Below are positions 1 through 64,000 of a stretch of 64,000 nucleotides of DNA, piece by piece. A model generated the notes under the pieces. It saw nothing but the letters and a program-made list of their open reading frames with translations, made no database searches and had not been told where the DNA came from. Source of the DNA: Christensenella timonensis (lineage in GTDB: Bacteria; Bacillota; Clostridia; Christensenellales; Christensenellaceae); the NCBI RefSeq assembly GCF_900087015.1, contig NZ_FLKP01000002.1, positions 992,001 through 1,056,000 on the forward strand, given 5' to 3'. Both the position numbers and the translations under genes were made by a program. The stretch's first letter is position 1. Each line of letters starts with the position of its first letter.

Positions 1-542
1 ACCTGGCGGAGATCCTGGCTGAAAAGATCGGCTATAAAGGACAGGTTGCGGCTTTGGGCGGCACGATCGGCGCTCCCTGCCACGAAGACCGTATCGAGGG
101 CTTCAAGGAAGTCATGGCAAAGTATCCTGACATCGAAGTAGTAGAAATCCAGTATGACAACGACCAGGTTGAACAGGCCCTCACATATGCGGAAGGTTTC
201 CTGCAGAAATATCCTGACCTCAAAGGTATCTTCTGCAATAACATGGGCAACCCGATCGGCGCTGCACAGGCGGTACTCGACGCCGGTAAGCAGGATCAGG
301 TCGTCATCGTTGGTATGGATCACGACAAACGTGCGCTTGAGTATTTAAGAGACGGCGTAATCTCTGCGCTGGGCGTACAGGATTGCTTCAAGATGGGCTT
401 TGACACGATCCAGGTAGCGATCAAGATCGCGGATGGTTTGGAACCCGGCGATGCATATCCGGAACAGACACAGGAAAAGACGACCATCATTTATCCGGAC
501 GGCGCACAGCATCTTCTCGACATGCTGTATCCTGAATCTTGA
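1..542 (+). CDS. Sugar ABC transporter substrate-binding protein, 5'-truncated (RbsB/Peripla_BP_4 type)
   Basis: This is the C-terminal part of an extracellular sugar-binding protein. The reading frame is open from base 3 and stops at 540-542, so about 180 residues are present; the signal peptide and N-terminal lobe lie outside the window. The visible part has the usual second-lobe pattern of RbsB-like proteins: a helix with EDRIEGFKEV, a segment YPDLKGIFCNN that reports on downstream ligand contacts, VVIVGMDHD, and a terminal tail ending in LYPES. It is followed at 669 by the ATPase and at 2183 by the permease of the same importer, so it should deliver its ligand to that permease. The ligand cannot be read from the sequence. 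Family assignment is firm; substrate is unknown. Confidence 0.9.
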   Translation, partial: LAEILAEKIGYKGQVAALGGTIGAPCHEDRIEGFKEVMAKYPDIEVVEIQYDNDQVEQALTYAEGFLQKYPDLKGIFCNNMGNPIGAAQAVLDAGKQDQVVIVGMDHDKRALEYLRDGVISALGVQDCFKMGFDTIQVAIKIADGLEPGDAYPEQTQEKTTIIYPDGAQHLLDMLYPES

Positions 543-590
543 TGATAGTCAGTCAGAAGAAGAAATAAGATAACGATATTTCAGGTGATG

Positions 591-625
591 AGGCCCCGTA
601 CCGCGTTTTCGCGGAAGCGGGGCCT
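591..625 (+). promoter_or_regulatory. Intercistronic hairpin between binding protein and ATPase genes
   Basis: The arms AGGCCCCG (591-598) and CGGGGCCT (618-625) are perfect complements, and an inner stem CCGCG/CGCGG (601-605/610-614) closes a TTTT loop. No T-run follows, so this looks like a 3'-end stabiliser or partial attenuator rather than a full terminator. Such hairpins often raise binding-protein mRNA over the downstream transporter genes. Confidence 0.6.
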
Positions 626-668
626 GAGCCTGAAAAAATGATTCAGGAACCATGTTTGGAGGACGCTT

Positions 669-2153
669 ATGTCTGAATTTATCTTGGAAATGAAAGGAAT
701 CGTCAAGGAGTTCCCCGGAACGCTTGCCCTCGATCACGTTGATTTCAGCGTCCGACCGGGCGAGATCATGGCGCTTATTGGAGAAAACGGCGCCGGGAAA
801 AGCACGCTGATGAACGTGCTGATGGGGATACACCAGCCCAATGAAGGAGAGATCCTGCTGGAAGGCAAGACGATTGAGAACAGGACGCCGAGGGAGGCCC
901 TTGACAGGGGGATCGGGATGGTCCCGCAGGAACTGAACCTGGTGAGCGATATTTCCATCGCGGAAAATATTTTCCTGGGAAGCCACCAGAAGAAAAAAGG
1001 CGTGATCGATTGGGAGAAAACGTACGAAAAAGCTGAGGAAGCATTGAAACAACTTGATGTGGAAATGGATCCGCGCAAAAAGGTGAGCGAGATTTCGGCT
1101 GCCTACCAGCAACTGGTGTCCATTGCCAGAACGCTGACGGCAGGATCGCATATCATCGTTTTTGACGAGCCGACCGCATCCTTAACCTTGAATGAAACAC
1201 AGCACTTATTTAATAATATACGGAAGTTAAAAGCGGCGGGGAAATCCATCATCATCATTACCCACCACTTAGACGAGGTCGTGGAGCTTTCCGACCGCGT
1301 GAGCATCATGCGCGACGGGAAGATGGTGCATGTCGGCAATACGGCGGAGATGCCCATCGATGAAATGATTTACCACATGGCGGGCGAGCACGTGGAAAAA
1401 ACAGTCAAAGAGGAACGGGAGTATTCGGAAGAAGAATTCTTCTCGGTCTCTCATTTTTCGCGCAAAAAGGAATTTGACGACGTCAGCTTTTCTGTGCGCA
1501 AGGGAGAAATCTTTGGTGTTGCAGGCCTCGTGGGTGCGGGACGTACGGAGCTTTTCAGTTGTATTTACGGACTGACGAAGCGCGACAGCGGCACAGTCAG
1601 GCTGGACGGCAAAGAAGTGGAGATCCATACGCCGCATGAAGCGATCGCGCAGGGAATCGGTCTGGTACCCGAAGAACGGCGCAAGCAGGGAATGTTCCCG
1701 GTGATCCCCGTTTATGAAAATATCATGCTGCCCTCTTATGACAAGACTAAAAAGGGCGTGGTAATCGATTTTAATACCGTCAAAAAGGAATCGGACGAAT
1801 ATATCAAAAAACTCCGTATCAAAACGCCGTCGGGCAATGTCCCCATTAAGAGCCTGTCGGGCGGTAACCAGCAAAAGGTCATCCTTGCCCGCTGGATGGA
1901 GAAAAAAGTAAAATTACTTATTTTAGACGAACCGACGCGAGGGATCGACGTCCGCGCAAAGGGCGAGATTTACAAATTGATCCGGGAAATGGCCGATACG
2001 GGCATCACGGTAATCGTCATATCTTCAGAAATTGAGGAGCTGCTTACTATTTCGGACCGGATGATGATCATGTTCAACGGAAAAGTAAAGGGCATCATTA
2101 CGCCTGACGACACGGTGGAACGTGAAGATATACTGAAGATTGCACTGCAATAA
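669..2153 (+). CDS. Sugar ABC transporter ATP-binding protein, tandem NBD (RbsA/MglA type)
   Basis: This 494-residue cytoplasmic ATPase energises the importer encoded by its neighbours. It has two nucleotide-binding domains, the normal size and layout for RbsA/MglA proteins. NBD1 (about 1-240) has Walker A GENGAGKST and Walker B with FDEPTAS. NBD2 (about 255-490) has the relaxed Walker A GLVGAGRTE, the signature LSGGNQQK and Walker B LDEPTRGID. Both Walker B motifs keep the catalytic Glu, unlike NBD2 in the two other importer ATPases of this window. The ATG at 669 follows a good GGAGGA ribosome site. The permease begins 29 bases after the stop. Substrate is not predictable from the ATPase. 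Confidence 0.93.
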   Translation: MSEFILEMKGIVKEFPGTLALDHVDFSVRPGEIMALIGENGAGKSTLMNVLMGIHQPNEGEILLEGKTIENRTPREALDRGIGMVPQELNLVSDISIAENIFLGSHQKKKGVIDWEKTYEKAEEALKQLDVEMDPRKKVSEISAAYQQLVSIARTLTAGSHIIVFDEPTASLTLNETQHLFNNIRKLKAAGKSIIIITHHLDEVVELSDRVSIMRDGKMVHVGNTAEMPIDEMIYHMAGEHVEKTVKEEREYSEEEFFSVSHFSRKKEFDDVSFSVRKGEIFGVAGLVGAGRTELFSCIYGLTKRDSGTVRLDGKEVEIHTPHEAIAQGIGLVPEERRKQGMFPVIPVYENIMLPSYDKTKKGVVIDFNTVKKESDEYIKKLRIKTPSGNVPIKSLSGGNQQKVILARWMEKKVKLLILDEPTRGIDVRAKGEIYKLIREMADTGITVIVISSEIEELLTISDRMMIMFNGKVKGIITPDDTVEREDILKIALQ

Positions 2154-2182
2154 TTCCGTGATTGATTAAAGGAGAGAACAAA

Positions 2183-3181
2183 ATGGAAAGTTTAGGTAAG
2201 AAAAGTTTTTCCCAGACGCTGGGAAAAGGGGTGAAATCGATTTTCACATCCACGGCGGGCGTGGTATTCGTGGTAACGATCCTGATCACGTTGTTCGTCA
2301 ACATTGCCACGAGCGGCAATTTTTATACGGCCTATAATATTTCTACATTTACCCGTACGGCATGCTTTACGATCATCGTGGGCTTTGCCCAGACGCTGGT
2401 ATTGCTCTTGGGCGGGATCGACCTTTCGGTCGCGAGCGTCGCTGGCCTTGCAAGCATGATCTTTGCGATGCTGGTACTGGTGATGGGTGTGGATCCGTTT
2501 GTGGCGATCACCATTGCGCTGGTAGCGGGCATCGGCATGGGCGCGCTCAATGGTATCTTTATCTGCGGCCTTGGACTCACGCCGTTTATCGTAACGCTGG
2601 CAACCAGCTCGCTTTTTAAAGGAATCGTATATGTTGCGACACAGGGCTTCCCCCTGACGGGCATCCCGGAGTCGGTCACAGTGATCGGCCAGGGCTCGCT
2701 GGGCGGTATCCTTCCGTATCCGGTCATTATCATGATCGTGCTGGCGGTGATCCTGATTTTTTTGCTCAAACTGACGAGCTTTGGGCGCCACATTTACGCG
2801 GTAGGCGGGAATGAAGAAGCGTCCAAAATCGTGGGTATCCGCGTCAACAAGACAAAAATGGGCGTTTACTGCCTCGCTGGTTTCCTGTCGGCGATCGCAG
2901 GCGTGCTCATGGTGCTGCGCATGGGTTCTTCGCAGGTAAACATCGGCGAGAACTGGGTCATGCCGTCCATCACGGCAGCTGTTTTGGGCGGAACGTCCAT
3001 GAACGGCGGCAGCGGCGGCATCGGCGGAACCATCGTCGGCGGATTTTTGATGGCGACGATCTCCTACAGTATCAGCTTGCTGGGCATTTCCTCTTATTGG
3101 GACCAAGTGGTAACAGGCCTTGTGGTATTGATCGCAATTTCCATTGACGCGATCCGCCGCAAAAAACAGGCAAGCGTATAA
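2183..3181 (+). CDS. Sugar ABC transporter permease (RbsC family, BPD_transp_2)
   Basis: This polytopic inner-membrane protein of 332 residues forms the translocation channel, presumably as a homodimer because no second permease follows. It is rich in long hydrophobic helices and carries the family landmark GGIDLSVAS after the second or third helix and the Gly-rich segment near residue 270 (GTSMNGGSGGIGG). The start was set at 2183, not at the upstream TTG, because AAAGGAGAG lies just before this ATG. The ATPase gene precedes it and a VOC/isomerase pair follows in the same direction, so the importer probably feeds those enzymes. Confidence 0.92.
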   Translation: MESLGKKSFSQTLGKGVKSIFTSTAGVVFVVTILITLFVNIATSGNFYTAYNISTFTRTACFTIIVGFAQTLVLLLGGIDLSVASVAGLASMIFAMLVLVMGVDPFVAITIALVAGIGMGALNGIFICGLGLTPFIVTLATSSLFKGIVYVATQGFPLTGIPESVTVIGQGSLGGILPYPVIIMIVLAVILIFLLKLTSFGRHIYAVGGNEEASKIVGIRVNKTKMGVYCLAGFLSAIAGVLMVLRMGSSQVNIGENWVMPSITAAVLGGTSMNGGSGGIGGTIVGGFLMATISYSISLLGISSYWDQVVTGLVVLIAISIDAIRRKKQASV

Positions 3182-3213
3182 CTGGAACATATAGTATAAT
3201 AAAAGGAGCTTTT

Positions 3214-3255
3214 ATGAAAACAGGTGAGGCTCACGTGAAAGGAGAGAAACAATGA
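3214..3255 (+). CDS. Possible 13-codon leader peptide coupled to the VOC gene
   Basis: A mini-ORF encoding MKTGEAHVKGEKQ begins with ATG at 3214 behind a strong AAAAGGAG ribosome site. Its stop codon TGA (3253-3255) overlaps the ATG of the next gene (3252) in an ATGA arrangement, the geometry of translational coupling. A TATAAT hexamer sits at 3195-3200 but has no convincing -35. The peptide has no recognisable function. It could equally be a chance ORF in a 70-base gap. Confidence 0.35.
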   Translation: MKTGEAHVKGEKQ

Positions 3256-3779
3256 CGTATCAGGAATTATTGGAGCATAACAAAAAGAGGACGGTTAAGC
3301 AGATCGCATTTCTGACGGACGACATCGACAAGGCAGTGCGGCTGTGGGTAGATAAGCTGAAAGTGGGGCCGTGGACGATCTACAAATTCTCCAGCGAGAC
3401 GATGAAGGATTTCCACGTGAACGGGGAGCTGGTGACGGAGCCGTTTGAATTCGAGGTGGCGCTTTCGGACATCGGGGATACGAACATCGAGATCATGATG
3501 CCGGTGAAGGGGCCGAACATCTATGGAAAATTCATCGAGACAAAGGGCACGGGGATGCACCATTTCAAGGAGCATATCACGGACGAGAATATGGAAGGCT
3601 ACATTGCGGAGCTGAAGGAAAGAGGGATGGACGTGATCCAGAGCGGCTGGTGCGGCCCGGACTTCCACGCGTACATCAACACGGAACCGGTGATGGGCTT
3701 CAACTACGAGCTGGGGAACTGCCCGGAAACGATCGACATCCCGGAGGAGTACATCCGCTATTATCCTGAAAAGGACTGA
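3252..3779 (+). CDS. VOC (glyoxalase/methylmalonyl-CoA epimerase-like) superfamily protein
   Basis: This cytosolic protein of 175 residues is built on the vicinal-oxygen-chelate fold. Two beta-alpha-beta-beta-beta halves can be traced: VKQIAFLTDDIDKAVRLW with the following strands, then GMHHFKEHI with helix and strands to GFNYELGN. The His pair in GMHHF and the late Glu of FNYELG occupy the places used for metal binding in methylmalonyl-CoA epimerase and its relatives. It is followed 18 bases later by a sugar isomerase/epimerase and preceded by an importer, so an epimerase, isomerase or lyase role on the imported compound is likely. The actual substrate is unknown. Confidence 0.8.
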   Translation: MTYQELLEHNKKRTVKQIAFLTDDIDKAVRLWVDKLKVGPWTIYKFSSETMKDFHVNGELVTEPFEFEVALSDIGDTNIEIMMPVKGPNIYGKFIETKGTGMHHFKEHITDENMEGYIAELKERGMDVIQSGWCGPDFHAYINTEPVMGFNYELGNCPETIDIPEEYIRYYPEKD

Positions 3780-3797
3780 ATGTAAGGAGGGACGGCC

Positions 3798-4631
3798 ATG
3801 AAATACGGAATCACACAATGGAGCTATCCGGGCAACGGGATCTATGCCATGAAGTATGTGGCGGAGGCAGGCTACGACGGCATGCAAATCGAGCTTGGAG
3901 GGCTTGACAACGGCTATTATATGGGCGAGAAGAAGGTCAGGGACGTGTACATGGAGGAAGCGGAGCGCTACGGGCTTACGTTTCCGTCGATCGTCCTGAA
4001 TGACCTGATGTACCATGGCCTGATGGGAGACAAGGACGCAGAGGACTTCAAGAGCTGTATGTATGCGCAGGATCTGATCCTGGAGACGGCACAGGCTATG
4101 GGGCTTGACTATGTGATGCTGCCATTCTTCTTTGAGTCGGAGATCAGGACAGAAGGGGATTTCGAGCGTGCGGTGACGTACATCAAAAAGATATGCGAAA
4201 AGGCGAAGGGCTGTGGGATCAAGATCGGCGCGGAGACAGCGCTCAATTGGGATAAACAGATCGAGCTGATGGACGAGGTGGATGCAGATAACCTGGACTG
4301 TTTCTTTGATACGCAGAACTACATGTGGTACGATGGGTATTCGCAGACAGAGAACTTAGAGAAGCTGTATCCGCGGCTGGGCGACCAGCTGCACCTGTGC
4401 GACGGGAGCGACACGCGCGCAAACGGCGGCACAAACGGCGGCATGCTTTTGGGGCAGGGCGCGGGGGAATTCCTGGCGCAGATGGACATCCTGCGGGATA
4501 ACAAATTCGACGGATGGATGATCCTTGAGAACATCTACACACGCCCGGCGCTGTACGCAATGGAGGACGATCCGTTCGAGCTCTCGAAAAAGGAGCTTGC
4601 GTACGTCAAGGACATCGTATCCAAATGGTGA
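3798..4631 (+). CDS. Sugar phosphate isomerase/epimerase, xylose-isomerase-like TIM barrel
   Basis: This protein of 277 residues belongs to the AP_endonuc_2 / IolE-IolI superfamily of divalent-metal TIM barrels. Putative metal ligands occur in the usual order: Glu in KIGAETAL, Asp in CFFDTQN, His in LHLCDG and Glu in ILENIY near the C-terminus. Family members isomerise, epimerise, dehydrate or cleave sugars and cyclitols. A strong AAGGAGG site precedes the ATG. It is the last gene of the importer-VOC-isomerase operon, closed by a terminator at 4680. It is only distantly similar to the two TIM-barrel proteins near 40 and 61 kb, which start with MKLG and have different sequence blocks. Confidence 0.85.
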   Translation: MKYGITQWSYPGNGIYAMKYVAEAGYDGMQIELGGLDNGYYMGEKKVRDVYMEEAERYGLTFPSIVLNDLMYHGLMGDKDAEDFKSCMYAQDLILETAQAMGLDYVMLPFFFESEIRTEGDFERAVTYIKKICEKAKGCGIKIGAETALNWDKQIELMDEVDADNLDCFFDTQNYMWYDGYSQTENLEKLYPRLGDQLHLCDGSDTRANGGTNGGMLLGQGAGEFLAQMDILRDNKFDGWMILENIYTRPALYAMEDDPFELSKKELAYVKDIVSKW

Positions 4632-4947
4632 GCAGATAACGGCGATACATAACTTTCCTCCAAATTTTTTATGGATACGCAAAACAGGGAGCCGGTATAA
4701 AACCGGCCTCCTGTTTTGTCATACCCGGAATTTTTGACAAAGATAAAAAAGGACAACAAAACCACTGCAGAACGTCGGGTGGGTTTAGCGGATTTATTTG
4801 CGAAAAGAAAAAACAAATAAAAAACCAATACTGTAATTTTATAAAATATGGTATAATTTAGAAGATATTGTTGTGTACTATAGTTTGGCGTATTTGATGC
4901 GTCACAATTTTAATAGATCGCAAAAAGCAAGGTATGGAGATAGATGC
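4632..4947. other. Intergenic region between importer operon and deoR-type gene
   Basis: After the terminator at 4680-4718 the sequence is AT-rich and shows no further gene. A consensus TATAAT at 4852-4857, 91 bases before the regulator ATG, is the best promoter -10 box, but the hexamer 17 bases upstream (TACTGT) is a poor -35. This suggests a weak or activated promoter for the regulator and the ATPase behind it. Confidence 0.5.
4680..4718 (+). terminator. Intrinsic terminator after the first importer operon
   Basis: A long hairpin has outer arms CAAAACAGG (4680-4688) and CCTGTTTTG (4710-4718) and an inner CCGGT/ACCGG stem around the loop ATAAA. The right arm supplies the T-run. It lies 49 bases after the isomerase stop codon. 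Confidence 0.85.
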
Positions 4948-5760
4948 ATGTTTAAAGCGGCGCGTCTGGCAAAAATTAAAGAAGTGCTTTTAGACCGGGG
5001 ACAAGTGGACGTGAGTACACTCAGCGCTTTGCTCAATGTTTCGGACGTGACGATCCGCAGTGACCTAGAGCAGCTGGAGAAGGAAAAATTCGTGTACCGT
5101 ACATATGGCGGCGCTGTTTTGAATGAGGATCATTTAAAGCAGCAGTCCATGCAGGATGCAATCACGGGGGCTTCGCTCGATTACGATAAGAACAAAGAGA
5201 TGGTCGGGCAGATTGCAGCGGATATGGTGCGGGACAACGAATGGATATTCTTGGGCCCGGGGACAACCTGTTACTACGTTGCCAAGGCGCTCCTGAACCG
5301 TGAGAACGTGAACGTGGTGACCAATAACCTGTATGTGGCGGGGGCGCTCGCGCAAAACCCGAAATCCAATGTGATGGTGACGGGCGGGACGATGGTGCAC
5401 AGTGAAATGTCGCTGACGGGCGACCTTTTCTCGAGATTCCTCAAAAACATTTTTATTGCGAAGGCTTTTATCGGCGTGGGCGGCGTGGACTTTGACAGCG
5501 GGTTCACCGTTTCCAATACGCTGGAGTCCAATGTATACCAGAAGATCAAAAAAATTTCAAAGGAATTGATCATTGTGGCCGACCAGACAAAATTCGGGCA
5601 TACGTCCCTGACGAGCATCGGCCCGCTGACAACGGTGGACGCAGTGATCACCAATGACGATATACCAGAAGATTACAAATCATATTTTTTCCAACAGGGT
5701 ATCAGAATCTTTACATCGTATCGGATCAAACCTTCTTCTATCAAAAGCGTGGAAGAATGA
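4948..5760 (+). CDS. DeoR/GlpR family transcriptional regulator
   Basis: This cytoplasmic repressor of 270 residues binds DNA and is expected to sense a phosphorylated sugar. Residues about 5-57 form the DeoR winged helix-turn-helix (RLAKIKEVLL, then SALLNVSDVTIRSDL with the recognition helix). The C-terminal DeoRC domain, an isomerase-like fold, shows FLGPGTTCYYVAKAL and the late VVADQTKFG block. The ATG at 4948 was chosen over an upstream TTG because the HTH begins right after it and a GGTATGGAGA site precedes it. The next gene, an importer ATPase, starts 26 bases downstream and is probably co-transcribed. Confidence 0.9.
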   Translation: MFKAARLAKIKEVLLDRGQVDVSTLSALLNVSDVTIRSDLEQLEKEKFVYRTYGGAVLNEDHLKQQSMQDAITGASLDYDKNKEMVGQIAADMVRDNEWIFLGPGTTCYYVAKALLNRENVNVVTNNLYVAGALAQNPKSNVMVTGGTMVHSEMSLTGDLFSRFLKNIFIAKAFIGVGGVDFDSGFTVSNTLESNVYQKIKKISKELIIVADQTKFGHTSLTSIGPLTTVDAVITNDDIPEDYKSYFFQQGIRIFTSYRIKPSSIKSVEE

Positions 5761-5786
5761 CACAGGAATAATAAGGAGTGTGGAAC

Positions 5787-7253
5787 ATGCCGCAGGCGGT
5801 ACTCAAGATGGTAGATATATGCAAATCCTATCATGAGATTCGCGTTCTTTCCGGGATCAATTTAGAACTTTATCCCGGTCAGATTTGTGCGCTTTTGGGA
5901 AGCAACGGCGCGGGCAAGAGCACCCTTACCAAAATCATGACGGGCGAGGTGCGTATGACGAGCGGCAAGATCTGCATGGACGGCAGGGAAGTGGAGATCA
6001 ATTCTCCTTACGCGGCGAAGAAACTTGGAATCATCAGTTGTCCGCAGGAGGTCACGATTTTTGGGGAATTAAGCGTCACGGAGAATTTGTTCCTGGGCAG
6101 TGAGTTAAGGCGTAAAGGCGTGCTAGATTGGCATGCGATGGAGCAGGAGACGCAGGCGATACTCGACAAGCTGGGGATCGACGTAGAGCCGCGGCGCAAG
6201 GCAAGCCGCCTTTCCATGGCGGAGAAATATTTGCTGCAGTTTGCGAGGACGCTGATCCGCGATTACAAGGTGATCGTCCTGGACGAACTCACGGATTCGC
6301 TCACCATGTCGGAGGTGGCGCGGCTTTATTCGCTGCTGCGGGAGCTCAAGGCGCGCGGCGTGGCGGTCGTTTACATCACGCACCGTATCGAGGAAGCACG
6401 GAAGATATCGGACAGGATCACTGTGATGAAGGATGGGGAGATCATGGATTCTATTGCGCCCCAGAACGCGGAGCGCGAAGAGCTGGCGCACAAGATGCTC
6501 GGGGAGGATATCAAGGAGCATTACCCCAAGCTTTCCGTTGCCAAGGGAAACGTCGTCCTGCAGGCGCGCGGACTGCGCAACAAGTTTGTGAGCGATATCA
6601 GTTTTTCCCTGCGCAGCGGCGAGGTACTGGGCATCGCCGGGCTGGTCGGGTCGGGGCGTACGAATCTTTTGAAGGCCATTGTGGGACTGGATAAATTAGA
6701 TGAGGGAAACGTAAGCGTGATGTCTGGAGGTACGGGCGCGGACGGCATTCGCGCCAATATTGGTTTTATCCCGGAGAACCGTGATACGCAGGGGCTCTTT
6801 ATGGATATGTCGGTGGCACAGAACATCACGATCAAGCGGCTCAAGGGGATCTCGAAGGGCAGGCTGATCATGCCGCGCGACGAAGAGGAAAAGAGCTGGG
6901 ACTATATCGAGCGGCTGGGGATCAAGCCGAGGAACGCACACCAGAAAGTCCGTTACTTAAGCGGCGGGAACAAGCAAAAGACTTTGGTGGCGCGCAACGT
7001 ATTTTCCCGCTGCAACATCTATATTTTTGACGAGCCGACCAAGGGCGTGGATATCGCCGGCAAGGTGGAGATATACAACATCATCAACGAGTTGATCCGC
7101 AAAAAAGCGGGGATCGTGCTGGTATCCTCTGATTTTTCCGAGCTGGCGGGAATGTGTGACCGCGTGTTGGTGATCCGCAACGGCAAGCTGGTCGGGGAGC
7201 TGAAGCAGAGCGAATTATCGCACCAGCGCCTGTTCGATTTGTGCAAGGAATAA
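5787..7253 (+). CDS. Orphan sugar ABC transporter ATP-binding protein (RbsA type)
   Basis: This is a 488-residue tandem-NBD ATPase of the RbsA/MglA family with no permease or binding protein beside it; the neighbours are a DeoR regulator and yajC. NBD1 has GSNGAGKST, a variant signature LSMAEKYLL and Walker B LDELTDS. NBD2 has GLVGSGRTN, LSGGNKQK and FDEPTKGVD. Start at ATG 5787, behind AAGGAG, gives better spacing than the in-frame GTG at 5778. It may serve a permease encoded elsewhere or be a relic of a lost importer operon. Both Walker B Asp-Glu pairs are present, so loss of ATPase activity is not indicated. Confidence 0.88.
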   Translation: MPQAVLKMVDICKSYHEIRVLSGINLELYPGQICALLGSNGAGKSTLTKIMTGEVRMTSGKICMDGREVEINSPYAAKKLGIISCPQEVTIFGELSVTENLFLGSELRRKGVLDWHAMEQETQAILDKLGIDVEPRRKASRLSMAEKYLLQFARTLIRDYKVIVLDELTDSLTMSEVARLYSLLRELKARGVAVVYITHRIEEARKISDRITVMKDGEIMDSIAPQNAEREELAHKMLGEDIKEHYPKLSVAKGNVVLQARGLRNKFVSDISFSLRSGEVLGIAGLVGSGRTNLLKAIVGLDKLDEGNVSVMSGGTGADGIRANIGFIPENRDTQGLFMDMSVAQNITIKRLKGISKGRLIMPRDEEEKSWDYIERLGIKPRNAHQKVRYLSGGNKQKTLVARNVFSRCNIYIFDEPTKGVDIAGKVEIYNIINELIRKKAGIVLVSSDFSELAGMCDRVLVIRNGKLVGELKQSELSHQRLFDLCKE

Positions 7254-7311
7254 GAAAGGCCAAAACGCCTGCTTTTTAGGCGGAAAAAGGCGTGTTGGGC
7301 GCAAATAGTGG

Positions 7312-7340
7312 TTGACTTAAAGGCGCGCTCACGATATTAT
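7312..7340 (+). promoter_or_regulatory. Promoter for yajC
   Basis: The -35 TTGACT (7312-7317) and -10 TATTAT (7335-7340) are separated by 17 bases. The box lies 46 bases upstream of the yajC ATG and downstream of the ATPase gene, so yajC has its own start of transcription. Confidence 0.7.
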
Positions 7341-7386
7341 AATAAAAGTACAATTTTTGTAAATTTGAAAGGCGGTAAATGAGTTT

Positions 7387-7773
7387 ATGAGCACAGATGC
7401 TTTGGGCGGCCTCACGGGCGGCAATGCGATGACACTGCTGTTCCCGATCCTGCTGATCGTTATTTTTGTAGTGTTGATCATCGTTCCGAACAAACGGAAA
7501 GAAAAGAAGTTTAAGGATATGCTTTCGACGCTGCGCGTGGGAGACAATATCAAGACGATCGGCGGTTTTTATGGAAAGGTGATTTCCATCAAGGAAGACC
7601 TGATTACTTTTGAATGCGGCCCGGACAAGGCGAAGCTGGTGATTGCCAAAGGCGCGATTGCTTCTGTGGAAAGTTTTGATGAGGGTAAGGCTCCGGAAAA
7701 GGTAGAAGAAGCCAAGAAGGAAGAGCCTAAAAAGGAAGAACCGAAAAAAGAGGAAACAAAAAAGAAAAAGTAA
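7387..7773 (+). CDS. yajC: Preprotein translocase subunit YajC
   Basis: This 128-residue single-pass membrane protein is the accessory partner of SecDF at the Sec translocase. A single hydrophobic segment spans about residues 15-34 (LLFPILLIVIFVVLIIV) and is followed by the family hallmark PNKRKEKKFKDML, then GDNIKTIGGFYGKV. The C-terminal tail after about residue 100 is an unusual low-complexity run of Lys and Glu, longer than needed for the core family. SecD and SecF are not in the window. Linkage of yajC to the SCIFF genes that follow is typical of Clostridia and supports the taxonomic reading. Confidence 0.95.
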   Translation: MSTDALGGLTGGNAMTLLFPILLIVIFVVLIIVPNKRKEKKFKDMLSTLRVGDNIKTIGGFYGKVISIKEDLITFECGPDKAKLVIAKGAIASVESFDEGKAPEKVEEAKKEEPKKEEPKKEETKKKK

Positions 7774-7787
7774 GGGTTTCGTAACAC

Positions 7788-7816
7788 TTGAAATCGTTTC
7801 GTAATCGTGATACACT
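7788..7816 (+). promoter_or_regulatory. Promoter for scfA
   Basis: The -35 TTGAAA (7788-7793) and -10 TACACT (7811-7816) have a 17-base spacer. They begin 14 bases after the yajC stop codon and 36 bases before the scfA ATG, so the peptide gene can be expressed independently of yajC. Confidence 0.65.
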
Positions 7817-7851
7817 TGTTAACGGAAAGTTTCCTTGAGGAGGTTTGTCAT

Positions 7852-7995
7852 ATGAAACATATTAAAACGATAACCAAGAGCAACTTAAAAGATACGCTGA
7901 AAACAGGCGGTTGCGGCGAATGCCAGACGTCCTGCCAGTCGGCTTGCAAGACATCTTGCACGCTTGCGAACCAGAAGTGCGAGAAAAAGGCATAA
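7852..7995 (+). CDS. scfA: Six-cysteine SCIFF peptide (ranthipeptide precursor)
   Basis: This 47-residue precursor matches the SCIFF family, six cysteines in about forty-five residues. Cysteines are at 21, 24, 28, 32, 36 and 43, with Ser/Thr-rich spacers that include acceptor residues for thioether links. The N-terminal 20 residues (MKHIKTITK and following) are the conserved leader recognised by the radical SAM maturase. An AGGAGG site lies 8 bases before the ATG. The maturase scfB follows after a terminator-like hairpin, so the peptide should be made in excess over the enzyme. SCIFF products are thioether-bridged peptides made by nearly all Clostridia; the biological role here cannot be read from sequence. 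Confidence 0.96.
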   Translation: MKHIKTITKSNLKDTLKTGGCGECQTSCQSACKTSCTLANQKCEKKA

Positions 7996-8014
7996 AGATC
8001 AACTGAAAATCGGG

Positions 8015-8049
8015 TGACGGCAGTGTGGGGACACAATGCCGTCATTTTT
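8015..8049 (+). terminator. Terminator/attenuator between scfA and scfB
   Basis: The arms TGACGGCA (8015-8022) and TGCCGTCA (8037-8044) pair perfectly, with an inner GTGT/ACAC stem around a GGGG loop, followed by TTTTTC. This is a strong intrinsic terminator 19 bases after scfA. It would cap most peptide transcripts and leave only read-through or separate initiation for the maturase. Confidence 0.85.
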
Positions 8050-8208
8050 CTATGTATGGGTATGTGCGAGAAATGATTACGTTCGTCAGGAACAGATTGG
8101 TTTTACGAGACGGCGTTTTCGTCGAAGTAAAGCAACTTTAAACAAAGGGGGCGCACGGCAGAACGGTATGTTCCGCCTGTGAAGCAGCCGAAGGGAGCAT
8201 AACTGAGT
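8050..8208 (+). promoter_or_regulatory. Structured 5' leader of the SCIFF maturase gene
   Basis: The 159 bases between the scfA terminator and scfB carry no ORF but two plausible stem-loops. One, at about 8102-8130, pairs TTTAC with GTAAA and GACG with CGTC. The other, at about 8157-8177, pairs GGC-GAAC with GTTC-GCC around GGTAT. I do not recognise a known riboswitch class. Whether transcription starts inside this stretch or reads through from scfA is unclear. Confidence 0.35.
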
Positions 8209-9543
8209 ATGGTTCATTTAATAGAATTTTGCGGGCACTATGCGGCGCTTGACGTGGAGTCGGGCTCGGTGCACGCGATCGACAAGGACGCGATGAGCGT
8301 GCTGACGTTCAAAAACGCGGGTAAGACAGACGAACAGATCATAAACGACCTGGGCGAGGAAGCACGTGAAATACTGGAAGAGATCAGGGAGCTTACGGAG
8401 CAGGGCCTCTTATATTCCCAATGTGAAATAGATGGGGAAAACGCGCAGTTCAATACGCCCGTCGTAAAAGCGTTGTGCCTGCTGGTGGCCCAGGACTGCA
8501 ATTTGCGTTGTTCGTATTGCTTTGCGGAAACGGGCGAATACCATGGCAAACGCGCGCTGATGAGCATCGATACCGCCAAGGCGGCGATCGATTTCCTGAT
8601 CGCCCATTCGGAGGGACGCAGGAACCTGGAAATCGATTTCTTCGGCGGCGAGCCGCTGATGAACTTCGAGGTCGTAAAGGCTGCGGTCGCATATGGGCGG
8701 GAACAGGAAAAACTGTACGACAAAAACATCCGTTTTACGCTTACGACCAATGCTTACCATGTGACGGACGAAATGGCTGATTTCATCAATCAGGAGATGA
8801 AAAATGTGGTCATCAGCATGGACGGGCGCAAAGAAGTGCACGATGCGATGCGTAAGAATGTGGAGGGCAAGGGAAGCTATGACAAGGTGCTTGCGAACGC
8901 CCGCAAGATCATCGACGGACGCGGGGACAAGGAATATTACGTGCGCGGCACCTACACGTCGGACAATTTGGATTTTGCGAGCGACGTGTGCGCCATTGCG
9001 GACGCAGGATTTGACCAGATATCCGTGGAGCCTGTCGTAACGGGGGAGAGCTATGCCATCCGCGAGGAAGACCTCCCGCAGATCAAACATGAATATGAAA
9101 TGCTGGCGCGTGAATATTTGAAGCGTGAAAAGGCGGGACGAGGGTTTAACTTTTTCCATTTTATGATCGACCTGAATTCCGGGCCATGCCTCAATAAACG
9201 CCTTCGTGGCTGCGGCGCGGGCAGCGAATACCTTGCGGTTGCGGCGGATGGGAAGCTTTACCCATGCCACCAGTTTGCCGGTATGGAAGATTTTTATATG
9301 GGCAGCGTATTTGAAGATGATGTAAACCAAAAGATCAAGCAGGACTTTTTGGATACGCATGTCTTTACCAAGCAAGGGTGCAGCGAGTGCTGGGCCAAAT
9401 ATTATTGCTCGGGCGGCTGCGCGGCGAACGCATACCATGCGACGGGCAGCATACGCAAACCATATAAGATCGGCTGTGAAACGGAGAAAAAGCGCATCGA
9501 AACAGCGATCGCGATCAAGACATTCGATGAGGAACTGATATGA
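8209..9543 (+). CDS. scfB: SCIFF peptide maturase, radical SAM/SPASM thioether-forming enzyme
   Basis: This 444-residue radical SAM enzyme installs thioether cross-links in the ScfA peptide. An N-terminal peptide-recognition domain (about 1-85) precedes the radical SAM core, whose CX3CX2C cluster motif is at Cys97, Cys101 and Cys104 (CNLRCSYC). FFGGEP follows as the SAM-binding strand. The C-terminal SPASM region has Cys-rich blocks, including LRGCGAGSEYLAV, YPCHQFAGME and GCSECWAKYYCSGGC, for auxiliary Fe-S clusters. Length and order match TIGR03974-type maturases. Its stop overlaps the start of the next gene (ATGA at 9540), so the carbonic anhydrase homologue is translationally coupled. Confidence 0.96.
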   Translation: MVHLIEFCGHYAALDVESGSVHAIDKDAMSVLTFKNAGKTDEQIINDLGEEAREILEEIRELTEQGLLYSQCEIDGENAQFNTPVVKALCLLVAQDCNLRCSYCFAETGEYHGKRALMSIDTAKAAIDFLIAHSEGRRNLEIDFFGGEPLMNFEVVKAAVAYGREQEKLYDKNIRFTLTTNAYHVTDEMADFINQEMKNVVISMDGRKEVHDAMRKNVEGKGSYDKVLANARKIIDGRGDKEYYVRGTYTSDNLDFASDVCAIADAGFDQISVEPVVTGESYAIREEDLPQIKHEYEMLAREYLKREKAGRGFNFFHFMIDLNSGPCLNKRLRGCGAGSEYLAVAADGKLYPCHQFAGMEDFYMGSVFEDDVNQKIKQDFLDTHVFTKQGCSECWAKYYCSGGCAANAYHATGSIRKPYKIGCETEKKRIETAIAIKTFDEELI

Positions 9544-10058
9544 TCAGTGCTTTGGATGGGAAAAAGCCGCAGATACCCAAAAGCGCGTTTGTTCATAAAA
9601 TGGCGACGGTAGTGGGCAACGTGTGTTTGGGGGAACGTGTGAACATTTGGCCGGGCGCTGTGGTGCGCGGCGATATAAGCAGGATCAGTATTGGGGACGG
9701 TTCCAATATACAGGACAACTGCGTGTTGCATACGGGGACGAACGGGGAGCTTTATATCGGCAGGAATGTGGCGGTCGGGCATGGGGCGGTTTTGCACTCG
9801 TGCATAGTGGGAGAGGATTCGCTTGTCGGGATCGGCGCGATCGTTCTGGACGGGGCGAAGATCGGCAAGGGATCTATTGTAGCGGCGGGAACGCTTGTCC
9901 CGCCGGATAAGGAGTTCCCGGATGGTGTGATGATCATGGGGTCGCCGGCGCGCGTCACACGGGAGCTTACGGAGGAGGAACGTGCCTACCAGAAACATGC
10001 GGTCGCACTGTGCCTTGAGGATGCGGCGCTGTTTTCACAGAGCGAAAAGGAGTTATGA
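9540..10058 (+). CDS. Gamma carbonic anhydrase family protein (left-handed beta-helix)
   Basis: This cytoplasmic protein of 172 residues is built of hexapeptide repeats (for example IGDGSNIQDN, IGRNVAVGHG, VGIGAIVLDG) and ends in a helix, as in the YrdA/CaiE/PaaY group. The three zinc-ligand histidines of gamma carbonic anhydrases are present at His64, His81 and His86. Many members of this group lack measurable anhydrase activity, so the reaction is only inferred. It overlaps the scfB stop by four bases and is followed by a strong terminator, so it ends the scf operon. Confidence 0.9.
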   Translation: MISALDGKKPQIPKSAFVHKMATVVGNVCLGERVNIWPGAVVRGDISRISIGDGSNIQDNCVLHTGTNGELYIGRNVAVGHGAVLHSCIVGEDSLVGIGAIVLDGAKIGKGSIVAAGTLVPPDKEFPDGVMIMGSPARVTRELTEEERAYQKHAVALCLEDAALFSQSEKEL

Positions 10059-10406
10059 CGCGCCTGCATGATAAGAAGCGATCACAAAACCGGGGAGTTC
10101 ACAGGAAACTTTCCGGTTTTTTCTTTTCTTTTCTGAAATGTTCGGTATAATATAAACGTTATTGTAAACTCCCGAAAAGCATTGAGCAACGTTTTGAATA
10201 ACAGGAAGGCAGCCTGTGTGGAAAATAAAAACGCACAGTGGGATTGTTCTTTTGCACAATAGATTTTGTTCAGGGGGATGATGCTTTTTGGGCGGCAATC
10301 ACAATATAATGAAAAAAAGCCTTTTCTTTACACTATTTTCTGGATAAAACTTCAAGAATGCCATAGGACGGGATGGAGCATCCATCTTTTGAGGAAACGT
10401 ATTATC
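10059..10406. other. Intergenic region upstream of the cdaR-type gene
   Basis: Apart from the terminator at 10086-10130 this stretch holds a TATAAT at 10146-10151, which could be the -10 of a promoter 255 bases before the regulator ATG. No clear -35 accompanies it. The rest is unstructured by eye. The frame of the regulator stays open upstream to 10266, but no ribosome site supports a longer protein. Confidence 0.4.
10086..10130 (+). terminator. Intrinsic terminator after the scf operon
   Basis: A 14-bp stem is formed by AAAACCGG plus AGTT (10086-10099) against AACT plus CCGGTTTT (10107-10120), with two G-T wobbles in the middle. A long T-rich tail, TTTTTTCTTTTCTTTT, follows. Confidence 0.9.
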
Positions 10407-11477
10407 ATGAAATTTGGTTTGAGCGAACAATTGGCAAAGAGGATCGCGGAGAGCATTATGAGCGTGGTTCCTTATAATATCAACGTAATGAACAACGAAG
10501 GGATCATTATTGCCAGCGGGGATAAAAACCGGATAGGGATGCTGCACCAGGGGGCGCTCAAAGCCATCTATAAAAACGGCCCGCATGAAGTACAGGAGGA
10601 AACGATCACGGACAAGCCCGGCGTAAACCTCCCATTTACTTACCAAAACGAGATCGTAGGGGTGATCGGGATCAGCGGCGCGCCGGAGGAGGTACGATCC
10701 TTAGTCTATGTGATTAAAGTCGTGGCAGAACTGATGATCGAGCAGCAGTACATCATCAACAAGGATCTGAACCGCAAATTCCAGTACGAGAATTTCCTGC
10801 GGGAATGGTGCGACACGCCGCGGGAAGAATACAGCGAAGCGTTCCGGCGGCAGGCAAAGGAGTTTGGGGTGGATGTGGAGGAAAATTCGGTCGGGGCGCT
10901 CCTGGAGGTGGAAAAGCCGCGCAGTTCCCTGTTGGAAGCCATGGGAACCTATTTGCACGAAAATGAGTTTTTGCTGCGGTATAAGGAAAATATCGTAGCG
11001 ATATTCCGCGACCTGAAAACGATGGAAGGGCGGCTGCGCTCCATGAAGGAGGTGTTTCCTGATATCAGGCGCATAGGATTGGGAATCCGCACGAACGATG
11101 TTGCGGACTCTCTAAAAAAGGCGCGCAAGGCATTGGCGTTGGCGAAAAAGCTGGGACAGGACAGCGGGCAAGACCTGGTTTGCTTTGAACGCTACCGGAT
11201 ACATGACATGATCGTCGGCTACGAGGGACGAGAGGTGTTTGAGCGGATATTGGGCAAACTGCAAAAGCAGGATGGAAGCAACGAGCTAAATGAAACGCTG
11301 ACAGCTTACTTCAAGTACAGCGGGGATATCGGTAAGATCACCCAAAGCCTGCACATACACCGTAATACGCTCGCATACCGCATCCAAAAAATCGAGGAGC
11401 TGACAAAAAGGAGCCTGAAAAACTACGACGATAAATTTTACTTTTATGTGGCAAATATTGTATATCAGCTGAAATAA
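10407..11477 (+). CDS. cdaR: Sugar diacid/CdaR-PucR family transcriptional regulator
   Basis: This cytoplasmic regulator has 356 residues. Residues about 1-135 match the putative sugar-diacid recognition domain (KFGLSEQLAKRIAESIM, then MNNEGIIIASGDKNRIG). The C-terminus is the PucR-type helix-turn-helix, with YFKYSGDIGKITQSLHIHRNTLAYRIQKIEE. CdaR in enterobacteria activates glucarate, galactarate and glycerate genes; a glycerate kinase is present at 29317 in this window, though far away. The ATG at 10407 was preferred because MKFGLS is the family start and GAGGAAA precedes it. Its target is probably the co-directional acyl-CoA cluster beginning at 11730, but that is inference. Confidence 0.85.
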   Translation: MKFGLSEQLAKRIAESIMSVVPYNINVMNNEGIIIASGDKNRIGMLHQGALKAIYKNGPHEVQEETITDKPGVNLPFTYQNEIVGVIGISGAPEEVRSLVYVIKVVAELMIEQQYIINKDLNRKFQYENFLREWCDTPREEYSEAFRRQAKEFGVDVEENSVGALLEVEKPRSSLLEAMGTYLHENEFLLRYKENIVAIFRDLKTMEGRLRSMKEVFPDIRRIGLGIRTNDVADSLKKARKALALAKKLGQDSGQDLVCFERYRIHDMIVGYEGREVFERILGKLQKQDGSNELNETLTAYFKYSGDIGKITQSLHIHRNTLAYRIQKIEELTKRSLKNYDDKFYFYVANIVYQLK

Positions 11478-11483
11478 ACAGGG

Positions 11484-11510
11484 CCGGCGCAGGAATGTGC
11501 CGGTTTTTTT
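11484..11510 (+). terminator. Intrinsic terminator after cdaR
   Basis: CCGGCGC (11484-11490) pairs with GTGCCGG (11497-11503, one G-T pair) around AGGAAT, and seven T residues follow. It separates the regulator from the SDR gene. Confidence 0.85.
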
Positions 11511-11729
11511 ATATCTGTTTGTGAAAATGCACAAAAAACACTGGAGCGCTGAATAATGCGTTTTGAAAACCGGGATGGTATGATAAACAAAAATGAACGT
11601 TTTGAACTCTCATATCAAAAGTAAGCATTAGGATTTCAACAAGACAATAGAAAATGAAAGCGGGAATCGTACCGTGTGGTTTTGTGCGGCTGTTTATGAC
11701 CGTTTTCAAGAACCGGAGGAGGAACGGAT

Positions 11730-12467
11730 ATGGATCTGAAAAACAGGGTAGCAATTGTAACAGGGGCCGGACGCGGGATCGGCGAAGGAATCGCGTGCAA
11801 GCTTGCCGAGGACGGTGCAACGGTCGTGGTGTGCGACTTGGTGAGCGATAATGCAGAGGCGGTGGCCAAAAAGATCGAGGCGGCAGGCGGCACGGCAATG
11901 GCCTACATGGCAAACACAGCGGACGAAGATGCTGTGAAGCGCATGTTTGAAGATGTGTTGGAAAAGTATGCGCACATCGATATTATGGTAAACAACGCGG
12001 GGATCAACCGCGACGCGATGCTCCACAAAATGGATCGCAAGCAATGGGATGACGTGATCGCTGTCAACCTGACAGGCGTGTTCCTGTGTACGCAGGAGGC
12101 GGCGAAGGTCATGCGCGAAGCGGGTTATGGAAGGATCGTCAACATCGCTTCGGCGAGTATCAATGGAAATATCGGACAGGCCAATTATGCGGCGGCCAAA
12201 GCAGGCGTCGTAGGACTCACGAAGACGGCGGCAAAGGAGCTTGCAAAGAAAGGCGTAACGGCAAATGCGATTTGCCCGGGCTTTATTGAAACGGAAATGA
12301 CGAAGGGTATTCCGGAAAAAGCCTGGGACATCATGGTAAGCAAGATCCCGATGGGATATGTGGGAAAACCGAAGGAAGTAGCAAACCTGGCGGCGTTTTT
12401 GGCGAGTGACGATGCGGCCTATATCACGGGCGAAGTCATCCATGTGGGCGGGGGATTCAAACTGTAA
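11730..12467 (+). CDS. SDR family oxidoreductase (FabG-like 3-oxoacyl reductase)
   Basis: This cytosolic NAD(P)H-dependent short-chain dehydrogenase of 245 residues has the usual family length. The cofactor motif TGAGRGIGEG lies near residues 10-20, NNAG near 87-90, the catalytic Ser in ASASINGN with Tyr and Lys in YAAAKAG, and the C-terminus ends in HVGGGF. The closest functional type is 3-oxoacyl-ACP/CoA reductase. Context argues for catabolism rather than fatty acid synthesis, since no acyl carrier protein or other fab genes are nearby and an acyl-CoA synthetase follows 27 bases later. Two strong GGAGG sites precede the ATG. It opens the acyl-CoA cluster. Confidence 0.9.
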   Translation: MDLKNRVAIVTGAGRGIGEGIACKLAEDGATVVVCDLVSDNAEAVAKKIEAAGGTAMAYMANTADEDAVKRMFEDVLEKYAHIDIMVNNAGINRDAMLHKMDRKQWDDVIAVNLTGVFLCTQEAAKVMREAGYGRIVNIASASINGNIGQANYAAAKAGVVGLTKTAAKELAKKGVTANAICPGFIETEMTKGIPEKAWDIMVSKIPMGYVGKPKEVANLAAFLASDDAAYITGEVIHVGGGFKL

Positions 12468-12494
12468 CAGGCGGAAGGGCCCGGAGGACTTAAG

Positions 12495-14132
12495 ATGTTG
12501 AACGGAAACGAATACTGGGGCGGCGATGTTACGGCGGAGATGGTACTGTGCAACTACAAGGGACGCAAGGTCTATACCTATGCGTATGCACCGCAGAACC
12601 TGTATACTGACCTGCACCATACAGCGGCCAAATACCCGGAACGCACGGCGATCGTGGGCGACGACGGACGAGAGATGACATACGCACAGTTTTTGTACGA
12701 GGTCAAACGGTTTTCACAATATCTGTACTATGAACAGCATGTCAAGAAGGGGGATATGGTTGCGCTGATGTTGCGTAACACACCGGAGTTTTGCGTTGCG
12801 GTGTATGCGCTTTCCAAATTAAGCGCAGTGATCGTCCCGATCAGTACGAAATATACGGTGTGCGAATGGAAAAACCTGCTTGGCAAACTGCCGGTCCGGC
12901 TGGCGCTGGTGGAAAAAGAATATGAGACGGCAGTCCCTGAGCTGAAGCGGTCAAAGGAAGGACTCGCAGTCCTTTTGAGCGACCGGAAACATGGATTTTC
13001 CGAGTTGCTGAAGGATAAGGTATATGAGGGCGATCCATACGGCAATGCCGTCTGGGAGGACGATCTGATCCTGATGTACACATCGGGAACGACGGGAGAG
13101 AGCAAAGGCGTGGTGCTTTCCAATTTCAATGTTGCCAACGCGATCGCCGTTTACCAGAAGATCCTGGGGGTGACGTGTGAGGACAAGACGGTCATTGCAA
13201 CGCCTATCTACCATATTACGGGGCTGGTGGCCCTGCTCGGCTTGTTCGTCCACTGCGGGGGGACGGTGTACCTGCACCTTACCTATCGGCCGGAGCGCGT
13301 GCTGGAATGTGCGCGGGAAAACGGCCTTACCCTGCTGCATGCTTCGCCGACCGTTTTCCTGATGCTGCTGGAGCAGCGGGAACGCTTCCCGAGTATCCCG
13401 TCGCTGCGCACGTTTGCCTGCGGCAGCGCGAATATCCCGCCGGAGGTGATCCGCGCTCTGCACGATTGGCTGCCGGATATGGATTTTCGTACGGTATACG
13501 GCCTGACGGAAAGCAGTTCGGCAGGGACAAGCTTCCCGGACGACGCCGCGCAGAGCGAAAAAATCGGTTCGTCGGGGCTGCCTGTGCCGGGGACGCGCAT
13601 GAAGCTTTTGGATGACGAAGGCAGGGAAGCAGAAACCGGCGAAGGCGAACTGGCGATCTTTGGAAATGTGATCCTCGACCGCTATTATAATCTGGATACC
13701 GATACACTGGGCGCTGACGGCTGGTTTAGGACAGGCGATATCGCGCGGTTTGATGAAGACGGATATGTATATATCGTGGATCGCAAAAAAGATATGATCA
13801 ACCGCGGCGGGGAAAAGGTATGGTCAAGTGAGGTGGAAAACCTGGTCTACCAGATCCCGCAGGTTGCGGAAGCGGCGGTCATCGGCGTACCGGACAAAAA
13901 ATACGGCGAGGCAGTGATGGCGGTGATCCGCATCAGGGATGGCGAAACCCTCGTAAAGGAAGAAGTCATAGGGTTCTTAAAAGGGAAACTTGCGAAATTC
14001 AAGATACCCAAATATATCGTTTTTACGAAGACACTTCCCCAAACGGGGAATGGGAAACTCAATAAAAGGGAGATGCGCAGGCTGTACGGAGATGAAAAAT
14101 GGCTTACGCGGTTTGAAAAACAGGAGGGATAG
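12495..14132 (+). CDS. Acyl-CoA synthetase (class I adenylate-forming, AMP-binding)
   Basis: This protein of 545 residues activates a carboxylic acid to its acyl-CoA through an acyl-adenylate. The P-loop YTSGTTGESKG spans 195-205, the A5 motif YGLTESS is in the middle, A7 is GWFRTGDIARFDEDG, the hinge region includes DRKKDMINRGGEKV, and the A10 Lys is in PQTGNGKLNK near the C-terminus. All core catalytic motifs are present. The acid substrate is unknown; similarity is to the CaiC/long-chain group. It sits between the SDR reductase and two metallo-hydrolases with gaps of 27 and 2 bases, which implies one transcript. Confidence 0.92.
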   Translation: MLNGNEYWGGDVTAEMVLCNYKGRKVYTYAYAPQNLYTDLHHTAAKYPERTAIVGDDGREMTYAQFLYEVKRFSQYLYYEQHVKKGDMVALMLRNTPEFCVAVYALSKLSAVIVPISTKYTVCEWKNLLGKLPVRLALVEKEYETAVPELKRSKEGLAVLLSDRKHGFSELLKDKVYEGDPYGNAVWEDDLILMYTSGTTGESKGVVLSNFNVANAIAVYQKILGVTCEDKTVIATPIYHITGLVALLGLFVHCGGTVYLHLTYRPERVLECARENGLTLLHASPTVFLMLLEQRERFPSIPSLRTFACGSANIPPEVIRALHDWLPDMDFRTVYGLTESSSAGTSFPDDAAQSEKIGSSGLPVPGTRMKLLDDEGREAETGEGELAIFGNVILDRYYNLDTDTLGADGWFRTGDIARFDEDGYVYIVDRKKDMINRGGEKVWSSEVENLVYQIPQVAEAAVIGVPDKKYGEAVMAVIRIRDGETLVKEEVIGFLKGKLAKFKIPKYIVFTKTLPQTGNGKLNKREMRRLYGDEKWLTRFEKQEG

Positions 14133-14134
14133 CA

Positions 14135-14890
14135 ATGGGCGTTTATAAGGTGACGGCACTTAGGATGGGTACGCTTTATGCGGAAAAATCGTCCCTGACG
14201 ATGGGCCGGGATTTCGGTAAGATCATCGAGGATCCGATGTGGGCGGCAGCGATCGAGGGAAACGGGATCAGGGCGATCGTGGATACGGGCATCCATGATA
14301 TTGAATGGGTGCGCGGCCAGGTGGGCGACCAGTACGTGGTGGAACAGGAAGATGACGAGACCATGGTAGGCGCGCTGAAAAAGATCGGTTGGACGCCGGA
14401 CGACGTGAATGTAGTGGTGAATACGCACCTGCATTACGACCACTGCGGGAACAACTATTTGTTCCGGAACGCGACGTTTTATACGCAGCGTGCAGAATGG
14501 GAATTCTCGTTCGACGCGTCCGTGGAATACCAGCAGGTCTATTATGGACAGTTCCTCTATGACTGGCAGGCCGTAAAATATCCGGCATGGAAAATGCTGG
14601 ACGGTGAATATGAAGTGGCGCCGGGCTTTGTGATCCTCCCGCTGCCCGGGCACACGCCGGGCGTACAGGGCGTGTTCGTAACGACGGAGGAAGGCGTGCT
14701 CTGCATGCCGGGCGACAGCTGCAATGTAGTGGAAAACGTGGTGGATAATGTCCTGCCGGATATTATCTGGGATTGCGAAAAGGGTTACCAGTCCCTGGAA
14801 ACGATCCGTTCACGCGCAGACCGCGTGTTCCCGGGGCATGACGCCTCCATCCAGAAATACCAATGCTCGGAATTTCCGAAAGTTCGCTAA
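14135..14890 (+). CDS. MBL-fold metallo-hydrolase (lactonase/AttM-like), copy 1
   Basis: This 251-residue metallo-beta-lactamase-fold hydrolase has the dinuclear zinc motif HLHYDH at residues 98-103, a later His in LPGHTPG, an Asp in MPGDS and a final His in FPGHD. This is the pattern of N-acyl-homoserine-lactone lactonases and related lactone or thioester hydrolases. The start lies 2 bases after the synthetase stop behind CAGGAGGG. The next gene encodes a close homologue of nearly the same length. Given its neighbours, a lactone or acyl-CoA intermediate is a more likely substrate than a signal molecule, but that is inference. Confidence 0.88.
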   Translation: MGVYKVTALRMGTLYAEKSSLTMGRDFGKIIEDPMWAAAIEGNGIRAIVDTGIHDIEWVRGQVGDQYVVEQEDDETMVGALKKIGWTPDDVNVVVNTHLHYDHCGNNYLFRNATFYTQRAEWEFSFDASVEYQQVYYGQFLYDWQAVKYPAWKMLDGEYEVAPGFVILPLPGHTPGVQGVFVTTEEGVLCMPGDSCNVVENVVDNVLPDIIWDCEKGYQSLETIRSRADRVFPGHDASIQKYQCSEFPKVR

Positions 14891-14905
14891 CAGGGGGATA
14901 AGGAT

Positions 14906-15664
14906 ATGAAAACATATAAAGTGACGGCCCTGAAGATGGGCACGCTTACGACGGACAAGGGCAGCCTGACGCGCCAGTCTGGTACGGGAACGCTGATCGA
15001 CATCCCGATCTGGGCGGCGGCGGTGGAAGGCGACAGCTTTAGGATGGTCGTGGACACGGGCATTGCAAACGAGAAATGGGTCAGCGAAAATATATGCCCA
15101 TGTATACGGGAAGCTGACGAGACAATGGAAGGCGCCCTGGAAAAAATCGGCTGGGAAGCGGGAAAAGTACAGGCCGTCGTGAATACGCACCTGCACTATG
15201 ACCACTGCGGGAACAACAGGCTTTTTAAAAATGCGGATTTTTATGCGCAGCGCGCGGAATGGGAAGCATCCAAATGTCCGCTGCCACACCAAGCGGTGTT
15301 CTATGCAGGGGAGCTGTTTGACGTGAGGGCAACCGACGGGACGCGCCTGCACCTGATTGAAGGGGAATATGCGCTGGCGGACGGGATCATACTCATCCCG
15401 ACGCCCGGACACAGCGCTGGGCACCAGTCCGTATTGGTCAATACTGAAGAAGGCGTCGTATGCATTTCGGGAGATGCGGCCAACGTGGTGGAGAACGTGA
15501 GCCAAAACATTGTTCCGGATATCCTGACCAACAGCGCAGACGCGTTTACAAGTCTCGAAAACATCCGCAGGAAAGCGGAATTCATCATACCCGGCCATGA
15601 GCCGGCGATTTCTAAATTTGCATCATCCGGTTTTCCGGCGATCCACGACAAAAGGATGCTGTAA
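14906..15664 (+). CDS. MBL-fold metallo-hydrolase (lactonase/AttM-like), copy 2
   Basis: This second MBL-fold hydrolase of 252 residues is clearly related to its upstream neighbour: both begin with a YKVTAL.MGTL block, share HLHYDHCGNN, AQRAEWE or TQRAEWE, and PGH segments, and end with a PGH.... S/IQK/SK region. The zinc-binding HxHxDH, the Asp of SGDAAN and the last His of IPGHEP are all present, so both copies look active. The pair is a tandem duplication with divergence. The two enzymes may act on successive or alternative ring-opened intermediates of the same pathway. Confidence 0.88.
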   Translation: MKTYKVTALKMGTLTTDKGSLTRQSGTGTLIDIPIWAAAVEGDSFRMVVDTGIANEKWVSENICPCIREADETMEGALEKIGWEAGKVQAVVNTHLHYDHCGNNRLFKNADFYAQRAEWEASKCPLPHQAVFYAGELFDVRATDGTRLHLIEGEYALADGIILIPTPGHSAGHQSVLVNTEEGVVCISGDAANVVENVSQNIVPDILTNSADAFTSLENIRRKAEFIIPGHEPAISKFASSGFPAIHDKRML

Positions 15665-15680
15665 AACGGTAAAAAGATTT

Positions 15681-15699
15681 GGACGGGGCTTCCCCGTCC
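15681..15699 (+). terminator. Hairpin after the MBL pair
   Basis: GGACGGGG (15681-15688) and CCCCGTCC (15692-15699) form a perfect 8-bp stem with a three-base loop. Only CCTTAAAT follows, so termination would be weak. It may separate enzyme mRNA from the importer mRNA. Confidence 0.55.
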
Positions 15700-15876
15700 C
15701 CTTAAATGGGGTTACGAACCGCAGGGCAAGGCAATACAAAACTGAAATACCAACCAACCAGATAGCAGAATAGGGCAGCAGCGGGATCATTTGCAGGAAA
15801 AGCGTCCCGCAGGCGGAAAAAGCTTTCCCTTACGTTTTGTATACCGCCATTTACAAAAAATGAAGGAGGAAAAGAA

Positions 15877-17091
15877 ATGAAGAAAATAATTGGATTTGTG
15901 CTGTGCGTCGTGATGGTCGTAATGATCTTTGCAGCATGCGCGGCCCCGGCGGCGGAATCGTCCGCACCCGCGAGTGAAAGCGCCGCGGCTACCGAGGGCA
16001 GCGAAGAGAACCTACCGGATGCTGATGCGACAGCCGCTACGGACAAAGACGCGGCGACGCCTACATCGGACATTGTCGTGGGCCTTGCAAACGGCTACAT
16101 GGGCAATACGTGGCGTGCGCAGTATGTAGAAGCGTTTGAAACGAAAGCGCAGGAGCTGAAGGACAAAGGCATAATCAAGGACTTTATGAGCGCAAGCACA
16201 AATACGGACGTGACGGAACAGTTAAACCAGATCAACAACATGATCAGCAACGGTGTGAACGCGATCCTGCTAAACCCGATCTCGCCTGCTTCCGTGGCGC
16301 CGATCCTCGCGAAATGCGAAGCCAGCGGCGTATTGCTGGTCATTGCGACAGACCCTGCAGCTGTCGATGAGAACATGGTCGAAGTATTGGTCGATAACAA
16401 GGCATTCTTTGAGATCATGACAAAATGGTTTGTGGATAAACTGGGTGGAAAAGGAAACATTGTACAGATCACAGGTACGCCGGGCATGCCGGCAGACCTT
16501 GTACGCCAGAAGGTCGCTGAGGACATCCTCGCACAGTACCCTGACATCAAGGTTTTGGGTTCTGCGCCGGGCAGCTGGTCGCAGACGGAATCCCAGTCTG
16601 TTATGTCCACATTCCTCTCCACGTACGACCAGATCGACGGCGTACTGACACAGGACGTTATGGCGGAAGGCATCCTGCGCGCCTATGAGACGGCAGGAAA
16701 AGACGCGCCGATCATGACGGGGGATTATGTATTCAGTTTCTTCCGCAAATGGGAAACACTTCCAGACCTTGAAGCGTGCGGCGCTACATTCCAGCCGCAG
16801 GCATCGGCAGACGCGCTGCAGTATGCAGTACGCATCCTGCAGGGAAAAACATTGACGGCAGAGCTTGGGCCCAACCCGCTCGATGAGACGATGATCAATG
16901 CGATCAACATTCCGCCGTCATACTGCGTAACCAAAGAAGCGCCGGCTGCGGATGCGGAATGGACAAAGGGTTACGACAAAACGCAGTTTATTTCGCTGGA
17001 AGAAGCGATCAAACTGGGTGAAGGCCAGCCTGACACAGCAAGCCTGGGCTCTTCCCTTTCGGACGAGCAATGGGATGAAATGTTCAGCTGA
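15877..17091 (+). CDS. Sugar-type ABC transporter substrate-binding lipoprotein
   Basis: This extracellular lipoprotein has 404 residues. The signal peptide MKKIIGFVLCVV... ends in the lipobox FAAC with Cys21 as the acylated residue. A flexible Ala/Ser/Glu/Thr-rich linker follows to about residue 65 and then a two-lobe Peripla_BP_4 (RbsB-like) domain, with DIVVGLANGYMGNTWR at its start. It is a paralogue of the binding protein at 43789, which has the same signal-peptide style and linker type. The surrounding acyl-CoA enzymes suggest the ligand is something later activated with CoA. The ligand itself is unknown. Confidence 0.92.
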   Translation: MKKIIGFVLCVVMVVMIFAACAAPAAESSAPASESAAATEGSEENLPDADATAATDKDAATPTSDIVVGLANGYMGNTWRAQYVEAFETKAQELKDKGIIKDFMSASTNTDVTEQLNQINNMISNGVNAILLNPISPASVAPILAKCEASGVLLVIATDPAAVDENMVEVLVDNKAFFEIMTKWFVDKLGGKGNIVQITGTPGMPADLVRQKVAEDILAQYPDIKVLGSAPGSWSQTESQSVMSTFLSTYDQIDGVLTQDVMAEGILRAYETAGKDAPIMTGDYVFSFFRKWETLPDLEACGATFQPQASADALQYAVRILQGKTLTAELGPNPLDETMINAINIPPSYCVTKEAPAADAEWTKGYDKTQFISLEEAIKLGEGQPDTASLGSSLSDEQWDEMFS

Positions 17092-17112
17092 GTGAAGTAA
17101 AGTTGTTTGGCT

Positions 17113-17140
17113 TATGGGGCGCAAAAAAATGCGCCCCATA
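17113..17140 (+). promoter_or_regulatory. Intercistronic hairpin after the second binding protein
   Basis: TATGGGGCGC (17113-17122) and GCGCCCCATA (17131-17140) form a perfect 10-bp stem around an A-rich loop. Only AAAACTCC follows, not a T-run. Its place, just after the binding-protein gene and before the ATPase gene, matches the hairpin at 591-625. Confidence 0.65.
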
Positions 17141-17202
17141 AAAACTCCTGTTCTTGATTGGCCGCAGGGCGGCTAAAATTTACTGTGCCGGGGTGAATTA
17201 AC

Positions 17203-18705
17203 TTGGAATTGATTTGTAATAATGTAACAAAAAGATTTGGCAGCGTCGTTGCTCTGAGCAATGCAACGCTCAATGCAAAGGCGGGAGAGGTCAGAGCGCT
17301 TGTGGGCGGCAACGGCTCGGGGAAAAGCACGCTGGCTAAAATCCTTGGGGGAAGCGTCGCGATCGACAGCGGCGAGATCACGCTGGACGGGGAAGTTTAT
17401 CAAGTGGATTCCCCCGTACAGGCAAAGCAAAAAGGAATTGTTATTACGTCACAGGAATTGAGCCTTCTTAAGAACCTGAATATCGTGCAGAATATATGCC
17501 TTTGCAATATGGATCGCAAAAAAGGCGTTCCGCTGCTCGATTATAAGGAAATGGAACGGCGCACAAGGGACGTGTTGAAACTCATCAATAAAGAACATTT
17601 GATCGGCAGTGAAATAGGGTCGCTGCCGGCGAATGAACAGTACTTGCTGGAACTGGCGAAAGCGTTGGTACAAAAACCAAAGGTACTGATTGTGGACGAG
17701 ATCACCTCCGCGCTTTATAAGGCCGACGTCGCGCTGGTGGCAAAGATATTGGAAAACCTGAAAAGGGAAGGCGTGATTGTCCTGTTTATTTCTCACCGCA
17801 TGAACGAAGTATTTGATATGTGCGATTCTGTGACGGTACTGCGGAACGGCGATACGGTAGGAACGTTCGATAAGCACGAATTGACGGAGATCGCGCTGAT
17901 CTCGCATATGTCAGGCCGGGAGATATCAAGCGAACACCGCGAGGAGAGCAAGGCCGTCGATATGGGAGACCATGCCACGCTGATGGAAACGAAGGTAAGC
18001 CTTCCGAACTTTGGAAAAGAGGTCGGTTTTGTGGTGCGTGAAAGCGAATTCGTGGGGATCGCGGGATTGGACGGCCAGGGGCAGACAACGTTGCTGCGTT
18101 CGCTTTTCGGCATGAACGGCGCGATCGATATGACGCTGGCGGGAAAGCAGATACGCGTGACTTCCCCGGGCAACGCGATTGCCCATGGTTTTGCTTTTTT
18201 ATCCGGCGACCGTGAAGCGGAAGGTACTTTCAAGGAACGTTCCATCGCGGAGAACTTTGGCGCTGTCACAAACCTTGTACTAAAGAAAAAATCTGCGGAC
18301 GTGGACAAAAGCCTGCAGGAAAACGGCGTCAAGTATAACAGCTCTAAAGACTTGATCATCTCGCTTTCAGGCGGCAACCAGCAAAAGGTCGTGATTGCAC
18401 GCTGGACGTGCACGGATGCAAAGCTGCTGCTCGCAGACGACCCGACCAAAGGGATCGATATACAAGCGCGCCGGGATGTACATGATACGTTTTTGAAAAT
18501 GATCGAAAAGGGCGCGTCCGTCGTCATGATCTCCAGCGACGACGAAGAGCTGGTGGAAACATGCAAAATGATGCCGCTATCGCGGGTGCTCGTGATGTAT
18601 GAAGGAGAAATCGCCCAGACACTGACGGGCGGCGACATCACGTTGGAAAAAATCGCAGCGGCGGCAAGCGGCGGAAAACTGAACAGCGAGGTGAAAAAGT
18701 CATGA
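17203..18705 (+). CDS. Sugar ABC transporter ATP-binding protein with altered NBD2 Walker B
   Basis: This RbsA-type tandem ATPase of 500 residues energises the importer at 15877-20667. NBD1 has GGNGSGKST and Walker B VDEITSA. NBD2 has GLDGQGQTT and LSGGNQQK, but its Walker B reads LADDPTKGID, so the catalytic Glu position is Asp. This could weaken hydrolysis at one site. A TTG start at 17203 is inferred: no ATG lies near the beginning of the domain and a GGGGTG site stands upstream. The stop overlaps the first permease start (ATGA at 18702). Confidence 0.9.
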   Translation: MELICNNVTKRFGSVVALSNATLNAKAGEVRALVGGNGSGKSTLAKILGGSVAIDSGEITLDGEVYQVDSPVQAKQKGIVITSQELSLLKNLNIVQNICLCNMDRKKGVPLLDYKEMERRTRDVLKLINKEHLIGSEIGSLPANEQYLLELAKALVQKPKVLIVDEITSALYKADVALVAKILENLKREGVIVLFISHRMNEVFDMCDSVTVLRNGDTVGTFDKHELTEIALISHMSGREISSEHREESKAVDMGDHATLMETKVSLPNFGKEVGFVVRESEFVGIAGLDGQGQTTLLRSLFGMNGAIDMTLAGKQIRVTSPGNAIAHGFAFLSGDREAEGTFKERSIAENFGAVTNLVLKKKSADVDKSLQENGVKYNSSKDLIISLSGGNQQKVVIARWTCTDAKLLLADDPTKGIDIQARRDVHDTFLKMIEKGASVVMISSDDEELVETCKMMPLSRVLVMYEGEIAQTLTGGDITLEKIAAAASGGKLNSEVKKS

Positions 18706-19661
18706 AAGAAAAATGGATAAAATTGGTTCACTGGCCGCCGTTTCCGGCGCTCGCGCTCCTGGTGTTTTTCCTGGTATTGAACCAGTTTTTAGCGCCGGGA
18801 TATCTGGGCGGAAACTTTATCGCAAGCTTTCTGGCGGCAAACGCCCCGCTGATCATCGTATCGCTGGGGACGGCGGTGGTGCTGATCGGCGGCGGGATGG
18901 ATATTTCAATGGGAGGCCTTTTATGCCTGATCAACGTATGCTATGTCATGTTGGCGGAGGCGGGGTGCCCGATCGGCGTATGCCTGCTGGCGTGCCTCGC
19001 AGTAGGCGCGGCCGGCGGCTTCATCAACGGCTTATGTGTGGCAGTGTTCCGCGTGACACCGCTGCTGACGACATTTGCAACCTCCTTTATTTACGGCGGA
19101 ATCGCCCTGTGGCTGATGGATTCGCCAAGGGGCATCATCCAGAAGGAAATGATCAAATGGTACCTGGGATTTCTGGACGGCTACGGCGCACCCATCATCT
19201 TCATTGCCATTGCAGTGATCCTGTGGCTGGTTGTCAAAAAGACGCGCATGGGCGTATGGATCTATGCTGTGGGGCAGGACCAGATGAAGGCTTATGCCTC
19301 CGCCGTACCCGTGCGTAACGTCAAACTGTTCATGTATACGTTCAGCGGGCTGATCACAGGAATCGGCGGAATCGCGCTGACGTCATACATCGGCGCGGGC
19401 GATCCGCTTATCGCGGTCTCGATGACGATGTCCATCATCGCGGCATGCGTCATCGGGGGGATACTCCTTTCCGGCGGTGTGGGAGACGCGGTCGGCGCGA
19501 TATTCGGCGCGATATTTTTAGGGCTTGTTATTACGACGGTGCTGTCTTCTGTCAAGGATTCGTTTTACCAGAACTTCGTGCAGGGCATCATCATGGTGGT
19601 AGGCGTCGTCGGATCGATCCTCTTGAGCAGTGCGATCAAGAAGATCAAGCTGAAATCATAG
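18702..19661 (+). CDS. Sugar ABC transporter permease 1 (BPD_transp_2)
   Basis: This polytopic membrane protein of 319 residues is the first of two different permeases in this importer, so the channel is probably a heterodimer. The landmark GGGMDISMGG follows an early helix, and the late Gly-rich GGILLSGGVGDAVGA block matches the ABC-facing loop of the family. Its start overlaps the ATPase stop by four bases. The second permease follows after 16 bases. Confidence 0.9.
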   Translation: MKEKWIKLVHWPPFPALALLVFFLVLNQFLAPGYLGGNFIASFLAANAPLIIVSLGTAVVLIGGGMDISMGGLLCLINVCYVMLAEAGCPIGVCLLACLAVGAAGGFINGLCVAVFRVTPLLTTFATSFIYGGIALWLMDSPRGIIQKEMIKWYLGFLDGYGAPIIFIAIAVILWLVVKKTRMGVWIYAVGQDQMKAYASAVPVRNVKLFMYTFSGLITGIGGIALTSYIGAGDPLIAVSMTMSIIAACVIGGILLSGGVGDAVGAIFGAIFLGLVITTVLSSVKDSFYQNFVQGIIMVVGVVGSILLSSAIKKIKLKS

Positions 19662-19677
19662 GAAGCGGGTGGCATAC

Positions 19678-20667
19678 ATGAACGAAATGGAAATACAGAT
19701 GAAATCAGACAGAAATGGATTTCTCAAAAATCAGAACGTCAAGGACTTCCTGCCATCGGTCGTCATCATTGTTTTGCTGGTATTGATCGGCAATGTATTG
19801 AGTCCCGGGTTTGCGAATATGAACAACATGATGAACATCCTTGCCAAGGCGTGTATCCTTGCGGTGGCATGCATTGGACAGGCATACGTGATGATCTCGG
19901 GCAATGCGGGCATCGATATGTCGATCGGCGCATTCATGAGCATGTCGGCCCTGATCGGCCCGATGATTTCGGGCGGTACGGATGCAGGGCTGATCGTAAC
20001 GATATTGGCCTTCGCGGCGATCGGCGCGGGGTTTGGCCTCGCAAACGGCGCGGGCATCCAGTTTTTCAGGATCCCTTCGCTGGTCATGACGCTGGCGATG
20101 TCGGCGGTCATCAACGGACTCACACTGGGCGTGACGAGGGGGCAGCCGTCTATGACGATCCCCCCCAGTCTCCTTGTGTTGGGGAATCCGGTCGCAGGGC
20201 CGGTACGCGCGATGACGTTCGTGGCGATCGCCATCCTTGCCGTCATGATGGTCATACTACATAAAACTAATTTTGGGCGCTCGCTTTTTATGGTGGGCAG
20301 CAACCGCAACGCGGCGAAGCTCATCGGGCTTAAGGTAAACGCGATCGTTATCGGGACGTATATGATTTCCGCGGTCATCGCCTGCATGGCGGGACTGATG
20401 CTCGTGGGGTATGTGGGCAGCGCACAGCTGCAGATGGGCGAGGAATATACGCTGCTTTCCGTAGCGGCGGTCGTCATCGGCGGCACCAAGCTTTCGGGAG
20501 GCAAAGGCGGACTCATCGGCGGATTGCTGGGCGCTGTGGTATTGATGCTGTTGACGAGCATCCTCGTAGCGCTGGGGCTGCCGGCGGGCGTGCGGCAACT
20601 GATACAGGGCGCGATGCTGCTGGCGATCATCCTGGTCAACAGCAGGGAACCCAAATTGAGAAACTAA
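19678..20667 (+). CDS. Sugar ABC transporter permease 2 (BPD_transp_2)
   Basis: This second permease of the importer has 329 residues, a short charged N-terminus (MNEMEIQMKSDR) and about eight to ten hydrophobic helices. The family motif appears as GNAGIDMSIGA and the late loop as GGTKLSGGKGG. ATG 19678 is taken as the start; an in-frame GTG at 19669 would add three residues. A thiolase gene follows 25 bases later in the same direction, which places the importer physically inside the acyl-CoA gene set. Confidence 0.9.
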   Translation: MNEMEIQMKSDRNGFLKNQNVKDFLPSVVIIVLLVLIGNVLSPGFANMNNMMNILAKACILAVACIGQAYVMISGNAGIDMSIGAFMSMSALIGPMISGGTDAGLIVTILAFAAIGAGFGLANGAGIQFFRIPSLVMTLAMSAVINGLTLGVTRGQPSMTIPPSLLVLGNPVAGPVRAMTFVAIAILAVMMVILHKTNFGRSLFMVGSNRNAAKLIGLKVNAIVIGTYMISAVIACMAGLMLVGYVGSAQLQMGEEYTLLSVAAVVIGGTKLSGGKGGLIGGLLGAVVLMLLTSILVALGLPAGVRQLIQGAMLLAIILVNSREPKLRN

Positions 20668-20692
20668 TGGAATAGGAAAAGGAGAAAGCAAA

Positions 20693-21871
20693 ATGAAGGA
20701 TATTGTGATTATTGACGGAGCACGTACGGCAATCGGTTCTTTTGGCGGTTCGCTGAAGGATTTTCCCGTGACGGACCTGGGCGCTATCGTGATCGAGGAA
20801 GCTCTCAAACGCTCGGGCGTGAAAAAAGAAGATGTGGACGAGGTCGTGATGGGCTGCGTAGGACAGGTAGCGGAAGACGCTTTTATGGCACGCCGCTGCG
20901 CGATCAAGGCGGGTATCCCGGCTACGACAAGCACGGCCTACACGGTAAACCGTTTGTGTTCCTCCGGCCTGCAGGCGATTGTAACGGGGGCGATGGCGAT
21001 TGAAGCGGAGGATGCGGAGATCGTCGTTGCCGGCGGTGCGGAAAGCATGAACAACCTTCCTTATTATGTACGCAAGGCGCGTTTTGGCCTCCGCATGGGC
21101 GACTCCGTTTTGGAGGACGGCCTTGTGACTTCGCTCACCGATCCGTTCTCCGGTAAGCATATGGGCATCACGGCGGAGAACGTTGCGGAAAAATACCATA
21201 TTTCGCGTAAGGATCAGGATCAGTTTGCGTTGGAAAGCCAGCAGAAAGCCGCAAAAGCAGTGGCGGACGGTGTATTCCGGGATGAGATCGTCCCTGTAAC
21301 GGTAAAACGTAAAAAAGAAGAGTTCGTATTCGATACGGACGAGCATATCCGGGCCAATACAACACTGGAAAAACTTGCATCCCTGCGTCCGGCCTTTAAA
21401 GAAGGCGGCACGGTGACGGCGGGGAATGCTTCAGGCATCAACGACGGCGCGGGGGCGGTCGTGATGATGACGGCGGAGAAAGCGGAAGAAATGGGGCTGG
21501 AGCCCAAGCTGCGCTTAGTTGCCTATGCGGCGGCGGGCGTTGAGCCGAGCCTGATGGGCACAGGGCCGATCCCCTCGGTGAAAAAAGCGTTGAAACGCGC
21601 GGGCCTTAACATCGGGGATATGGATATCATTGAACTCAACGAAGCGTTTGCCGCACAGGCGTTGTGCTGCATCCGCGAACTGGGCATGGATGTATCGAAA
21701 GTGAACCCCCACGGCGGCGCGATCGCCATGGGACACCCGATTGGCGGTACGGGCGCCATCCTGACGGTCAAGCTGATGTATGACATGATGAAATCCGGCG
21801 CGAAATATGGAATGGAAACCTTATGCATCGGCGGCGGGCAGGGACTCACGATGATCTATGAGCGGATTTAG
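20693..21871 (+). CDS. Acetyl-CoA C-acetyltransferase (thiolase)
   Basis: This 392-residue cytosolic thiolase condenses two acetyl-CoA or, in the catabolic direction, cleaves a 3-ketoacyl-CoA. The acyl-accepting Cys89 is in RLCSSGLQ, the His of the GHPIGGTG block and the final CIGGGQG Cys/Gly loop complete the active site, and NEAFAAQA is present. Length matches Thl/AtoB enzymes. It is followed by 3-hydroxyacyl-CoA dehydrogenase and CoA-transferase genes, a set that interconverts acetoacetyl-CoA, 3-hydroxybutyryl-CoA and free acids. No crotonase or acyl-CoA dehydrogenase is present in the window, so a full butyrate pathway is not encoded here. Confidence 0.95.
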   Translation: MKDIVIIDGARTAIGSFGGSLKDFPVTDLGAIVIEEALKRSGVKKEDVDEVVMGCVGQVAEDAFMARRCAIKAGIPATTSTAYTVNRLCSSGLQAIVTGAMAIEAEDAEIVVAGGAESMNNLPYYVRKARFGLRMGDSVLEDGLVTSLTDPFSGKHMGITAENVAEKYHISRKDQDQFALESQQKAAKAVADGVFRDEIVPVTVKRKKEEFVFDTDEHIRANTTLEKLASLRPAFKEGGTVTAGNASGINDGAGAVVMMTAEKAEEMGLEPKLRLVAYAAAGVEPSLMGTGPIPSVKKALKRAGLNIGDMDIIELNEAFAAQALCCIRELGMDVSKVNPHGGAIAMGHPIGGTGAILTVKLMYDMMKSGAKYGMETLCIGGGQGLTMIYERI

Positions 21872-22007
21872 GGCTTAAGATTTGGGATATTTCAAAAAAT
21901 TGGAACATCCCGGCTGAAGGGTTTGCGCGGCGCAGGGCGTTTGATCCGTTTTCGGACAGTTGACCTTGCACCGCGCACAGACCCTTTTTTGGAAAGGGGC
22001 AGAGAAA

Positions 22008-22853
22008 ATGGCATATAAGGTACTGGTAGTAGGTTCCGGACTGATGGGCGCGGGCATTGCGCAGGCGTGTGCGGAAGCGGGCGCTGTGGTTTTCCTGGCG
22101 GATATAAACAGGGAAGTGGCGCAAAAGGGGTTGGATAACATCAAGCATTTTGTACGCCGCAAGGTGGAAAAAGGCAAGATCGAACAAGACAAATACGATG
22201 AAACCATTGGAAATATCACGGTAGTGGAACAGTATGCCGAGGCGATCGGCGTGGACTTTGCGATCGAGGTCGTTTCAGAAAACCTCGAACTCAAAAAGAA
22301 AATCTTTGCCAGGCTGGATGCGGAAATGCCGGGGCACACCATACTCGCTTCCAATACTTCGACGTTTTCGATCACCGCGCTTGCAGGCGCGACAAAAAGA
22401 CCGGACAAGGTGGTGGGAACGCATTTCTTTATTCCCGCGCCGGTCATGAAGCTCGTGGAGGTGATCCCCGGGCTGCTGACAGGCGGCGATACGTTTGAAA
22501 AGGCAATGGACTTTGCAAAAACGATCAACAAAACACCCATCAAGGCGCCGGATACGTCGGCTTTCCTGGTCAACCGCCTGTTGGTGCCGATGTGGAACGA
22601 GGCGGCATTTTTGGTGATGGAGGGCAATGACCCCAAAGACGTGGACGACGCCATGAAGCTGGGTGCAAACTTGCCCATGGGACCATGCGAACTGGCCGAT
22701 TTTGCAGGGCTTGATACGGTGCTGTGCGTGATGACGGAAATGTTTGAAAGTTTTGGCGAACCGAAGTACCGCCCATGTCCGCTTTTGAAGAAAATGGTGG
22801 CGGCGGGCCTTTACGGACGAAAGTCCGGGCGGGGATTTTACGAATATTCTTAA
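22008..22853 (+). CDS. 3-hydroxyacyl-CoA dehydrogenase (Hbd-like)
   Basis: This protein of 281 residues oxidises 3-hydroxyacyl-CoA to 3-ketoacyl-CoA with NAD(P). The Rossmann motif GSGLMGAG sits at residues 9-16, the catalytic His/Glu region includes [17 protein letters not shown], and the C-terminal helical domain ends with [14 protein letters not shown]. Length equals clostridial 3-hydroxybutyryl-CoA dehydrogenase. The ATG at 22008 follows GGAAAGGGGCAGAG; upstream in-frame codons lack a ribosome site. A direct partner of the thiolase upstream is expected. Confidence 0.94.
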
Positions 22854-22918
22854 GGATGGATCTGGGTGCGTCCGGCCCACGGCGCCGGGCGTACCCGCAA
22901 CAAGAGAGGAGAAAAGCA

Positions 22919-24505
22919 ATGCGCAAGCCTGAATTTTTGACGGCGGAAGAAGCGGTGAAGCTGATCCCCGACGGCGCGACGGTCGCCACGGTGGGAATGA
23001 CGCTGATTTCTGCCGCGGAAACGGTATTGAAGGAAATCGAAAGGAGCTTTTTGGAGAAGAACACGCCCAGGGATCTGACGCTGGTACATTCCTGCGGGCA
23101 GAGCGACCGCGACAGGGGAATCCAGCACTTTGCGCACGAAGGACTGCTGAAAAAGATCGTAGGCGGGCACTGGGGCCTGCAGCCGAAGATCATGGAGATG
23201 ATCTCGGAAAACAAAATATTTGCTTACTGTTTCCCGCAGGGGCAGTTTGCCCAGCTTTACAGGAGTATGGCGGGAGGCGAACCGGGCAAGATCAGTAAGG
23301 TTGGTCTGGGAACGTTTATCGATCCGCGTATGGGCGGAGGCAAAATGAATGATATCACACAGAACGAACCCGATATGGTGGACATCGTGACCATAGACGG
23401 AGAAGAATATATGCGCTATAAACCGATCCCGCTCGATGCGGTCATCATCCGCGGGACAAAGGTGGACGAGCTGGGGAACCTGACTACGGACGAGGAATGT
23501 ATGCAGCTTGAGGTGTTCTCCGCCGTACTGGCCGCCAAAAAATTCGGCGGAAAGGTCATCGCGCAGGCGAAGCATTTGGTAAAAGCGGGAACGCTGCATC
23601 CAAAACAGGTGATCGTGCCGGGCGTGTTCATCGACGCGGTCGTATTGTGTGACGATCCGCAGGAGGATCACCGTATGACCCACAGCTTTTATGAAGATCC
23701 GGCGTATTGCGGGGACATCCGTGAGCCTGACGCCGCGCCGTCCCCGCAGCCGCTCTCGCTGCGCAAGGTGATTGGACGGCGAGCCGCGATGGAGATACGT
23801 GAAAACGATATCCTAAACGTGGGAACGGGTATCCCTAACGACACGGTGGGCAGCGTGATCGCCGAAGAAGGCGTGGGAGGCGATGTGACGCTGACGGTGG
23901 AATCCGGCATTTATGGAGGACTGCCTTTGGGAGGCGTGGATTTCGGCATCGCCAAAAACTGTTATGCGCTGGTACGCCATGACGATCAGTTTGACTTTTA
24001 CAATGGCGCGGGCGTGGATGTGACTTTTATGGGCGCAGGGGAAATGGACGCGGAAGGGAATGTAAACGCGACCAAGCTCGGGCCGAGGCCTACGGGCGCA
24101 GGCGGATTCATTGACATCACGCGCAACGCAAAGCATGTGGTTTTCTGCTCGACTTTTACGGGCAAAGGCCTTGCCTGTTCGTTTGAGGACGGTAGGCTGA
24201 AGATCGACCAGGAAGGAAGCCTGAAAAAAATGGTAAAAAATATTCAGCAAGTCTCCTATAATGGAAAACTCGCACGCGAGCGTGGACAAAAAATGCATTT
24301 TGTAACGGAACGCGCTGTGTTTGAGCTAAGGGCTGAAGGGCCGGTACTCACGGAAATCGCACCGGGCGTCGATCTGAAGAAAGATATTTTGGAGCAGATG
24401 GAATTTACGCCCGTCATAGCAGGCGACCTAAAAGAGATGAATCCGGCGCTGTTCTGCGAACAGCCATTTGGACTTGCGGCATTCGTGAAAGGGGAAACAG
24501 AATGA
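22919..24505 (+). CDS. Acyl-CoA:acetate/3-ketoacid CoA-transferase, fused alpha-beta (YdiF/Pct-like)
   Basis: This single-chain family I CoA-transferase of 528 residues has two SugarP-like CoA-transferase domains, about 1-270 and 300-520. The catalytic Glu is probably Glu328 in the strand TLTVESGIYGG, where the enzyme-CoA thioester forms. Family members move CoA between acetate, propionate, acetoacetate or butyrate. The start at 22919 follows AGAGAGGAG; the frame continues upstream without a ribosome site. Its stop overlaps the VOC gene start (ATGA at 24502). It would release or activate the acid end product of the pathway. Confidence 0.93.
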   Translation: MRKPEFLTAEEAVKLIPDGATVATVGMTLISAAETVLKEIERSFLEKNTPRDLTLVHSCGQSDRDRGIQHFAHEGLLKKIVGGHWGLQPKIMEMISENKIFAYCFPQGQFAQLYRSMAGGEPGKISKVGLGTFIDPRMGGGKMNDITQNEPDMVDIVTIDGEEYMRYKPIPLDAVIIRGTKVDELGNLTTDEECMQLEVFSAVLAAKKFGGKVIAQAKHLVKAGTLHPKQVIVPGVFIDAVVLCDDPQEDHRMTHSFYEDPAYCGDIREPDAAPSPQPLSLRKVIGRRAAMEIRENDILNVGTGIPNDTVGSVIAEEGVGGDVTLTVESGIYGGLPLGGVDFGIAKNCYALVRHDDQFDFYNGAGVDVTFMGAGEMDAEGNVNATKLGPRPTGAGGFIDITRNAKHVVFCSTFTGKGLACSFEDGRLKIDQEGSLKKMVKNIQQVSYNGKLARERGQKMHFVTERAVFELRAEGPVLTEIAPGVDLKKDILEQMEFTPVIAGDLKEMNPALFCEQPFGLAAFVKGETE

Positions 24506-24897
24506 AAAATGCAAAATTACACCATGTAGGCATCATTTTCAAGGATATTGAGACGGCGGAGGCTTTTTTGGAGACGGTGGGCGTAGAGGAGGAATACCGC
24601 GGATATGTGGATTCGTACCAGGCGTGGTGTATCTTTTTGAAACCGAACGGCGGCAGCAAGGTGGAACTGATCATCCCCACCGGCGGTAAGTTGGCGGAAT
24701 ACAACAATGGCAAGGGCGGTATCCACCACATCGCTTACGAGGTGGACGATGTGGAGCAGGTACGCAGGGGTTTTGAGGCAAAGGGAATCAAACTACTCGA
24801 GGAAAAGGCCGTTCAGGGGGCAGGAAACATCATTGTCAACTTTATGCGTCCGCGCGACGGTAAGGGGATATTGGTAGAATTCGTAGAAACGGTCTGA
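24502..24897 (+). CDS. VOC protein, methylmalonyl-CoA epimerase-like
   Basis: This 131-residue single-chain VOC protein of the size of methylmalonyl-CoA epimerase begins with KLHHVGIIFKDIETAE and has GGIHHIAYEVDDVE in its second half and ILVEFVET at the end; these supply two His and a Glu for a metal site. It overlaps the CoA-transferase stop by four bases. Epimerisation of a 2-methyl- or 2-hydroxyacyl-CoA is plausible. No methylmalonyl-CoA mutase or decarboxylase is in the window, so the exact substrate stays open. It differs from the 175-residue VOC protein at 3252. Confidence 0.85.
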   Translation: MKNAKLHHVGIIFKDIETAEAFLETVGVEEEYRGYVDSYQAWCIFLKPNGGSKVELIIPTGGKLAEYNNGKGGIHHIAYEVDDVEQVRRGFEAKGIKLLEEKAVQGAGNIIVNFMRPRDGKGILVEFVETV

Positions 24898-24907
24898 GGG
24901 CCTCGTT

Positions 24908-25846
24908 ATGCTGGAAGTAAAACATGTCACAAAGACATACGGTGGAAAAAATGCCGTGGAGGATTTGAACTTTACGCTGGAAAAGGGCGCAGCGGTAGGC
25001 TTTCTAGGCCCAAACGGTGCGGGAAAATCCACGACCATGAATATTATTACCGGGTACCTGGATGCGGACGAAGGAAGTGTACTACTTGATGGAGTACGCA
25101 TGTCGGAGAACCCGATCGGCTACAAAAAGAAGATCGGATACCTGCCCGAGGTCCCGCCGCTTTATGGGGACATGACGCTTGATGAGTACCTGTCGTTTGT
25201 CTTTGATTTAAAGAAGGTCGCGGGCGACAGGGAAAAGGAAATCGGCGAGATAACGGAGCTGGCGAAAGTGGGGCATGTGCGGCACAGGCTGCTGAAAAAC
25301 CTGTCGAAAGGGTATAAGCAGCGCGTGGGTGTGGCACAGGCGCTTTTGGGCAGGCCACCGCTTCTGGTGCTGGATGAACCGACGATCGGGCTGGATCCTA
25401 GACAGATCGTGGAGATCCGTTTGCTGCTCAAGGAACTGAAAAGCGAGCATACGATCCTTTTGAGTTCGCACATCCTGTCGGAGATCACCGAGGTATGCGA
25501 CCGCGTGATCTTGCTCAGGGAAGGGAAGCTGATCGCGGACGACAGCAAGGAGAACCTGATGGCGCTGCCGGGCGGACGTATGGAAACGTCTGTCACTACG
25601 CTGGGCGATGCAGGGAAACTGATGGCTTTGCTGGGCAGGATGGCAGGCGTGCTCACATGCAGGCAAACAGAAGCACGCGAGGCGGACAGGCAGAGCTTTG
25701 TGGTGGAAAGTAAAACGGAGGTACGTGACAAACTTTGCATGCTGCTCACACAAAACGGGTATCCGGTTTATGAGATCGCCAAGCGCAGGACTTCGCTTGA
25801 GGACGTATTCATGCGCCTGACAGGCAAACGGGAGGATGCGGAATGA
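24908..25846 (+). CDS. ABC transporter ATP-binding protein (GldA/CcmA-like)
   Basis: This 312-residue single-NBD ATPase has Walker A GPNGAGKST, signature NLSKGYKQR, Walker B LVLDEPTIGLD and the switch His in LLSSHIL. A C-terminal extension of about 90 residues follows, typical of ABC-2 exporters. It couples to the membrane protein encoded four bases into its stop codon (25843). With the next three genes it forms a Gld-like module: ATPase, ABC-2 permease, GldG-like protein and DUF4340 protein. In Bacteroidetes GldAFG is linked to gliding, but the same set occurs widely in non-gliding bacteria with unknown function. Confidence 0.92.
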   Translation: MLEVKHVTKTYGGKNAVEDLNFTLEKGAAVGFLGPNGAGKSTTMNIITGYLDADEGSVLLDGVRMSENPIGYKKKIGYLPEVPPLYGDMTLDEYLSFVFDLKKVAGDREKEIGEITELAKVGHVRHRLLKNLSKGYKQRVGVAQALLGRPPLLVLDEPTIGLDPRQIVEIRLLLKELKSEHTILLSSHILSEITEVCDRVILLREGKLIADDSKENLMALPGGRMETSVTTLGDAGKLMALLGRMAGVLTCRQTEAREADRQSFVVESKTEVRDKLCMLLTQNGYPVYEIAKRRTSLEDVFMRLTGKREDAE

Positions 25847-26580
25847 AGAGCATTTTTAAAAAGGAAATGAATCAGTACTTCAAATCCATGGTGGGCTATA
25901 TTTTCCTTGCGATCTTCCTTGCGATCACCGGGTACTATTTTACGGTCAACAACCTGCTGGCACAGAGCAGTGATGTAAAGGAATACTTCAACACGATGAT
26001 CTTTACGCTGATGTTTTTGATCCCGATCCTGACCATGCGCCTTTTGGCGGAAGAGCGAAAAACAAAGACTGACCAGCTGCTGTATACCGCGCCAATCTCC
26101 ATCAAGGATATCGTATTGGGCAAATACCTTGCGGCTTTTACCGTATTTTTGATGGGACTTGCGGTGACGGCGGTTTATGTGGCGGCTATTGCCGTTTTGG
26201 GAAGCCTTGAAGTATATACGGCAATCGGCTGTTATGCGGGCATCATTTTTGCAGCGGGCTGCTTTATCGCCATGGGACTGTTCATCTCATCAGTGACGGA
26301 GAACCAGGTGGTGGCGGCGATCCTGACATATGCGCTGCTTCTGGGGCTGTATGTTTTAAGCCTGCTCACAGGGTATGTCAGCGATCCGGTGCTGGTGGCC
26401 ATCCTGGACTGGCTGGCAGTGTTCCGCAGGTTCACGGACTTCACGATGGGGATATTCAACCCGGCGGCGGCACTGTATTATGTATCCCTTAGCTGGCTGT
26501 TTTTGTTCCTGACGATTTATGTCACAAAGCGCAGGATGGGGAACAGCGGCAGCGAACGGACGGGGGAACAAGCGGCATGA
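25843..26580 (+). CDS. ABC-2 type permease (GldF-like)
   Basis: This 245-residue integral membrane protein has about six hydrophobic segments, beginning with SMVGYIFLAIFLAITGYY, and the motif PILTMRLLAEERKTKTDQLLYTAP, typical of GldF/NosY-like ABC-2 permeases. Its ends overlap both neighbours (ATGA at 25843 and at 26577), which indicates tight translational coupling. It should form the membrane channel for the GldA-like ATPase. Cargo is unknown. Confidence 0.9.
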   Translation: MKSIFKKEMNQYFKSMVGYIFLAIFLAITGYYFTVNNLLAQSSDVKEYFNTMIFTLMFLIPILTMRLLAEERKTKTDQLLYTAPISIKDIVLGKYLAAFTVFLMGLAVTAVYVAAIAVLGSLEVYTAIGCYAGIIFAAGCFIAMGLFISSVTENQVVAAILTYALLLGLYVLSLLTGYVSDPVLVAILDWLAVFRRFTDFTMGIFNPAAALYYVSLSWLFLFLTIYVTKRRMGNSGSERTGEQAA

Positions 26581-27977
26581 AGAAGAAAAAGTGGAAGAAG
26601 ATACGCGGCGCAGCGGTTGTGTGCATCGTGATCGCGGCGGTTATCCTGCTCAATATACTCGCGAGCGCCGTAGTAGACAAGTATTCATGGAAGCTGGACA
26701 CGACCTCGAGCGGACTTTACCAGATGTCGCAGGAATCGGTTGACCTGCTGCGCACGCTCGACCAGCCCGTGGAGGTCTATTGTATCAGCAAGGGCAGGGA
26801 TTCTATCAAGGAATTTTCCGAACTGCTGGATAAATATGCAGGGGCAAACGAGCTGGTGCATGTGACGTACGTCGACCCGTATGCCAACCCGGCGTTTCTC
26901 GACCAACTGGCATCAGAGGGGGAGGACGTGGGGATCAACACCATCATCGTGGAAAGCGGCGGCAGGCGCAGGGTGTTTTCCATGGCGGATATGTATACGT
27001 TCAGCGCGGACGGCAGTCAACTGGTCTATTTTGACGCGGAGGCCAAGCTGACCTCGGCAATTTTAAATGTCGCGTCCGGCGACGCGGCCCGTATCGGCGT
27101 TTTGATGGGGCACGGGGAAAATATGCCGGAGGAATTCCAGAACCTGGCCATGCAGAATAACTTTGACATCAGCGGCGTAGTGCTCAATAAGCCTGTGCCG
27201 GACGATTGCGATATCCTGCTGGCGCTGGCGCCGCAGTCGGATTTTTCGCAGGAAGAAACAGGCTATCTTGAGGCATTCCTTGCACAGGGCGGTTGTTTGG
27301 CGCTTTTTTCAGACCCGACGGTAAAGGAGCTTCCAAACCTGGATGCCTTGCTGGAAAAATGGGGGATCGCTTTCAACGACGACGTAGTATTTGACGCGGC
27401 GAGCAATATCGAATCCAACCCGGTCAATGTGGTGACATACTATACGGAACACCCGATCACCGAATATTTCAGAAGCAACCAATATTATACGGTCGCGCCT
27501 GCCGCACGTTCCATGGCGCTTGCAGAGGCGCAGGGCAAAACGCTAAAGGCCGTACTAGCGACGTCGGACGACGCGTATGCGCGGGATATCGACACCACGG
27601 AAAAGACGACGCAAAAGCTGGCAAGCGACCAGCCCGGGCCGTTTTTGCTGGCTGCGACATCCTCGCAGGAGATAACGCTGGAGGACGGGGCAAAAGCGAC
27701 CGCGCGTATCTTTGCGATGGGCAGCAAACGCGTATATTCTGATGAAATGCTGACGCTGACTTCCGTAGGCAATGCAAAGTTCATGGTAAACCTCCTGCGG
27801 TGGTGCAACGACAATACGGGCGCGGCGGTTTCCATTCCGCCCAAACAGGTGGGCGGCGCAGAGATGACCGTTTTGCCGGGGACGGCATACGCACTTGGAA
27901 TCGTGTTCACGGCGGTGATCCCGGCGGCGATCCTGGTTTTTGGGCTGCGTATATTTTTGAGGAGGAAGCACCTGTGA
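26577..27977 (+). CDS. GldG-like ABC auxiliary protein (ABC_transp_aux)
   Basis: This 466-residue protein has an N-terminal membrane anchor (about residues 13-35), a long extracytoplasmic part and a second hydrophobic segment near the C-terminus (about 438-460). The outer part begins with the GldG-type motif DTTSSGLYQMSQESVDLL and contains a region resembling a glutamine-amidotransferase-like fold without obvious catalytic residues (IGVLMGHGENMPEE). Family members associate with GldF permeases. Role and cargo are unknown. Confidence 0.85.
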   Translation: MKKKKWKKIRGAAVVCIVIAAVILLNILASAVVDKYSWKLDTTSSGLYQMSQESVDLLRTLDQPVEVYCISKGRDSIKEFSELLDKYAGANELVHVTYVDPYANPAFLDQLASEGEDVGINTIIVESGGRRRVFSMADMYTFSADGSQLVYFDAEAKLTSAILNVASGDAARIGVLMGHGENMPEEFQNLAMQNNFDISGVVLNKPVPDDCDILLALAPQSDFSQEETGYLEAFLAQGGCLALFSDPTVKELPNLDALLEKWGIAFNDDVVFDAASNIESNPVNVVTYYTEHPITEYFRSNQYYTVAPAARSMALAEAQGKTLKAVLATSDDAYARDIDTTEKTTQKLASDQPGPFLLAATSSQEITLEDGAKATARIFAMGSKRVYSDEMLTLTSVGNAKFMVNLLRWCNDNTGAAVSIPPKQVGGAEMTVLPGTAYALGIVFTAVIPAAILVFGLRIFLRRKHL

Positions 27978-29281
27978 AAAAAAGTCGCGGAGCCATAACC
28001 GGGATCGTCTGTGCGGCGGCTGCGATCGCCGTGTGCTGCGCCTTACTGCTTGTACCCGGGGACAACCAAACGGCGGGGGCGGCGGTGAGCCTTTTGGAGC
28101 AGGACGACGGCGCGTTGTTTGACGCGGTAACCGTTAAAAATGAAGAGGGCGAGTATACCATTCGCTGGGATGGTAAGGCATACCATATGGATACGCTTGC
28201 AGGGGCGAAGTTAAACGAAGGGTTGGCAGACAATTTGTACTATGGCCTGTTCCTTATGGAAGGGACGCCTCTTAATACGACTGAAGGAGAGGATGCATAC
28301 GGGCTTACAAAGCCGCGGGCCACGGTAACGCTGACGGGCACGGATATTACAAAAAGGTTCCTGCTGGGGAACCGTGCGCCTGCGGGCGACGGTTATTATA
28401 TGAAGGCGGAAGGCGATGATACGGTCTATCTGATAGATGAACGCTATGCAGGGCTTTTGGAGAGGACGGCGCAGGACTACCGGAGCATGCAGCTCGTTGA
28501 TTTCGTGTATGAAAGCGACTATAATGATTTGCAAAGTATCGGCATATCTGGCAAGGATATGCTGGGCATGGCGTTTGTACAGAGTGAGGACGGCTATCGC
28601 ATGGAAGAGCCTGTGCAGTATATGTGCGTCCAGGACGACCTGAAGGTATTGCTTCTGGAACCGATCCTGCATTTGCAGGCGGATGAATACGCGGGAAAAG
28701 AGTCGCCGGCGGAAATGGGCTTTGATGATCCGGCATATACCATCGCATTATCGTACCGGGGCGAGGATATCAGGCTGCTCATTGGAAACGACGTGGGAGG
28801 CAAGCGGTATATCACCGTGGCAGGAAGCGGTGAAGCCTATCTGGTCGGGACGGACAAACTTGCATTTTTGAAAACAGATTACCGCGAGGCCATCGGAGAG
28901 TCGCTTTATTACCGCTCGATCGCGGATATCGCGAATATCACGCTGGAAGGGGACGGCCGGAATGATACTTTCGCAATAACGGAACGGCAGGGAACGTATG
29001 CCGCATTGCATGAAGGGACGGAGGTCGCAGGGGAAACATTGGTGCCGCTTGTGAATGCGCTAATGGGTATGAGCCTTTCCGGAACTGCTGGACAGGCAGA
29101 GCAGGCGCAGGCTGAGCTGCGCGCAGTGGTCACGCTTGAGGACGGCAGGCAGGACACCGTATCGCTTTTTCGCCTGGACGACGGAAAATATGCCGTGGAA
29201 GTGAACGGGCAGCGGCTGTTTACGACTGCGGCGGAAAATGTGGAACGGATTTTTGAAAAATGGCGGGAGGCTGCTGCATAA
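27974..29281 (+). CDS. DUF4340 membrane-anchored protein of the Gld-like module
   Basis: This 435-residue protein has one N-terminal membrane segment (about 8-28, AITGIVCAAAAIAVCCALLL), and the remainder is extracytoplasmic. The repeated beta-rich pattern (TRPRATVTL-like, LLGNRAPAGDGYYMK, then LLIGNDVGGKRYIT) is that of DUF4340 proteins, which regularly follow GldG genes. The start is the GTG at 27974 that overlaps the upstream stop (GTGA); the frame is open further upstream only as an overlap inside GldG. Function unknown. Confidence 0.82.
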   Translation: MKKSRGAITGIVCAAAAIAVCCALLLVPGDNQTAGAAVSLLEQDDGALFDAVTVKNEEGEYTIRWDGKAYHMDTLAGAKLNEGLADNLYYGLFLMEGTPLNTTEGEDAYGLTKPRATVTLTGTDITKRFLLGNRAPAGDGYYMKAEGDDTVYLIDERYAGLLERTAQDYRSMQLVDFVYESDYNDLQSIGISGKDMLGMAFVQSEDGYRMEEPVQYMCVQDDLKVLLLEPILHLQADEYAGKESPAEMGFDDPAYTIALSYRGEDIRLLIGNDVGGKRYITVAGSGEAYLVGTDKLAFLKTDYREAIGESLYYRSIADIANITLEGDGRNDTFAITERQGTYAALHEGTEVAGETLVPLVNALMGMSLSGTAGQAEQAQAELRAVVTLEDGRQDTVSLFRLDDGKYAVEVNGQRLFTTAAENVERIFEKWREAAA

Positions 29282-29316
29282 AGCCGATGATGAAACAGAA
29301 AAAGGGGAGAACACAC

Positions 29317-30444
29317 ATGAAGATACTTTTGGCGCCGGATTCCTTTAAAGGGACTTTTTCCTCAGAGCAGGTAATCGATATGCTGGCGGATTCGATCCAG
29401 CGGAACTGGGGCGGGCAGGAATTGATCAAAATCCCGGTGGCAGACGGCGGCGAAGGAACGACGCAGGCGTTGGTGATCGCGACGGGCGGGGAGTACCGCA
29501 GTGCGCGTGTCCACGATGCGCTCGGCCGGGAAATCGACGCGGAATACGGTGTGATACACGACGATACGGCGGTGATCGAAATGGCGGCAGTCGCGGGCCT
29601 TGTCCAGATCCCGCCGGCGAGGCGCGACCCGCTCGCGCTTTCTTCGCGCGGGTTGGGAGAGCTGATGGCGCATGTACTTGCGGACGGGTTCCGCAAGATA
29701 TTGATCGGGATCGGCGGCAGTGCGACCAACGACGGCGGTATGGGGATGTTAAGCGCGCTGGGGGCAAAATTTACAGCTAGCGGTACGATTTTGCCGGGAA
29801 TCGGACAGGATCTGGAAACAGTGGACGCCGTGGATCTTAGCGGACTGCTGGGCGCACTGAAGGAAACGGACATCCGAGTGATCTGCGACGTGACGAATCC
29901 CTTGCTGGGAGAACATGGCGCGACTTATGTATACGGCCCGCAAAAGGGCGCGGTGGGCAAGACCGCCGAACGGCTGGAACGCGGGATGGAACGCTATGCG
30001 GCACTGATGAACCGCAGCCTGGGGATCGATATGGTAAGCGCACAGGGCGCAGGCGCGGCGGGGGGCGTAGGCGCAGCGCTGGGCTGTATATTGGGCGCGC
30101 ATATGGAAAACGGGATCGAACTGGTTTTGGAAACGGTGCGCTTTGACGAGCTGCTGCGCGGTGTAGACCTTGTAGTGACAGGCGAAGGCAGGCTGGATGG
30201 GCAATCGGTCAAATATGGAAAGGTACCGGTGGGTATTGCGCGGCACTGCAAGGAAAGGGGCGTGCCGGTGGCGATCATCGTGGGCAGTGTGGGCGATGGC
30301 TGGGAGAATATTTTCGACGTGGCGGATTGCAGCATCATGAGTACGGTGGATGCGCCCATGACACTGGAAGAGGTGCTCTCGGACGCACAGAGGCTTTTTC
30401 GCAATGCGGCGGACAAAATGTTCAAATTCATGAAGCTCCTTTAA
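29317..30444 (+). CDS. Glycerate kinase (type I, GlxK/GarK family)
   Basis: This 375-residue cytosolic kinase phosphorylates glycerate, normally to 2-phosphoglycerate in this family. The family start KILLAPDSFKGTFSS, VADGGEGTT, IGIGGSATNDGGMG and TGEGRLDGQS motifs are all present, and length is normal. The ATG at 29317 follows AAAGGGGAG. It lies 35 bases after the DUF4340 gene and ends the long co-directional run, before a terminator. A glycerate kinase fits with the CdaR-type regulator at 10407 and with any pathway in the window that yields glycerate, but no glycerate-forming enzyme was identified. Confidence 0.93.
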   Translation: MKILLAPDSFKGTFSSEQVIDMLADSIQRNWGGQELIKIPVADGGEGTTQALVIATGGEYRSARVHDALGREIDAEYGVIHDDTAVIEMAAVAGLVQIPPARRDPLALSSRGLGELMAHVLADGFRKILIGIGGSATNDGGMGMLSALGAKFTASGTILPGIGQDLETVDAVDLSGLLGALKETDIRVICDVTNPLLGEHGATYVYGPQKGAVGKTAERLERGMERYAALMNRSLGIDMVSAQGAGAAGGVGAALGCILGAHMENGIELVLETVRFDELLRGVDLVVTGEGRLDGQSVKYGKVPVGIARHCKERGVPVAIIVGSVGDGWENIFDVADCSIMSTVDAPMTLEEVLSDAQRLFRNAADKMFKFMKLL

Positions 30445-30484
30445 ATGCGGGGCAAAACCCTGCGTGTTTGAATATTGCGTACAT

Positions 30485-30518
30485 GGCAAAGACCCGCTTT
30501 TTGGCGGGCCTTTGCCGT
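30485..30518 (+). terminator. Intrinsic terminator after glycerate kinase
   Basis: GGCAAAG with CCCGC (30485-30497) pairs with GCGGG and CTTTGCC (30504-30515), loop of T residues, followed by GTTTTAG. It closes the transcript that may begin at 11730. Confidence 0.8.
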
Positions 30519-30534
30519 TTTAGCGGGCATATGC

Positions 30535-30563
30535 TTGATAAACGCGGTTATTTTCAGTATAAT
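30535..30563 (+). promoter_or_regulatory. Promoter for putP
   Basis: TTGATA (30535-30540) and TATAAT (30558-30563) are separated by 17 bases, 35 bases upstream of the putP ATG. This is one of the best matches to the housekeeping consensus in the window. Confidence 0.8.
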
Positions 30564-30598
30564 GACTAAGTAATTATCATTTTTTAAGGGGAATCTGT

Positions 30599-32089
30599 AT
30601 GGAACTGGATTGGGGAGTTGTCCTTTCTTTTATCGGTTATTTTATTTTTGTACTCTTGATTGGATTTTATTTTTACAAAAAATCCTCCAACATCTCGGAC
30701 TATATGCTGGGCGGCCGTGGACTGCATCCGGCGGTCGCTGCGCTTAGCGCACAAGCCTCGGATATGAGCGGATGGCTGCTGATGGGCCTGCCGGGCGCGC
30801 TGTATCTCTCGGGTATGAGCGAGGTATGGATCGGCGTAGGCCTTGCCGTGGGCGCGTACTGCTCGTGGCTGGTCGTGGCGAAACGTTTGCGCCAGTATTC
30901 GTATGTGGCGGGCGATTCCATCACCATCCCGCAGTTTTTTGAGAACCGTTTCAAGGACGAGAAGGGCGTGCTGCGCTTCATCAGCTCGGCGGTCATCCTC
31001 GTGTTTTTTACTTTTTACGTAGTATCCGGTTTTGTGTCGGGCGGGACAGTTTTCAAGGCGGTGTTTCCGGGCATGGACTATACCGTCGCGATGGTCATCT
31101 GCGCCGCGGTCATCATTGCGTATACCTTTATGGGCGGCTTTAAGGCCGTTTGCTGGACGGACTTTTTCCAGGGTATGCTGATGTTGGTGGCGATTTTTGT
31201 AGTGCCGCTTGCCGTAATGGGCAAGCTGGGCGGGCCGGCGGAAGCTGTCGCGGCTGCAAACCAAGTCGCGCCGGGGTTCCTCGATCCGTTTACGACCACA
31301 AACGGCGAACCGCTTGCGCCCATGTCGCTGATTTCAAACCTGGCCTGGGGGCTGGGATATTTTGGAATGCCGCATATCATCATCCGTTATATGGCGATCA
31401 AAGAACCCCGCATGATTAAGGCTTCCCGCCGGATCGCGACGGGATGGATCATCCTTGCGCTGATCGGCGCGGTCATGATCGGTATTTTCGGACGCGTTTA
31501 CTTAGGGGATATGTTTACAGATGCGGCCGGCGCGCAGACGGTATTCCTCGTGTTAGCGGGACAGCTGTTCGTGCCTGTAATCGCAGGGATACTGCTTTCC
31601 GCGATCCTTGCGGCTGTCATGAGTACGGCGGACTCACAGCTTTTGGTCGCATCGTCGGCGATTACGGCTGATATTTACGGCAAGCTCGCCAAGAAAAAGC
31701 CTTCGGAAAAGAAATTGATGTGGATCGGGCGCATTGGCGTCATCGCCATTGCCGTGCTGGCGGCATTTTTGGCACGCGACCCCAACACTTCTATCATGTC
31801 GGTCGTATCGTTTGCCTGGGCGGGCTTTGGCAGCGCCTTCGGGCCGATCGTGCTGTTGGCATTGTTCTGGAAGCGTACGACAAAGAACGGTGCTCTTGCG
31901 GGCATGGTCGTCGGGTTCGTGGTTTCCATCGTCTGGAACCAGCTTTTGGCAGGGCCGACAGGCGTCTATGAGATGATCCCCGGGTTTGGGCTTGCGCTTT
32001 TGACGTGCGTCATCGCCAGCCTTGCAGGCAAAGCGCCTTCGGAGGAGATCCAAAAGGAATTCGACGAAGCGGTCAAATGCGAAGCGTAA
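30599..32089 (+). CDS. putP: Sodium/proline symporter PutP
   Basis: This 496-residue inner-membrane sodium:solute symporter (SSSF) has about 13 helices. PutP hallmarks are visible: YMLGGRGLHP, SAQASDMSGWLLMGLPGA in helix 2 with the sodium-binding Asp/Ser region, and STADSQLLVASSA in helix 9. Length is standard. It is monocistronic, with its own promoter and a shared bidirectional terminator downstream. Proline is the expected substrate and could serve Stickland-type metabolism or osmoprotection; a close SSSF relative with another substrate cannot be excluded. Confidence 0.93.
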   Translation: MELDWGVVLSFIGYFIFVLLIGFYFYKKSSNISDYMLGGRGLHPAVAALSAQASDMSGWLLMGLPGALYLSGMSEVWIGVGLAVGAYCSWLVVAKRLRQYSYVAGDSITIPQFFENRFKDEKGVLRFISSAVILVFFTFYVVSGFVSGGTVFKAVFPGMDYTVAMVICAAVIIAYTFMGGFKAVCWTDFFQGMLMLVAIFVVPLAVMGKLGGPAEAVAAANQVAPGFLDPFTTTNGEPLAPMSLISNLAWGLGYFGMPHIIIRYMAIKEPRMIKASRRIATGWIILALIGAVMIGIFGRVYLGDMFTDAAGAQTVFLVLAGQLFVPVIAGILLSAILAAVMSTADSQLLVASSAITADIYGKLAKKKPSEKKLMWIGRIGVIAIAVLAAFLARDPNTSIMSVVSFAWAGFGSAFGPIVLLALFWKRTTKNGALAGMVVGFVVSIVWNQLLAGPTGVYEMIPGFGLALLTCVIASLAGKAPSEEIQKEFDEAVKCEA

Positions 32090-32098
32090 AAACAAGGA

Positions 32099-32135
32099 AT
32101 CAAAAAGACCGGTAAGCATTACCGGTCTTTTTGAT
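32099..32135. terminator. Bidirectional terminator between putP and MATE gene
   Basis: A 17-bp perfect inverted repeat (32099-32115 and 32119-32135) with loop GCA has AAAAAGACCGG on one side and CCGGTCTTTTT on the other, so each strand ends in a T-run. It serves the convergent putP and MATE genes. Confidence 0.92.
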
Positions 32136-32152
32136 TGCGATGGGTTTTGGCT

Positions 32153-33583
32153 TTATATGTCCGCCATGATAAGCTGGCCTTCGTCCTCTTGCCTGATCCA
32201 ACGGTTCAATTTCTTCATTTCGTATACCATGAAGAAGGCGACGATGACAGCGGAACCGATGTCTGCGATGGGGAAAGCGAACAGCACGCCGTCCAGCCCA
32301 AAGAAGAGCGGCATGATCAGCATCATGGGGATGAGCAAAAGCATCTGCCGCAGCATGGACAGGATCGTCGCTTTCAGAGGCTGTCCGGTCGCCTGGAAAT
32401 AACTCGTAGAGACGATCTGGAAGCCGGAGCAGAAAATACCGATCAGGGCGATATGCATTGCCTTTATCGCAAAAGCTGTAAAGTTGGCGTCCTCGCTGCC
32501 GAACAGGTTCAATATCTGTTCAGGGAACAGCTGGCACAAGAGCCCCGCGACCGAAACGACGGCGGTGGAGATCCATGCGGCCATGACATACGTTTGCTTG
32601 ATCCGTTTGGGCTGCCTGGCGCCGCGGTTAAAGCCAAGAATCGGCTGTGCGCCGATCCCGATCCCGATGCAGGCGGACGCTAAGATCATGGCGACTTTCA
32701 TGACGATGCCCATGGCGGACAACGCAACGTCGCCGCCGACAGCGCTCTGGTTGCCGTAATATACGAGGGTATTGTTCATCACGACCTGCATGACGCAGGC
32801 AACGACCTGTGTGACAAAGGACGAGATACCGAGCATGAATGTCATCTTGCATACGCGCCCTGAAAGCCGCATATATTTTTTGTGGAACTGCATGCTTTTG
32901 CCTTTGCGGGCAAAATACACCGTAAGCACGATCGTGGAAATGAGCTGCGAGGTGATGGTCGCGATAGCCGCGCCGGTAACGCCCCAATGCAATACAAAAA
33001 TATAGACCGGATCAAGTATTGTATTGAGGACAGCGCCGATCAAAATGCTGTACATGGAAAGGTTCGGGCTGCCGTCCGTACGCGCCATGTTGGAAAGCGC
33101 AATACTGATGATGGAAAAGGGCGTACCCAGCAGGATCACGAATGCATAGTCGTGCGCATAGGGCAGGCTGGCTTCCGTCGCCCCGAGCATGCGAAGCATG
33201 GGGTCTAAGGCCAGGAGTCCTACCACCATGATAGCTGCGCTCAGGATAAGACCCAGTACCAACACATTGTTGAGCGTTTTTTGCGCGGCCTCTTCCTTTT
33301 TTTCACCGAGCTTGAGGGCCGCGTAGGCGCTGCCGCCCGTCCCGACCAGCGTCGCGAATGCGGCGAGCACTGTCATAATAGGGAAGGAGATCGTGGTGGC
33401 GGCGTTGCCGAGGTAGCCGACGCCCTGGCCGATAAAGATCTGGTCGACAATATTGTAGATTGAATTGACCAGGCAGGAAATGATTGCCGGAAGCGCGAAG
33501 CTTCGCAGCAGTTTTCCGATGGGCTGATACCCTAGCGGGTTTTTGGCGGTTGTATTTGGTTCAGAGATTGCTGCTTTTTCCAT
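32153..33583 (-). CDS. MATE family multidrug efflux protein
   Basis: This 476-residue membrane exporter of the MATE family has about 12 helices in two related halves; each half begins with a PIGKLLRSFALPAIIS / CKMTFMLGISSFVTQ type segment. The start was set at 33583 (MEKAAISEP) because GAGGGGGAC lies directly upstream. This start overlaps the 3' end of the marR gene by 23 bases, so the two are co-transcribed with marR first. Substrates would be cationic drugs or metabolites expelled by sodium or proton exchange. The adjacent MarR is the likely regulator. Confidence 0.92.
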   Translation of the reverse strand: MEKAAISEPNTTAKNPLGYQPIGKLLRSFALPAIISCLVNSIYNIVDQIFIGQGVGYLGNAATTISFPIMTVLAAFATLVGTGGSAYAALKLGEKKEEAAQKTLNNVLVLGLILSAAIMVVGLLALDPMLRMLGATEASLPYAHDYAFVILLGTPFSIISIALSNMARTDGSPNLSMYSILIGAVLNTILDPVYIFVLHWGVTGAAIATITSQLISTIVLTVYFARKGKSMQFHKKYMRLSGRVCKMTFMLGISSFVTQVVACVMQVVMNNTLVYYGNQSAVGGDVALSAMGIVMKVAMILASACIGIGIGAQPILGFNRGARQPKRIKQTYVMAAWISTAVVSVAGLLCQLFPEQILNLFGSEDANFTAFAIKAMHIALIGIFCSGFQIVSTSYFQATGQPLKATILSMLRQMLLLIPMMLIMPLFFGLDGVLFAFPIADIGSAVIVAFFMVYEMKKLNRWIRQEDEGQLIMADI

Positions 33584-34034
33584 CTTTGTCCCCCTCAATC
33601 AAACTTGAAATATATCCATAGGCGTTTTTCGCCATCTGAGCCATCATCCTGGTCGCTACGGCAACTTCACTCTCGCTCATGCCGTGCTTTAGGATGCTGT
33701 TCCATTGCTCTACGGCGGCATACACACTTTCTACAATCGGTTTGGCCTTAGGCGTGGTATAAAAACGGCATTTGCGCTTGTCGTTTTTATCCGCTTCCCG
33801 GCGGATATAGGACAGTTCTTCCAGCCTTTGCAGCGCGCGGGTAGCGGTCGCTTTGTCAAAATGGCCCTTGGCCGCAAGTTCCTGTGCGGTCAGGCCCTGC
33901 TGCTCCGAAATACGCGCGAGAAAAAAATATTGTCCCGCCCCGATTTGGGAATCGCTTAATTCATGGTCAAAAAACTGCATACTGAACCGGTTGATGATCG
34001 AAGCATATTTGTTGAGCGAATATTTCTCCTCCAT
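33561..34034 (-). CDS. MarR family transcriptional regulator (with MATE exporter)
   Basis: This 157-residue winged-helix repressor has its DNA-binding domain at about residues 45-110, with LTAQELAAKGHFDKATATRALQRLEELSYI and the wing DKNDKRKCRFYTTPKAK. Start at 34034 (MEEKYSLN) follows GGAAAGAGG; an upstream in-frame ATG lacks such a site. The gene is first in a two-gene operon with the MATE exporter. Two palindromes that flank its promoter (34063-34078 and about 34105-34119) are probable autoregulatory operators. Confidence 0.9.
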   Translation of the reverse strand: MEEKYSLNKYASIINRFSMQFFDHELSDSQIGAGQYFFLARISEQQGLTAQELAAKGHFDKATATRALQRLEELSYIRREADKNDKRKCRFYTTPKAKPIVESVYAAVEQWNSILKHGMSESEVAVATRMMAQMAKNAYGYISSLIEGDKDGKSSNL

Positions 34035-34062
34035 GCTTACCTCTTTCCAGGACACAAAAAAT

Positions 34063-34120
34063 AGTTGCGCGCGCAACTTGTATTCTTATTATACAATAAA
34101 CTGATTGCAGGCGCAACTAT
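34063..34120 (-). promoter_or_regulatory. marR-MATE promoter with two palindromic operators
   Basis: On the minus strand the -35 TTGCGC (34116-34111) and -10 TATAAT (34093-34088) are 17 bases apart. A perfect 16-bp palindrome with half-site AGTTGCGC lies at 34063-34078, around the expected start of transcription. A second, imperfect copy (half-sites GTTGCGC and GCAAT) covers the -35 at about 34105-34119. A dimeric MarR bound to both would block polymerase. Confidence 0.75.
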
Positions 34121-34148
34121 TTTTTAAAAAAGGGAGGAGGGAGAGCTC

Positions 34149-34991
34149 CTAGCTATGCTTGATGAAAGTATCTTCTTCAAGTTCGCGGAAGGCATGGTTC
34201 AATTCTTCCTGCGTATTCATGACGATGGGGCCGCCCCAGGCGATTTCCTCGTGCAGGGGCTTTCCGGAGAAAAAGATGAAACGCACGCCATCCTTGCCGG
34301 CATGGACGGAAAAATCCGTTCCTTCGCCAAAGAGGGCGGCCGTATGGGAAGGTATCTCATTTGTACTGTCGCCGAAAGAAGCGTTTCCTTCCACAATATA
34401 GATGAAGACGTTATGCGTATCGTCCGTGGAAAAATGCAGCTGCGCATCTGCTGCCAAGGAAATATCGTAGATGTTCGGCTTTACATACTCGCCCTGCGTG
34501 GGGCCGGTATAACCGTTGTAATAGCCGCCGATGATGCGGATCGTGCTTGTTTCGTCCTGCAGGGTCGTGACCATATCAGATGTGATATCAAAATACCGTG
34601 GATCGGCCATTTTGTTTTCCGATGGAAGGTTGAGCCACAACTGGAACCCAAGCATATGATCGCAGGCTTGCGGCATTTCCTGATGCAACACGCCGCTGCC
34701 GGCCGTCATCCACTGGCAGCCGCCGTCACAGATGCTTCCCTTGTTGCCCATGCTGTCGCCGTGCTCGATATCGCCATGGATCAGGTAGGTAAGCGTTTCG
34801 ATGCCGCGGTGCGGATGCCAGGGGAATCCCTTGATATAATCCTGCGGATTTTTGGAATCAAATGCATCTAGCATCAAAAACGGATCGAAATCCTGCGTAT
34901 CGTCATAACCGATCACGCGGACAAGGTGTACACCTGCCCCGTCGATTGTTTTCTGGCCGGTTACGGTTTTCTTTATATTACGGTTTTTCAT
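34149..34991 (-). CDS. Pirin family protein
   Basis: This 280-residue bicupin protein of the pirin family has the metal-binding residues of pirins, His59 and His61 in HPHRG, and His103 and Glu105 in LHQEM. The C-terminal pirin domain has PLHEEIAWGGPIVMNT. Bacterial pirins are Fe-dependent and include quercetin 2,3-dioxygenases, but many have regulatory or unknown roles, and dioxygenase activity would be odd in an anaerobe. The gene stands alone, head-to-tail with the marR promoter downstream and divergent from the nucleoside hydrolase gene. A GGAAAGGAACAGG site precedes the ATG. Confidence 0.92.
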   Translation of the reverse strand: MKNRNIKKTVTGQKTIDGAGVHLVRVIGYDDTQDFDPFLMLDAFDSKNPQDYIKGFPWHPHRGIETLTYLIHGDIEHGDSMGNKGSICDGGCQWMTAGSGVLHQEMPQACDHMLGFQLWLNLPSENKMADPRYFDITSDMVTTLQDETSTIRIIGGYYNGYTGPTQGEYVKPNIYDISLAADAQLHFSTDDTHNVFIYIVEGNASFGDSTNEIPSHTAALFGEGTDFSVHAGKDGVRFIFFSGKPLHEEIAWGGPIVMNTQEELNHAFRELEEDTFIKHS

Positions 34992-35059
34992 ATCCTGTTC
35001 CTTTCCCGAAAATATCTTTGTATCATTATTACCCTTTTACGGGCAAAAATATCAGTTTT

Positions 35060-35088
35060 TTGTTTAAAAGGGCACGTTCTGCTATAAT
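35060..35088 (+). promoter_or_regulatory. Promoter for the nucleoside hydrolase gene
   Basis: TTGTTT (35060-35065) and TATAAT (35083-35088) have a 17-base spacer and lie 27 bases before the ATG at 35115. The -10 is perfect, the -35 fair. Confidence 0.65.
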
Positions 35089-35114
35089 AATAAAGAAAAA
35101 AGGAGCGGTGGATA

Positions 35115-36065
35115 ATGCAAAAAATATTGATCGATTGCGATCCGGGACATGACGATGCGGTAGCCCTTATCCTGGCGACGCGCGCAAGGGAACTCGATAT
35201 TTTGGGTGTGACGGTGGTCGCGGGCAATAGCGTCCTGGAAAATACGTTGCGCAATGCGCTCGACGTGCTGGCATTTGCGGATGCGGCGGACATCCCCGTA
35301 TACGCAGGGGCTTCCAGCCCCTTAAAGAGGCCGCTTTACAATAATTCAGGCGTGAAAATACACGGGGAAAATGGGCTGGGGAACCAGAAAATCGACGTGC
35401 ATGCCGGCAAGGTACAAGATATGCACGCAATGGATTTTATTGTACAGACGCTCAAGGGGGCGGAAGAAAAGATCACGCTGGTCTGTTTGGGGCCGCTCAC
35501 GAACATCGCGCAGGCATTTTTAAAAGACCCCGCATGTAAGGAGAACGTGGAAAAAATCGTGATCATGGGCGGCGCGGTCTATGCGCCGGGCAATGTCAAT
35601 TCTGCGGCGGAATTCAATTTTTTTATCGATCCGGAGGCGGCGAAAATTGTCATCAACAGCGGCTGCAGGATCTATTTGAACACATTGGACATCACCATGA
35701 AAGCGCTGTTCAATAAAGAAGAGATCGAGCGATTGGAAGAGCATGACCGCGGGAAGCTTTCGCGTCTGACCGGCGGGCTTTTATGGCTGTATGCAGGCAA
35801 TTACGAAGAAGAACTGGGGATATTTGCCTGCCCGGTGCATGACGCAGTCTGTATTGGCACGTTATTGAGGCCGGAACTTGTGGGCTATGAAAAGGTATGT
35901 ATGGACGTCAGCACACAGGGGATCACGGCAGGAGAGAGCGTAGTGGATTTTTCCGGCGGATGGGGGCGGAAGGAAAACGTATGGCTCGGCAGGTCTATCG
36001 ATACGCGGGAATTTGTAAACATGGTGACACAGGCGACATCCCAGGCGCGCGGGGAGTTTGTTTAA
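35115..36065 (+). CDS. Nucleoside hydrolase (IunH/Rih family)
   Basis: This 316-residue cytosolic hydrolase splits ribonucleosides into base and ribose. The N-terminal calcium-binding motif DCDPGHDDA begins at residue 8, VTVVAGN follows, and the late HDAVCIG supplies the last metal/ribose ligand. IMGGAVYAPGNVNSAAEFNF matches the substrate loop of pyrimidine- or inosine-uridine-preferring enzymes; exact base preference is not predictable. It is followed after 58 bases by a small unknown gene. Confidence 0.94.
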   Translation: MQKILIDCDPGHDDAVALILATRARELDILGVTVVAGNSVLENTLRNALDVLAFADAADIPVYAGASSPLKRPLYNNSGVKIHGENGLGNQKIDVHAGKVQDMHAMDFIVQTLKGAEEKITLVCLGPLTNIAQAFLKDPACKENVEKIVIMGGAVYAPGNVNSAAEFNFFIDPEAAKIVINSGCRIYLNTLDITMKALFNKEEIERLEEHDRGKLSRLTGGLLWLYAGNYEEELGIFACPVHDAVCIGTLLRPELVGYEKVCMDVSTQGITAGESVVDFSGGWGRKENVWLGRSIDTREFVNMVTQATSQARGEFV

Positions 36066-36123
36066 AGGACAAAAAAAGTCATTATATATATACCGACTAT
36101 ATTAAATTATGAAAGGTTGGTTG

Positions 36124-36420
36124 ATGGTTATGACGACGAAATTCTATTTGGGGTACACGGAAGTGACCGAAGACGTATATGAGCAGGCAAAGCAAAAGGC
36201 AATACAGGAAGGGAACGTGATCGCCGACAGGACGGAAGCAGGCGGGAAGCCTGAATATACGCTGCAAAACGGCACCGTGATCGCCGCGAACGGCGACACA
36301 GGATTCAACCGCATTGAAAACGGCGAACGGAAGGAACAGTGGCAGGTCGGCACGGCAAACGACTGGGCGCAGGGGGAATCCCTTGGCACGGGCAAGGCAG
36401 AATTCTTTTTTAAGGAATAA
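36124..36420 (+). CDS. Hypothetical protein, 98 residues
   Basis: I do not recognise this protein. It is small, hydrophilic and acidic to neutral, with a helical N-terminal third (FYLGYTEVTEDVYEQAKQKA) and a beta-rich remainder; no signal peptide or membrane segment is visible. The motif YTLQNGTVIAANGDTGFNRI looks like a compact two-strand hairpin region. Start choice is uncertain: ATGs at 36109, 36124 and 36130 are in frame, and GAAAGG at 36111-36116 best fits 36124. It could be co-transcribed with the nucleoside hydrolase and is followed by a bidirectional terminator. Codon use resembles the neighbours, so it is probably a real gene. Confidence 0.6.
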   Translation: MVMTTKFYLGYTEVTEDVYEQAKQKAIQEGNVIADRTEAGGKPEYTLQNGTVIAANGDTGFNRIENGERKEQWQVGTANDWAQGESLGTGKAEFFFKE

Positions 36421-36430
36421 AAGGATATAT

Positions 36431-36466
36431 CAAAAAGGCTCCCCTTTTTGGGCGGGGCCTTTTTTG
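36431..36466. terminator. Bidirectional terminator between the small gene and rpiR
   Basis: AAAAAGG (36432-36438) pairs with CCTTTTT (36458-36464), and CCCC (36441-36444) with GGGG (36454-36457). Each strand ends in a T-run, so it serves both convergent genes. Confidence 0.85.
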
Positions 36467-36476
36467 TTGCCGGTTT

Positions 36477-37343
36477 TTATTCGCCGAATTGTTGGATGCG
36501 GAAGTTGCGGCGGTTGGTCCGCGTATGCTGGGCGGCCGCATCCCAGTTGCGCGCCGCATAGGCGACGACGATCGCATCGATGATGGACGTATGCACGATA
36601 CGCGAAGCGGTACCGAGGTCGTCTAAGGAATTGCTTTTGCGGTAAGCGATGAGGACGCAGTCGCTGTATTCCGCTAAGGAAGAACGCGGGTTTTGCGTCA
36701 GGCATACCGTTTTCGCGCCGTTTTCCTTGGCGATGCGCAAGGCCTGCAAGGGAATCTTCGACTGTCCGGAAATAGAGATGCCGAAGGCAAGGTCATTGGT
36801 ATGCAGGGAATTGGCGAGCACGATCTGCGACATGCCTTCCTGTTCTGCCTGCGCTACCTTTCCATAATGCAGGAAATGTTCCTTGGCGTTGCTGGCGACG
36901 ATCGCCGAGCTGCCTACGCCGAAAAAACCGATCCGGTTAGAGGCGCAGATCAATTCCAGACAGGTAATCAGGGATTCCTTATCGATCATATCCAGCGTAA
37001 AACGAATGTCCTCACATTCGGACTGCATCACTTTGCTGATCACATCCCAGCTGGAATCGGTACGCTTGATGCCGCTGGGAACAGGCTCGGTATTATCGGC
37101 GCCGAGGTCCTTGGCCAGCTTGATCTTGAAATCGGCATATCCTTTAAACCCCAGCGACTGGCAAAACCGTACGATGGAAGCCTCGGATACGTCGATATCC
37201 TTGGAAAGCTCGGAGGCGGTATTGTCCACTACCTTACTGGGAGCCGCGAGGATACTGACTGCGATTTTCTGCAGGGAATTGGTCAGGTTCTTATAATTGT
37301 TCTGGATATAAAGCAAAATACCATAATTCTCGGTGTTCTGCAT
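36477..37343 (-). CDS. RpiR/MurR family transcriptional regulator
   Basis: This 288-residue regulator has an N-terminal HTH_6 domain (about 8-80, with VDNTASELSKDIDVSEASIVRFCQSLGFKGY) and a C-terminal SIS sugar-phosphate-binding domain (about 120-255, GFFGVGSSAIVA, ISISGQSKIPLQAL). Start at 37343 (MQNTENYG) has an AAAGGAG site. It is divergent from the large sugar island starting at 37801. Matching 15-bp inverted repeats lie just downstream of its own promoter and of the island promoter, so it probably controls both and responds to a phosphorylated sugar made by the island kinase. Confidence 0.92.
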   Translation of the reverse strand: MQNTENYGILLYIQNNYKNLTNSLQKIAVSILAAPSKVVDNTASELSKDIDVSEASIVRFCQSLGFKGYADFKIKLAKDLGADNTEPVPSGIKRTDSSWDVISKVMQSECEDIRFTLDMIDKESLITCLELICASNRIGFFGVGSSAIVASNAKEHFLHYGKVAQAEQEGMSQIVLANSLHTNDLAFGISISGQSKIPLQALRIAKENGAKTVCLTQNPRSSLAEYSDCVLIAYRKSNSLDDLGTASRIVHTSIIDAIVVAYAARNWDAAAQHTRTNRRNFRIQQFGE

Positions 37344-37396
37344 GTGACACAAACTCCTTTCCAGTGGAATATTTGTGAATTATTATTTCAAAAATA

Positions 37397-37449
37397 AATG
37401 AAACATTCATTCCTATACAACAAATACCATTTATTTTTAAAAATGTCAA
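37397..37449 (-). promoter_or_regulatory. rpiR promoter and operator copy 1
   Basis: On the minus strand TTGACA (37449-37444) and TATTTG (37426-37421) are 17 bases apart. Downstream lies the inverted repeat AATGAA-ACA-TTCATT (37397-37411), which would overlap the first transcribed bases. The pattern fits autorepression by RpiR. Confidence 0.6.
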
Positions 37450-37595
37450 GAGGGCACAAAATGAATTGCAAAGCATCATAAACTGTTTAATTAAGGAAAA
37501 TATTGACATTTAGAAAAAGAAATTCCATAAATTATTTTTGTAAAAAGCATATAATAAGCTAAAAATATTTTATGCGAGAAATTTATTTTTTACTA

Positions 37596-37646
37596 TTGAC
37601 AGAAAAATAATGAAATGATACACTGATTTTAAATGAAATAATCATT
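37596..37646 (+). promoter_or_regulatory. Sugar island A promoter and operator copy 2
   Basis: TTGACA (37596-37601) and TACACT (37619-37624) have a 17-base spacer. The inverted repeat AATGA-N5-TCATT (37632-37646) follows directly, at about +1 to +16. It matches operator copy 1 at 12 or 13 of 15 positions (shared AATGAAA and TCATT). Confidence 0.65.
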
Positions 37647-37800
37647 CATAATTTAAAAATCATAAAATAGTATTTCAAAACAAAACTCAAATACAGCGAC
37701 ATCTGCAATGGCACCGGGTAATATATGGATCCTTAAAGATTTCTTTATTTACCAAATAACCAGGTTTTTTATAATCATTTACAGTAAGGAGTTGAAAATT

Positions 37801-39900
37801 ATGAAATACGAACATTTGTTCAGTCCGATTAAAGTAGGCGGTATGGTTCTTCCGAACAGGGTCGTACATGCCCCAACCGACATCAGCTCGGGGTCTTCCA
37901 CGGGCGAGGTGACGGAGCGGGTCTGTACATATTATGAAGAAGTCGCGAAGGGTGGGACCGGTTTTGTGATCGTCGGCGCTTCCTCGCCTGACCAGCAGAC
38001 GGGCCGGTGCTCTATTGTGGCGCTGTCTGTCGACCAGGATTATTTCATCCCGGGACTGGCGAGGCTCGCAGAAGCAATCCACCGGGAGGGCGCAAAGTGT
38101 GCCGTACAGATACAGCACCCCGGACGCCAGGCATGCCATCCGCGTAAATGCCAGATATCGTGCTCGGACATCATTACGAATATCCCGGGCAGTACGGGCC
38201 ATGAAATCATTTATGCAGAAGGCGAAGCAAAAGGTAAAATTGCGCGCGCGATGGAAGTGGAAGAGATTTATGACCTGATCGAGAAATTTGCAGAGGGTGC
38301 GTGGCGTGTCCAACAGGCCGGATTTGATGCGGTGGAACTGCATGCGGCCCACGGCTACATGATAGCACAGTTTATGAATCCTGTCACCAACAAACGCACC
38401 GACCGTTTTGGCGGCAGCTATGAAAACAGGATGCGCTTCATTCTGGAGATCATCCGCAATATCCAGAAGAAATGCGGCAAAGATTTTCCCATTCTTGTAC
38501 GATACTCGGCGGAAGAATGGATGCCAGGGCACAGGAAACTGGAAGAATCCCTGCAAATCGCAAAAACGTTGGAAGAGGCGGGCGTGGCGGCGCTTGATAT
38601 CAGCGCGGGAACATTTGAAGCGTCGGAATCCGTCATGGATCCGATGTATTACCAGGAGGGATGGAACACCTATTCAGCCACGGCGGTAAAAGGAGCGGTT
38701 AATATCCCGGTGATCACCAGCCATACGCTGCGCAATCCGGAATATTGCGACCAGATCATCGCAGAAGGAAAAACGGACATGGTAGGGCTCTCCCGCCAAA
38801 TGATCGCCGACCCTTACTGGGCGTTAAAGGCGATGAACGGGGAGGAAGAGGATATCAGGAAATGCATCAGCTGCCTGGTCGGCTGTTGGAAGGAATCGCT
38901 GATGGTCAAACGTGAGATGCGCTGTGCGATCAACCCGGCAATGGGCGACGAACGCTTCATGCATATGCAACCGGCTAAAACGCCTTTGAAGGTCGCTGTC
39001 GTGGGCGGCGGCGTCGCGGGGATGGAGGCGGCGCGCATCGCAACGCTGCGCGGACATCAATGCACAATCTTTGAAAAAGACAACGAACTTGGCGGCGTGC
39101 TGCGGCTGTGCTGTATGGTAGCGCCCAAGAACAAGATGAAATGGTATTTGCATTGGCTGCGCAGGCAGATCGAAAAGCTGGGCGTTACCGTGAAGCTGCG
39201 CACAGAAGCAAAGCCTGCGGAACTCAAAAAATATGACGCCGTATTGTGCGCTGCGGGAGCAGAGACGGTAGTCCCGGACATCCCGGGCGTGGATAAGGCC
39301 GTGAAATTCAACGATATTTTGGTGTGCTCCACCAAAAATTGTCCTTACTGGCCGGAGGATGGAAAGCCTGCGGCAGCAAAGGTCGGGCAGCGCGTGGTAC
39401 TGTGGGGCGACCATTACGCAGCGACGGATACGGCGGAGGCGCTGGGCCTGCGCGGCAAGGAAGTCACGGTCATTACTGAAAACAAAGAGCTGGGGGAAGA
39501 TATCGAGCCGATCCACAAGGAAGTGCTCAAGCGCCGGTTTGATATGAAAAATGGGCGCGGGCTGGAAGGCGTCCCCTACAAGCATAAGGTGAAGGTCTAT
39601 ACGGAAACGACGGTTTTGGAAGTGCGCGATAAAGAGGTTGTGTGCATCGGACGTGACCTTGAGAAATTCACCATTCCATGTGATTCGGTGGTTCTGTGCA
39701 AAACAAAGGAGAATACGAAACTGTTCGATACACTGCGCTCTTCTGGGCTAAAGGTGGTCAATATGGGAGACAGTAAGTTGGTACGCAACGTACGCGGCGC
39801 AATGACAGACGGCGCGAACGCCGGACTGGTGCTTGACGGGGACATGTTCATGAACCCGAACGGCGTACTGACGAACGGCCGTTCTACGGAAAACAGGTGA
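37801..39900 (+). CDS. NADH:flavin oxidoreductase with Fe-S cluster (Old Yellow Enzyme / 2,4-dienoyl-CoA reductase-like)
   Basis: This 699-residue flavoprotein joins an FMN-binding OYE barrel (about 1-350) to a C-terminal FAD/NAD(P) domain (about 395-690), like FadH, BaiCD and BaiH. The catalytic-region motif HAAHGYMIAQFM and QIQHPGRQ are present. The 4Fe-4S ligands are CISCLVGC plus a later Cys in REMRCAINP. The FAD motif is VVGGGVAGMEAA. Such enzymes reduce alpha,beta-unsaturated carbonyl compounds. Here it opens a sugar catabolic island, so the target may be an unsaturated keto-sugar; that is inference. ATG 37801 has a TAAGGAG site. A close paralogue begins at 63062. Confidence 0.93.
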   Translation: MKYEHLFSPIKVGGMVLPNRVVHAPTDISSGSSTGEVTERVCTYYEEVAKGGTGFVIVGASSPDQQTGRCSIVALSVDQDYFIPGLARLAEAIHREGAKCAVQIQHPGRQACHPRKCQISCSDIITNIPGSTGHEIIYAEGEAKGKIARAMEVEEIYDLIEKFAEGAWRVQQAGFDAVELHAAHGYMIAQFMNPVTNKRTDRFGGSYENRMRFILEIIRNIQKKCGKDFPILVRYSAEEWMPGHRKLEESLQIAKTLEEAGVAALDISAGTFEASESVMDPMYYQEGWNTYSATAVKGAVNIPVITSHTLRNPEYCDQIIAEGKTDMVGLSRQMIADPYWALKAMNGEEEDIRKCISCLVGCWKESLMVKREMRCAINPAMGDERFMHMQPAKTPLKVAVVGGGVAGMEAARIATLRGHQCTIFEKDNELGGVLRLCCMVAPKNKMKWYLHWLRRQIEKLGVTVKLRTEAKPAELKKYDAVLCAAGAETVVPDIPGVDKAVKFNDILVCSTKNCPYWPEDGKPAAAKVGQRVVLWGDHYAATDTAEALGLRGKEVTVITENKELGEDIEPIHKEVLKRRFDMKNGRGLEGVPYKHKVKVYTETTVLEVRDKEVVCIGRDLEKFTIPCDSVVLCKTKENTKLFDTLRSSGLKVVNMGDSKLVRNVRGAMTDGANAGLVLDGDMFMNPNGVLTNGRSTENR

Positions 39901-39905
39901 TGGCG

Positions 39906-40820
39906 ATGAAGCTGGGAATGAATACGGCGATCTTAGGGGCAAAACCGCTGGAAGAGGTGATCGATTTTGCCGCATCCATCGGGCTGAAGTCGATAGAAGC
40001 AGCATGCTGGCCGGTGGGCAAAGCAGACAGGCGGTATGCGGGGGTCACGCATATCGACGTGGATCAATTGACGCAGGAAAGGGCTGAGGGAATCCTTCAA
40101 TATGCCGGGGAAAAAGGGGTACAGATCGGTTCCCTCAGCTATTCCCCGAATCCGCTTGTGGATAACGAGGGACTGCGCCAAACCTATTTCGTACACATCA
40201 AAAAGGTGATCGCAGCAGCGGAAAAGCTGGGCGTACGGGCAATCGACACCTTCATCGGTAAAGACCATAAGCGGCCGATTGCTGAAAACATGGAGCTTTT
40301 CAAGCGGTACTGGCCGGATATCATCCGTTTTGCGGAAGACCATAACGTGATCGTGACCTTTGAGAACTGTCCGATGTATTTTACGCAGGATGAATGGCCG
40401 GGGGGAAAGAACCTCGCGGTATCGCCCAAAATTTGGCGGGAGATGTTCAGCCTTATCGACAGCGGGTACTTTGGTATCACTTTCGATCCATCTCATTTTG
40501 CGTGGCAGAGGATGGATTATATCAAACCCATCTACGAATTCCGTGAAAAGATCGTGAATGTACACCTGAAGGATACGAAATTTTACCAAGACAAGTACGA
40601 CGACGTAGGGATTTTTGCAGATCCACTGGAATACCATGCGCCTAAGCTGCCCGGACTGGGAGACATTGACTGGGGCAGGGTAGTATCTGCCTTGACGGAC
40701 ATCGGGTTTGTTGGCAGTGCGTTCATCGAGGTAGAAGACAGGGCGTTTGAAGGCAGCGAAAAAGATGTGCTGGATTCGCTGCGTATCTCAAAAAATTATA
40801 TGTCGCAATATATCGTTTGA
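39906..40820 (+). CDS. Sugar isomerase/epimerase, TIM barrel (island A)
   Basis: This metal-dependent TIM-barrel enzyme of the xylose-isomerase-like superfamily has 304 residues. Likely metal ligands are Glu in VTFENCP, Asp in FDPSHF, His in VHLKDTKF and Glu in FIEVEDRAF. Start ATG 39906 (MKLGMNTAIL) was chosen because the paralogue at 60761-61672 also begins with MKLG; two start codons lie just upstream and overlap the OYE stop. The two paralogues share long blocks such as RRYAGVTHIDV, EWPGGKNLA and LEYHAPKLPGLGDIDWG. The reaction could be isomerisation, epimerisation or a beta-elimination. Confidence 0.9.
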   Translation: MKLGMNTAILGAKPLEEVIDFAASIGLKSIEAACWPVGKADRRYAGVTHIDVDQLTQERAEGILQYAGEKGVQIGSLSYSPNPLVDNEGLRQTYFVHIKKVIAAAEKLGVRAIDTFIGKDHKRPIAENMELFKRYWPDIIRFAEDHNVIVTFENCPMYFTQDEWPGGKNLAVSPKIWREMFSLIDSGYFGITFDPSHFAWQRMDYIKPIYEFREKIVNVHLKDTKFYQDKYDDVGIFADPLEYHAPKLPGLGDIDWGRVVSALTDIGFVGSAFIEVEDRAFEGSEKDVLDSLRISKNYMSQYIV

Positions 40821-40830
40821 GGGACAGGCC

Positions 40831-41862
40831 ATGGATGAGAAGCGTTTTTTAGACATCGTAAACGGGTTTGATAAGGTACGGATCGCCGTGGTAGGGGATA
40901 TATTCCTCGACCGGATATTTTATATCGACAGAAAGCTTGACGAGCCGTCTGTGGAAACAGGGCTGACCGCGTACCAGGTCGCGCGGAGAAGCTGCGTTCC
41001 TGGCGCGGCGGGCGTGGTCACGAACAATTTGAGCGCGCTGCGCGTAGGTAAAATTTATGCGCTTGCGCTGACGGGCAACGACGGGGAAGGCTTTGACCTG
41101 AAAAAAGGACTGCGGGAAACAAACGTCGATACAGACTACATGGTGAGCGACGACAGTATCTTTACACCGACGTATACCAAAACATTTTTTGATTACGAAG
41201 ACCGGATGGAAGAGACGCACCGCATCGATATCAAGAACCGCAGGCAGACAAGCAGGAAAACGGAAGAACGCATCATCGCGAATTTAAAGGCGCTGGAAGA
41301 TAAGGTAGACGCGTTCGTGTGCCTAGAGCAAATTCCCAACGGCGCGTGCGGGGTTTTTACGCCGCGCGTAATTGAAACGCTGGCAGAGATCGGCAAAAAC
41401 GGGAAAGCGGGTGTGTTCGTGGATTCGCGTTTCCATATCGCGGATTTCCACGATGTGATCGTAAAATGCAACGACCTTGAAATATTGCGGTCGGCGGGTT
41501 TTAAGGTGCAGGAAGGCGAGGCGCATTGGCGCAGCGTGGAAGATGCAATGAAGCAGGCGGGTAAGGATACATCACGGCCCATGTTCATATCGTGCGGAGA
41601 GCTCGGCATGAAGGTATATACGGAAGGCGAGGTCAAAACGATCCGCGCATTCCGTGTGGAGGGGCCGGTCGATATCTGCGGCGCGGGAGATTCCGCGCTG
41701 ACGGGGATCGCCTGCGCATTGTGCGCAGGCGCAAGCCTCGAAGAAGCGGCGCTGACCGGAAACCTGGTGGCGTCCATCATTGTGGAGCAGATCGGCGTAA
41801 CCGGAACGGCTACAAGGGAAAAATTAATCAAAAGATTTCAAGAATATCAGGAGAGGCGGTAA
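40831..41862 (+). CDS. PfkB-family carbohydrate kinase, HldE-N/RfaE-like (island A)
   Basis: This 343-residue ribokinase-fold sugar kinase begins with RIAVVGDIFLDRIFY and a heptose-kinase-like ETGLTAYQV segment, where RfaE proteins have their EAPVPVV block. GAAGVVTNNLSAL matches the substrate-binding region. The anion hole and catalytic base are in CGAGDSALTG, Asp287. No nucleotidyltransferase domain is attached. It should phosphorylate the imported sugar or a derivative. A GmhA-like SIS isomerase and a HAD phosphatase further along the island make a heptose-like substrate worth considering. Confidence 0.88.
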   Translation: MDEKRFLDIVNGFDKVRIAVVGDIFLDRIFYIDRKLDEPSVETGLTAYQVARRSCVPGAAGVVTNNLSALRVGKIYALALTGNDGEGFDLKKGLRETNVDTDYMVSDDSIFTPTYTKTFFDYEDRMEETHRIDIKNRRQTSRKTEERIIANLKALEDKVDAFVCLEQIPNGACGVFTPRVIETLAEIGKNGKAGVFVDSRFHIADFHDVIVKCNDLEILRSAGFKVQEGEAHWRSVEDAMKQAGKDTSRPMFISCGELGMKVYTEGEVKTIRAFRVEGPVDICGAGDSALTGIACALCAGASLEEAALTGNLVASIIVEQIGVTGTATREKLIKRFQEYQERR

Positions 41863-41867
41863 ATAGT

Positions 41868-42899
41868 ATGATTAGAATCGGAGTGATCGGCGGCGGAACG
41901 ATTGTCAGGAGAAGGCATCTGCCGGAAATTTTGGACAACCCGTATGCGCAGGTCGGCGCGGTATGCGATGTCGTCCGGGAGCGGGCGGAGGAGCTGGGCC
42001 GGGAATATGGGGCGACCCCATATACGGATTACAAAGAATTGATCAACGACCCGGCGATCGACGCGGTAATCGTGGCGGCGACGAATACAACGCACGCGCA
42101 AATGACCATCGAGGCATTGAAAGCGGGCAAGGACGTGATGTGTGAAAAACCGATGGCGGTTTCGCTGGGAGAGGCAAAGGAGATGATCCGTACCTCGGAG
42201 GAGACGGGGAAAATGCTGTTCATCGCGCAAAACCAGCGGCTTGCGCCCGCACATATCAAAGCAAAGGAACTGCTCGCGTCGGGAATGCTCGGCAAGGTGA
42301 TCACCTTCAAATCCACATTTGGACATCCGGGGTGTGAGCACTGGGCACAGGATAAGGGGAAAACGTGGTTTTTCAAAAAAGCGGTAAGCGTGTTCGGGTG
42401 CTTGGGAGACCTCGGTATCCACAAGATCGATATGGTGCGTTGGATGATGGACGACGAATTTACAGAAGTGTTTGCCAAAGTGGAAACGCTCAATAAGCGT
42501 AACGCGGACGGTGAGCTGATCGACGTGGAAGACAATGCCGTTATGGTGCTCAAAACACAGAAGGGAACTACAGGGACGATCACCGTGAGCTGGACATACG
42601 AGATGGAGGATTGCAGCACGGTCTTTTACTGCGAGAACGGCGTGATGACGATCTATGGCAACCCGGAATACCAGGTCGTGATCGAGCGCAATGACGGGAC
42701 GGCGGATTACTACAAGGTCGGCGAGATTCCCAATAACATCGTACAGGTGAAATCGGGGATTATCGATGAATTTGTATCCTGCATGGTGGAACAGAAGCCC
42801 GCGACGATCAGCGGACGGGACGGAATGGAACCGCTCAAGGTCGTGTTCAGCGCATACGAATCTTCAGAACAGAACAAAGCGGTAAAAATAACAGAATAG
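41868..42899 (+). CDS. Gfo/Idh/MocA family oxidoreductase (island A)
   Basis: This 343-residue NAD(P)-dependent dehydrogenase has the Rossmann motif IGVIGGGTI at residues 4-12 and the conserved MCEKPMAVS, whose Lys contributes to catalysis. The C-terminal half is the usual alpha/beta sheet domain, with LGDLGIHKIDMVRWM holding a catalytic His/Asp pair. Family members oxidise a hydroxyl of sugars, inositols or glycosides to a ketone. The ATG at 41868 follows GGAGAGGCGG, 5 bases after the kinase stop, so the genes are co-translated. A relative of 384 residues is at 58465. Confidence 0.9.
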   Translation: MIRIGVIGGGTIVRRRHLPEILDNPYAQVGAVCDVVRERAEELGREYGATPYTDYKELINDPAIDAVIVAATNTTHAQMTIEALKAGKDVMCEKPMAVSLGEAKEMIRTSEETGKMLFIAQNQRLAPAHIKAKELLASGMLGKVITFKSTFGHPGCEHWAQDKGKTWFFKKAVSVFGCLGDLGIHKIDMVRWMMDDEFTEVFAKVETLNKRNADGELIDVEDNAVMVLKTQKGTTGTITVSWTYEMEDCSTVFYCENGVMTIYGNPEYQVVIERNDGTADYYKVGEIPNNIVQVKSGIIDEFVSCMVEQKPATISGRDGMEPLKVVFSAYESSEQNKAVKITE

Positions 42900-42913
42900 C
42901 GGAGGGGAAAAAG

Positions 42914-43681
42914 ATGAATGAGAAAGTAAAGATCGATGAGGCAAGTTTCCAAAAAGTGAGCACAGAGGGGCTGGATTCGGCAAAAATCGCGAAGATGGTG
43001 GATCATTCGCTGCTGCATCCGGCGATGAGCGACGAAGAGTTTGAAGCGGAATGTGCAGTGGCCAAAAAGTATAACGTGGGGGCTGTGTGCGTAAAGCCGT
43101 ACCACACAAGGCGTGCGGCAGAGCTGATGGCGGGGACGGACATCCTGGTATCGGCGGTGGTGGCATTCCCGCACGGCAACAGCACGACGGAAATCAAGCT
43201 GGCCGAAGCGGAGCAGGTACTGCGGGACGGCGCGACAGAAGTGGACGTCGTCGTAAACATCGGAAAGGTGATCAGCGGGGATTGGGCGTATGTCGACAGT
43301 GAGATCCGCGAACTCAATGCGCTTGTCAAAAGTTATAACGCGATCCTGAAGGTGATCTTTGAAAACGACATGCTGACGAGCGACGAACAAAAGATCAAAC
43401 TGTGCCGGATCTGCAGCAAATATAAGGTGGGATTTGTCAAGACATCGACAGGCTACTGCTATAAAAAGGACGCGAACGGCAACTATTATTATGACGGTGC
43501 GACTCACCACGACTTGATGCTGATGCGTACATACTCCGACCCGGAAGTGAAAGTGAAAGCGGCAGGCGCGGTCAGCACATTAGAACCTGTGCTGCAGGCA
43601 TACGAGCTGGGCGCAACGCGTTTTGGGCTGAAGGGTGCGAAGAAGATCGTGGAAGACGCGATAGAGAAATTCGGCAAATAA
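42914..43681 (+). CDS. DeoC-like aldolase (deoxyribose-phosphate aldolase family, island A)
   Basis: This 255-residue class I aldolase of the DeoC/LacD family retains the catalytic residues: Asp in EVDVVVNIG, the Schiff-base Lys in GFVKTSTG, and a second Lys in VKVKAAGAVST. DeoC cleaves 2-deoxyribose 5-phosphate to acetaldehyde and glyceraldehyde 3-phosphate; the substrate here may be a related phosphorylated sugar. It follows the dehydrogenase by 14 bases and ends the enzyme part of the operon before the importer. The homologue at 62169 is clearly more distant than an allele would be. Confidence 0.9.
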   Translation: MNEKVKIDEASFQKVSTEGLDSAKIAKMVDHSLLHPAMSDEEFEAECAVAKKYNVGAVCVKPYHTRRAAELMAGTDILVSAVVAFPHGNSTTEIKLAEAEQVLRDGATEVDVVVNIGKVISGDWAYVDSEIRELNALVKSYNAILKVIFENDMLTSDEQKIKLCRICSKYKVGFVKTSTGYCYKKDANGNYYYDGATHHDLMLMRTYSDPEVKVKAAGAVSTLEPVLQAYELGATRFGLKGAKKIVEDAIEKFGK

Positions 43682-43731
43682 CCGTGAAATACGCGGTCGG
43701 GATCGGGGCATAGGAAAAATAATCGTTTTGG

Positions 43732-43753
43732 CAGGCACGCTGTGTTATGCCTG
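43732..43753 (+). promoter_or_regulatory. Hairpin before the island A binding-protein gene
   Basis: CAGGCA (43732-43737) and TGCCTG (43748-43753) form a short stem in the 107-base gap before the binding-protein gene. No T-run follows. It might protect the downstream, highly expressed mRNA from processing. Confidence 0.35.
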
Positions 43754-43788
43754 TCAGGTATATCAATTATATTAAGGAGGAAAGTTAA

Positions 43789-44940
43789 ATGAAAAAAGTG
43801 CTATGTATTTTGGTATGTGTTGTGATGGTAGTCGCAGTCATTGCGGGCTGCAGTAACAACAGCACGCCCGCCGAATCATCGGCGGCACAGGAATCCTCTG
43901 CGGCTCCGGCTGAATCGGAATCCGCAGCGGCAAGCGAGTCTGCGGCGGCTCCTGCCGGGGATAAGGAAGCTCCTGTTGTGGGAATCTCCACCGGTTCTTC
44001 CGGGACGACATTCCGCGACACGATGACACAGGCGTTAAAGGAAGTAGGCGACGAGTATAAGGCTTCCGGCCGCATCAAAGATTATAAGATCGTTGACAAT
44101 GCGACGAACGGCGACGCGACGGAACAGGCCAACATTATCCGCGACTTTATTTCGCAGGGCGTGGACATCATCCTTTTGAACCCAAACAGCAGCGATGCGC
44201 TCAACGGCGTGATCAAGGAAGCGCAGGACGCGGGCATCCTCGTTTTGAGCTATGACGGCACATGCACGGCGAGCGATGTCGTGACAGTGCAGGTAAACCC
44301 GTACGACTGGAACTATAAGCTGGTCAGCTTTGTTGCAGAACAAATGCCGGAAGGAACGGCAATCGACATCTATGGCCTTGACGGCCATCCTGGAAACATC
44401 CAACGCCTGCAGGCAAGGGACGATGTGTTGAAAGACTATCCGGGTATCGAAATTGTTTCCGAAACATCGGGCGGATGGGACCAGACGGTTGCAAAAGAAG
44501 CGGCGGCACAGATTATCGCCAGCGGTGTGACGCCGGACATCGTATTTACACAGGACAGCATGGCTTATGGCGTACTTTCGGCCTTCAAAGACCAAGGCAA
44601 GCTGCCCAAGATCATGGTCGGTGAACCGGGAACAGCGTATTTCAAGCTGTGGAAAGAACTGCGTGACTCCGGTGCGGATTTCAAATCGTGCGCAATGCCG
44701 AATCCTCCGGGAATCAGCGGTACAGGCTTCCGTGTAGCGGTCAACCTTTACGAGGGCAAAGAATTCAAGGACGATGCTCTGCAGATGGTCAACGATGCAA
44801 ACACGTTCTTCTATGAAGTGCAGAACTTCTATACGGACGAAAATTTCGATGAAGGATGGGCGCTTTTGGAGGATAAGCCGGACGATTATATGATGACGGA
44901 ATATATCTCGGAAGAAGACTTGCAGCAGTACTTTAAATAA
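43789..44940 (+). CDS. Sugar ABC transporter substrate-binding lipoprotein (island A)
   Basis: This 383-residue extracellular lipoprotein has the signal peptide MKKVLCILVCVV... ending in the lipobox VIAGC with Cys21, then a Ser/Ala/Glu-rich linker to about residue 62 and a Peripla_BP_4 domain (VVGISTGSSGTTFRDTM). It resembles the binding protein at 15877 in layout and size. AAGGAGG precedes its ATG. The ligand should be the substrate of the island A enzymes, but cannot be named. Confidence 0.92.
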   Translation: MKKVLCILVCVVMVVAVIAGCSNNSTPAESSAAQESSAAPAESESAAASESAAAPAGDKEAPVVGISTGSSGTTFRDTMTQALKEVGDEYKASGRIKDYKIVDNATNGDATEQANIIRDFISQGVDIILLNPNSSDALNGVIKEAQDAGILVLSYDGTCTASDVVTVQVNPYDWNYKLVSFVAEQMPEGTAIDIYGLDGHPGNIQRLQARDDVLKDYPGIEIVSETSGGWDQTVAKEAAAQIIASGVTPDIVFTQDSMAYGVLSAFKDQGKLPKIMVGEPGTAYFKLWKELRDSGADFKSCAMPNPPGISGTGFRVAVNLYEGKEFKDDALQMVNDANTFFYEVQNFYTDENFDEGWALLEDKPDDYMMTEYISEEDLQQYFK

Positions 44941-45176
44941 TTGCCACTAAGCAGGGCGTAAGCCCGAACGTACTATCAGCCTGGGCGCGCAAAAAACGCG
45001 TCCGGGCAATGGTACGGATTTTCTGCCCGAATTGGCGTCCTGGCCGGCGCCACGGGGAATGGGCGGGCGGAAACAAAGCATTCCAGGCCAGAGGGAAGGA
45101 AAAAACTTCCCCATATCAAATACGGATCAAAATCAGTTTGTACCACGGACAAAGGTGAATAAGGCTGGTGAAAAAT
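44941..45176 (+). promoter_or_regulatory. Structured intercistronic region between binding-protein and ATPase genes
   Basis: These 236 non-coding bases fold into several GC-rich stems by eye: GGGC/GCCC around GTAA (44954-44965), GGGCGCG/CGCGTCC around an A-rich loop (44983-45003), and GGCG/CGCC near 45034-45051. CGGGCA (45003-45008) can also pair with TGCCCG (45024-45029), so alternative folds exist. No T-run follows any of them. It is the longest of three such regions at the same place in the three importers. Confidence 0.45.
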
Positions 45177-46691
45177 ATGACTGTTTTGGAAGTGAAAAAT
45201 ATACAAAAGCGCTTTGAGGGCGTCGTTGCACTCGACCATGTGGATTTCAAGTGCGAGGCGGGCAGGATCACGGGGCTTTTGGGGGCAAACGGCAGCGGAA
45301 AAAGTACGCTTTCCAAGATCATCACGGGCGTATACCGTGCGGACGGGGGAGAAATTTTTTACTGCGGAAAAAAGGCGGCGTTTTCCAATCCGGCGGAATC
45401 CAAAAAAAACGGGATATCGATGGTGTTCCAAAACTTGAGTTTGGTGGAGGACCTGACCGTATGGCAGAACATCGCTCTTGGATGCGAAAAGAAAAAAGGC
45501 CTTTTCCTGGATAACGCTTCGGCCAAGGAAAAAGCGAAAGCACTCCTTGACGAGCTGTCGCCGGGCATGGATATCGACAAATATGTATACCAGCTCGGGC
45601 CGAGCGAAATGCAGATCGTCGAGATCGCAAAGGCGCTGATTGAGGAACCCAAACTCCTGATCCTTGACGAACCGACCGCATCTTTGGAGATCGAACAGGT
45701 GAAACGGCTTTTTGCATACATGCGTAAGTTGGTCAAAAAGGATATCGCACTGATCTTTACCTCCCACCGTATGAAGGAGGTCATGGAGATGTGCGATACC
45801 GTTTCGGTGTTTAAAAACGGGCGGAACGTCGGAAGCCTGGATTTTGAACGGGAGGAACGGGATTCGGATGCGGTCGTCAGGATGATCACAGGCAAGAAGA
45901 AGGAAACGCAGGTATGCGAAAAATGTCCGCGTATCCTGCCGGAAGATAAAATACTGGAGATCAGCGATTTAAACTATACAAACCGTTTAAAACATATCTC
46001 CTTTAACCTAAAGCGGGGCGAGATCCTGGGAATCGGCGGGTTGTCAGGGCAGGGACAGGAAGAGTTGATGCTCGCATTGGCGGGGAACTATCCCAAGCCC
46101 AATGTGAAGGAGATGCGGATGGACGGCGAAGAGCTGAAGATGAAGAGTCCGGCGGACGCGATCTCTAAAGGGATATTCCTTGTGCCCGGGGACAGGAACG
46201 CAGAAGGCCTGTTCCTGCAGCATTCCGTCTATGACAATTTTGTCTATCCCAAGCTGGCGCAGAAAAAACACCCGTTGGTTATCCCGGAGAAAAAGTACAG
46301 GGAAGAAGGCAAGGAGACGGTCAAGAAACTGTCGGTCGTGGCCAAGGACTTAAATACCAGGGTAGCGACCCTGTCGGGCGGCAATGCGCAAAAGGTCGTC
46401 ATTGGAAAATGGCTGACCTTTGATATTAAAGTGCTGCTTCTTTCCGACCCTGCGAAGGGCGTGGATATCGGCGCGAAAGAAGATATGTACCGGTTTATCC
46501 AGGAAATGACGCAAAAAGACGGCGCCAGCGTTGTGCTTTATGCGAGCGACGCGGAGGAGCTGATCAAATACTGTGACCGCGTGCTGATCATGTTTGAGGG
46601 GCAGTTTGTCGCGGAACTCTGCGGCGACGATATCAGGGAAGACAAGATATACGCCGCGACGATGAGCGGAGTCAAATCCGCCGAAGAATAA
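45177..46691 (+). CDS. Sugar ABC transporter ATP-binding protein with degenerate NBD2 (island A)
   Basis: This RbsA-type tandem ATPase has 504 residues. NBD1 is canonical: GANGSGKST, GPSEMQIVEIAKAL and LILDEPTAS. NBD2 has GLSGQGQEE and LSGGNAQK but a Walker B of LLLSDPAKGVD, in which the positions of the Asp-Glu pair read Ser-Asp. Hydrolysis at that site is likely impaired. ATG 45177 is preferred over the in-frame GTG at 45168 because the domain begins with TVLEVKNIQKRF directly after it. The first permease follows 19 bases downstream. Confidence 0.9.
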   Translation: MTVLEVKNIQKRFEGVVALDHVDFKCEAGRITGLLGANGSGKSTLSKIITGVYRADGGEIFYCGKKAAFSNPAESKKNGISMVFQNLSLVEDLTVWQNIALGCEKKKGLFLDNASAKEKAKALLDELSPGMDIDKYVYQLGPSEMQIVEIAKALIEEPKLLILDEPTASLEIEQVKRLFAYMRKLVKKDIALIFTSHRMKEVMEMCDTVSVFKNGRNVGSLDFEREERDSDAVVRMITGKKKETQVCEKCPRILPEDKILEISDLNYTNRLKHISFNLKRGEILGIGGLSGQGQEELMLALAGNYPKPNVKEMRMDGEELKMKSPADAISKGIFLVPGDRNAEGLFLQHSVYDNFVYPKLAQKKHPLVIPEKKYREEGKETVKKLSVVAKDLNTRVATLSGGNAQKVVIGKWLTFDIKVLLLSDPAKGVDIGAKEDMYRFIQEMTQKDGASVVLYASDAEELIKYCDRVLIMFEGQFVAELCGDDIREDKIYAATMSGVKSAEE

Positions 46692-46710
46692 CGGATGAGG
46701 GTGTATAGGG

Positions 46711-47724
46711 ATGAAAGACAAAATCAGTTTGAAAAAAATAACGTCGATTAAAAATTTCCCGAGCATTATGATCCTGGTCGTGATGATTATCATTACAGCC
46801 TGCCTGCAGAACAATTTTTTTACGCTGCAGGGGCTGGTCAGCACATCGAACGCTTTTTTCCCGCTGATCCTAATGACAATCGGACAGTCGGTCATCATGA
46901 TTTCGGGTGCGGTGGATTTATCGAACGGGGCGGCACTATCGCTGATGACGTGCGTACTGGCGGCGACGATGAAGGCCGGCGACCCGTCGACGAGCATAAC
47001 GGCGATTGTGCTGGTGGTTATTACAGCAGCGGTGTGCGGCCTGCTCAATGGCTTTGCGATCGGTTTTATGCGCGTACCGCCGGTTATCGTGACCTTTGCA
47101 ACGTCTTATATCTTTATGGGGGCGGGATTGTTTATCCTGCCGCGTCCGGGCGGCGAGTGCGTCAACTGGGTAGAGGGATTCTATAATTTTTCCATGGTCA
47201 ATGGGATGCCGGAATGGATACAGAACCTGGGCAACGTCATACCGCCCTCGCTTTGGATATTGATCGCAGTGATCGTGATTTGGATGCTCATCAGCAGGAC
47301 GCGCTTTGGGCGCTACCTGTATGCGACGGGCGGAAACGAGGAAAGCGCCTATGCAAGCGGGATTAATACGGCGCGTACGCGCATCCTTGCGTGCATGTTT
47401 AATTCGTTCTGCATCATGCTGACGGCACTGTTCTTTGTGGCGCAGAATCGTTCGGGAGACTATACGCTGGGTGATGCGTTCACCTTAAAGTCCATTGCCG
47501 CAGCCGTAATCGGCGGTGTCTCCATGGCAGGCGGACGGGGCGATATCGCAAGCGCGGTGATCGGGGCGCTGATCTTTAGCTTCGTCAACAAGATTATCTT
47601 CTTTGCAAACCTGCCCACCGTGTACCAGACACTGGTGAGCGGCCTGATTGTGATCGTTGCACTGATGGTATCGTTCGTGTATACGTCCCTGAACCAGAAA
47701 GCAAAGCTGAAGGAGGCGGAATAA
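46711..47724 (+). CDS. Sugar ABC transporter permease 1 (island A)
   Basis: This 337-residue polytopic membrane protein of the BPD_transp_2 family has the landmark SGAVDLSNGAA and the late loop GGVSMAGGRGDIA. The basic N-terminus (MKDKISLKKITSIK) is cytoplasmic. It is separated from the second permease by a single base and likely pairs with it as a heterodimer, as in the importer near 19 kb. Confidence 0.9.
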   Translation: MKDKISLKKITSIKNFPSIMILVVMIIITACLQNNFFTLQGLVSTSNAFFPLILMTIGQSVIMISGAVDLSNGAALSLMTCVLAATMKAGDPSTSITAIVLVVITAAVCGLLNGFAIGFMRVPPVIVTFATSYIFMGAGLFILPRPGGECVNWVEGFYNFSMVNGMPEWIQNLGNVIPPSLWILIAVIVIWMLISRTRFGRYLYATGGNEESAYASGINTARTRILACMFNSFCIMLTALFFVAQNRSGDYTLGDAFTLKSIAAAVIGGVSMAGGRGDIASAVIGALIFSFVNKIIFFANLPTVYQTLVSGLIVIVALMVSFVYTSLNQKAKLKEAE

Positions 47725-47725
47725 C

Positions 47726-48712
47726 ATGGAAAAACAAAAAGTAATGATGTCTGAAAACCGTTTTGTGCGCTTTGCAAAATCGCAGAAAAAGGCGCTGATG
47801 GTCATCGGGCTGATCCTCCTGCTGTCGGTGATCGGAGAGCTGTTTGTCGGAAACTTCATCAGTTGGAACCAGGCGTTGATGACAGTGAAATTTGCGGCCT
47901 TTACCGCGCTGTTCGGCCTGTGCCAGATGGTCGTCGTTTCAGGCGGGGGCAACGCGCTAGACCTGTCCATCGGCTACATTGCGACGTTGTCGGCGATTTT
48001 CGGCGTAGCGGTCATGAATGGCAGTAACGGAGGGCTGGTATTGGCGATATTGATCGCCCTTGGCATCGGGTTGTTTTTCGGGACGCTCAATGGCCTGCTG
48101 ATTTCTTACTTCAACCTTTCGCCGCTCGTGGTGACGATGTCCATGTCGTGCGTGCTGCAGGGAATCATCAATGTATATGCGTCCGGCATGAGTATTTCGG
48201 GCACGCCTTCGCCTGTTTTGCAGACGTTGGCGGCACAGTCGACGGCGACGATCCCCAATATCATATTCTTGCTGGTGGTGGTTGTGCTTGTGGTGTATTT
48301 CATTATGAAACACACGAAATACGGGCCGGTGCTGTTCGGCGTGGGTGAAAACCCGAAGACCGCTTACCTTTCGGGGGCGAATGTTAAATTCACGCGGTGC
48401 ATCGTTTTTACGATCAGCGGCGCGATTGCAGGACTGATCGGCCTGATCCTCGCAGGCAACATGGGTATGGCCTATAAGGATATGGCTTCGTCTTACCTGA
48501 TGCCGAGCTATGCGGCGGTGGTGGTCGGCGGGATATCTCTAAAAGGCGGCGAGGGAAATTATTTGAGGGTCGTCCTGGGGGCGGTGTTCCTGCAGGTGCT
48601 GACAAACCTGTTTATCCTATTCGGCGGCGGCGACGCGGTCAAATGGATGGGATACGGCGTGGTACTGTACATCCTATTGCTTGTATATGCAAGCGAGAGG
48701 AGAAAGAAATAA
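47726..48712 (+). CDS. Sugar ABC transporter permease 2 (island A)
   Basis: This 328-residue partner permease of the BPD_transp_2 family has GGGNALDLSIGY after its early helices and GGISLKGGEGNY in the ATPase-facing loop. AGGAGG lies inside the end of the previous gene. The HAD hydrolase gene follows after 34 bases, so the enzymes downstream belong to the same transcript. Confidence 0.9.
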   Translation: MEKQKVMMSENRFVRFAKSQKKALMVIGLILLLSVIGELFVGNFISWNQALMTVKFAAFTALFGLCQMVVVSGGGNALDLSIGYIATLSAIFGVAVMNGSNGGLVLAILIALGIGLFFGTLNGLLISYFNLSPLVVTMSMSCVLQGIINVYASGMSISGTPSPVLQTLAAQSTATIPNIIFLLVVVVLVVYFIMKHTKYGPVLFGVGENPKTAYLSGANVKFTRCIVFTISGAIAGLIGLILAGNMGMAYKDMASSYLMPSYAAVVVGGISLKGGEGNYLRVVLGAVFLQVLTNLFILFGGGDAVKWMGYGVVLYILLLVYASERRKK

Positions 48713-48746
48713 CGCAACGCGTATTTGATTTGGAGGATCGTATTTT

Positions 48747-49583
48747 ATGCAGCATGAATGGAAAATGGAAATCATAAACGGTACATATGAAAAGGGAAAG
48801 TTCCGCTTCGCGCTGTTTGACTTTGACGGGACGATCAGCCTGATCCGCGAGGGCTGGCAGGGCGTGATGAAAAGTTATTTTTACGGCGAGATGCGCGCAA
48901 CGCCGCTGGGCGGCGGGGAAAGCGAAGAATCGATACGCGCGTGCATCGATGAGTTCGTGGATGTAAACACGGGAAAGCAAACGATCTACCAGTGTTTTGC
49001 GCTGGTGGAAGAGCTTGAAAAACGCGGCGGTAAGCCGCTTGACGCACAGGAATATAAGGACGAATACCAGAGGCGGCTTTTAGAACAGGTACAGCACCGG
49101 ATCACCGGGCTGGAACAAAAGACGATAGAGCCAAAGGCATGCGTCGTGCCGGGAAGCTTCGAGCTTTTAGGGATGCTGCAGAGACATGGCGTGGAAATGT
49201 TCCTGGCAAGCGGCACAGACGAGCAATATGCGCAGCACGAGGCGGACATCCTGGGGGTAACGCCGTATTTCAAGGGACGGGTATATGGCGCGCAGCGTGA
49301 TTACAAAAGCTTTTCCAAAAAGATGGTGGTGCAAAGGATCATCAAGGAAAATGACCTCAATGGAAACGAGCTGATCGGCTTTGGCGACGGCTTTGTGGAA
49401 ATCGAGAACGTCAAAGAAAGCGGCGGCTTTGCCGTAGGGGTAGCCTCCGACGAAAGGAACCACGACGGCAGGGTGGACGAATGGAAGCGGGAAAGGCTGA
49501 TCCGCGCAGGTGCGGACATCATCATCCCGGATTTTTCCGGAATCAGGCAGCTTAAAGCATATTTATTTGGAGAGGAGCAATAA
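48747..49583 (+). CDS. HAD-superfamily hydrolase, phosphatase type
   Basis: This 278-residue cytosolic HAD enzyme has the nucleophile motif FDFDGTI at Asp25/Asp27, motif II LASGTD, a Lys in the SKKMVVQRI region and motif IV GFGDGFVEIENV. A helical cap of about 100 residues follows motif I, as in phosphoglycolate and beta-phosphoglucomutase types. It probably dephosphorylates a sugar phosphate of the island pathway. It ends one base before the next start codon, so coupling is tight. Confidence 0.88.
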   Translation: MQHEWKMEIINGTYEKGKFRFALFDFDGTISLIREGWQGVMKSYFYGEMRATPLGGGESEESIRACIDEFVDVNTGKQTIYQCFALVEELEKRGGKPLDAQEYKDEYQRRLLEQVQHRITGLEQKTIEPKACVVPGSFELLGMLQRHGVEMFLASGTDEQYAQHEADILGVTPYFKGRVYGAQRDYKSFSKKMVVQRIIKENDLNGNELIGFGDGFVEIENVKESGGFAVGVASDERNHDGRVDEWKRERLIRAGADIIIPDFSGIRQLKAYLFGEEQ

Positions 49584-49584
49584 A

Positions 49585-50565
49585 ATGCCGTTTGAACAAT
49601 TTGACAGGAGTAAACTTCACTTGAAGCCATTAGGCGACCGGGTACACGATATCGACCTGTCGGTCATGTTTGACCCGGATGACGTACAGCCGGCTATGGA
49701 TCACCCAACCATCGACCTGCTTGCGGACCGCATCATCGCGGCGCGCGAAAAGGGGGCGACGGTACTCATGGCCATGGGGGCGCATTGCCTGCGTTCAGGC
49801 AACGGCCCACTGCTCATCGAGTTGATGAAACGCGGTTTGATCACACATTTTGCGCTCAATGGCGCAGGCGGGATACACGACTATGAGATGGCGATGATCG
49901 GCGCGACAACTGAGAGTGTGGCACGCTATATCAGTGAGGGGCAATTCGGCCTGTGGCAGGAAACGGGCGGGCTCAATGAATGCGCGAAGCTCGCGGTAGC
50001 CGAGGGGATCGGATATGGCGAAGCAATCGGCAGGGTGATCGAAGAAAATAATTTCAAATACAAGGATTATTCGCTCTTGGCAGCGGGCTACCGTTACCAG
50101 GTACCGGTGACGATCCATGTGGGTATTGGGTGCGACATCATCCATGAACATCCCAACTGCGACGGCGCGGCGCTGGGACAGGCATCCTATACGGATTTCC
50201 TGATTTATGCACAGTCCATCACAAACCTCGAAAACGGGGTATTTTTGGACTTTGGATCGGCGGTCATCGGGCCGGAGGTCTATTTGAAGTGCCTCTCCAT
50301 GGCGAGGAACGTAGCGCACCAGCACGGGAAAAAGATCACGCATTTTACGACCGCGGTATTCGACCTGCATGATCTGGAAGGAAAGAATGTACATGAAACG
50401 CCGCCCAAAGGCGACCCGCGGTATTATTTCCGTCCGTGGAAAACGATCATGGCGCGTACGGTCGCGGACGGGGGAGAGAGCCATTACATACAGGGCAGGC
50501 ACGACCAGACGGTTCCCAACCTGTATAAGAGGCTGATCGAAAAGACAGACAAGACCTTCAGGTAG
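49585..50565 (+). CDS. Deoxyhypusine-synthase-like protein of unknown function
   Basis: This 326-residue cytosolic protein resembles a family of uncharacterised bacterial proteins with a deoxyhypusine-synthase-like NAD-binding fold. Conserved-looking blocks are VLMAMGAHCLRSGNGP, FALNGAGGIHDYEMA, VPVTIHVGIGCDIIHEHP and GSAVIGPEVYLKCL. As far as I recall, relatives occur next to heptose-synthesis genes in some Gram-negative bacteria, which fits the kinase, HAD and SIS genes here. No eIF5A substrate exists in bacteria, so true deoxyhypusine synthesis is excluded. Function unknown. Confidence 0.7.
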   Translation: MPFEQFDRSKLHLKPLGDRVHDIDLSVMFDPDDVQPAMDHPTIDLLADRIIAAREKGATVLMAMGAHCLRSGNGPLLIELMKRGLITHFALNGAGGIHDYEMAMIGATTESVARYISEGQFGLWQETGGLNECAKLAVAEGIGYGEAIGRVIEENNFKYKDYSLLAAGYRYQVPVTIHVGIGCDIIHEHPNCDGAALGQASYTDFLIYAQSITNLENGVFLDFGSAVIGPEVYLKCLSMARNVAHQHGKKITHFTTAVFDLHDLEGKNVHETPPKGDPRYYFRPWKTIMARTVADGGESHYIQGRHDQTVPNLYKRLIEKTDKTFR

Positions 50566-50570
50566 GAATT

Positions 50571-51467
50571 ATGCGAATCAGGCTTACAAACGGCGGCATG
50601 TGCGCAGACATTGATACGCACGGTGCGCAGCTTACCTCCCTGCGCGGCGGGGATGGGACAAAATATATATGGGAAGGCGCCCCGGACTTTTGGGCGGAAT
50701 CTGCGCCAATCCTATTCCCCATTGTCTGCGATGTGCGCAACAATGAAACGCTGATCGAAGGCAAACGCTACCACATGGAGCGGCATGGGTTTGTAAAGGA
50801 CATGGAATTCACAGTCGTTTTGCAGGAAAGGGATAAGGCGGTATTGACGCTGGAAGCATCCCCAAAGACGCTGGAGCAGTATCCTTATCGATTTCGGCTT
50901 TCCGTATCCTATGTTTTACGTATGAGTGGGATCGATATTGTATTTGATGTGCAAAACCTGGATGACAAGACGATGTATTACCAGTTGGGCGTGCATCCGG
51001 GATTTTGCTGCCCGCTCCATGGGGCGGAAGCGTTTGAGGACTACGAGCTGCGGTTTTCGTGCCATGAGAGGCTCACGACGCCGCTGCTCAACGCGAAAAA
51101 ACGGCTGATTGAAAAGGAAACGGATAATTTCCGCCTGGACGGCGACGTGATCCCACTTGCGTATGGATTGTTTGAGCAGGATGCGCTCGTATTTGATACG
51201 CTCAAGTCGCGCAGGGTAGAGCTTGTGCACAGCCGCAGTGGGCAGGGCGTAAGGGTATCCTTCCCGGATTTCCAGATGCTGGGGGTATGGACGCCTGCAG
51301 GAAAAGAAGCGCCGTTTGTTTGTATAGAACCGTGGAACGGTACGGCAACGTATGAGGATGAAGGAGACGAGCTGTGCCGCAAGCGCGGGATACAGTCGCT
51401 GGAAAAAGAAAAAAGTAAGGACTATAGGATGTGGATCGGGATTTTAGCAGATGAGAAAGGAAAATAA
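50571..51467 (+). CDS. Aldose 1-epimerase family protein (LacX/YeaD-like)
   Basis: This 298-residue cytosolic mutarotase-type beta-sandwich contains HGAQLTSLRGGDG, the His of ERHGFVKD, the His of QLGVHPGF and a late Glu in the last third, as in galactose mutarotase relatives of the LacX group. It would interconvert alpha and beta anomers of the island sugar or sugar phosphate. It starts 5 bases after the preceding gene and ends one base before the SIS gene start. Confidence 0.87.
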   Translation: MRIRLTNGGMCADIDTHGAQLTSLRGGDGTKYIWEGAPDFWAESAPILFPIVCDVRNNETLIEGKRYHMERHGFVKDMEFTVVLQERDKAVLTLEASPKTLEQYPYRFRLSVSYVLRMSGIDIVFDVQNLDDKTMYYQLGVHPGFCCPLHGAEAFEDYELRFSCHERLTTPLLNAKKRLIEKETDNFRLDGDVIPLAYGLFEQDALVFDTLKSRRVELVHSRSGQGVRVSFPDFQMLGVWTPAGKEAPFVCIEPWNGTATYEDEGDELCRKRGIQSLEKEKSKDYRMWIGILADEKGK

Positions 51468-51468
51468 C

Positions 51469-52047
51469 ATGTTCCAACAATATCTGGAAGAATATGGGGA
51501 AGGACTGGTCGGTGCGATCGGTAAGATTGACCCAATACAGTTTGGGCAGGCGGCCGGGCTTTTGAAGCAGGCATATCTGGAAGACAAACAGGTGATCGTT
51601 TTAGGAAACGGAGGGAGCGCCGGTACGGCAAACCACTTTGTATGCGATTTTGGGAAAAATGCGGTCAAGGAACCGGATATGCGCAGGTTCCGCATCCTTT
51701 CCATATGCGATAATGTAGAAAAGATCACCGCTCTCGGGAACGATATCGCTTTTTCCGAAATTTTCCGGGAACAGTTGGTCAATTTGATGAACGAGGGAGA
51801 CGTACTGCTGGCGATCAGTGCGAGCGGAAATTCGCCGGATGTGCTGCGGGCGTGTGAATATGGACGGGAACACGGCGCGCACGTCATTGCGCTTACGGGA
51901 TTTGACGGCGGCAAGCTGGCAGGCATCGCGGAGGTGAATATGACGGCAAGGCTCTCAAGCTACGAACAAGTGGAGGACATCCACATGATCGTGACGCATA
52001 TGATCGTAAATTTTTTTAAAGGTAATCCGGAGTACCTGCGCCAATAG
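51469..52047 (+). CDS. SIS-domain sugar isomerase, GmhA-like
   Basis: This single SIS-domain protein of 192 residues is the size of phosphoheptose isomerase GmhA. The sugar-phosphate loop GNGGSAGTANHFVCD and the Ser-rich ISASGNSPDVLRAC are present, as is the C-terminal EDIHMIVTHMIV with Glu and His residues of the GmhA active site. The ATG at 51469 follows AAAGGAAAA; an ATG six codons earlier overlaps the previous gene. GmhA converts sedoheptulose 7-phosphate to a heptose phosphate, but DiaA and other SIS proteins share the fold. Last gene of island A. Confidence 0.85.
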   Translation: MFQQYLEEYGEGLVGAIGKIDPIQFGQAAGLLKQAYLEDKQVIVLGNGGSAGTANHFVCDFGKNAVKEPDMRRFRILSICDNVEKITALGNDIAFSEIFREQLVNLMNEGDVLLAISASGNSPDVLRACEYGREHGAHVIALTGFDGGKLAGIAEVNMTARLSSYEQVEDIHMIVTHMIVNFFKGNPEYLRQ

Positions 52048-52099
52048 CGGGATGATACAATTACTTTTCTCAAGGTCCCGGGCATCCGGGAACCAACAG

Positions 52100-52134
52100 A
52101 AAGCCCCTCCGCCGGGTGCGGAAGGGCTTTTTTG
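52100..52134 (+). terminator. Intrinsic terminator at the end of island A
   Basis: AAAGCCC plus TCCGC pairs with GCGGA plus GGGCTTT around CGGGT, followed by TTTTTTG. A further hairpin (GGTCCCGG/CCGGGAACC, about 52073-52093) precedes it. The next gene is convergent. Confidence 0.85.
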
Positions 52135-52142
52135 TATATGCG

Positions 52143-52598
52143 TCATTCTTTCGTGCCAAAGCTTTGTTCGATGGCGGCGGCCAGCGCGGCATACCCGTCC
52201 ATAAGCGCCTTGCGCTGCGCAGCGTTCATACGCTGGTATGCACGTATTTCCGCATCTTCCAGCGCGGACAACAACCGGTCGGCATAGGCCTTTCCTTCGG
52301 CAGTCAGGAATACAAGGTTGTTACGGCGGTCAGCAGGGTCTTCCCTGCGGCGCAGCAGTCCCTGCTTTTCCAGCTTGGAAAGGATGAAGGATACTGTCTG
52401 CTTAGGCAGGAGGATCTCATTGCATATGTGCCGCTGCGTACAGCCGCGATCCCCGCAGGCGGAAATCGTATACAGGGTAAATAACGTATTGTCCGATGTC
52501 CCGTGCCGCTGCGCCCATCTGTCGTACGCCCGGTTGATGCGGAACCAGTTTTCATAATATTCGTCGATCTCGCGGCGGATCTGCTCAATATGCTCCAT
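52143..52598 (-). CDS. MarR family transcriptional regulator (second MATE locus)
   Basis: This 151-residue winged-helix regulator has the MarR DNA-binding core at about residues 52-100, with CTQRHICNEILLPKQTVSFILSKLEKQGLL and the basic wing EDPADRRNNLV. Its start overlaps the end of the MATE gene by 14 bases, so it is the second gene of a MATE-marR operon, the reverse order to the locus near 33.5 kb. The likely operator lies upstream of the MATE gene at 53996-54017. Confidence 0.9.
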   Translation of the reverse strand: MEHIEQIRREIDEYYENWFRINRAYDRWAQRHGTSDNTLFTLYTISACGDRGCTQRHICNEILLPKQTVSFILSKLEKQGLLRRREDPADRRNNLVFLTAEGKAYADRLLSALEDAEIRAYQRMNAAQRKALMDGYAALAAAIEQSFGTKE

Positions 52599-53979
52599 AG
52601 TCGCTGCTCCTGTTTTTCTTTATTTTACCAGGCTGCAAGGCGCCGGGCAAGTGGACGCCCGGTTGCGCGGAGGCATCCTGCCTTGCGGCCTGCCGCCGGT
52701 AGATCAATAGCAGGATCACCGTCAGGGAAGCCTGCGTGCAGGGAAGCAGGAGCCAGATGCCCGTGATCCCCAAAAACAACGGCAATGTGAACAAAAACAA
52801 CGGCGTTAAGACGGCCGGGTCAAGATATATGACCAATGCGGAAGTCCTGACGTCCGCGATCGCGTAGAAATACGAGGACGAAAGCTTTGAAAACCCGATG
52901 AAGGGGAATGCAAAGGCCGAGAAAAAGAGCGCGGCCTCCACGAGCACCGAGGCTTCCGGTGAAGCGCCGAACAGCACGGGGATCTGCGTGCGGAAAAACA
53001 GCGCCGCAGCCGCGAGGGCAACCCCCAGAACCAGCACGGTGGCCAGTGCCTTCCGGAAAACGTTTTGCATGGCTTTCTGGTTTTTTGCGCCGTTGAAGTA
53101 GCTTAGGAGGGGCTGGACGCCGTCGCCCACACCTTGCAGAAGCCCCTGCGCCGAGGTAACGACATACATCAGTACGGAATAAGCCGCGACCGCGACTGTC
53201 CCGCCGTACGCAAGGCATTGCAGGTTTGCAAGGATGATGACGATGGAGGGCGCGAACGTCATACCAAAGGGCGACAGTCCGATCTTCAAAAGCCTGCTTA
53301 CCGTTCCTTTTTCCGGCTTTAACATGCGGAGCGGGATACGGTTTTCTTTTTTATGGTACAGCAAAATAAAACCAACCAACGCGACAAGCGCTTGCGCGAT
53401 CACAGTTGCAAGGGCGGCCCCGCGGATCCCTAAGCCGAGCGCCATGACGAACAAGGCATCCAGGATGATGTTTGTAACCAGGCCGCTGACCATGGCGGCC
53501 ATAGCCGCGATGGTCTTGCCCTTGTTGCGCAGCAAAGGCGCGATACCGGTGCCGAGAATCTGGAAAACGCTGCCAGCGGCAACGATCTGCGCATACTCCC
53601 CGGCGGCGCTGAGCAGTTCGCCGCGCGCGCCCAGCAGGTGCAGGATTGGTATATACAACAAGGAAAACAGCACGGTCATCAGGGCGGACGCCGCCAACAG
53701 CATAAAAAAGGTGTTGCCAAACGCCCTCTGCGAGCCGGAAATGTCATTTTTTCCGTAACGTGTGGACATTACAACAGAGCCGCCCACGCCGATCCCGGTG
53801 CCGGCAGCGAGCAAAAACGATGCGATGGGCCATGCAATATTGATGGCGGCAAGGCCCAAGTCGCCTACGGCCTGGCCGACGAAAAAGCCATCGACGATCG
53901 CGTAAAAACCACAGAGAAACATCGTGAGCATAGAAGGAAGGATATACTTCCAAAACTGTTTTTCGTTGGGGACTGACAT
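52585..53979 (-). CDS. MATE family multidrug efflux protein (second locus)
   Basis: This 464-residue polytopic exporter of the MATE family begins with FWKYILPSMLTMFLCGFYAIVDGFFVGQA and has a second-half counterpart starting near RLLKIGLSPFGMTFAPS. About 12 helices are visible, with a Gln/Arg-rich cytoplasmic C-terminus. It differs clearly from the MATE protein at 32153. A strong AGGAGG site precedes the ATG. Expression is probably repressed by the MarR encoded immediately downstream. Confidence 0.92.
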   Translation of the reverse strand: MSVPNEKQFWKYILPSMLTMFLCGFYAIVDGFFVGQAVGDLGLAAINIAWPIASFLLAAGTGIGVGGSVVMSTRYGKNDISGSQRAFGNTFFMLLAASALMTVLFSLLYIPILHLLGARGELLSAAGEYAQIVAAGSVFQILGTGIAPLLRNKGKTIAAMAAMVSGLVTNIILDALFVMALGLGIRGAALATVIAQALVALVGFILLYHKKENRIPLRMLKPEKGTVSRLLKIGLSPFGMTFAPSIVIILANLQCLAYGGTVAVAAYSVLMYVVTSAQGLLQGVGDGVQPLLSYFNGAKNQKAMQNVFRKALATVLVLGVALAAAALFFRTQIPVLFGASPEASVLVEAALFFSAFAFPFIGFSKLSSSYFYAIADVRTSALVIYLDPAVLTPLFLFTLPLFLGITGIWLLLPCTQASLTVILLLIYRRQAARQDASAQPGVHLPGALQPGKIKKNRSSDYGAY

Positions 53980-53995
53980 GGTAACCTCCTGTAAT

Positions 53996-54062
53996 ATTAG
54001 TACGATATTGTACTAATTACTCCGACGCTGTACATCATAACAGAAGAAAAAAATTTTGTCAA
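53996..54062 (-). promoter_or_regulatory. Promoter and palindromic operator of the MATE-marR operon
   Basis: On the minus strand TTGACA (54062-54057) and TATGAT (54039-54034) are 17 bases apart, a strong promoter. A perfect inverted repeat with half-sites ATTAGTAC and GTACTAAT separated by six bases (53996-54017) lies between the start of transcription and the ribosome site. It is unrelated in sequence to the operators at 34.1 kb. Confidence 0.78.
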
Positions 54063-54063
54063 T

Positions 54064-54090
54064 AAAAAATACGGCCTGCCTGAGGCCGCA
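54064..54090 (-). terminator. Intrinsic terminator after epsC
   Basis: Read on the minus strand, CGGCCT (54088-54083) pairs with AGGCCG (54077-54072) and is followed by TATTTTTTATT. It lies about 80 bases after the epsC stop and just before the promoter of the MATE operon. Confidence 0.75.
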
Positions 54091-54167
54091 TCATTTTGCA
54101 TAGGGTTTTCGCCTTTGCTGTGATGGAAGGATGGCGACTTCCGCGATAGAAGCCTTTTGCATTTATG

Positions 54168-55088
54168 TTACTTCCCGTTTGTGATCAGCGTAGGGGAAGG
54201 GGAAGCATTATAGACGGTCGTGCATGCTTCCACGGAATGTGTGAGCCATACGTTGCCGCCGATCACGCAGCCTTCGCCGATGACTGTATCGCCGCCCAGG
54301 ATGGTTGCGCCTGAATAGATGATGACATTGTCGCGGATATCGGGATGGCGCTTGACCCCTTTGACGGGATGGCCGTTTTCATCCAGCTCGAAGCTTTTTG
54401 CGCCCAGCGTTACGCCCTGGTAGATCTTGACATGGTTGCCGATGGTACATGTTTCGCCAATGACCACGCCTGTACCGTGGTCGATAAAAAAGTGTTCGCC
54501 GACCGTAGCGCCCGGATGGATATCGATCCCTGTTTTACTGTGCGCTTGCTCGGTCATCATACGCGGCAGCAGGGGAATGTCCAGTTTATAAAAGATATGG
54601 GCAAGGCGGTAGATGCTGATCGCCTCGAACCCAGGGTAGGCAAGCAAAATCTCTTCGTGGGACTTCGCCGCAGGATCGCCGCAGTAAGCGGCGTCGATGT
54701 CCGTATTCAAAAGCCGCGCGACCCGGGGCAACTGCTCCATGAAGCGGACAGTGATCTTTTCCGCGGTTTCCCTGCATTTGTCACAATCGATGCGGTGGCG
54801 GTGCTCGAGCTGGCACTGGTTCACCAAAACCTCCGCGATCATGCAGTCGAGCAGCACGGCGGCTTCACGCAGGCGGCGCGTGACCGTTTCCTGCAGCTCC
54901 GCTTCCTTCGTGATATTACTGTCGTAAATATTAGGGTACATGGCGCTCCTGACCAGGTCGATAAACGCGGCGACCTTTCGCTTCATCCCGAAGCCGCTGA
55001 TCGTATCGTCCGTGATATTGGGCCTATTGATCGTCATGATCTCGCGCGCGAGATGCGTCGCGCCATTGTCTTTCCATTCCTGCAGCAT
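54168..55088 (-). CDS. epsC: Serine O-acetyltransferase (EpsC type)
   Basis: This 306-residue enzyme forms O-acetylserine from serine and acetyl-CoA, the first step of cysteine synthesis. The N-terminal alpha-helical domain of about 165 residues is longer than in classical CysE, as in EpsC proteins. The left-handed beta-helix carries the catalytic His regions DIHPGATVG and FIDHGTGVVIGE and the loop IYQGVTLGA. The gene is divergent from metA-cysK across a 134-base control region, so the three make a sulfur amino acid locus. A short Cys motif (CDKC) lies in the helical domain. Confidence 0.93.
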   Translation of the reverse strand: MLQEWKDNGATHLAREIMTINRPNITDDTISGFGMKRKVAAFIDLVRSAMYPNIYDSNITKEAELQETVTRRLREAAVLLDCMIAEVLVNQCQLEHRHRIDCDKCRETAEKITVRFMEQLPRVARLLNTDIDAAYCGDPAAKSHEEILLAYPGFEAISIYRLAHIFYKLDIPLLPRMMTEQAHSKTGIDIHPGATVGEHFFIDHGTGVVIGETCTIGNHVKIYQGVTLGAKSFELDENGHPVKGVKRHPDIRDNVIIYSGATILGGDTVIGEGCVIGGNVWLTHSVEACTTVYNASPSPTLITNGK

Positions 55089-55222
55089 AGATACTCCTAT
55101 GGGGTATTCCCGCGGTAAAAAACGGGATTCAATTTGTATAAAAACGTGTACAATAATTATAGTTTACTATATAATGATAGTCAAACGTTGTTTTGAATAC
55201 GCAAGGAAAGGGGAAATGCAAT
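55089..55222. promoter_or_regulatory. Divergent control region of epsC and metA-cysK
   Basis: This AT-rich gap carries an interrupted inverted repeat: GTTTACTAT (55162-55170), a six-base centre, then ATAGT and AAAC (55177-55186). It contains TATAAT-like sequence at its centre and so overlaps a likely promoter. I recognise no SAM riboswitch or T-box; the space is too short for either. A regulator site is plausible but the protein is not identified. Confidence 0.4.
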
Positions 55223-56149
55223 ATGCCTATCAACATCAGCAGTAAATTACCGGCAGCGCGGACACTGGCGCAGGAGGGCATATTCACAATGCCCTTAGAG
55301 CGCGCAACGCAGCAGGACATCCGTCCGCTGCGGATCGTAATCTTAAACATCATGCCCACCAAAGAACAGACGGAAACGCAATTGATGCGTTTGCTTGCCA
55401 ATTCGCCATTGCAGGTGGAGGTCGTGCTGCTGCATCCGGCAACGCATATTTCCAAAAACACGCCCATCGAGCACTTGAACGCATTTTATAAAACGTTCGA
55501 CGATATCAAGGATGAAAAATACGACGGGCTGATCATTACCGGCGCGCCCGTGGAACAAATCCCTTTCGAGAAAGTGACCTACTGGCAGGAAATGACGCAG
55601 ATCATGGACTGGAGCAGGAAGAACGTTTATTCTACGATGTATATCTGCTGGGCGGCGCAGGCGGGGCTTTACTACCATTATGGGATCGAAAAATATCCGT
55701 GCGAGCAAAAGCTGTCCGGGATATACCTGCACAAGCGTACGCCGAACAACTGGCCGCTGCTGCGCGGGTTTGACGATGAATTCTGGGCGCCGCATTCGCG
55801 CCACTCATACGTCAAAAAATCGGATATACAGGAAAATCCGGCGCTTGAAATATTATGTGAATTTGAAGACGACGGCGTATACCTTGTTTCGGCAAAGCGC
55901 GGCCGCCAGATCTTTGTCACGGGACACCCGGAATATGATGCGAATACGCTCAAGACAGAATATGTGCGTGACATCGCGCGCGGGCTGGACGTGCCTGTGC
56001 CTGTCCACTATTTTCCGGACAACGACCCCAGCAAACCGCCGGTCGTGCGCTGGCGCGGACATGCAAACCTGCTCTTTAATAACTGGCTCAACTATTATGT
56101 ATATCAGGAAACGCCTTATGACGTGAAATCTATCAAGAACGAGGAGTAA
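55223..56149 (+). CDS. metA: Homoserine O-acetyltransferase (MetA family)
   Basis: This 308-residue enzyme activates homoserine for methionine synthesis. The catalytic Cys142 is in YICWAAQAG, and the His of TGHPEYD follows in the second half. Residue 111 is Glu (TGAPVEQ). In this family Glu at 111 gives preference for acetyl-CoA and Gly gives succinyl-CoA, so this MetA is predicted to be an acetyltransferase despite its usual succinyltransferase label. ATG 55223 follows AAGGAAAGGGG. cysK starts 4 bases after its stop, so both are on one transcript. Confidence 0.94.
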
Positions 56150-56153
56150 GGAT

Positions 56154-57059
56154 ATGAAATTAGCAAAGAAACTGACAGACCTGATCGGAGAAACGCCGCT
56201 TTTGCAGCTTAATAACATCAACCCTTCCATCTGGGCGAAGCTGGAATACTTCAACCCGCAGGGAAGCGTGAAAGACCGTCCGGCTTATTATATGATGAAG
56301 GACGGGATCGAAAGAGGGCTGGTCGGTGAAAATACGGTGATCGTGGAATCCACAAGCGGGAACACGGGCATTGCCCTTGCCTATATCTGTACCTGCCTTG
56401 GCCTACACCTGGTGCTGACGATGCCGGAATCCATGAGCATCGAGCGCAGGAGATTATTATCCGCCTTGGGTGCGGAACTGGTTTTGACGCCTGCGGCAGA
56501 CGGCATGCGCGGGGCGATCATGCGCGCACGGGAGATTCGCGATGAAAGAAGCGGTTATATGCCCGACCAGTTTGAAAGCCCGGCAAATGTACGCTCGCAC
56601 AGGGAGACGACGGCGCAGGAGATTTTGCGTGACATGGTAGGCGACGTCGATATCTTTATTGCGGGCGTGGGAACAGGCGGCACCATCACAGGCTGCGGGC
56701 AGGTGTTCAAAGCAAAACGGCCGGAAACACAGGTGATTGCGGTAGAGCCTGCGGAAAGCCCGGTGCTTTCGGGCGGCAAGCCATCCCCGCATAAAATACA
56801 GGGGATCGGCGCGGGGTTCGTGCCCAAGATTTTAGACAGGGATATCATCGACGAGGTGATCACCGTTTATACGGATGAGGCATATGAAGCGGCTAGGCTG
56901 CTTTCCCACAAAGAAGGCGTGTTATGCGGCGTATCGTCCGGCGCGGCTTTGTTTGCGGCAATGCGGGTCGCGGAACGGCCGGAAAATAAGGAAAAGAAGA
57001 TCGTCGTTATCCTGCCGGATACCGGGGAACGTTACCTGTCCACGGACTTGTTTGGTTGA
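56154..57059 (+). CDS. cysK: Cysteine synthase (O-acetylserine sulfhydrylase)
   Basis: This 301-residue PLP-dependent fold type II enzyme makes cysteine from O-acetylserine and sulfide. The PLP Lys is Lys40 in GSVKDRPA, the substrate loop is STSGNTG near residue 70, and the phosphate-binding glycine loop is GVGTGGTITG. The late GVSSGAA Ser contacts the PLP nitrogen. With metA upstream it may also supply sulfur to acetylhomoserine; no separate MetY or MetB was found in the window. A strong terminator follows. Confidence 0.94.
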   Translation: MKLAKKLTDLIGETPLLQLNNINPSIWAKLEYFNPQGSVKDRPAYYMMKDGIERGLVGENTVIVESTSGNTGIALAYICTCLGLHLVLTMPESMSIERRRLLSALGAELVLTPAADGMRGAIMRAREIRDERSGYMPDQFESPANVRSHRETTAQEILRDMVGDVDIFIAGVGTGGTITGCGQVFKAKRPETQVIAVEPAESPVLSGGKPSPHKIQGIGAGFVPKILDRDIIDEVITVYTDEAYEAARLLSHKEGVLCGVSSGAALFAAMRVAERPENKEKKIVVILPDTGERYLSTDLFG

Positions 57060-57092
57060 TTTTGAATAATTTCCTACCTATTATATATAATA

Positions 57093-57128
57093 AAACAAAC
57101 GCCCGTTTATTAAAACGGGCGTTTGTTT
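57093..57128. terminator. Bidirectional terminator after cysK
   Basis: A 16-bp perfect stem (57093-57108 and 57113-57128) with loop ATTA has AAACAAACG at one end and CGTTTGTTT at the other, giving T-rich tails on both strands. It serves cysK and the convergent gene ending at 57134. Confidence 0.92.
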
Positions 57129-57133
57129 CTTTT

Positions 57134-58372
57134 TCAGCGTATGCCGTAGGTAAGGGTCGTCTCGAACATGGCCTCGATATTCTCCGTCTTGGCGTCGTCG
57201 ATCATGGTGCCGCTGTCCATGATATAGCCGCCGCCCGGCGCACAGGTATCGATGAGCCATTTGCAATAGTCGACGACCTCCTGCCTGCTGCCGTAGCTTA
57301 ACGTTACGGCGGGGACGTTGCCCATGATACAGGAATGTCCGCCCAATGTTTTTTTCACCTGCTCCATGTCCGTATATTCAAAAGAAAAGATCGCCTTGCC
57401 CGGCGTGATCTCCGTAAGATAGCCGAGGCGAGAGTTGTACGCGCCTTCCACATAAACGACGGGAGTCAGTCCTGCGTCGGCCACGGCATTGATGTATTTG
57501 CGCAGCGACGGCCAGTAAAAGGTTTTGAACTGCTCGTCAGACATGAATTCGTCCACGCCCTTATGCAGCCAATACCATACGAACGGCGTTTCTTTGCCGC
57601 TGCAGCCCTTGATGGTATCTTCGATTGCATAGTCCGTGACCACATCGATGAGCTCCAAAAGCTCCTGCGGGTGGTCGAACATATCCATGAGGATAGGCAC
57701 GGTACCGCGCATGGAATCCCCGATCATGTCGAAGGGCGCATAGGCAAAGCCCGCATAGATGAGCGGGATGCCAAACCGGTTTTTGAGCTTTTGCCCGTAT
57801 TCGCCGAGGTAAGCAAACCATTCGCTTAGGATTTTACCCGTTTCCACCATTGCTTCGAGCGTACTGATGACCTGTGGATCGGCGAAATTGAGCAGCGTGC
57901 CAATATGCCCAAACCACATGGCGTTGCGGAAATCGAGTTTGGCAAGGCCGGGGAAGTTCGCAAAGCTGCGCGGCATCCATTTGTTCATCATGAACTTGGT
58001 CATGTCGCGGATCGCTTCCGGGTATTCGTCGGCGGTCATATACTCACCCTCCGCATACTGGTACATAGCGTTGGGATCGTCTATATCGTGACCCGGCCAA
58101 CGATACCACGTGATCCCCGAACGCTCGAGGTAAGCCGTGGGATTAAAGAGGATCGGATCCCAGCCTAGGTCGGGCTGGAAATGCTGGTAGAAAATATCGT
58201 AGGCGGCCCCCGCTTTTTTCCAGTCTTCCATGGCGTCCTGGATCGTATAACCGGCATAATAGATGGGGAAGGCCTGGAATACGGGCACGAGGGGGACGCG
58301 GTCAGGCTCCCTTACCGCCGCCGCATCCATCACCCTTTTGAGTCTTGCATCATATTCTTCACGTATCGTCAT
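57134..58372 (-). CDS. Uroporphyrinogen decarboxylase (URO-D) family protein
   Basis: This 412-residue cytosolic TIM-barrel protein of the URO-D/MtaA/CmuA superfamily shows FLVEGAYNSRLGYL-like and GYIMDSGTMIDDAKTENIEAMFET blocks; the latter is the usual family C-terminus. It is longer than HemE and lacks the N-terminal Arg/Asp set expected for porphyrinogen decarboxylation. Many such proteins are methyltransferases acting with a corrinoid protein, but none is encoded nearby. A TATAAT lies on its strand at 58407-58402, just after the terminator of the upstream operon, so it is probably transcribed alone. Function not assigned. Confidence 0.82.
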   Translation of the reverse strand: MTIREEYDARLKRVMDAAAVREPDRVPLVPVFQAFPIYYAGYTIQDAMEDWKKAGAAYDIFYQHFQPDLGWDPILFNPTAYLERSGITWYRWPGHDIDDPNAMYQYAEGEYMTADEYPEAIRDMTKFMMNKWMPRSFANFPGLAKLDFRNAMWFGHIGTLLNFADPQVISTLEAMVETGKILSEWFAYLGEYGQKLKNRFGIPLIYAGFAYAPFDMIGDSMRGTVPILMDMFDHPQELLELIDVVTDYAIEDTIKGCSGKETPFVWYWLHKGVDEFMSDEQFKTFYWPSLRKYINAVADAGLTPVVYVEGAYNSRLGYLTEITPGKAIFSFEYTDMEQVKKTLGGHSCIMGNVPAVTLSYGSRQEVVDYCKWLIDTCAPGGGYIMDSGTMIDDAKTENIEAMFETTLTYGIR

Positions 58373-58419
58373 AAAGGATTCCTCCGGGATTTGATACCTG
58401 TATTATAGCACAAAACAAA

Positions 58420-58450
58420 AAACAGGCATATGATTTCCATATGCCTGTTT
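58420..58450 (-). terminator. Intrinsic terminator of the island B minus-strand operon
   Basis: A perfect 13-bp stem, AAACAGGCATATG (58420-58432) with CATATGCCTGTTT (58438-58450), is followed on the minus strand by TTTTGTTTTGTG. It ends the isomerase-kinase-dehydrogenase transcript before the URO-D gene. Confidence 0.9.
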
Positions 58451-58464
58451 GCTTGCCTGGAAAC

Positions 58465-59619
58465 TTACAGGGAAAGCCATTTCTCCTGCTTTGCGGATTC
58501 AACGATCGCTTCGCACAGCTGCAGCTCGCGCAGGCCTGCTTCAAACGTCGGAAATTCCGGTGTTGCGCCTGTCTTATAACCCTCCGCGCGGATGTAGTTA
58601 TAGAACTTGGTAGCAAATTGCTTGATCGTATCCGGGAAACCCTCGTTGTGGCCGCCGGGATAGGAGACCAGCTGCGCCGCTTCACGGTGCATGAGCGAAG
58701 GATCTTTCATCAGTACATGGTTCGCTTCGTCGCGTTCGCCGATCCACATTTCGTTGGGACGCTCCGTGTTGATCGCGATGGATTTTTTGCTGCCGTAGAT
58801 CTCGAACCAAATGCGGTTTTTGCGTCCCGCGGCAACCTGGTTGACCGTCATGGAGCCGTGCGCGCCGTTATCGAATTTTAAGAGTACGGACGCGTAATCT
58901 TCCGTATTGATCGGAACGTCTGCATAATCATCGGGCGTGAGCACCTTGCCGGAATAAGTCTCGACCGGCTTTAAAGGCTTTTTGCGGGTGGGGTAGAAGG
59001 TCGCGAAATCCGCGCATACCTTGTCGATCTTAATGCCTGTCATGAATTCAACGGAATCCAGCCAGTGCGAACCGATGTCTGCTACCGCGCGGGAATCGCC
59101 GCTGAATTTTGGCTCCAAACGCCAGCTGTAGTCCGTTTCCTTAAACAGCCAGTCCTGCTGGTAAGAACCGTTGACCGCAAAGATTTTCCCCAGTTCCCCG
59201 TTCTGGATCATCGCACGCGCTTCGTGGATGACGGGGTAAAAACGGATGTTGAAGTGCACCGCGTTTGCAAGGCCCTTTTCCTTGGCAAGGGCGATCAGCT
59301 CTTTGGCCTGCGCGCTGTTCATCGTGAGCGGCTTTTCGCATACGACATGCTTGCCGGCCAGAAGCGCTTCTTTCGCCATCTGGAAATGGAAGCTGTTGGG
59401 TGAGCAGATATGTACGACGTCGATCTCCGGATCGGCCAGCAGTTGCTGATAGTTCCCGTAGCTTTTATCGATAGAAAGCTGCTCCGCTTTTGCTTTTGCC
59501 GTTGCGTCGTCGATATCGGCGAGGGCGACAACATCCACAAAGCCTAACCTGCGCAGCGCTTCAATATGTGTAGGCCCGATAAAGCCTGTTCCAATGACGC
59601 CAGTTCTGATTTTTTCCAT
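58465..59619 (-). CDS. Gfo/Idh/MocA family oxidoreductase (island B)
   Basis: This 384-residue NAD(P)-dependent dehydrogenase has the Rossmann motif VIGTGFIGPTH near residues 7-17 and VCEKPLTMNS, with the catalytic-region Lys of EKP. DIGSHWLDSVEFMTG in the C-terminal domain supplies the active-site His/Asp. Start at 59619 (MEKIRTG) has AAAGGA at proper distance; an ATG three codons upstream is too close to it. It is the third gene of the minus-strand island B operon, 22 bases after the kinase. It is only moderately similar to the 343-residue enzyme at 41868, so a different sugar or sugar position is likely. Confidence 0.9.
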   Translation of the reverse strand: MEKIRTGVIGTGFIGPTHIEALRRLGFVDVVALADIDDATAKAKAEQLSIDKSYGNYQQLLADPEIDVVHICSPNSFHFQMAKEALLAGKHVVCEKPLTMNSAQAKELIALAKEKGLANAVHFNIRFYPVIHEARAMIQNGELGKIFAVNGSYQQDWLFKETDYSWRLEPKFSGDSRAVADIGSHWLDSVEFMTGIKIDKVCADFATFYPTRKKPLKPVETYSGKVLTPDDYADVPINTEDYASVLLKFDNGAHGSMTVNQVAAGRKNRIWFEIYGSKKSIAINTERPNEMWIGERDEANHVLMKDPSLMHREAAQLVSYPGGHNEGFPDTIKQFATKFYNYIRAEGYKTGATPEFPTFEAGLRELQLCEAIVESAKQEKWLSL

Positions 59620-59641
59620 GAATATCATTCCTTTCTAAATT

Positions 59642-60751
59642 TCATTCCCAAGTATTAAGAAAATTTTTGAGCTCTTCCGTGTCGGGGCTTTTGGCGTTGC
59701 GGACATAATAGCCGGACGCGCCTACGCCGCACAGAAGGCATTGCTGATACGGATAACCGTTCATCCATCCAAGCACAAAGCCTGAATTGAAGGTATCTCC
59801 CGCACCCGTCGTGAGCACGGGATGCTCACAGTACGGCCCGGCAACCTCGTAGTAGGCGCCTCCTGCATAACAGCAGGCACGGTCTACGGGATGGATGACA
59901 AGGCAATCGATCCTGATGTCCTTTACTAAACTTTCGCATAACTCCTTGAGCGGATAAGCCTGATAGTCGCTGATCTGCCCGCCGTATAATTCCGCGATCT
60001 CGCATGCTTCCTTTTTATTGAGGCCGAGCGTAACAGGGAAACCGGCTTTTGAAAAAGCATTGATCAGCTCTATGGCTTCCTTGATGTCCTGCGCGCTGCG
60101 TTTTTCCGGATCCGCAAGGTCAAAGAACAAACGCTTATCCTGCGGGCGGCTTTTCATCCGCGGCAGCACATCGGCGAGAAAACTCCGCCAGATATCGCTC
60201 ATGTGGGGAAGCATGGTCCAGTTCTCCATACCGATGAGGTCGCTTTCGTCCACAATTTTTACAAATGCGTCGAGGCCCACCTTCTCCATGATCCGTTCCC
60301 AGGTGACATTTTTAAAATGCTCGATCTTGGAAACGATGATCTTGCCGTCATGGAATTCGTAGGCGTCCGTATGTCCGGGCTCTGTAAGACCGATCATCAC
60401 GGAGCCTGCCGCCAGTTCGTCAAAAACGGGATCGTGCCCGTTTTCGCCCACACAGCCAATATAGGTAAGGGAGATGTTATGCTTTTTCAGGGCGTTGGCA
60501 AAAATGGGGCCGTTGCCGCCGAGCTTTTTCTGGACAGCGACGATTTCTACATTGGTAGAAAGGCCGCAGCCATTTTTCAAACGCTCGGAGTAGGAGAGGA
60601 TCGTATCGATCCGGGAAAAGTTTTCAGGATCGATACGCTTATCCACCACATGCACGATCTCGTCTACGAAACCGTCAAACCCGATGAGTGCCTTGAGCGG
60701 CGCAACGCCGCCCGCCAGTTTTTGTGAGAGTTCTTTCTTCGCTTCGTTCAT
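59642..60751 (-). CDS. PfkB-family carbohydrate kinase (island B)
   Basis: This 369-residue ribokinase-fold kinase begins with ALIGFDGFVDEIVHVVD, a start seen in a subgroup of PfkB kinases with unknown sugars. KKLGGNGPIFANALKKH binds substrate in the family, and the catalytic base is Asp319 in TTGAGDTFNSGF. It is not closely related to the RfaE-like kinase of island A, although it occupies the same place in the gene set. It lies 9 bases after the isomerase gene and 22 before the dehydrogenase gene. Confidence 0.9.
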   Translation of the reverse strand: MNEAKKELSQKLAGGVAPLKALIGFDGFVDEIVHVVDKRIDPENFSRIDTILSYSERLKNGCGLSTNVEIVAVQKKLGGNGPIFANALKKHNISLTYIGCVGENGHDPVFDELAAGSVMIGLTEPGHTDAYEFHDGKIIVSKIEHFKNVTWERIMEKVGLDAFVKIVDESDLIGMENWTMLPHMSDIWRSFLADVLPRMKSRPQDKRLFFDLADPEKRSAQDIKEAIELINAFSKAGFPVTLGLNKKEACEIAELYGGQISDYQAYPLKELCESLVKDIRIDCLVIHPVDRACCYAGGAYYEVAGPYCEHPVLTTGAGDTFNSGFVLGWMNGYPYQQCLLCGVGASGYYVRNAKSPDTEELKNFLNTWE

Positions 60752-60760
60752 TCCCGGCTC

Positions 60761-61672
60761 CTAGATAAAATTCCGCATATATCTCTGGGAAAGCTCGATA
60801 GAATGAAGCTTGTCCTCAAGCGTATCTTCAAACGCACGGTCTTCCACTTCGATCACAGCGGGGCCTTTGTAGTGGATATCGTAGAGCGCGGAAATGGTCT
60901 TGCCCCAGTCGATATCGCCTAAGCCCGGCAGTTTGGGCGCATGATATTCAAGAGGCGTTGCCATCATGCCGACTTTGTTGTAACGGTCCCTATAGAATTT
61001 TACGTCCTTGATGTGGAAATGGAACATCTTGTCCGCAAAATCGTAAATAGGCTGGATGTAGTCCATCTGCGGCCATACCAAATGGGACGGGTCATAGTTG
61101 AGCCCGAAATATTTACTGTCGATGATGGAGAACATATCCGTCCAGATAGCGGGGGTGGAGGCTAAGTTTTTGCCGCCCGGCCATTCGTCCATGGAATAGA
61201 ACATCGCGCAGTTCTCAATGCCGACCTTGACGTCATTGTCCTCTGCGAATTTGATGATGTCGGGCCAGATCTCTTTAAAAGCTTTCATGTTTTCGGAGAT
61301 CGGCAACGACGGGTCTTTGCCGATGAAGGTATTCATATTGTGAAGGCCCAAGATCCGTGCGCCTTCGATACATTTTTTGATATGGTCGACGGATGTTTTG
61401 CGTACGGCCGGATCGGGATCGAGCGGGTTGGGGTAATAACCGATGGCGGAAATCTCCACATTTTTTTCTTTCAGGTAATTATTGATGTATTCGGCTTTTG
61501 CTTGGTCGAGGGAAGCGACGTCGATGTGCGTCACACCTGCGTAACGGCGTTCCGCCTTACCGACAGGCCAGGCAGCCACTTCCACACACTCCATGCCGAT
61601 CTTGCTTGCATAGTCGATCAGCTGCTCAAAAGAGTATTCCGGTAAAATAGCACTTACAAATCCAAGTTTCAT
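60761..61672 (-). CDS. Sugar isomerase/epimerase, TIM barrel (island B)
   Basis: This 303-residue TIM-barrel enzyme is paralogous to the one at 39906. Metal ligands are expected at Glu of GIENCAM, Asp of YDPSHL, His of FHIKDVKF and Glu of VIEVEDRAF. The start at 61672 (MKLGFVSAIL) has a perfect AGGAGG site; the frame stays open far upstream only because the repeat array there has no stops in this frame. It is the first gene of a three-gene operon transcribed from a promoter embedded in the 9-bp repeat array. Confidence 0.9.
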   Translation of the reverse strand: MKLGFVSAILPEYSFEQLIDYASKIGMECVEVAAWPVGKAERRYAGVTHIDVASLDQAKAEYINNYLKEKNVEISAIGYYPNPLDPDPAVRKTSVDHIKKCIEGARILGLHNMNTFIGKDPSLPISENMKAFKEIWPDIIKFAEDNDVKVGIENCAMFYSMDEWPGGKNLASTPAIWTDMFSIIDSKYFGLNYDPSHLVWPQMDYIQPIYDFADKMFHFHIKDVKFYRDRYNKVGMMATPLEYHAPKLPGLGDIDWGKTISALYDIHYKGPAVIEVEDRAFEDTLEDKLHSIELSQRYMRNFI

Positions 61673-61739
61673 GTTTAGATCCTCCTTTAAAATATGTATT
61701 TGTTTCAAGGTTTTGCGATATCCCAGTGGCGCATGCCGC

Positions 61740-61775
61740 TTTGTATGATTTATATGATTTGTATTATTTGTATCA
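61740..61775 (-). repeat. 9-bp tandem repeat array 1 (four units, consensus TTTGTATNA)
   Basis: Four adjacent 9-bp units read TTTGTATGA, TTTATATGA, TTTGTATTA and TTTGTATCA on the plus strand, with a degenerate fifth (61776-61784). On the transcribed minus strand the unit is TNATACAAA. The array begins at the -10 box of the isomerase operon and continues into its 5' leader. Confidence 0.85.
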
Positions 61776-61800
61776 TAATAAATGTTTGGCATAATTGCAA
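61772..61800 (-). promoter_or_regulatory. Promoter of the island B minus-strand operon
   Basis: TTGCAA (61800-61795) and TATGAT (61777-61772) are separated by 17 bases on the minus strand. The -10 lies at the edge of repeat array 1, and transcription should start near 61765, about 93 bases before the ATG. Confidence 0.65.
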
Positions 61801-61924
61801 TAGTTTTTTGCAAAAACCTGAAATATTCATTTCTTTTTATTATATATGAAACAAGCGAAAAAACAAACATGGGGAAGGTGAAAAATGCGGGTAAATGAAT
61901 TCTAAAAAAAGGGAAAAATTTTGC

Positions 61925-61953
61925 TTGCATTTCAAAAGGATGGGTGATACAAT
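61925..61953 (+). promoter_or_regulatory. Promoter of the island B plus-strand operon
   Basis: TTGCAT (61925-61930) and TACAAT (61948-61953) have a 17-base spacer. The -10 overlaps the first unit of repeat array 2. Start of transcription near 61960 gives a leader of about 210 bases before deoC. Confidence 0.65.
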
Positions 61954-62016
61954 ACAAACAAATAGAACAAATAATACAAATGATACAAATAAGACATAAA
62001 TTACAAATATTACAAA
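61945..62016 (+). repeat. 9-bp tandem repeat array 2 (eight units, consensus TNATACAAA)
   Basis: Eight adjacent 9-bp units can be read: TGATACAAT, ACAAACAAA, TAGAACAAA, TAATACAAA, TGATACAAA, TAAGACATA, AATTACAAA and TATTACAAA. The unit is the reverse complement of the array 1 unit, so both arrays have the same orientation relative to their own transcript. Most of the array lies in the expected 5' leader of the deoC transcript. Confidence 0.85.
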
Positions 62017-62084
62017 CAACGAAATATCTTTGCAATAACCATCAAGGGCAAGCGCAGAAAGCTGTGCAGAAGCGGCATGGCAGG

Positions 62085-62100
62085 GCGGGACGATTCCCGC
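62085..62100 (+). promoter_or_regulatory. Hairpin in the deoC leader
   Basis: GCGGGA (62085-62090) and TCCCGC (62095-62100) form a perfect 6-bp stem with loop CGAT, 68 bases before the deoC ATG. It is not followed by a T-run. Just upstream, AAGCGGCATG (62070-62079) also occurs in the opposite leader. Confidence 0.5.
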
Positions 62101-62168
62101 GGCTGGATCAGGGCTCACTATAAGGATTCATATATTGATAAAAATTTATATTATCAGGAGGAAAGATC

Positions 62169-62900
62169 ATGAAACCTACGAAGAAAGCAAGCGAGATGTC
62201 GGTAAAGGAATTGGCTGCATACATTGACCAGTCTGTTTTGAAGCCGGAGTTTACACAGGACGATATCCGTAAGTATATCCAGGAAGGGATCGACTTTGGC
62301 TGCATCACAGTATGCATCAACCCGGCGTCCCTCGATATCGCAGCGGAGCTGACAAAGGGAACGGATACGAAGATCTGCGTGGTATGCGACTTCCCGTTCG
62401 GTCTTTCGACAACTGCTTCCAAAGTGATGCAGGCGGAAGAATATTGTAAGAGGGGCGACGTATTCGAGCTGGATATCGTTGCGAACTATGGATGGCTGCG
62501 CAGCGGCATGTACAAAGAAGTGGAAGAGGATATCAAGGCAGTCGTAGACGTATGCCATAAATACGGTACGGCAGTCAAGGTGATCATTGAAACAGATTCC
62601 CTGACGCTGGACGAGATCAAGGAAGGTACGAAAGCGGCCGTACGCGCTGGCGCAGACTTCATCAAGAGCTCGACGGGTTTCTATACGGGCGGCAAGAGCG
62701 AAGGCGCAACGGTGGAGGTTGTGCAGGCGATGATGGATGCCGGCGAAGGCAAGATCAAAGTCAAAGGTTCCGGCGGGATCCGCACGAGAGAACATTTCCT
62801 AAAGCTGATCGACATGGGCATCGACCGCATGGGCGTTGGCTATCGCTCCACACCGGATGTGCTTGGCGTAACGATCGAAGAAGTCAGGAAGCAGAAATAA
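62169..62900 (+). CDS. deoC: Deoxyribose-phosphate aldolase family protein (DeoC, island B)
   Basis: This 243-residue class I aldolase has the catalytic Asp in FELDIVANYG, the Schiff-base Lys in FIKSSTGF and the second Lys in IKVKGSGGIRT, all as in DeoC. Expected chemistry is retro-aldol cleavage of a 2-deoxypentose 5-phosphate or related sugar phosphate. ATG 62169 has AGGAGG 6 bases upstream. It is the first gene of the plus-strand island B transcript and precedes an OYE-type flavoprotein, as if the island A order had been split in two. A homologue is at 42914. The deoC symbol reflects the family, not a proven substrate. Confidence 0.9.
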   Translation: MKPTKKASEMSVKELAAYIDQSVLKPEFTQDDIRKYIQEGIDFGCITVCINPASLDIAAELTKGTDTKICVVCDFPFGLSTTASKVMQAEEYCKRGDVFELDIVANYGWLRSGMYKEVEEDIKAVVDVCHKYGTAVKVIIETDSLTLDEIKEGTKAAVRAGADFIKSSTGFYTGGKSEGATVEVVQAMMDAGEGKIKVKGSGGIRTREHFLKLIDMGIDRMGVGYRSTPDVLGVTIEEVRKQK

Positions 62901-62915
62901 CTTTTTCATAATTGC

Positions 62916-62950
62916 TATGCTGCATGCGCCTCCAAGGCGCATGCAGCATA
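62916..62950 (+). promoter_or_regulatory. Strong hairpin between deoC and the OYE gene
   Basis: A perfect 15-bp stem (62916-62930 with 62936-62950) has the loop TCCAA and arms containing GCTGCATGCGCC. AAAAACC rather than a T-run follows, so it may stabilise the deoC mRNA 3' end or partly terminate, letting the flavoprotein gene be read at a lower level. Confidence 0.6.
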
Positions 62951-63061
62951 AAAACCTCGAGGTTTGGCCCCGTCTAACCAACTTTCAGTAAATTATTTAA
63001 CGTTTTTTTAAGAAGTAAAATTTAATCACAGTCTCATTATTTTTAAACGGAGGTAAAAAAG

Positions 63062-64000
63062 ATGGCTTTTGAACACATTTTTCAACCGATCAAAATCAAG
63101 AACATGGTCGTACCGAACAGAACGGTGCATGTTCCGACGGATATTAGTTCGGCAGATCCGGATGGCGGCATCAATGACCGTGTAATCCGGTATCATGAAG
63201 AGATCGCAAAGGGCGGTACGGGCCTCATCATCGTGGGCGCTTCCACACCGAACAGGCACACGGGACGTCCGACGGTAACCTGTATTTCTGCTGACGAAGA
63301 TTATTATATCCCAGGTCTTCACATGCTTGCAAAAGCGATGCAGAAGCACGGCGCAAAATGTGCGGTACAGATCCAGCATCCGGGCCGCCAGGCGGCATAC
63401 CCGAGAAAAGGGCAGATTTCCTGCTCGGATATGGTATCCTACCTGCCGGGCAGCGCTGGCCACGAGGTCGTTTATGCAGGCGGACAGGCACACGGCAAGA
63501 TCGCCCGCGAGATGACGGTAGAGGAAGTATACGATCTGGCAGAACGCTTTGCAGAAGCTGCGTGGCGCGTAAAAGAAGCCGGCTTTGACTGCGTGGAGCT
63601 GCATGCTGCACACGGTTACATGATCGCACAGTTCATGAGCCCGGCCACAAACACAAGAAACGACCGCTTTGGCGGAAAATATGAAAACCGCATGCGTTTC
63701 ATCCTGGAGATCATCGACAGGATCAAACAAAAGTGTGGCGAAGACTTCCCGATTCTGGTAAGATATTCCGGTGAAGAATGGAAGCACGACGGCAGGAAGC
63801 TTGACGAATCCATCAAGATCGCAAAGACGCTGGAAGAAGCGGGCGTTGCGGCGCTTGATATCTCGGCCGGCATCTTCGACCTTGCAGAAACGGTTATGGA
63901 TCCGATGTATTATACGGAAGGCTGGAACACGTATTCCGCAGAAGCGATCAAAAAGGCTGTCAATATCCCGGTCATCACCAGCCACACACTGCGCAGCCCC
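63062..64000 (+). CDS. NADH:flavin oxidoreductase, OYE/2,4-dienoyl-CoA reductase-like, 3'-truncated (island B)
   Basis: The first 313 residues of a flavoprotein paralogous to that at 37801 are present; the gene continues beyond the window. The visible part is the FMN-binding OYE barrel. It shares with the island A enzyme the blocks PNR.VH.PTDISS, AKCAVQIQHPGRQA, ELHAAHGYMIAQFM, EEAGVAALDISAG and IPVITSHTLR. The Fe-S and FAD/NAD(P) domains would follow outside the window. ATG 63062 has a GGAGGT site. It lies 161 bases after deoC, with a strong hairpin in between. Confidence 0.92.
   Translation, partial: MAFEHIFQPIKIKNMVVPNRTVHVPTDISSADPDGGINDRVIRYHEEIAKGGTGLIIVGASTPNRHTGRPTVTCISADEDYYIPGLHMLAKAMQKHGAKCAVQIQHPGRQAAYPRKGQISCSDMVSYLPGSAGHEVVYAGGQAHGKIAREMTVEEVYDLAERFAEAAWRVKEAGFDCVELHAAHGYMIAQFMSPATNTRNDRFGGKYENRMRFILEIIDRIKQKCGEDFPILVRYSGEEWKHDGRKLDESIKIAKTLEEAGVAALDISAGIFDLAETVMDPMYYTEGWNTYSAEAIKKAVNIPVITSHTLRSP

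Follow-up and report, generated by a model that had tools for sequence, protein, structure and literature searches.

A candidate catabolic route through deoxy-sugar phosphates in two gene islands of Christensenella timonensis that join an OYE flavoprotein to a DeoC aldolase

The catabolism of 2-deoxyribose proceeds via deoK-deoC, and flavoproteins of the OYE family are better known for acting on xenobiotic and lipid enones. Among the described systems closest to the locus discussed here is the 3-keto pathway for levoglucosan and O-glycosides (LgdA-LgdB1-LgdB2-LgdC; AtOGE/AtHYD), in which, according to the available parts of PMC7676230 and PMC10628242, a Gfo/Idh dehydrogenase and AP_endonuc_2 TIM-barrel enzymes are encoded beside a sugar ABC importer, with a HAD-type gene nearby. 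The same two enzyme families recur in the C-glycoside clusters (dgp/dfg; CGD alpha/beta), and the available text of PMC8355322 describes the canonical inositol set. The word “flavin” is absent from the main text of the latter, and the main texts of PMC10066097, for the 3-keto pathway, and PMC8563793, for the C-glycosides, contain neither “flavin” nor “aldolase”. Within the accessible portions of the open PMC literature, no account was found that joins an OYE or other flavin oxidoreductase, DeoC and the Gfo/TIM pair in one pathway.

Two islands with the same five enzyme families

The window, i.e., the whole stretch of 64,000 nucleotides that was analysed, comes from apparent Christensenella timonensis, a human gut bacterium, and contains two islands, A and B, which together with their OYEs occupy C2:1029798-1057173. 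An earlier note on this DNA had proposed that a module of five families (OYE, TIM barrel, PfkB kinase, Gfo/Idh and DeoC) is present twice in the neighbourhood; this was confirmed by a profile scan in which all ten genes scored above their Pfam cut-offs, the scan of the island B OYE covering the 313 residues inside the window out of 704 aa for the whole gene.

Island A is a single tight operon on the plus strand, in the order OYE-TIM-PfkB-Gfo-DeoC and with gaps of at most 14 bases. Its OYE/2,4-dienoyl-CoA-reductase-like flavoprotein (37801..39900; FMN, 4Fe-4S and FAD/NAD domains; PDB relatives 6qkg and 1ps9) combines PF00724 (231 bits), Fe-S cysteines and a Pyr_redox domain, as in enoate reductases of this kind. 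It is followed by an AP_endonuc_2 TIM-barrel enzyme resembling AtHYD and SCO6571 (39906..40820; PF01261), a PfkB kinase resembling HldE domain I by its profile matches (40831..41862), a Gfo/Idh/MocA dehydrogenase assigned by Pfam (41868..42899) and a DeoC aldolase (42914..43681). An RpiR-type sugar-sensing regulator, named from its translation, is encoded divergently (36477..37352, minus strand).

Downstream on the plus strand lies a sugar ABC importer, comprising a substrate-binding protein (SBP) of the CUT2/ribose type (43789..44940), an ATPase (45171..46691) and two permeases (46711..47724 and 47726..48712). Thereafter come a HAD-like phosphatase (48747..49583; weak NCBIfam match, 19.5 bits), a GSU2086-family protein (49582..50565; NF052581, 395 bits, cut-off 250), an aldose-1-epimerase-like protein, again named from its translation (50571..51467), and a GmhA-like SIS isomerase identified by profile matches (51463..52047). 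The phosphatase and the isomerase belong to a recurrent SIS-HAD-GSU2086-PfkB cassette in which relatives of the island A PfkB are found, i.e., this kinase has partners of its own. At loci L091-L100 (56-69% to the island A GSU2086 protein), PFK_A and HAD matches occur in ten of ten and SIS matches in nine of ten; at L102-L119 (39-46%), the three are found in part only, and L101, a 2.1-kb sequence with 61% over a fragment, has no PFK_A, HAD or SIS match. The comparison of these cassettes pointed to no substrate.

Island B is arranged divergently. The TIM-barrel enzyme (60761..61672; PF01261, 124 bits), a Khk-type kinase of the PfkB superfamily (59642..60751; PF25270, 195 bits; PF00294, 43 bits) and the Gfo/Idh dehydrogenase (58465..59628) are on the minus strand, while the DeoC aldolase (62169..62900) and the Pfam-assigned OYE (63062..64000) are on the plus strand, with the latter extending about 1.2 kb beyond the window edge (L001:62-2176, 704 aa).

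The proposal that the OYE and TIM-barrel pairs are close, with the kinases and dehydrogenases far more divergent, was borne out: identities between A and B are 65% (OYE) and 57% (TIM), compared with 28% over 265 aa for Gfo/Idh, and the kinases have no BLAST match at E 1e-3. An amendment concerns DeoC, which at 30% over 217 aa has diverged as much as Gfo/Idh. The common core is also larger than stated before, as it includes the SBP (51%; the B copy is at L001:3150-4343), the ATPase (57%) and both permeases (46% and 51%). Two versions of the module are present, for which “duplicated” is hardly the right term. A recent local duplication is judged unlikely because each of the seven genes shared with an Atribacterota locus (L028), namely those for OYE, TIM, DeoC, SBP, ATPase and both permeases, has in L028 a counterpart that resembles the A or the B copy more than these two resemble each other. 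In an OYE tree, A and B are not joined, the separating branch being weak (81/42).

Conservation of the module across phyla

Outside the two islands, the genome has one more OYE that belongs to this subfamily (copy C; 54-57%) and adjoins another TIM barrel and a Gfo/Idh gene. The HxxHxY motif and the four Fe-S cysteines of such OYEs are conserved in the alignment of all three copies; an AlphaFold model of the OYE (pLDDT 57 from 8 sequences) was set aside. This OYE type is rare: when 391 genomes from the class are compared, two reach E <= 1e-150, and C. timonensis accounts for one of the two.

Neighbours were sought within 9 kb in 28 rows (27 distinct loci) of this OYE type outside the window; many of the loci share a common ancestry, and the counts therefore describe non-independent events. 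The tightest association is that with DeoC: wherever more than 700 bases precede the OYE, the next gene upstream encodes DeoC (19 of 19 loci), compared with none of 20 in the C-type OYE clade. A TIM-barrel gene lies within 9 kb in 25 rows; two of the other three stop at a contig edge, leaving L188 as a true exception. All five functions occur within 9 kb in ten loci (L031, L036, L177-L181, L183-L185), and a relative of the GntR/UTRA regulator of island B is found in 10 of the 28 rows. A check of co-occurrence that could have refuted the module did not do so, and the functions do make up a conserved unit. The exact set with a PfkB kinase is confined to the window, PfkB being found in none of the 28 rows; elsewhere the slot is taken by unrelated sugar kinases, such as a hexokinase (L031) or a ROK protein (L178), both assigned by Pfam. 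Gfo is absent within 9 kb from 11 of 28 rows, five of which have at least 8.6 kb downstream (L028, L049, L175, L176, L188), and a kinase of the types sought is absent from 14.

Conservation of the neighbours extends to Atribacterota and Planctomycetota, which live mostly outside the gut. Ten genomes without a detectable OYE of this subfamily contain DeoC together with the TIM-barrel enzyme, which indicates that a related pathway can dispense with this OYE.

Candidate chemistry and its alternatives

Both window DeoCs exceed the TIGR00126 cut-off of 117.3 (178.7 bits in A, 189.2 in B) and carry the catalytic motif. The catalytic residues Asp102, Lys167 and Lys201 (E. coli numbering) are retained in 34 of 34 aligned module DeoCs; these represent 33 distinct loci and include the two window copies, whereas the DeoCs of L181 and L067 stand outside the alignment. 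The phosphate-loop Ser-Ser pair visible in 8qps, a feature of canonical 2-deoxyribose-5-phosphate aldolases, is present in none of the 34, nor in the two other DeoCs of the genome; because of this, judged from sequence, the substrate may be other than 2-deoxyribose-5-phosphate.

For the TIM-barrel enzyme of island A (AF2 model, pLDDT 91.7), the 2-hydroxy-3-keto-glucal hydratase AtHYD tops the Foldseek E-values among structures of known activity, with 19% identity and TM-scores of 0.80/0.72 for this predicted model, and the sequence profile finds AtHYD as well; UlaE and other isomerases fit the model with similar TM-scores, which counts against this assignment. Among 80 TIM loci, a beta subunit of C-glycoside deglycosidase (CGD) is a confirmed neighbour in three (L018, L020, L073) and, by clustering only, possibly in a fourth (L022). 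A 3-keto-disaccharide hydrolase (PF06439) follows the Planctomycete module in four of seven testable loci (L034, L049, L075, L138), by similarity only at L056 and at L137, where the sequence ends before the domain, and is absent at L139; this neighbour is weakened as evidence because the six Planctomycete genomes tested hold 13-45 PF06439 matches each. Together, these links uphold the suggestion that the Gfo/Idh and TIM-barrel pair is tied to 3-keto-glycoside chemistry.

We give a probability of roughly 0.4 to the reading that either island encodes a single anaerobic keto-sugar route by which a monosaccharide or a small glycoside is broken down, the OYE reducing a sugar enone and DeoC splitting the phosphate of a deoxy sugar. 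The substrate would enter by the ABC importer of the respective island, and Gfo/Idh would oxidise a hydroxyl to a ketone. The TIM-barrel enzyme, as a relative of keto-sugar (de)hydratases, could then take a proton next to the ketone and remove or re-add the beta oxygen. The product would be a conjugated sugar enone, and the OYE would reduce its C=C bond to CH2 with NAD(P)H-derived electrons. Gfo/Idh could re-reduce the ketone, the deoxy sugar would be phosphorylated by a sugar kinase, which is PfkB in the window and hexokinase or ROK in other loci, and DeoC would split the product into a two-carbon aldehyde and a sugar-phosphate fragment. The analysis demonstrates the families, the cross-phylum operon conservation, the restriction of the DeoC link to one OYE type, the retention of catalytic residues and the fold similarity of the TIM-barrel enzyme, while the sequence of the reactions and the roles of the enone and the deoxy sugar as substrates of OYE and DeoC, respectively, are inferred. 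Plain 3-keto-glucose chemistry alone gives no CH2 beside an aldehyde, as DeoC needs; a C4-keto route, or a substrate that is already 2-deoxy, would give it. If the sugar is a hexopyranose, the combination found that would yield a 2-deoxyaldose has the ketone at C4 and loses the hydroxyl of C2. The position of DeoC in island A, as the last gene and not preceding the OYE, counts against this pathway, as do the loci that lack Gfo, a kinase or the TIM-barrel enzyme and the genomes with DeoC and TIM but without such an OYE.

If true, this would provide a natural sugar substrate class for an OYE subfamily, define a catabolic pathway in C. timonensis that is shared with uncultured Atribacterota and Planctomycetota, and extend the use of DeoC beyond deoxyribose. 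The available text of PMC6819567 describes the Christensenellaceae as heritable and as showing an inverse relation to body-mass index. A bolder form, which we regard as unlikely, would have a dedicated, anaerobic and radical-free route from ordinary to 2-deoxy sugars (ketone, dehydration, flavin ene-reduction, DeoC), conserved as a reductive-deoxygenation branch of fermentation with its own OYE subfamily and spread between phyla.

Somewhat doubtful, yet favoured by several of the findings above, is the known 3-keto-sugar salvage, run by the TIM-barrel enzyme, Gfo and the kinase, in which a 2-hydroxy-3-keto-glycal would be hydrated to a 3-keto sugar, reduced to an aldose and phosphorylated. The OYE would act as a safety valve or electron sink by converting the reactive enone to a 1,5-anhydro sugar, and 2-deoxy glycosides that join this route would be the business of DeoC. 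The similarity to AtHYD, the ROK and hexokinase partners, the neighbouring C-glycoside and 3-keto-disaccharide enzymes and the modules without an OYE agree with it, and the enone is a known intermediate of levoglucosan and O-glycoside cleavage (available parts of PMC7676230 and PMC10628242). However, it leaves the tightest pair, OYE and DeoC, unexplained, and the CGD beta model PF19906 has no match in this genome, although the same search is silent in every control genome. A variant with the OYE as dehydrogenase on 1,5-anhydro sugars was rejected, as it accounts for the TIM-barrel enzyme, Gfo and kinase but not for DeoC; moreover, NAD-linked desaturation is uphill.

Quite improbable is a cyclitol (inositol-like) pathway, in which Gfo would be an inositol dehydrogenase and the TIM-barrel enzyme an inosose dehydratase, the OYE acting on a cyclitol enone and PfkB and DeoC replacing IolC and IolJ. 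The family make-up parallels iolG/iolE/iolC, IolG is the best NCBIfam match of the island A Gfo, and IolE structures are among the structural matches of the TIM-barrel enzyme; however, scores in A and B fall far below the cut-offs (IolG 169.5 and 126 bits vs. 355, IolE 31 and 36 vs. 290, IolC 31 and 23 vs. 300), no IolD- or IolB-like gene was recognised in the translations of the islands, and hexokinase or ROK partners would better suit an aldose. The Anaerostipes inositol pathway was likewise rejected on the Iol scores and the main text of PMC8355322. That the OYE merely stands beside sugar genes and acts on an unrelated enoate, a bile acid, bilirubin or another aromatic or xenobiotic enone is very improbable. 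The identity of the nearest named models of the island A OYE speaks for it, but their scores reach about half the cut-offs (mycofactocin OYE 408 vs. 793, BaiCD 406 vs. 825, long bilirubin reductase 382 vs. 750), and the neighbours are kept across phyla.

Comparison with known systems

The islands share the Gfo/Idh and TIM-barrel families, the importer and the HAD-type gene with the levoglucosan and O-glycoside operons, which, in the available parts of the same two papers, have no OYE or aldolase. They further differ in the added DeoC and kinase and in their Gfo proteins, that of island B matching the levoglucosan dehydrogenase (LgdA) model NF052479 over its full length with 202 bits and that of island A with 124, against a cut-off of 650. 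The C-glycoside clusters are similar in the two families and the CGD beta neighbours, and dissimilar in the missing match here, where the controls are silent too. As in the myo-inositol pathway (iolGEDBCJ), Gfo, TIM barrel, PfkB and an aldolase occur together, but the Iol cut-offs are missed, the aldolase is of the DeoC class and the OYE is extra.

The SPU metabolosome loci of Atribacteria, Gemmatimonadetes and Marinimicrobia include, in Atribacteria, a DeoC-type aldolase with a proposed cleavage of a sugar phosphate to an aldehyde (PMC4207490, available text). A microcompartment link was nevertheless rejected: BMC shell genes were found in five of ten genomes tested, and those of this genome (C2:1544468-1545608 and C2:1751278) are separated from the islands by at least about 490 kb, with none in the locus. 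Relative to 2-deoxyribose catabolism, the islands have a kinase family that varies across loci, three extra enzymes and a DeoC without the Ser-Ser pair, but they share with deoK-deoC the combination of a sugar kinase with DeoC.

Gene content and relatedness of the two islands

The C. timonensis genome comprises 2,650,850 bases on two contigs, the window corresponding to C2:992001-1056000. Island A (37.8-43.7 kb) is a single tight operon encoding an OYE/2,4-dienoyl-CoA-reductase-like flavoprotein (OYE), an AP_endonuc_2 TIM-barrel enzyme (TIM), a PfkB kinase, a Gfo/Idh dehydrogenase (Gfo) and DeoC, which is the last gene and not upstream of OYE; downstream come the genes of a CUT2-type ABC importer and of HAD-like, GSU2086-family, aldose-epimerase-like and SIS proteins. 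In island B (58.5-64 kb and beyond), TIM, kinase and Gfo lie on the minus strand and DeoC and OYE on the plus strand; past the window are encoded a GntR/UTRA regulator, a second ABC importer, a SIS protein, an RbsD/FucU protein (127 bits to the L-fucose mutarotase model, cut-off 141) and an iron-type alcohol-dehydrogenase-like protein. Pfam confirms all ten assignments of the earlier note, which saw the same five families in both islands, the island B OYE being scanned to the window edge only.

By reading, a nucleoside-hydrolase-like gene (window 35115-36065) lies upstream of the island A region with the RpiR regulator, and several more sugar ABC importer genes with an SBP occupy the first third (669-20667). 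A URO-D-family gene (57134-58372) adjoins island B; likewise, a URO-D protein is encoded upstream of the DeoC-OYE pair of locus L188, with no BLAST match between the two among the matches listed.

Between the islands, identity is 65% for OYE, 57% for TIM and 46-57% for the importer, versus 28% for Gfo, 30% for DeoC and no match for the kinases. The earlier note had described OYE and TIM as close pairs and the kinases and dehydrogenases as more divergent; DeoC is remote as well. The island A kinase resembles that of another cassette, SIS-HAD-GSU2086-PfkB, whose four genes recur in the class (window 48747-52047; L091-L100). An Atribacterota locus (L028) carries seven genes common to both islands, and each is closer to its counterpart in one of the islands than the two island copies are to each other; in the OYE tree, A and B group with Atribacterota rows (support 99/100), B joining these rather than A at a support of only 81/42. 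Thus, two copies do share one neighbourhood, but judged by sequence comparison they look like long-separated copies, a recent local duplication being unlikely; perhaps they moved between phyla.

Conservation of the module

In OYE-seeded searches (E <= 1e-150, seed genome counted where part of the set), the subfamily was found in 2/391 genomes of the own class, 5/329 of the own phylum and 5/298 of the class to which a Phycisphaerales genome belongs (two or three candidates scored per genome in each), and in 18/25 of the class of the L028 Atribacteria genome. A TIM-seeded search gave at least 539 relatives in the scanned stretches, of which the best 80 were kept; among these 80, Gfo/Idh matches accompany 51, DeoC 19 and OYE 11, nine of the island subfamily.

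Neighbourhoods within 9 kb of OYE were tabulated for 28 rows resembling the island copies (A/B type) outside the window (L013 and L143 apparently represent the same contig; L089, which repeats L028, is excluded) and 20 rows of the clade including the genome's third OYE (C type, with L002); related by descent, the rows are not independent counts. A/B-type rows contain TIM in 25/28, Gfo in 17/28 and DeoC in 20/28, DeoC being the next gene upstream in all 19 with >700 bases upstream; the twentieth (L036) is cut at a contig end, and L188 has DeoC without TIM within 9 kb. The predicted co-occurrence of the five families elsewhere holds at the level of function, with all five together in ten rows (L031, L036, L177-L181, L183-L185), but not for PfkB itself, which is absent from all 28, ROK (10/28) or hexokinase (4/28, one weak) occurring instead. 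C-type rows, all with >700 bases upstream, contain DeoC in 0/20, TIM in 2/20, Gfo in 6/20 and an importer ATPase in 11/20. The 20 C-type rows form a single clade in a 52-row tree (support 100/100), and all 23 DeoC-labelled rows fall outside that clade (the 23 comprise both window copies, with L028 and L089 as separate rows).

DeoC-Gfo-TIM-importer modules without OYE occur at L009, L016 and L017, with a C-type OYE elsewhere in these genomes. Furthermore, of 24 genomes tested, MAGs of unstated completeness, 15 lack an OYE at the E <= 1e-100 threshold, and in ten of the 15 a DeoC lies near TIM (L005, L006, L024, L027, L048, L050, L052, L058, L067, L078). Such modules make it less likely that the OYE step is obligatory in every module.

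Other OYE and DeoC loci in the genome

The third OYE (L002:6287-12038; G000:C2:1649287-1655038) lies beside another TIM barrel, a Gfo/Idh, a PIG-L deacetylase and an N-acetyltransferase; at L192, a C-type OYE adjoins an amidohydrolase. These neighbours, together with the importer ATPase frequency, suggest an amide-bearing sugar as C-type substrate. A fourth, shorter OYE (L003:8090-13585; L206:2801-9614) is in an apparent operon, by reading, with a DeoR regulator, PfkB, class II aldolase and FGGY kinase, near aldehyde-dehydrogenase-like genes and ~14 kb from microcompartment shell genes. Another of the four DeoC genes in all (L209:3277-6777) again adjoins a divergent TIM-barrel gene and a kinase-like protein.

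Clues to the chemistry and a proposed pathway

For the predicted TIM structure (pLDDT 91.7), the first match by E-value is SCO6571 (no function given), followed by the 2-hydroxy-3-keto-glucal hydratase AtHYD, which outranks ketose 3-epimerases, several isomerases being similar by TM-score. C-glycoside deglycosidase beta subunits are near TIM in three of the best 80 loci, exactly the three scanned, and in a fourth (L022) by clustering only. In Planctomycete rows, genes with the 3-keto-disaccharide hydrolase domain PF06439 follow the module at L034, L049, L075 and L138 (confirmed) and, by similarity only, at L056 and L137 (cut before the domain); none was found after the module at L139, and L031, L036 and L140 end too soon to show one. 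With 13-45 PF06439 matches in each of six genomes tested, some are expected nearby by chance. BT_2158-like glycoside 3-dehydrogenases at L034 and L049 score below the cut-off (438 and 433 versus 750 bits). The module DeoC retains its three catalytic residues in 34/34 aligned sequences; the phosphate-loop Ser-Ser pair is present in none of these, nor in the genome's two other DeoCs.

The best explanation is a keto-sugar pathway, in which Gfo would oxidise, TIM dehydrate, OYE reduce the enone, the kinase phosphorylate and DeoC cleave. By position logic, a C4 ketone on a hexopyranose would allow the C2 hydroxyl to leave, OYE would then yield a 2-deoxy sugar, and kinase and DeoC would give acetaldehyde and erythrose-4-phosphate. 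However, TIM and neighbour evidence favour a C3 ketone, leading to 2-hydroxy-3-keto-glycals, which OYE could reduce but which give no DeoC substrate unless the sugar is already 2-deoxy. Owing to this conflict, the pathway is proposed tentatively, at a probability near 0.4.

In search listings of the open PMC literature, no description was found of a module joining these five functions with an OYE subfamily of its own; the single enzyme families of the module are already known.
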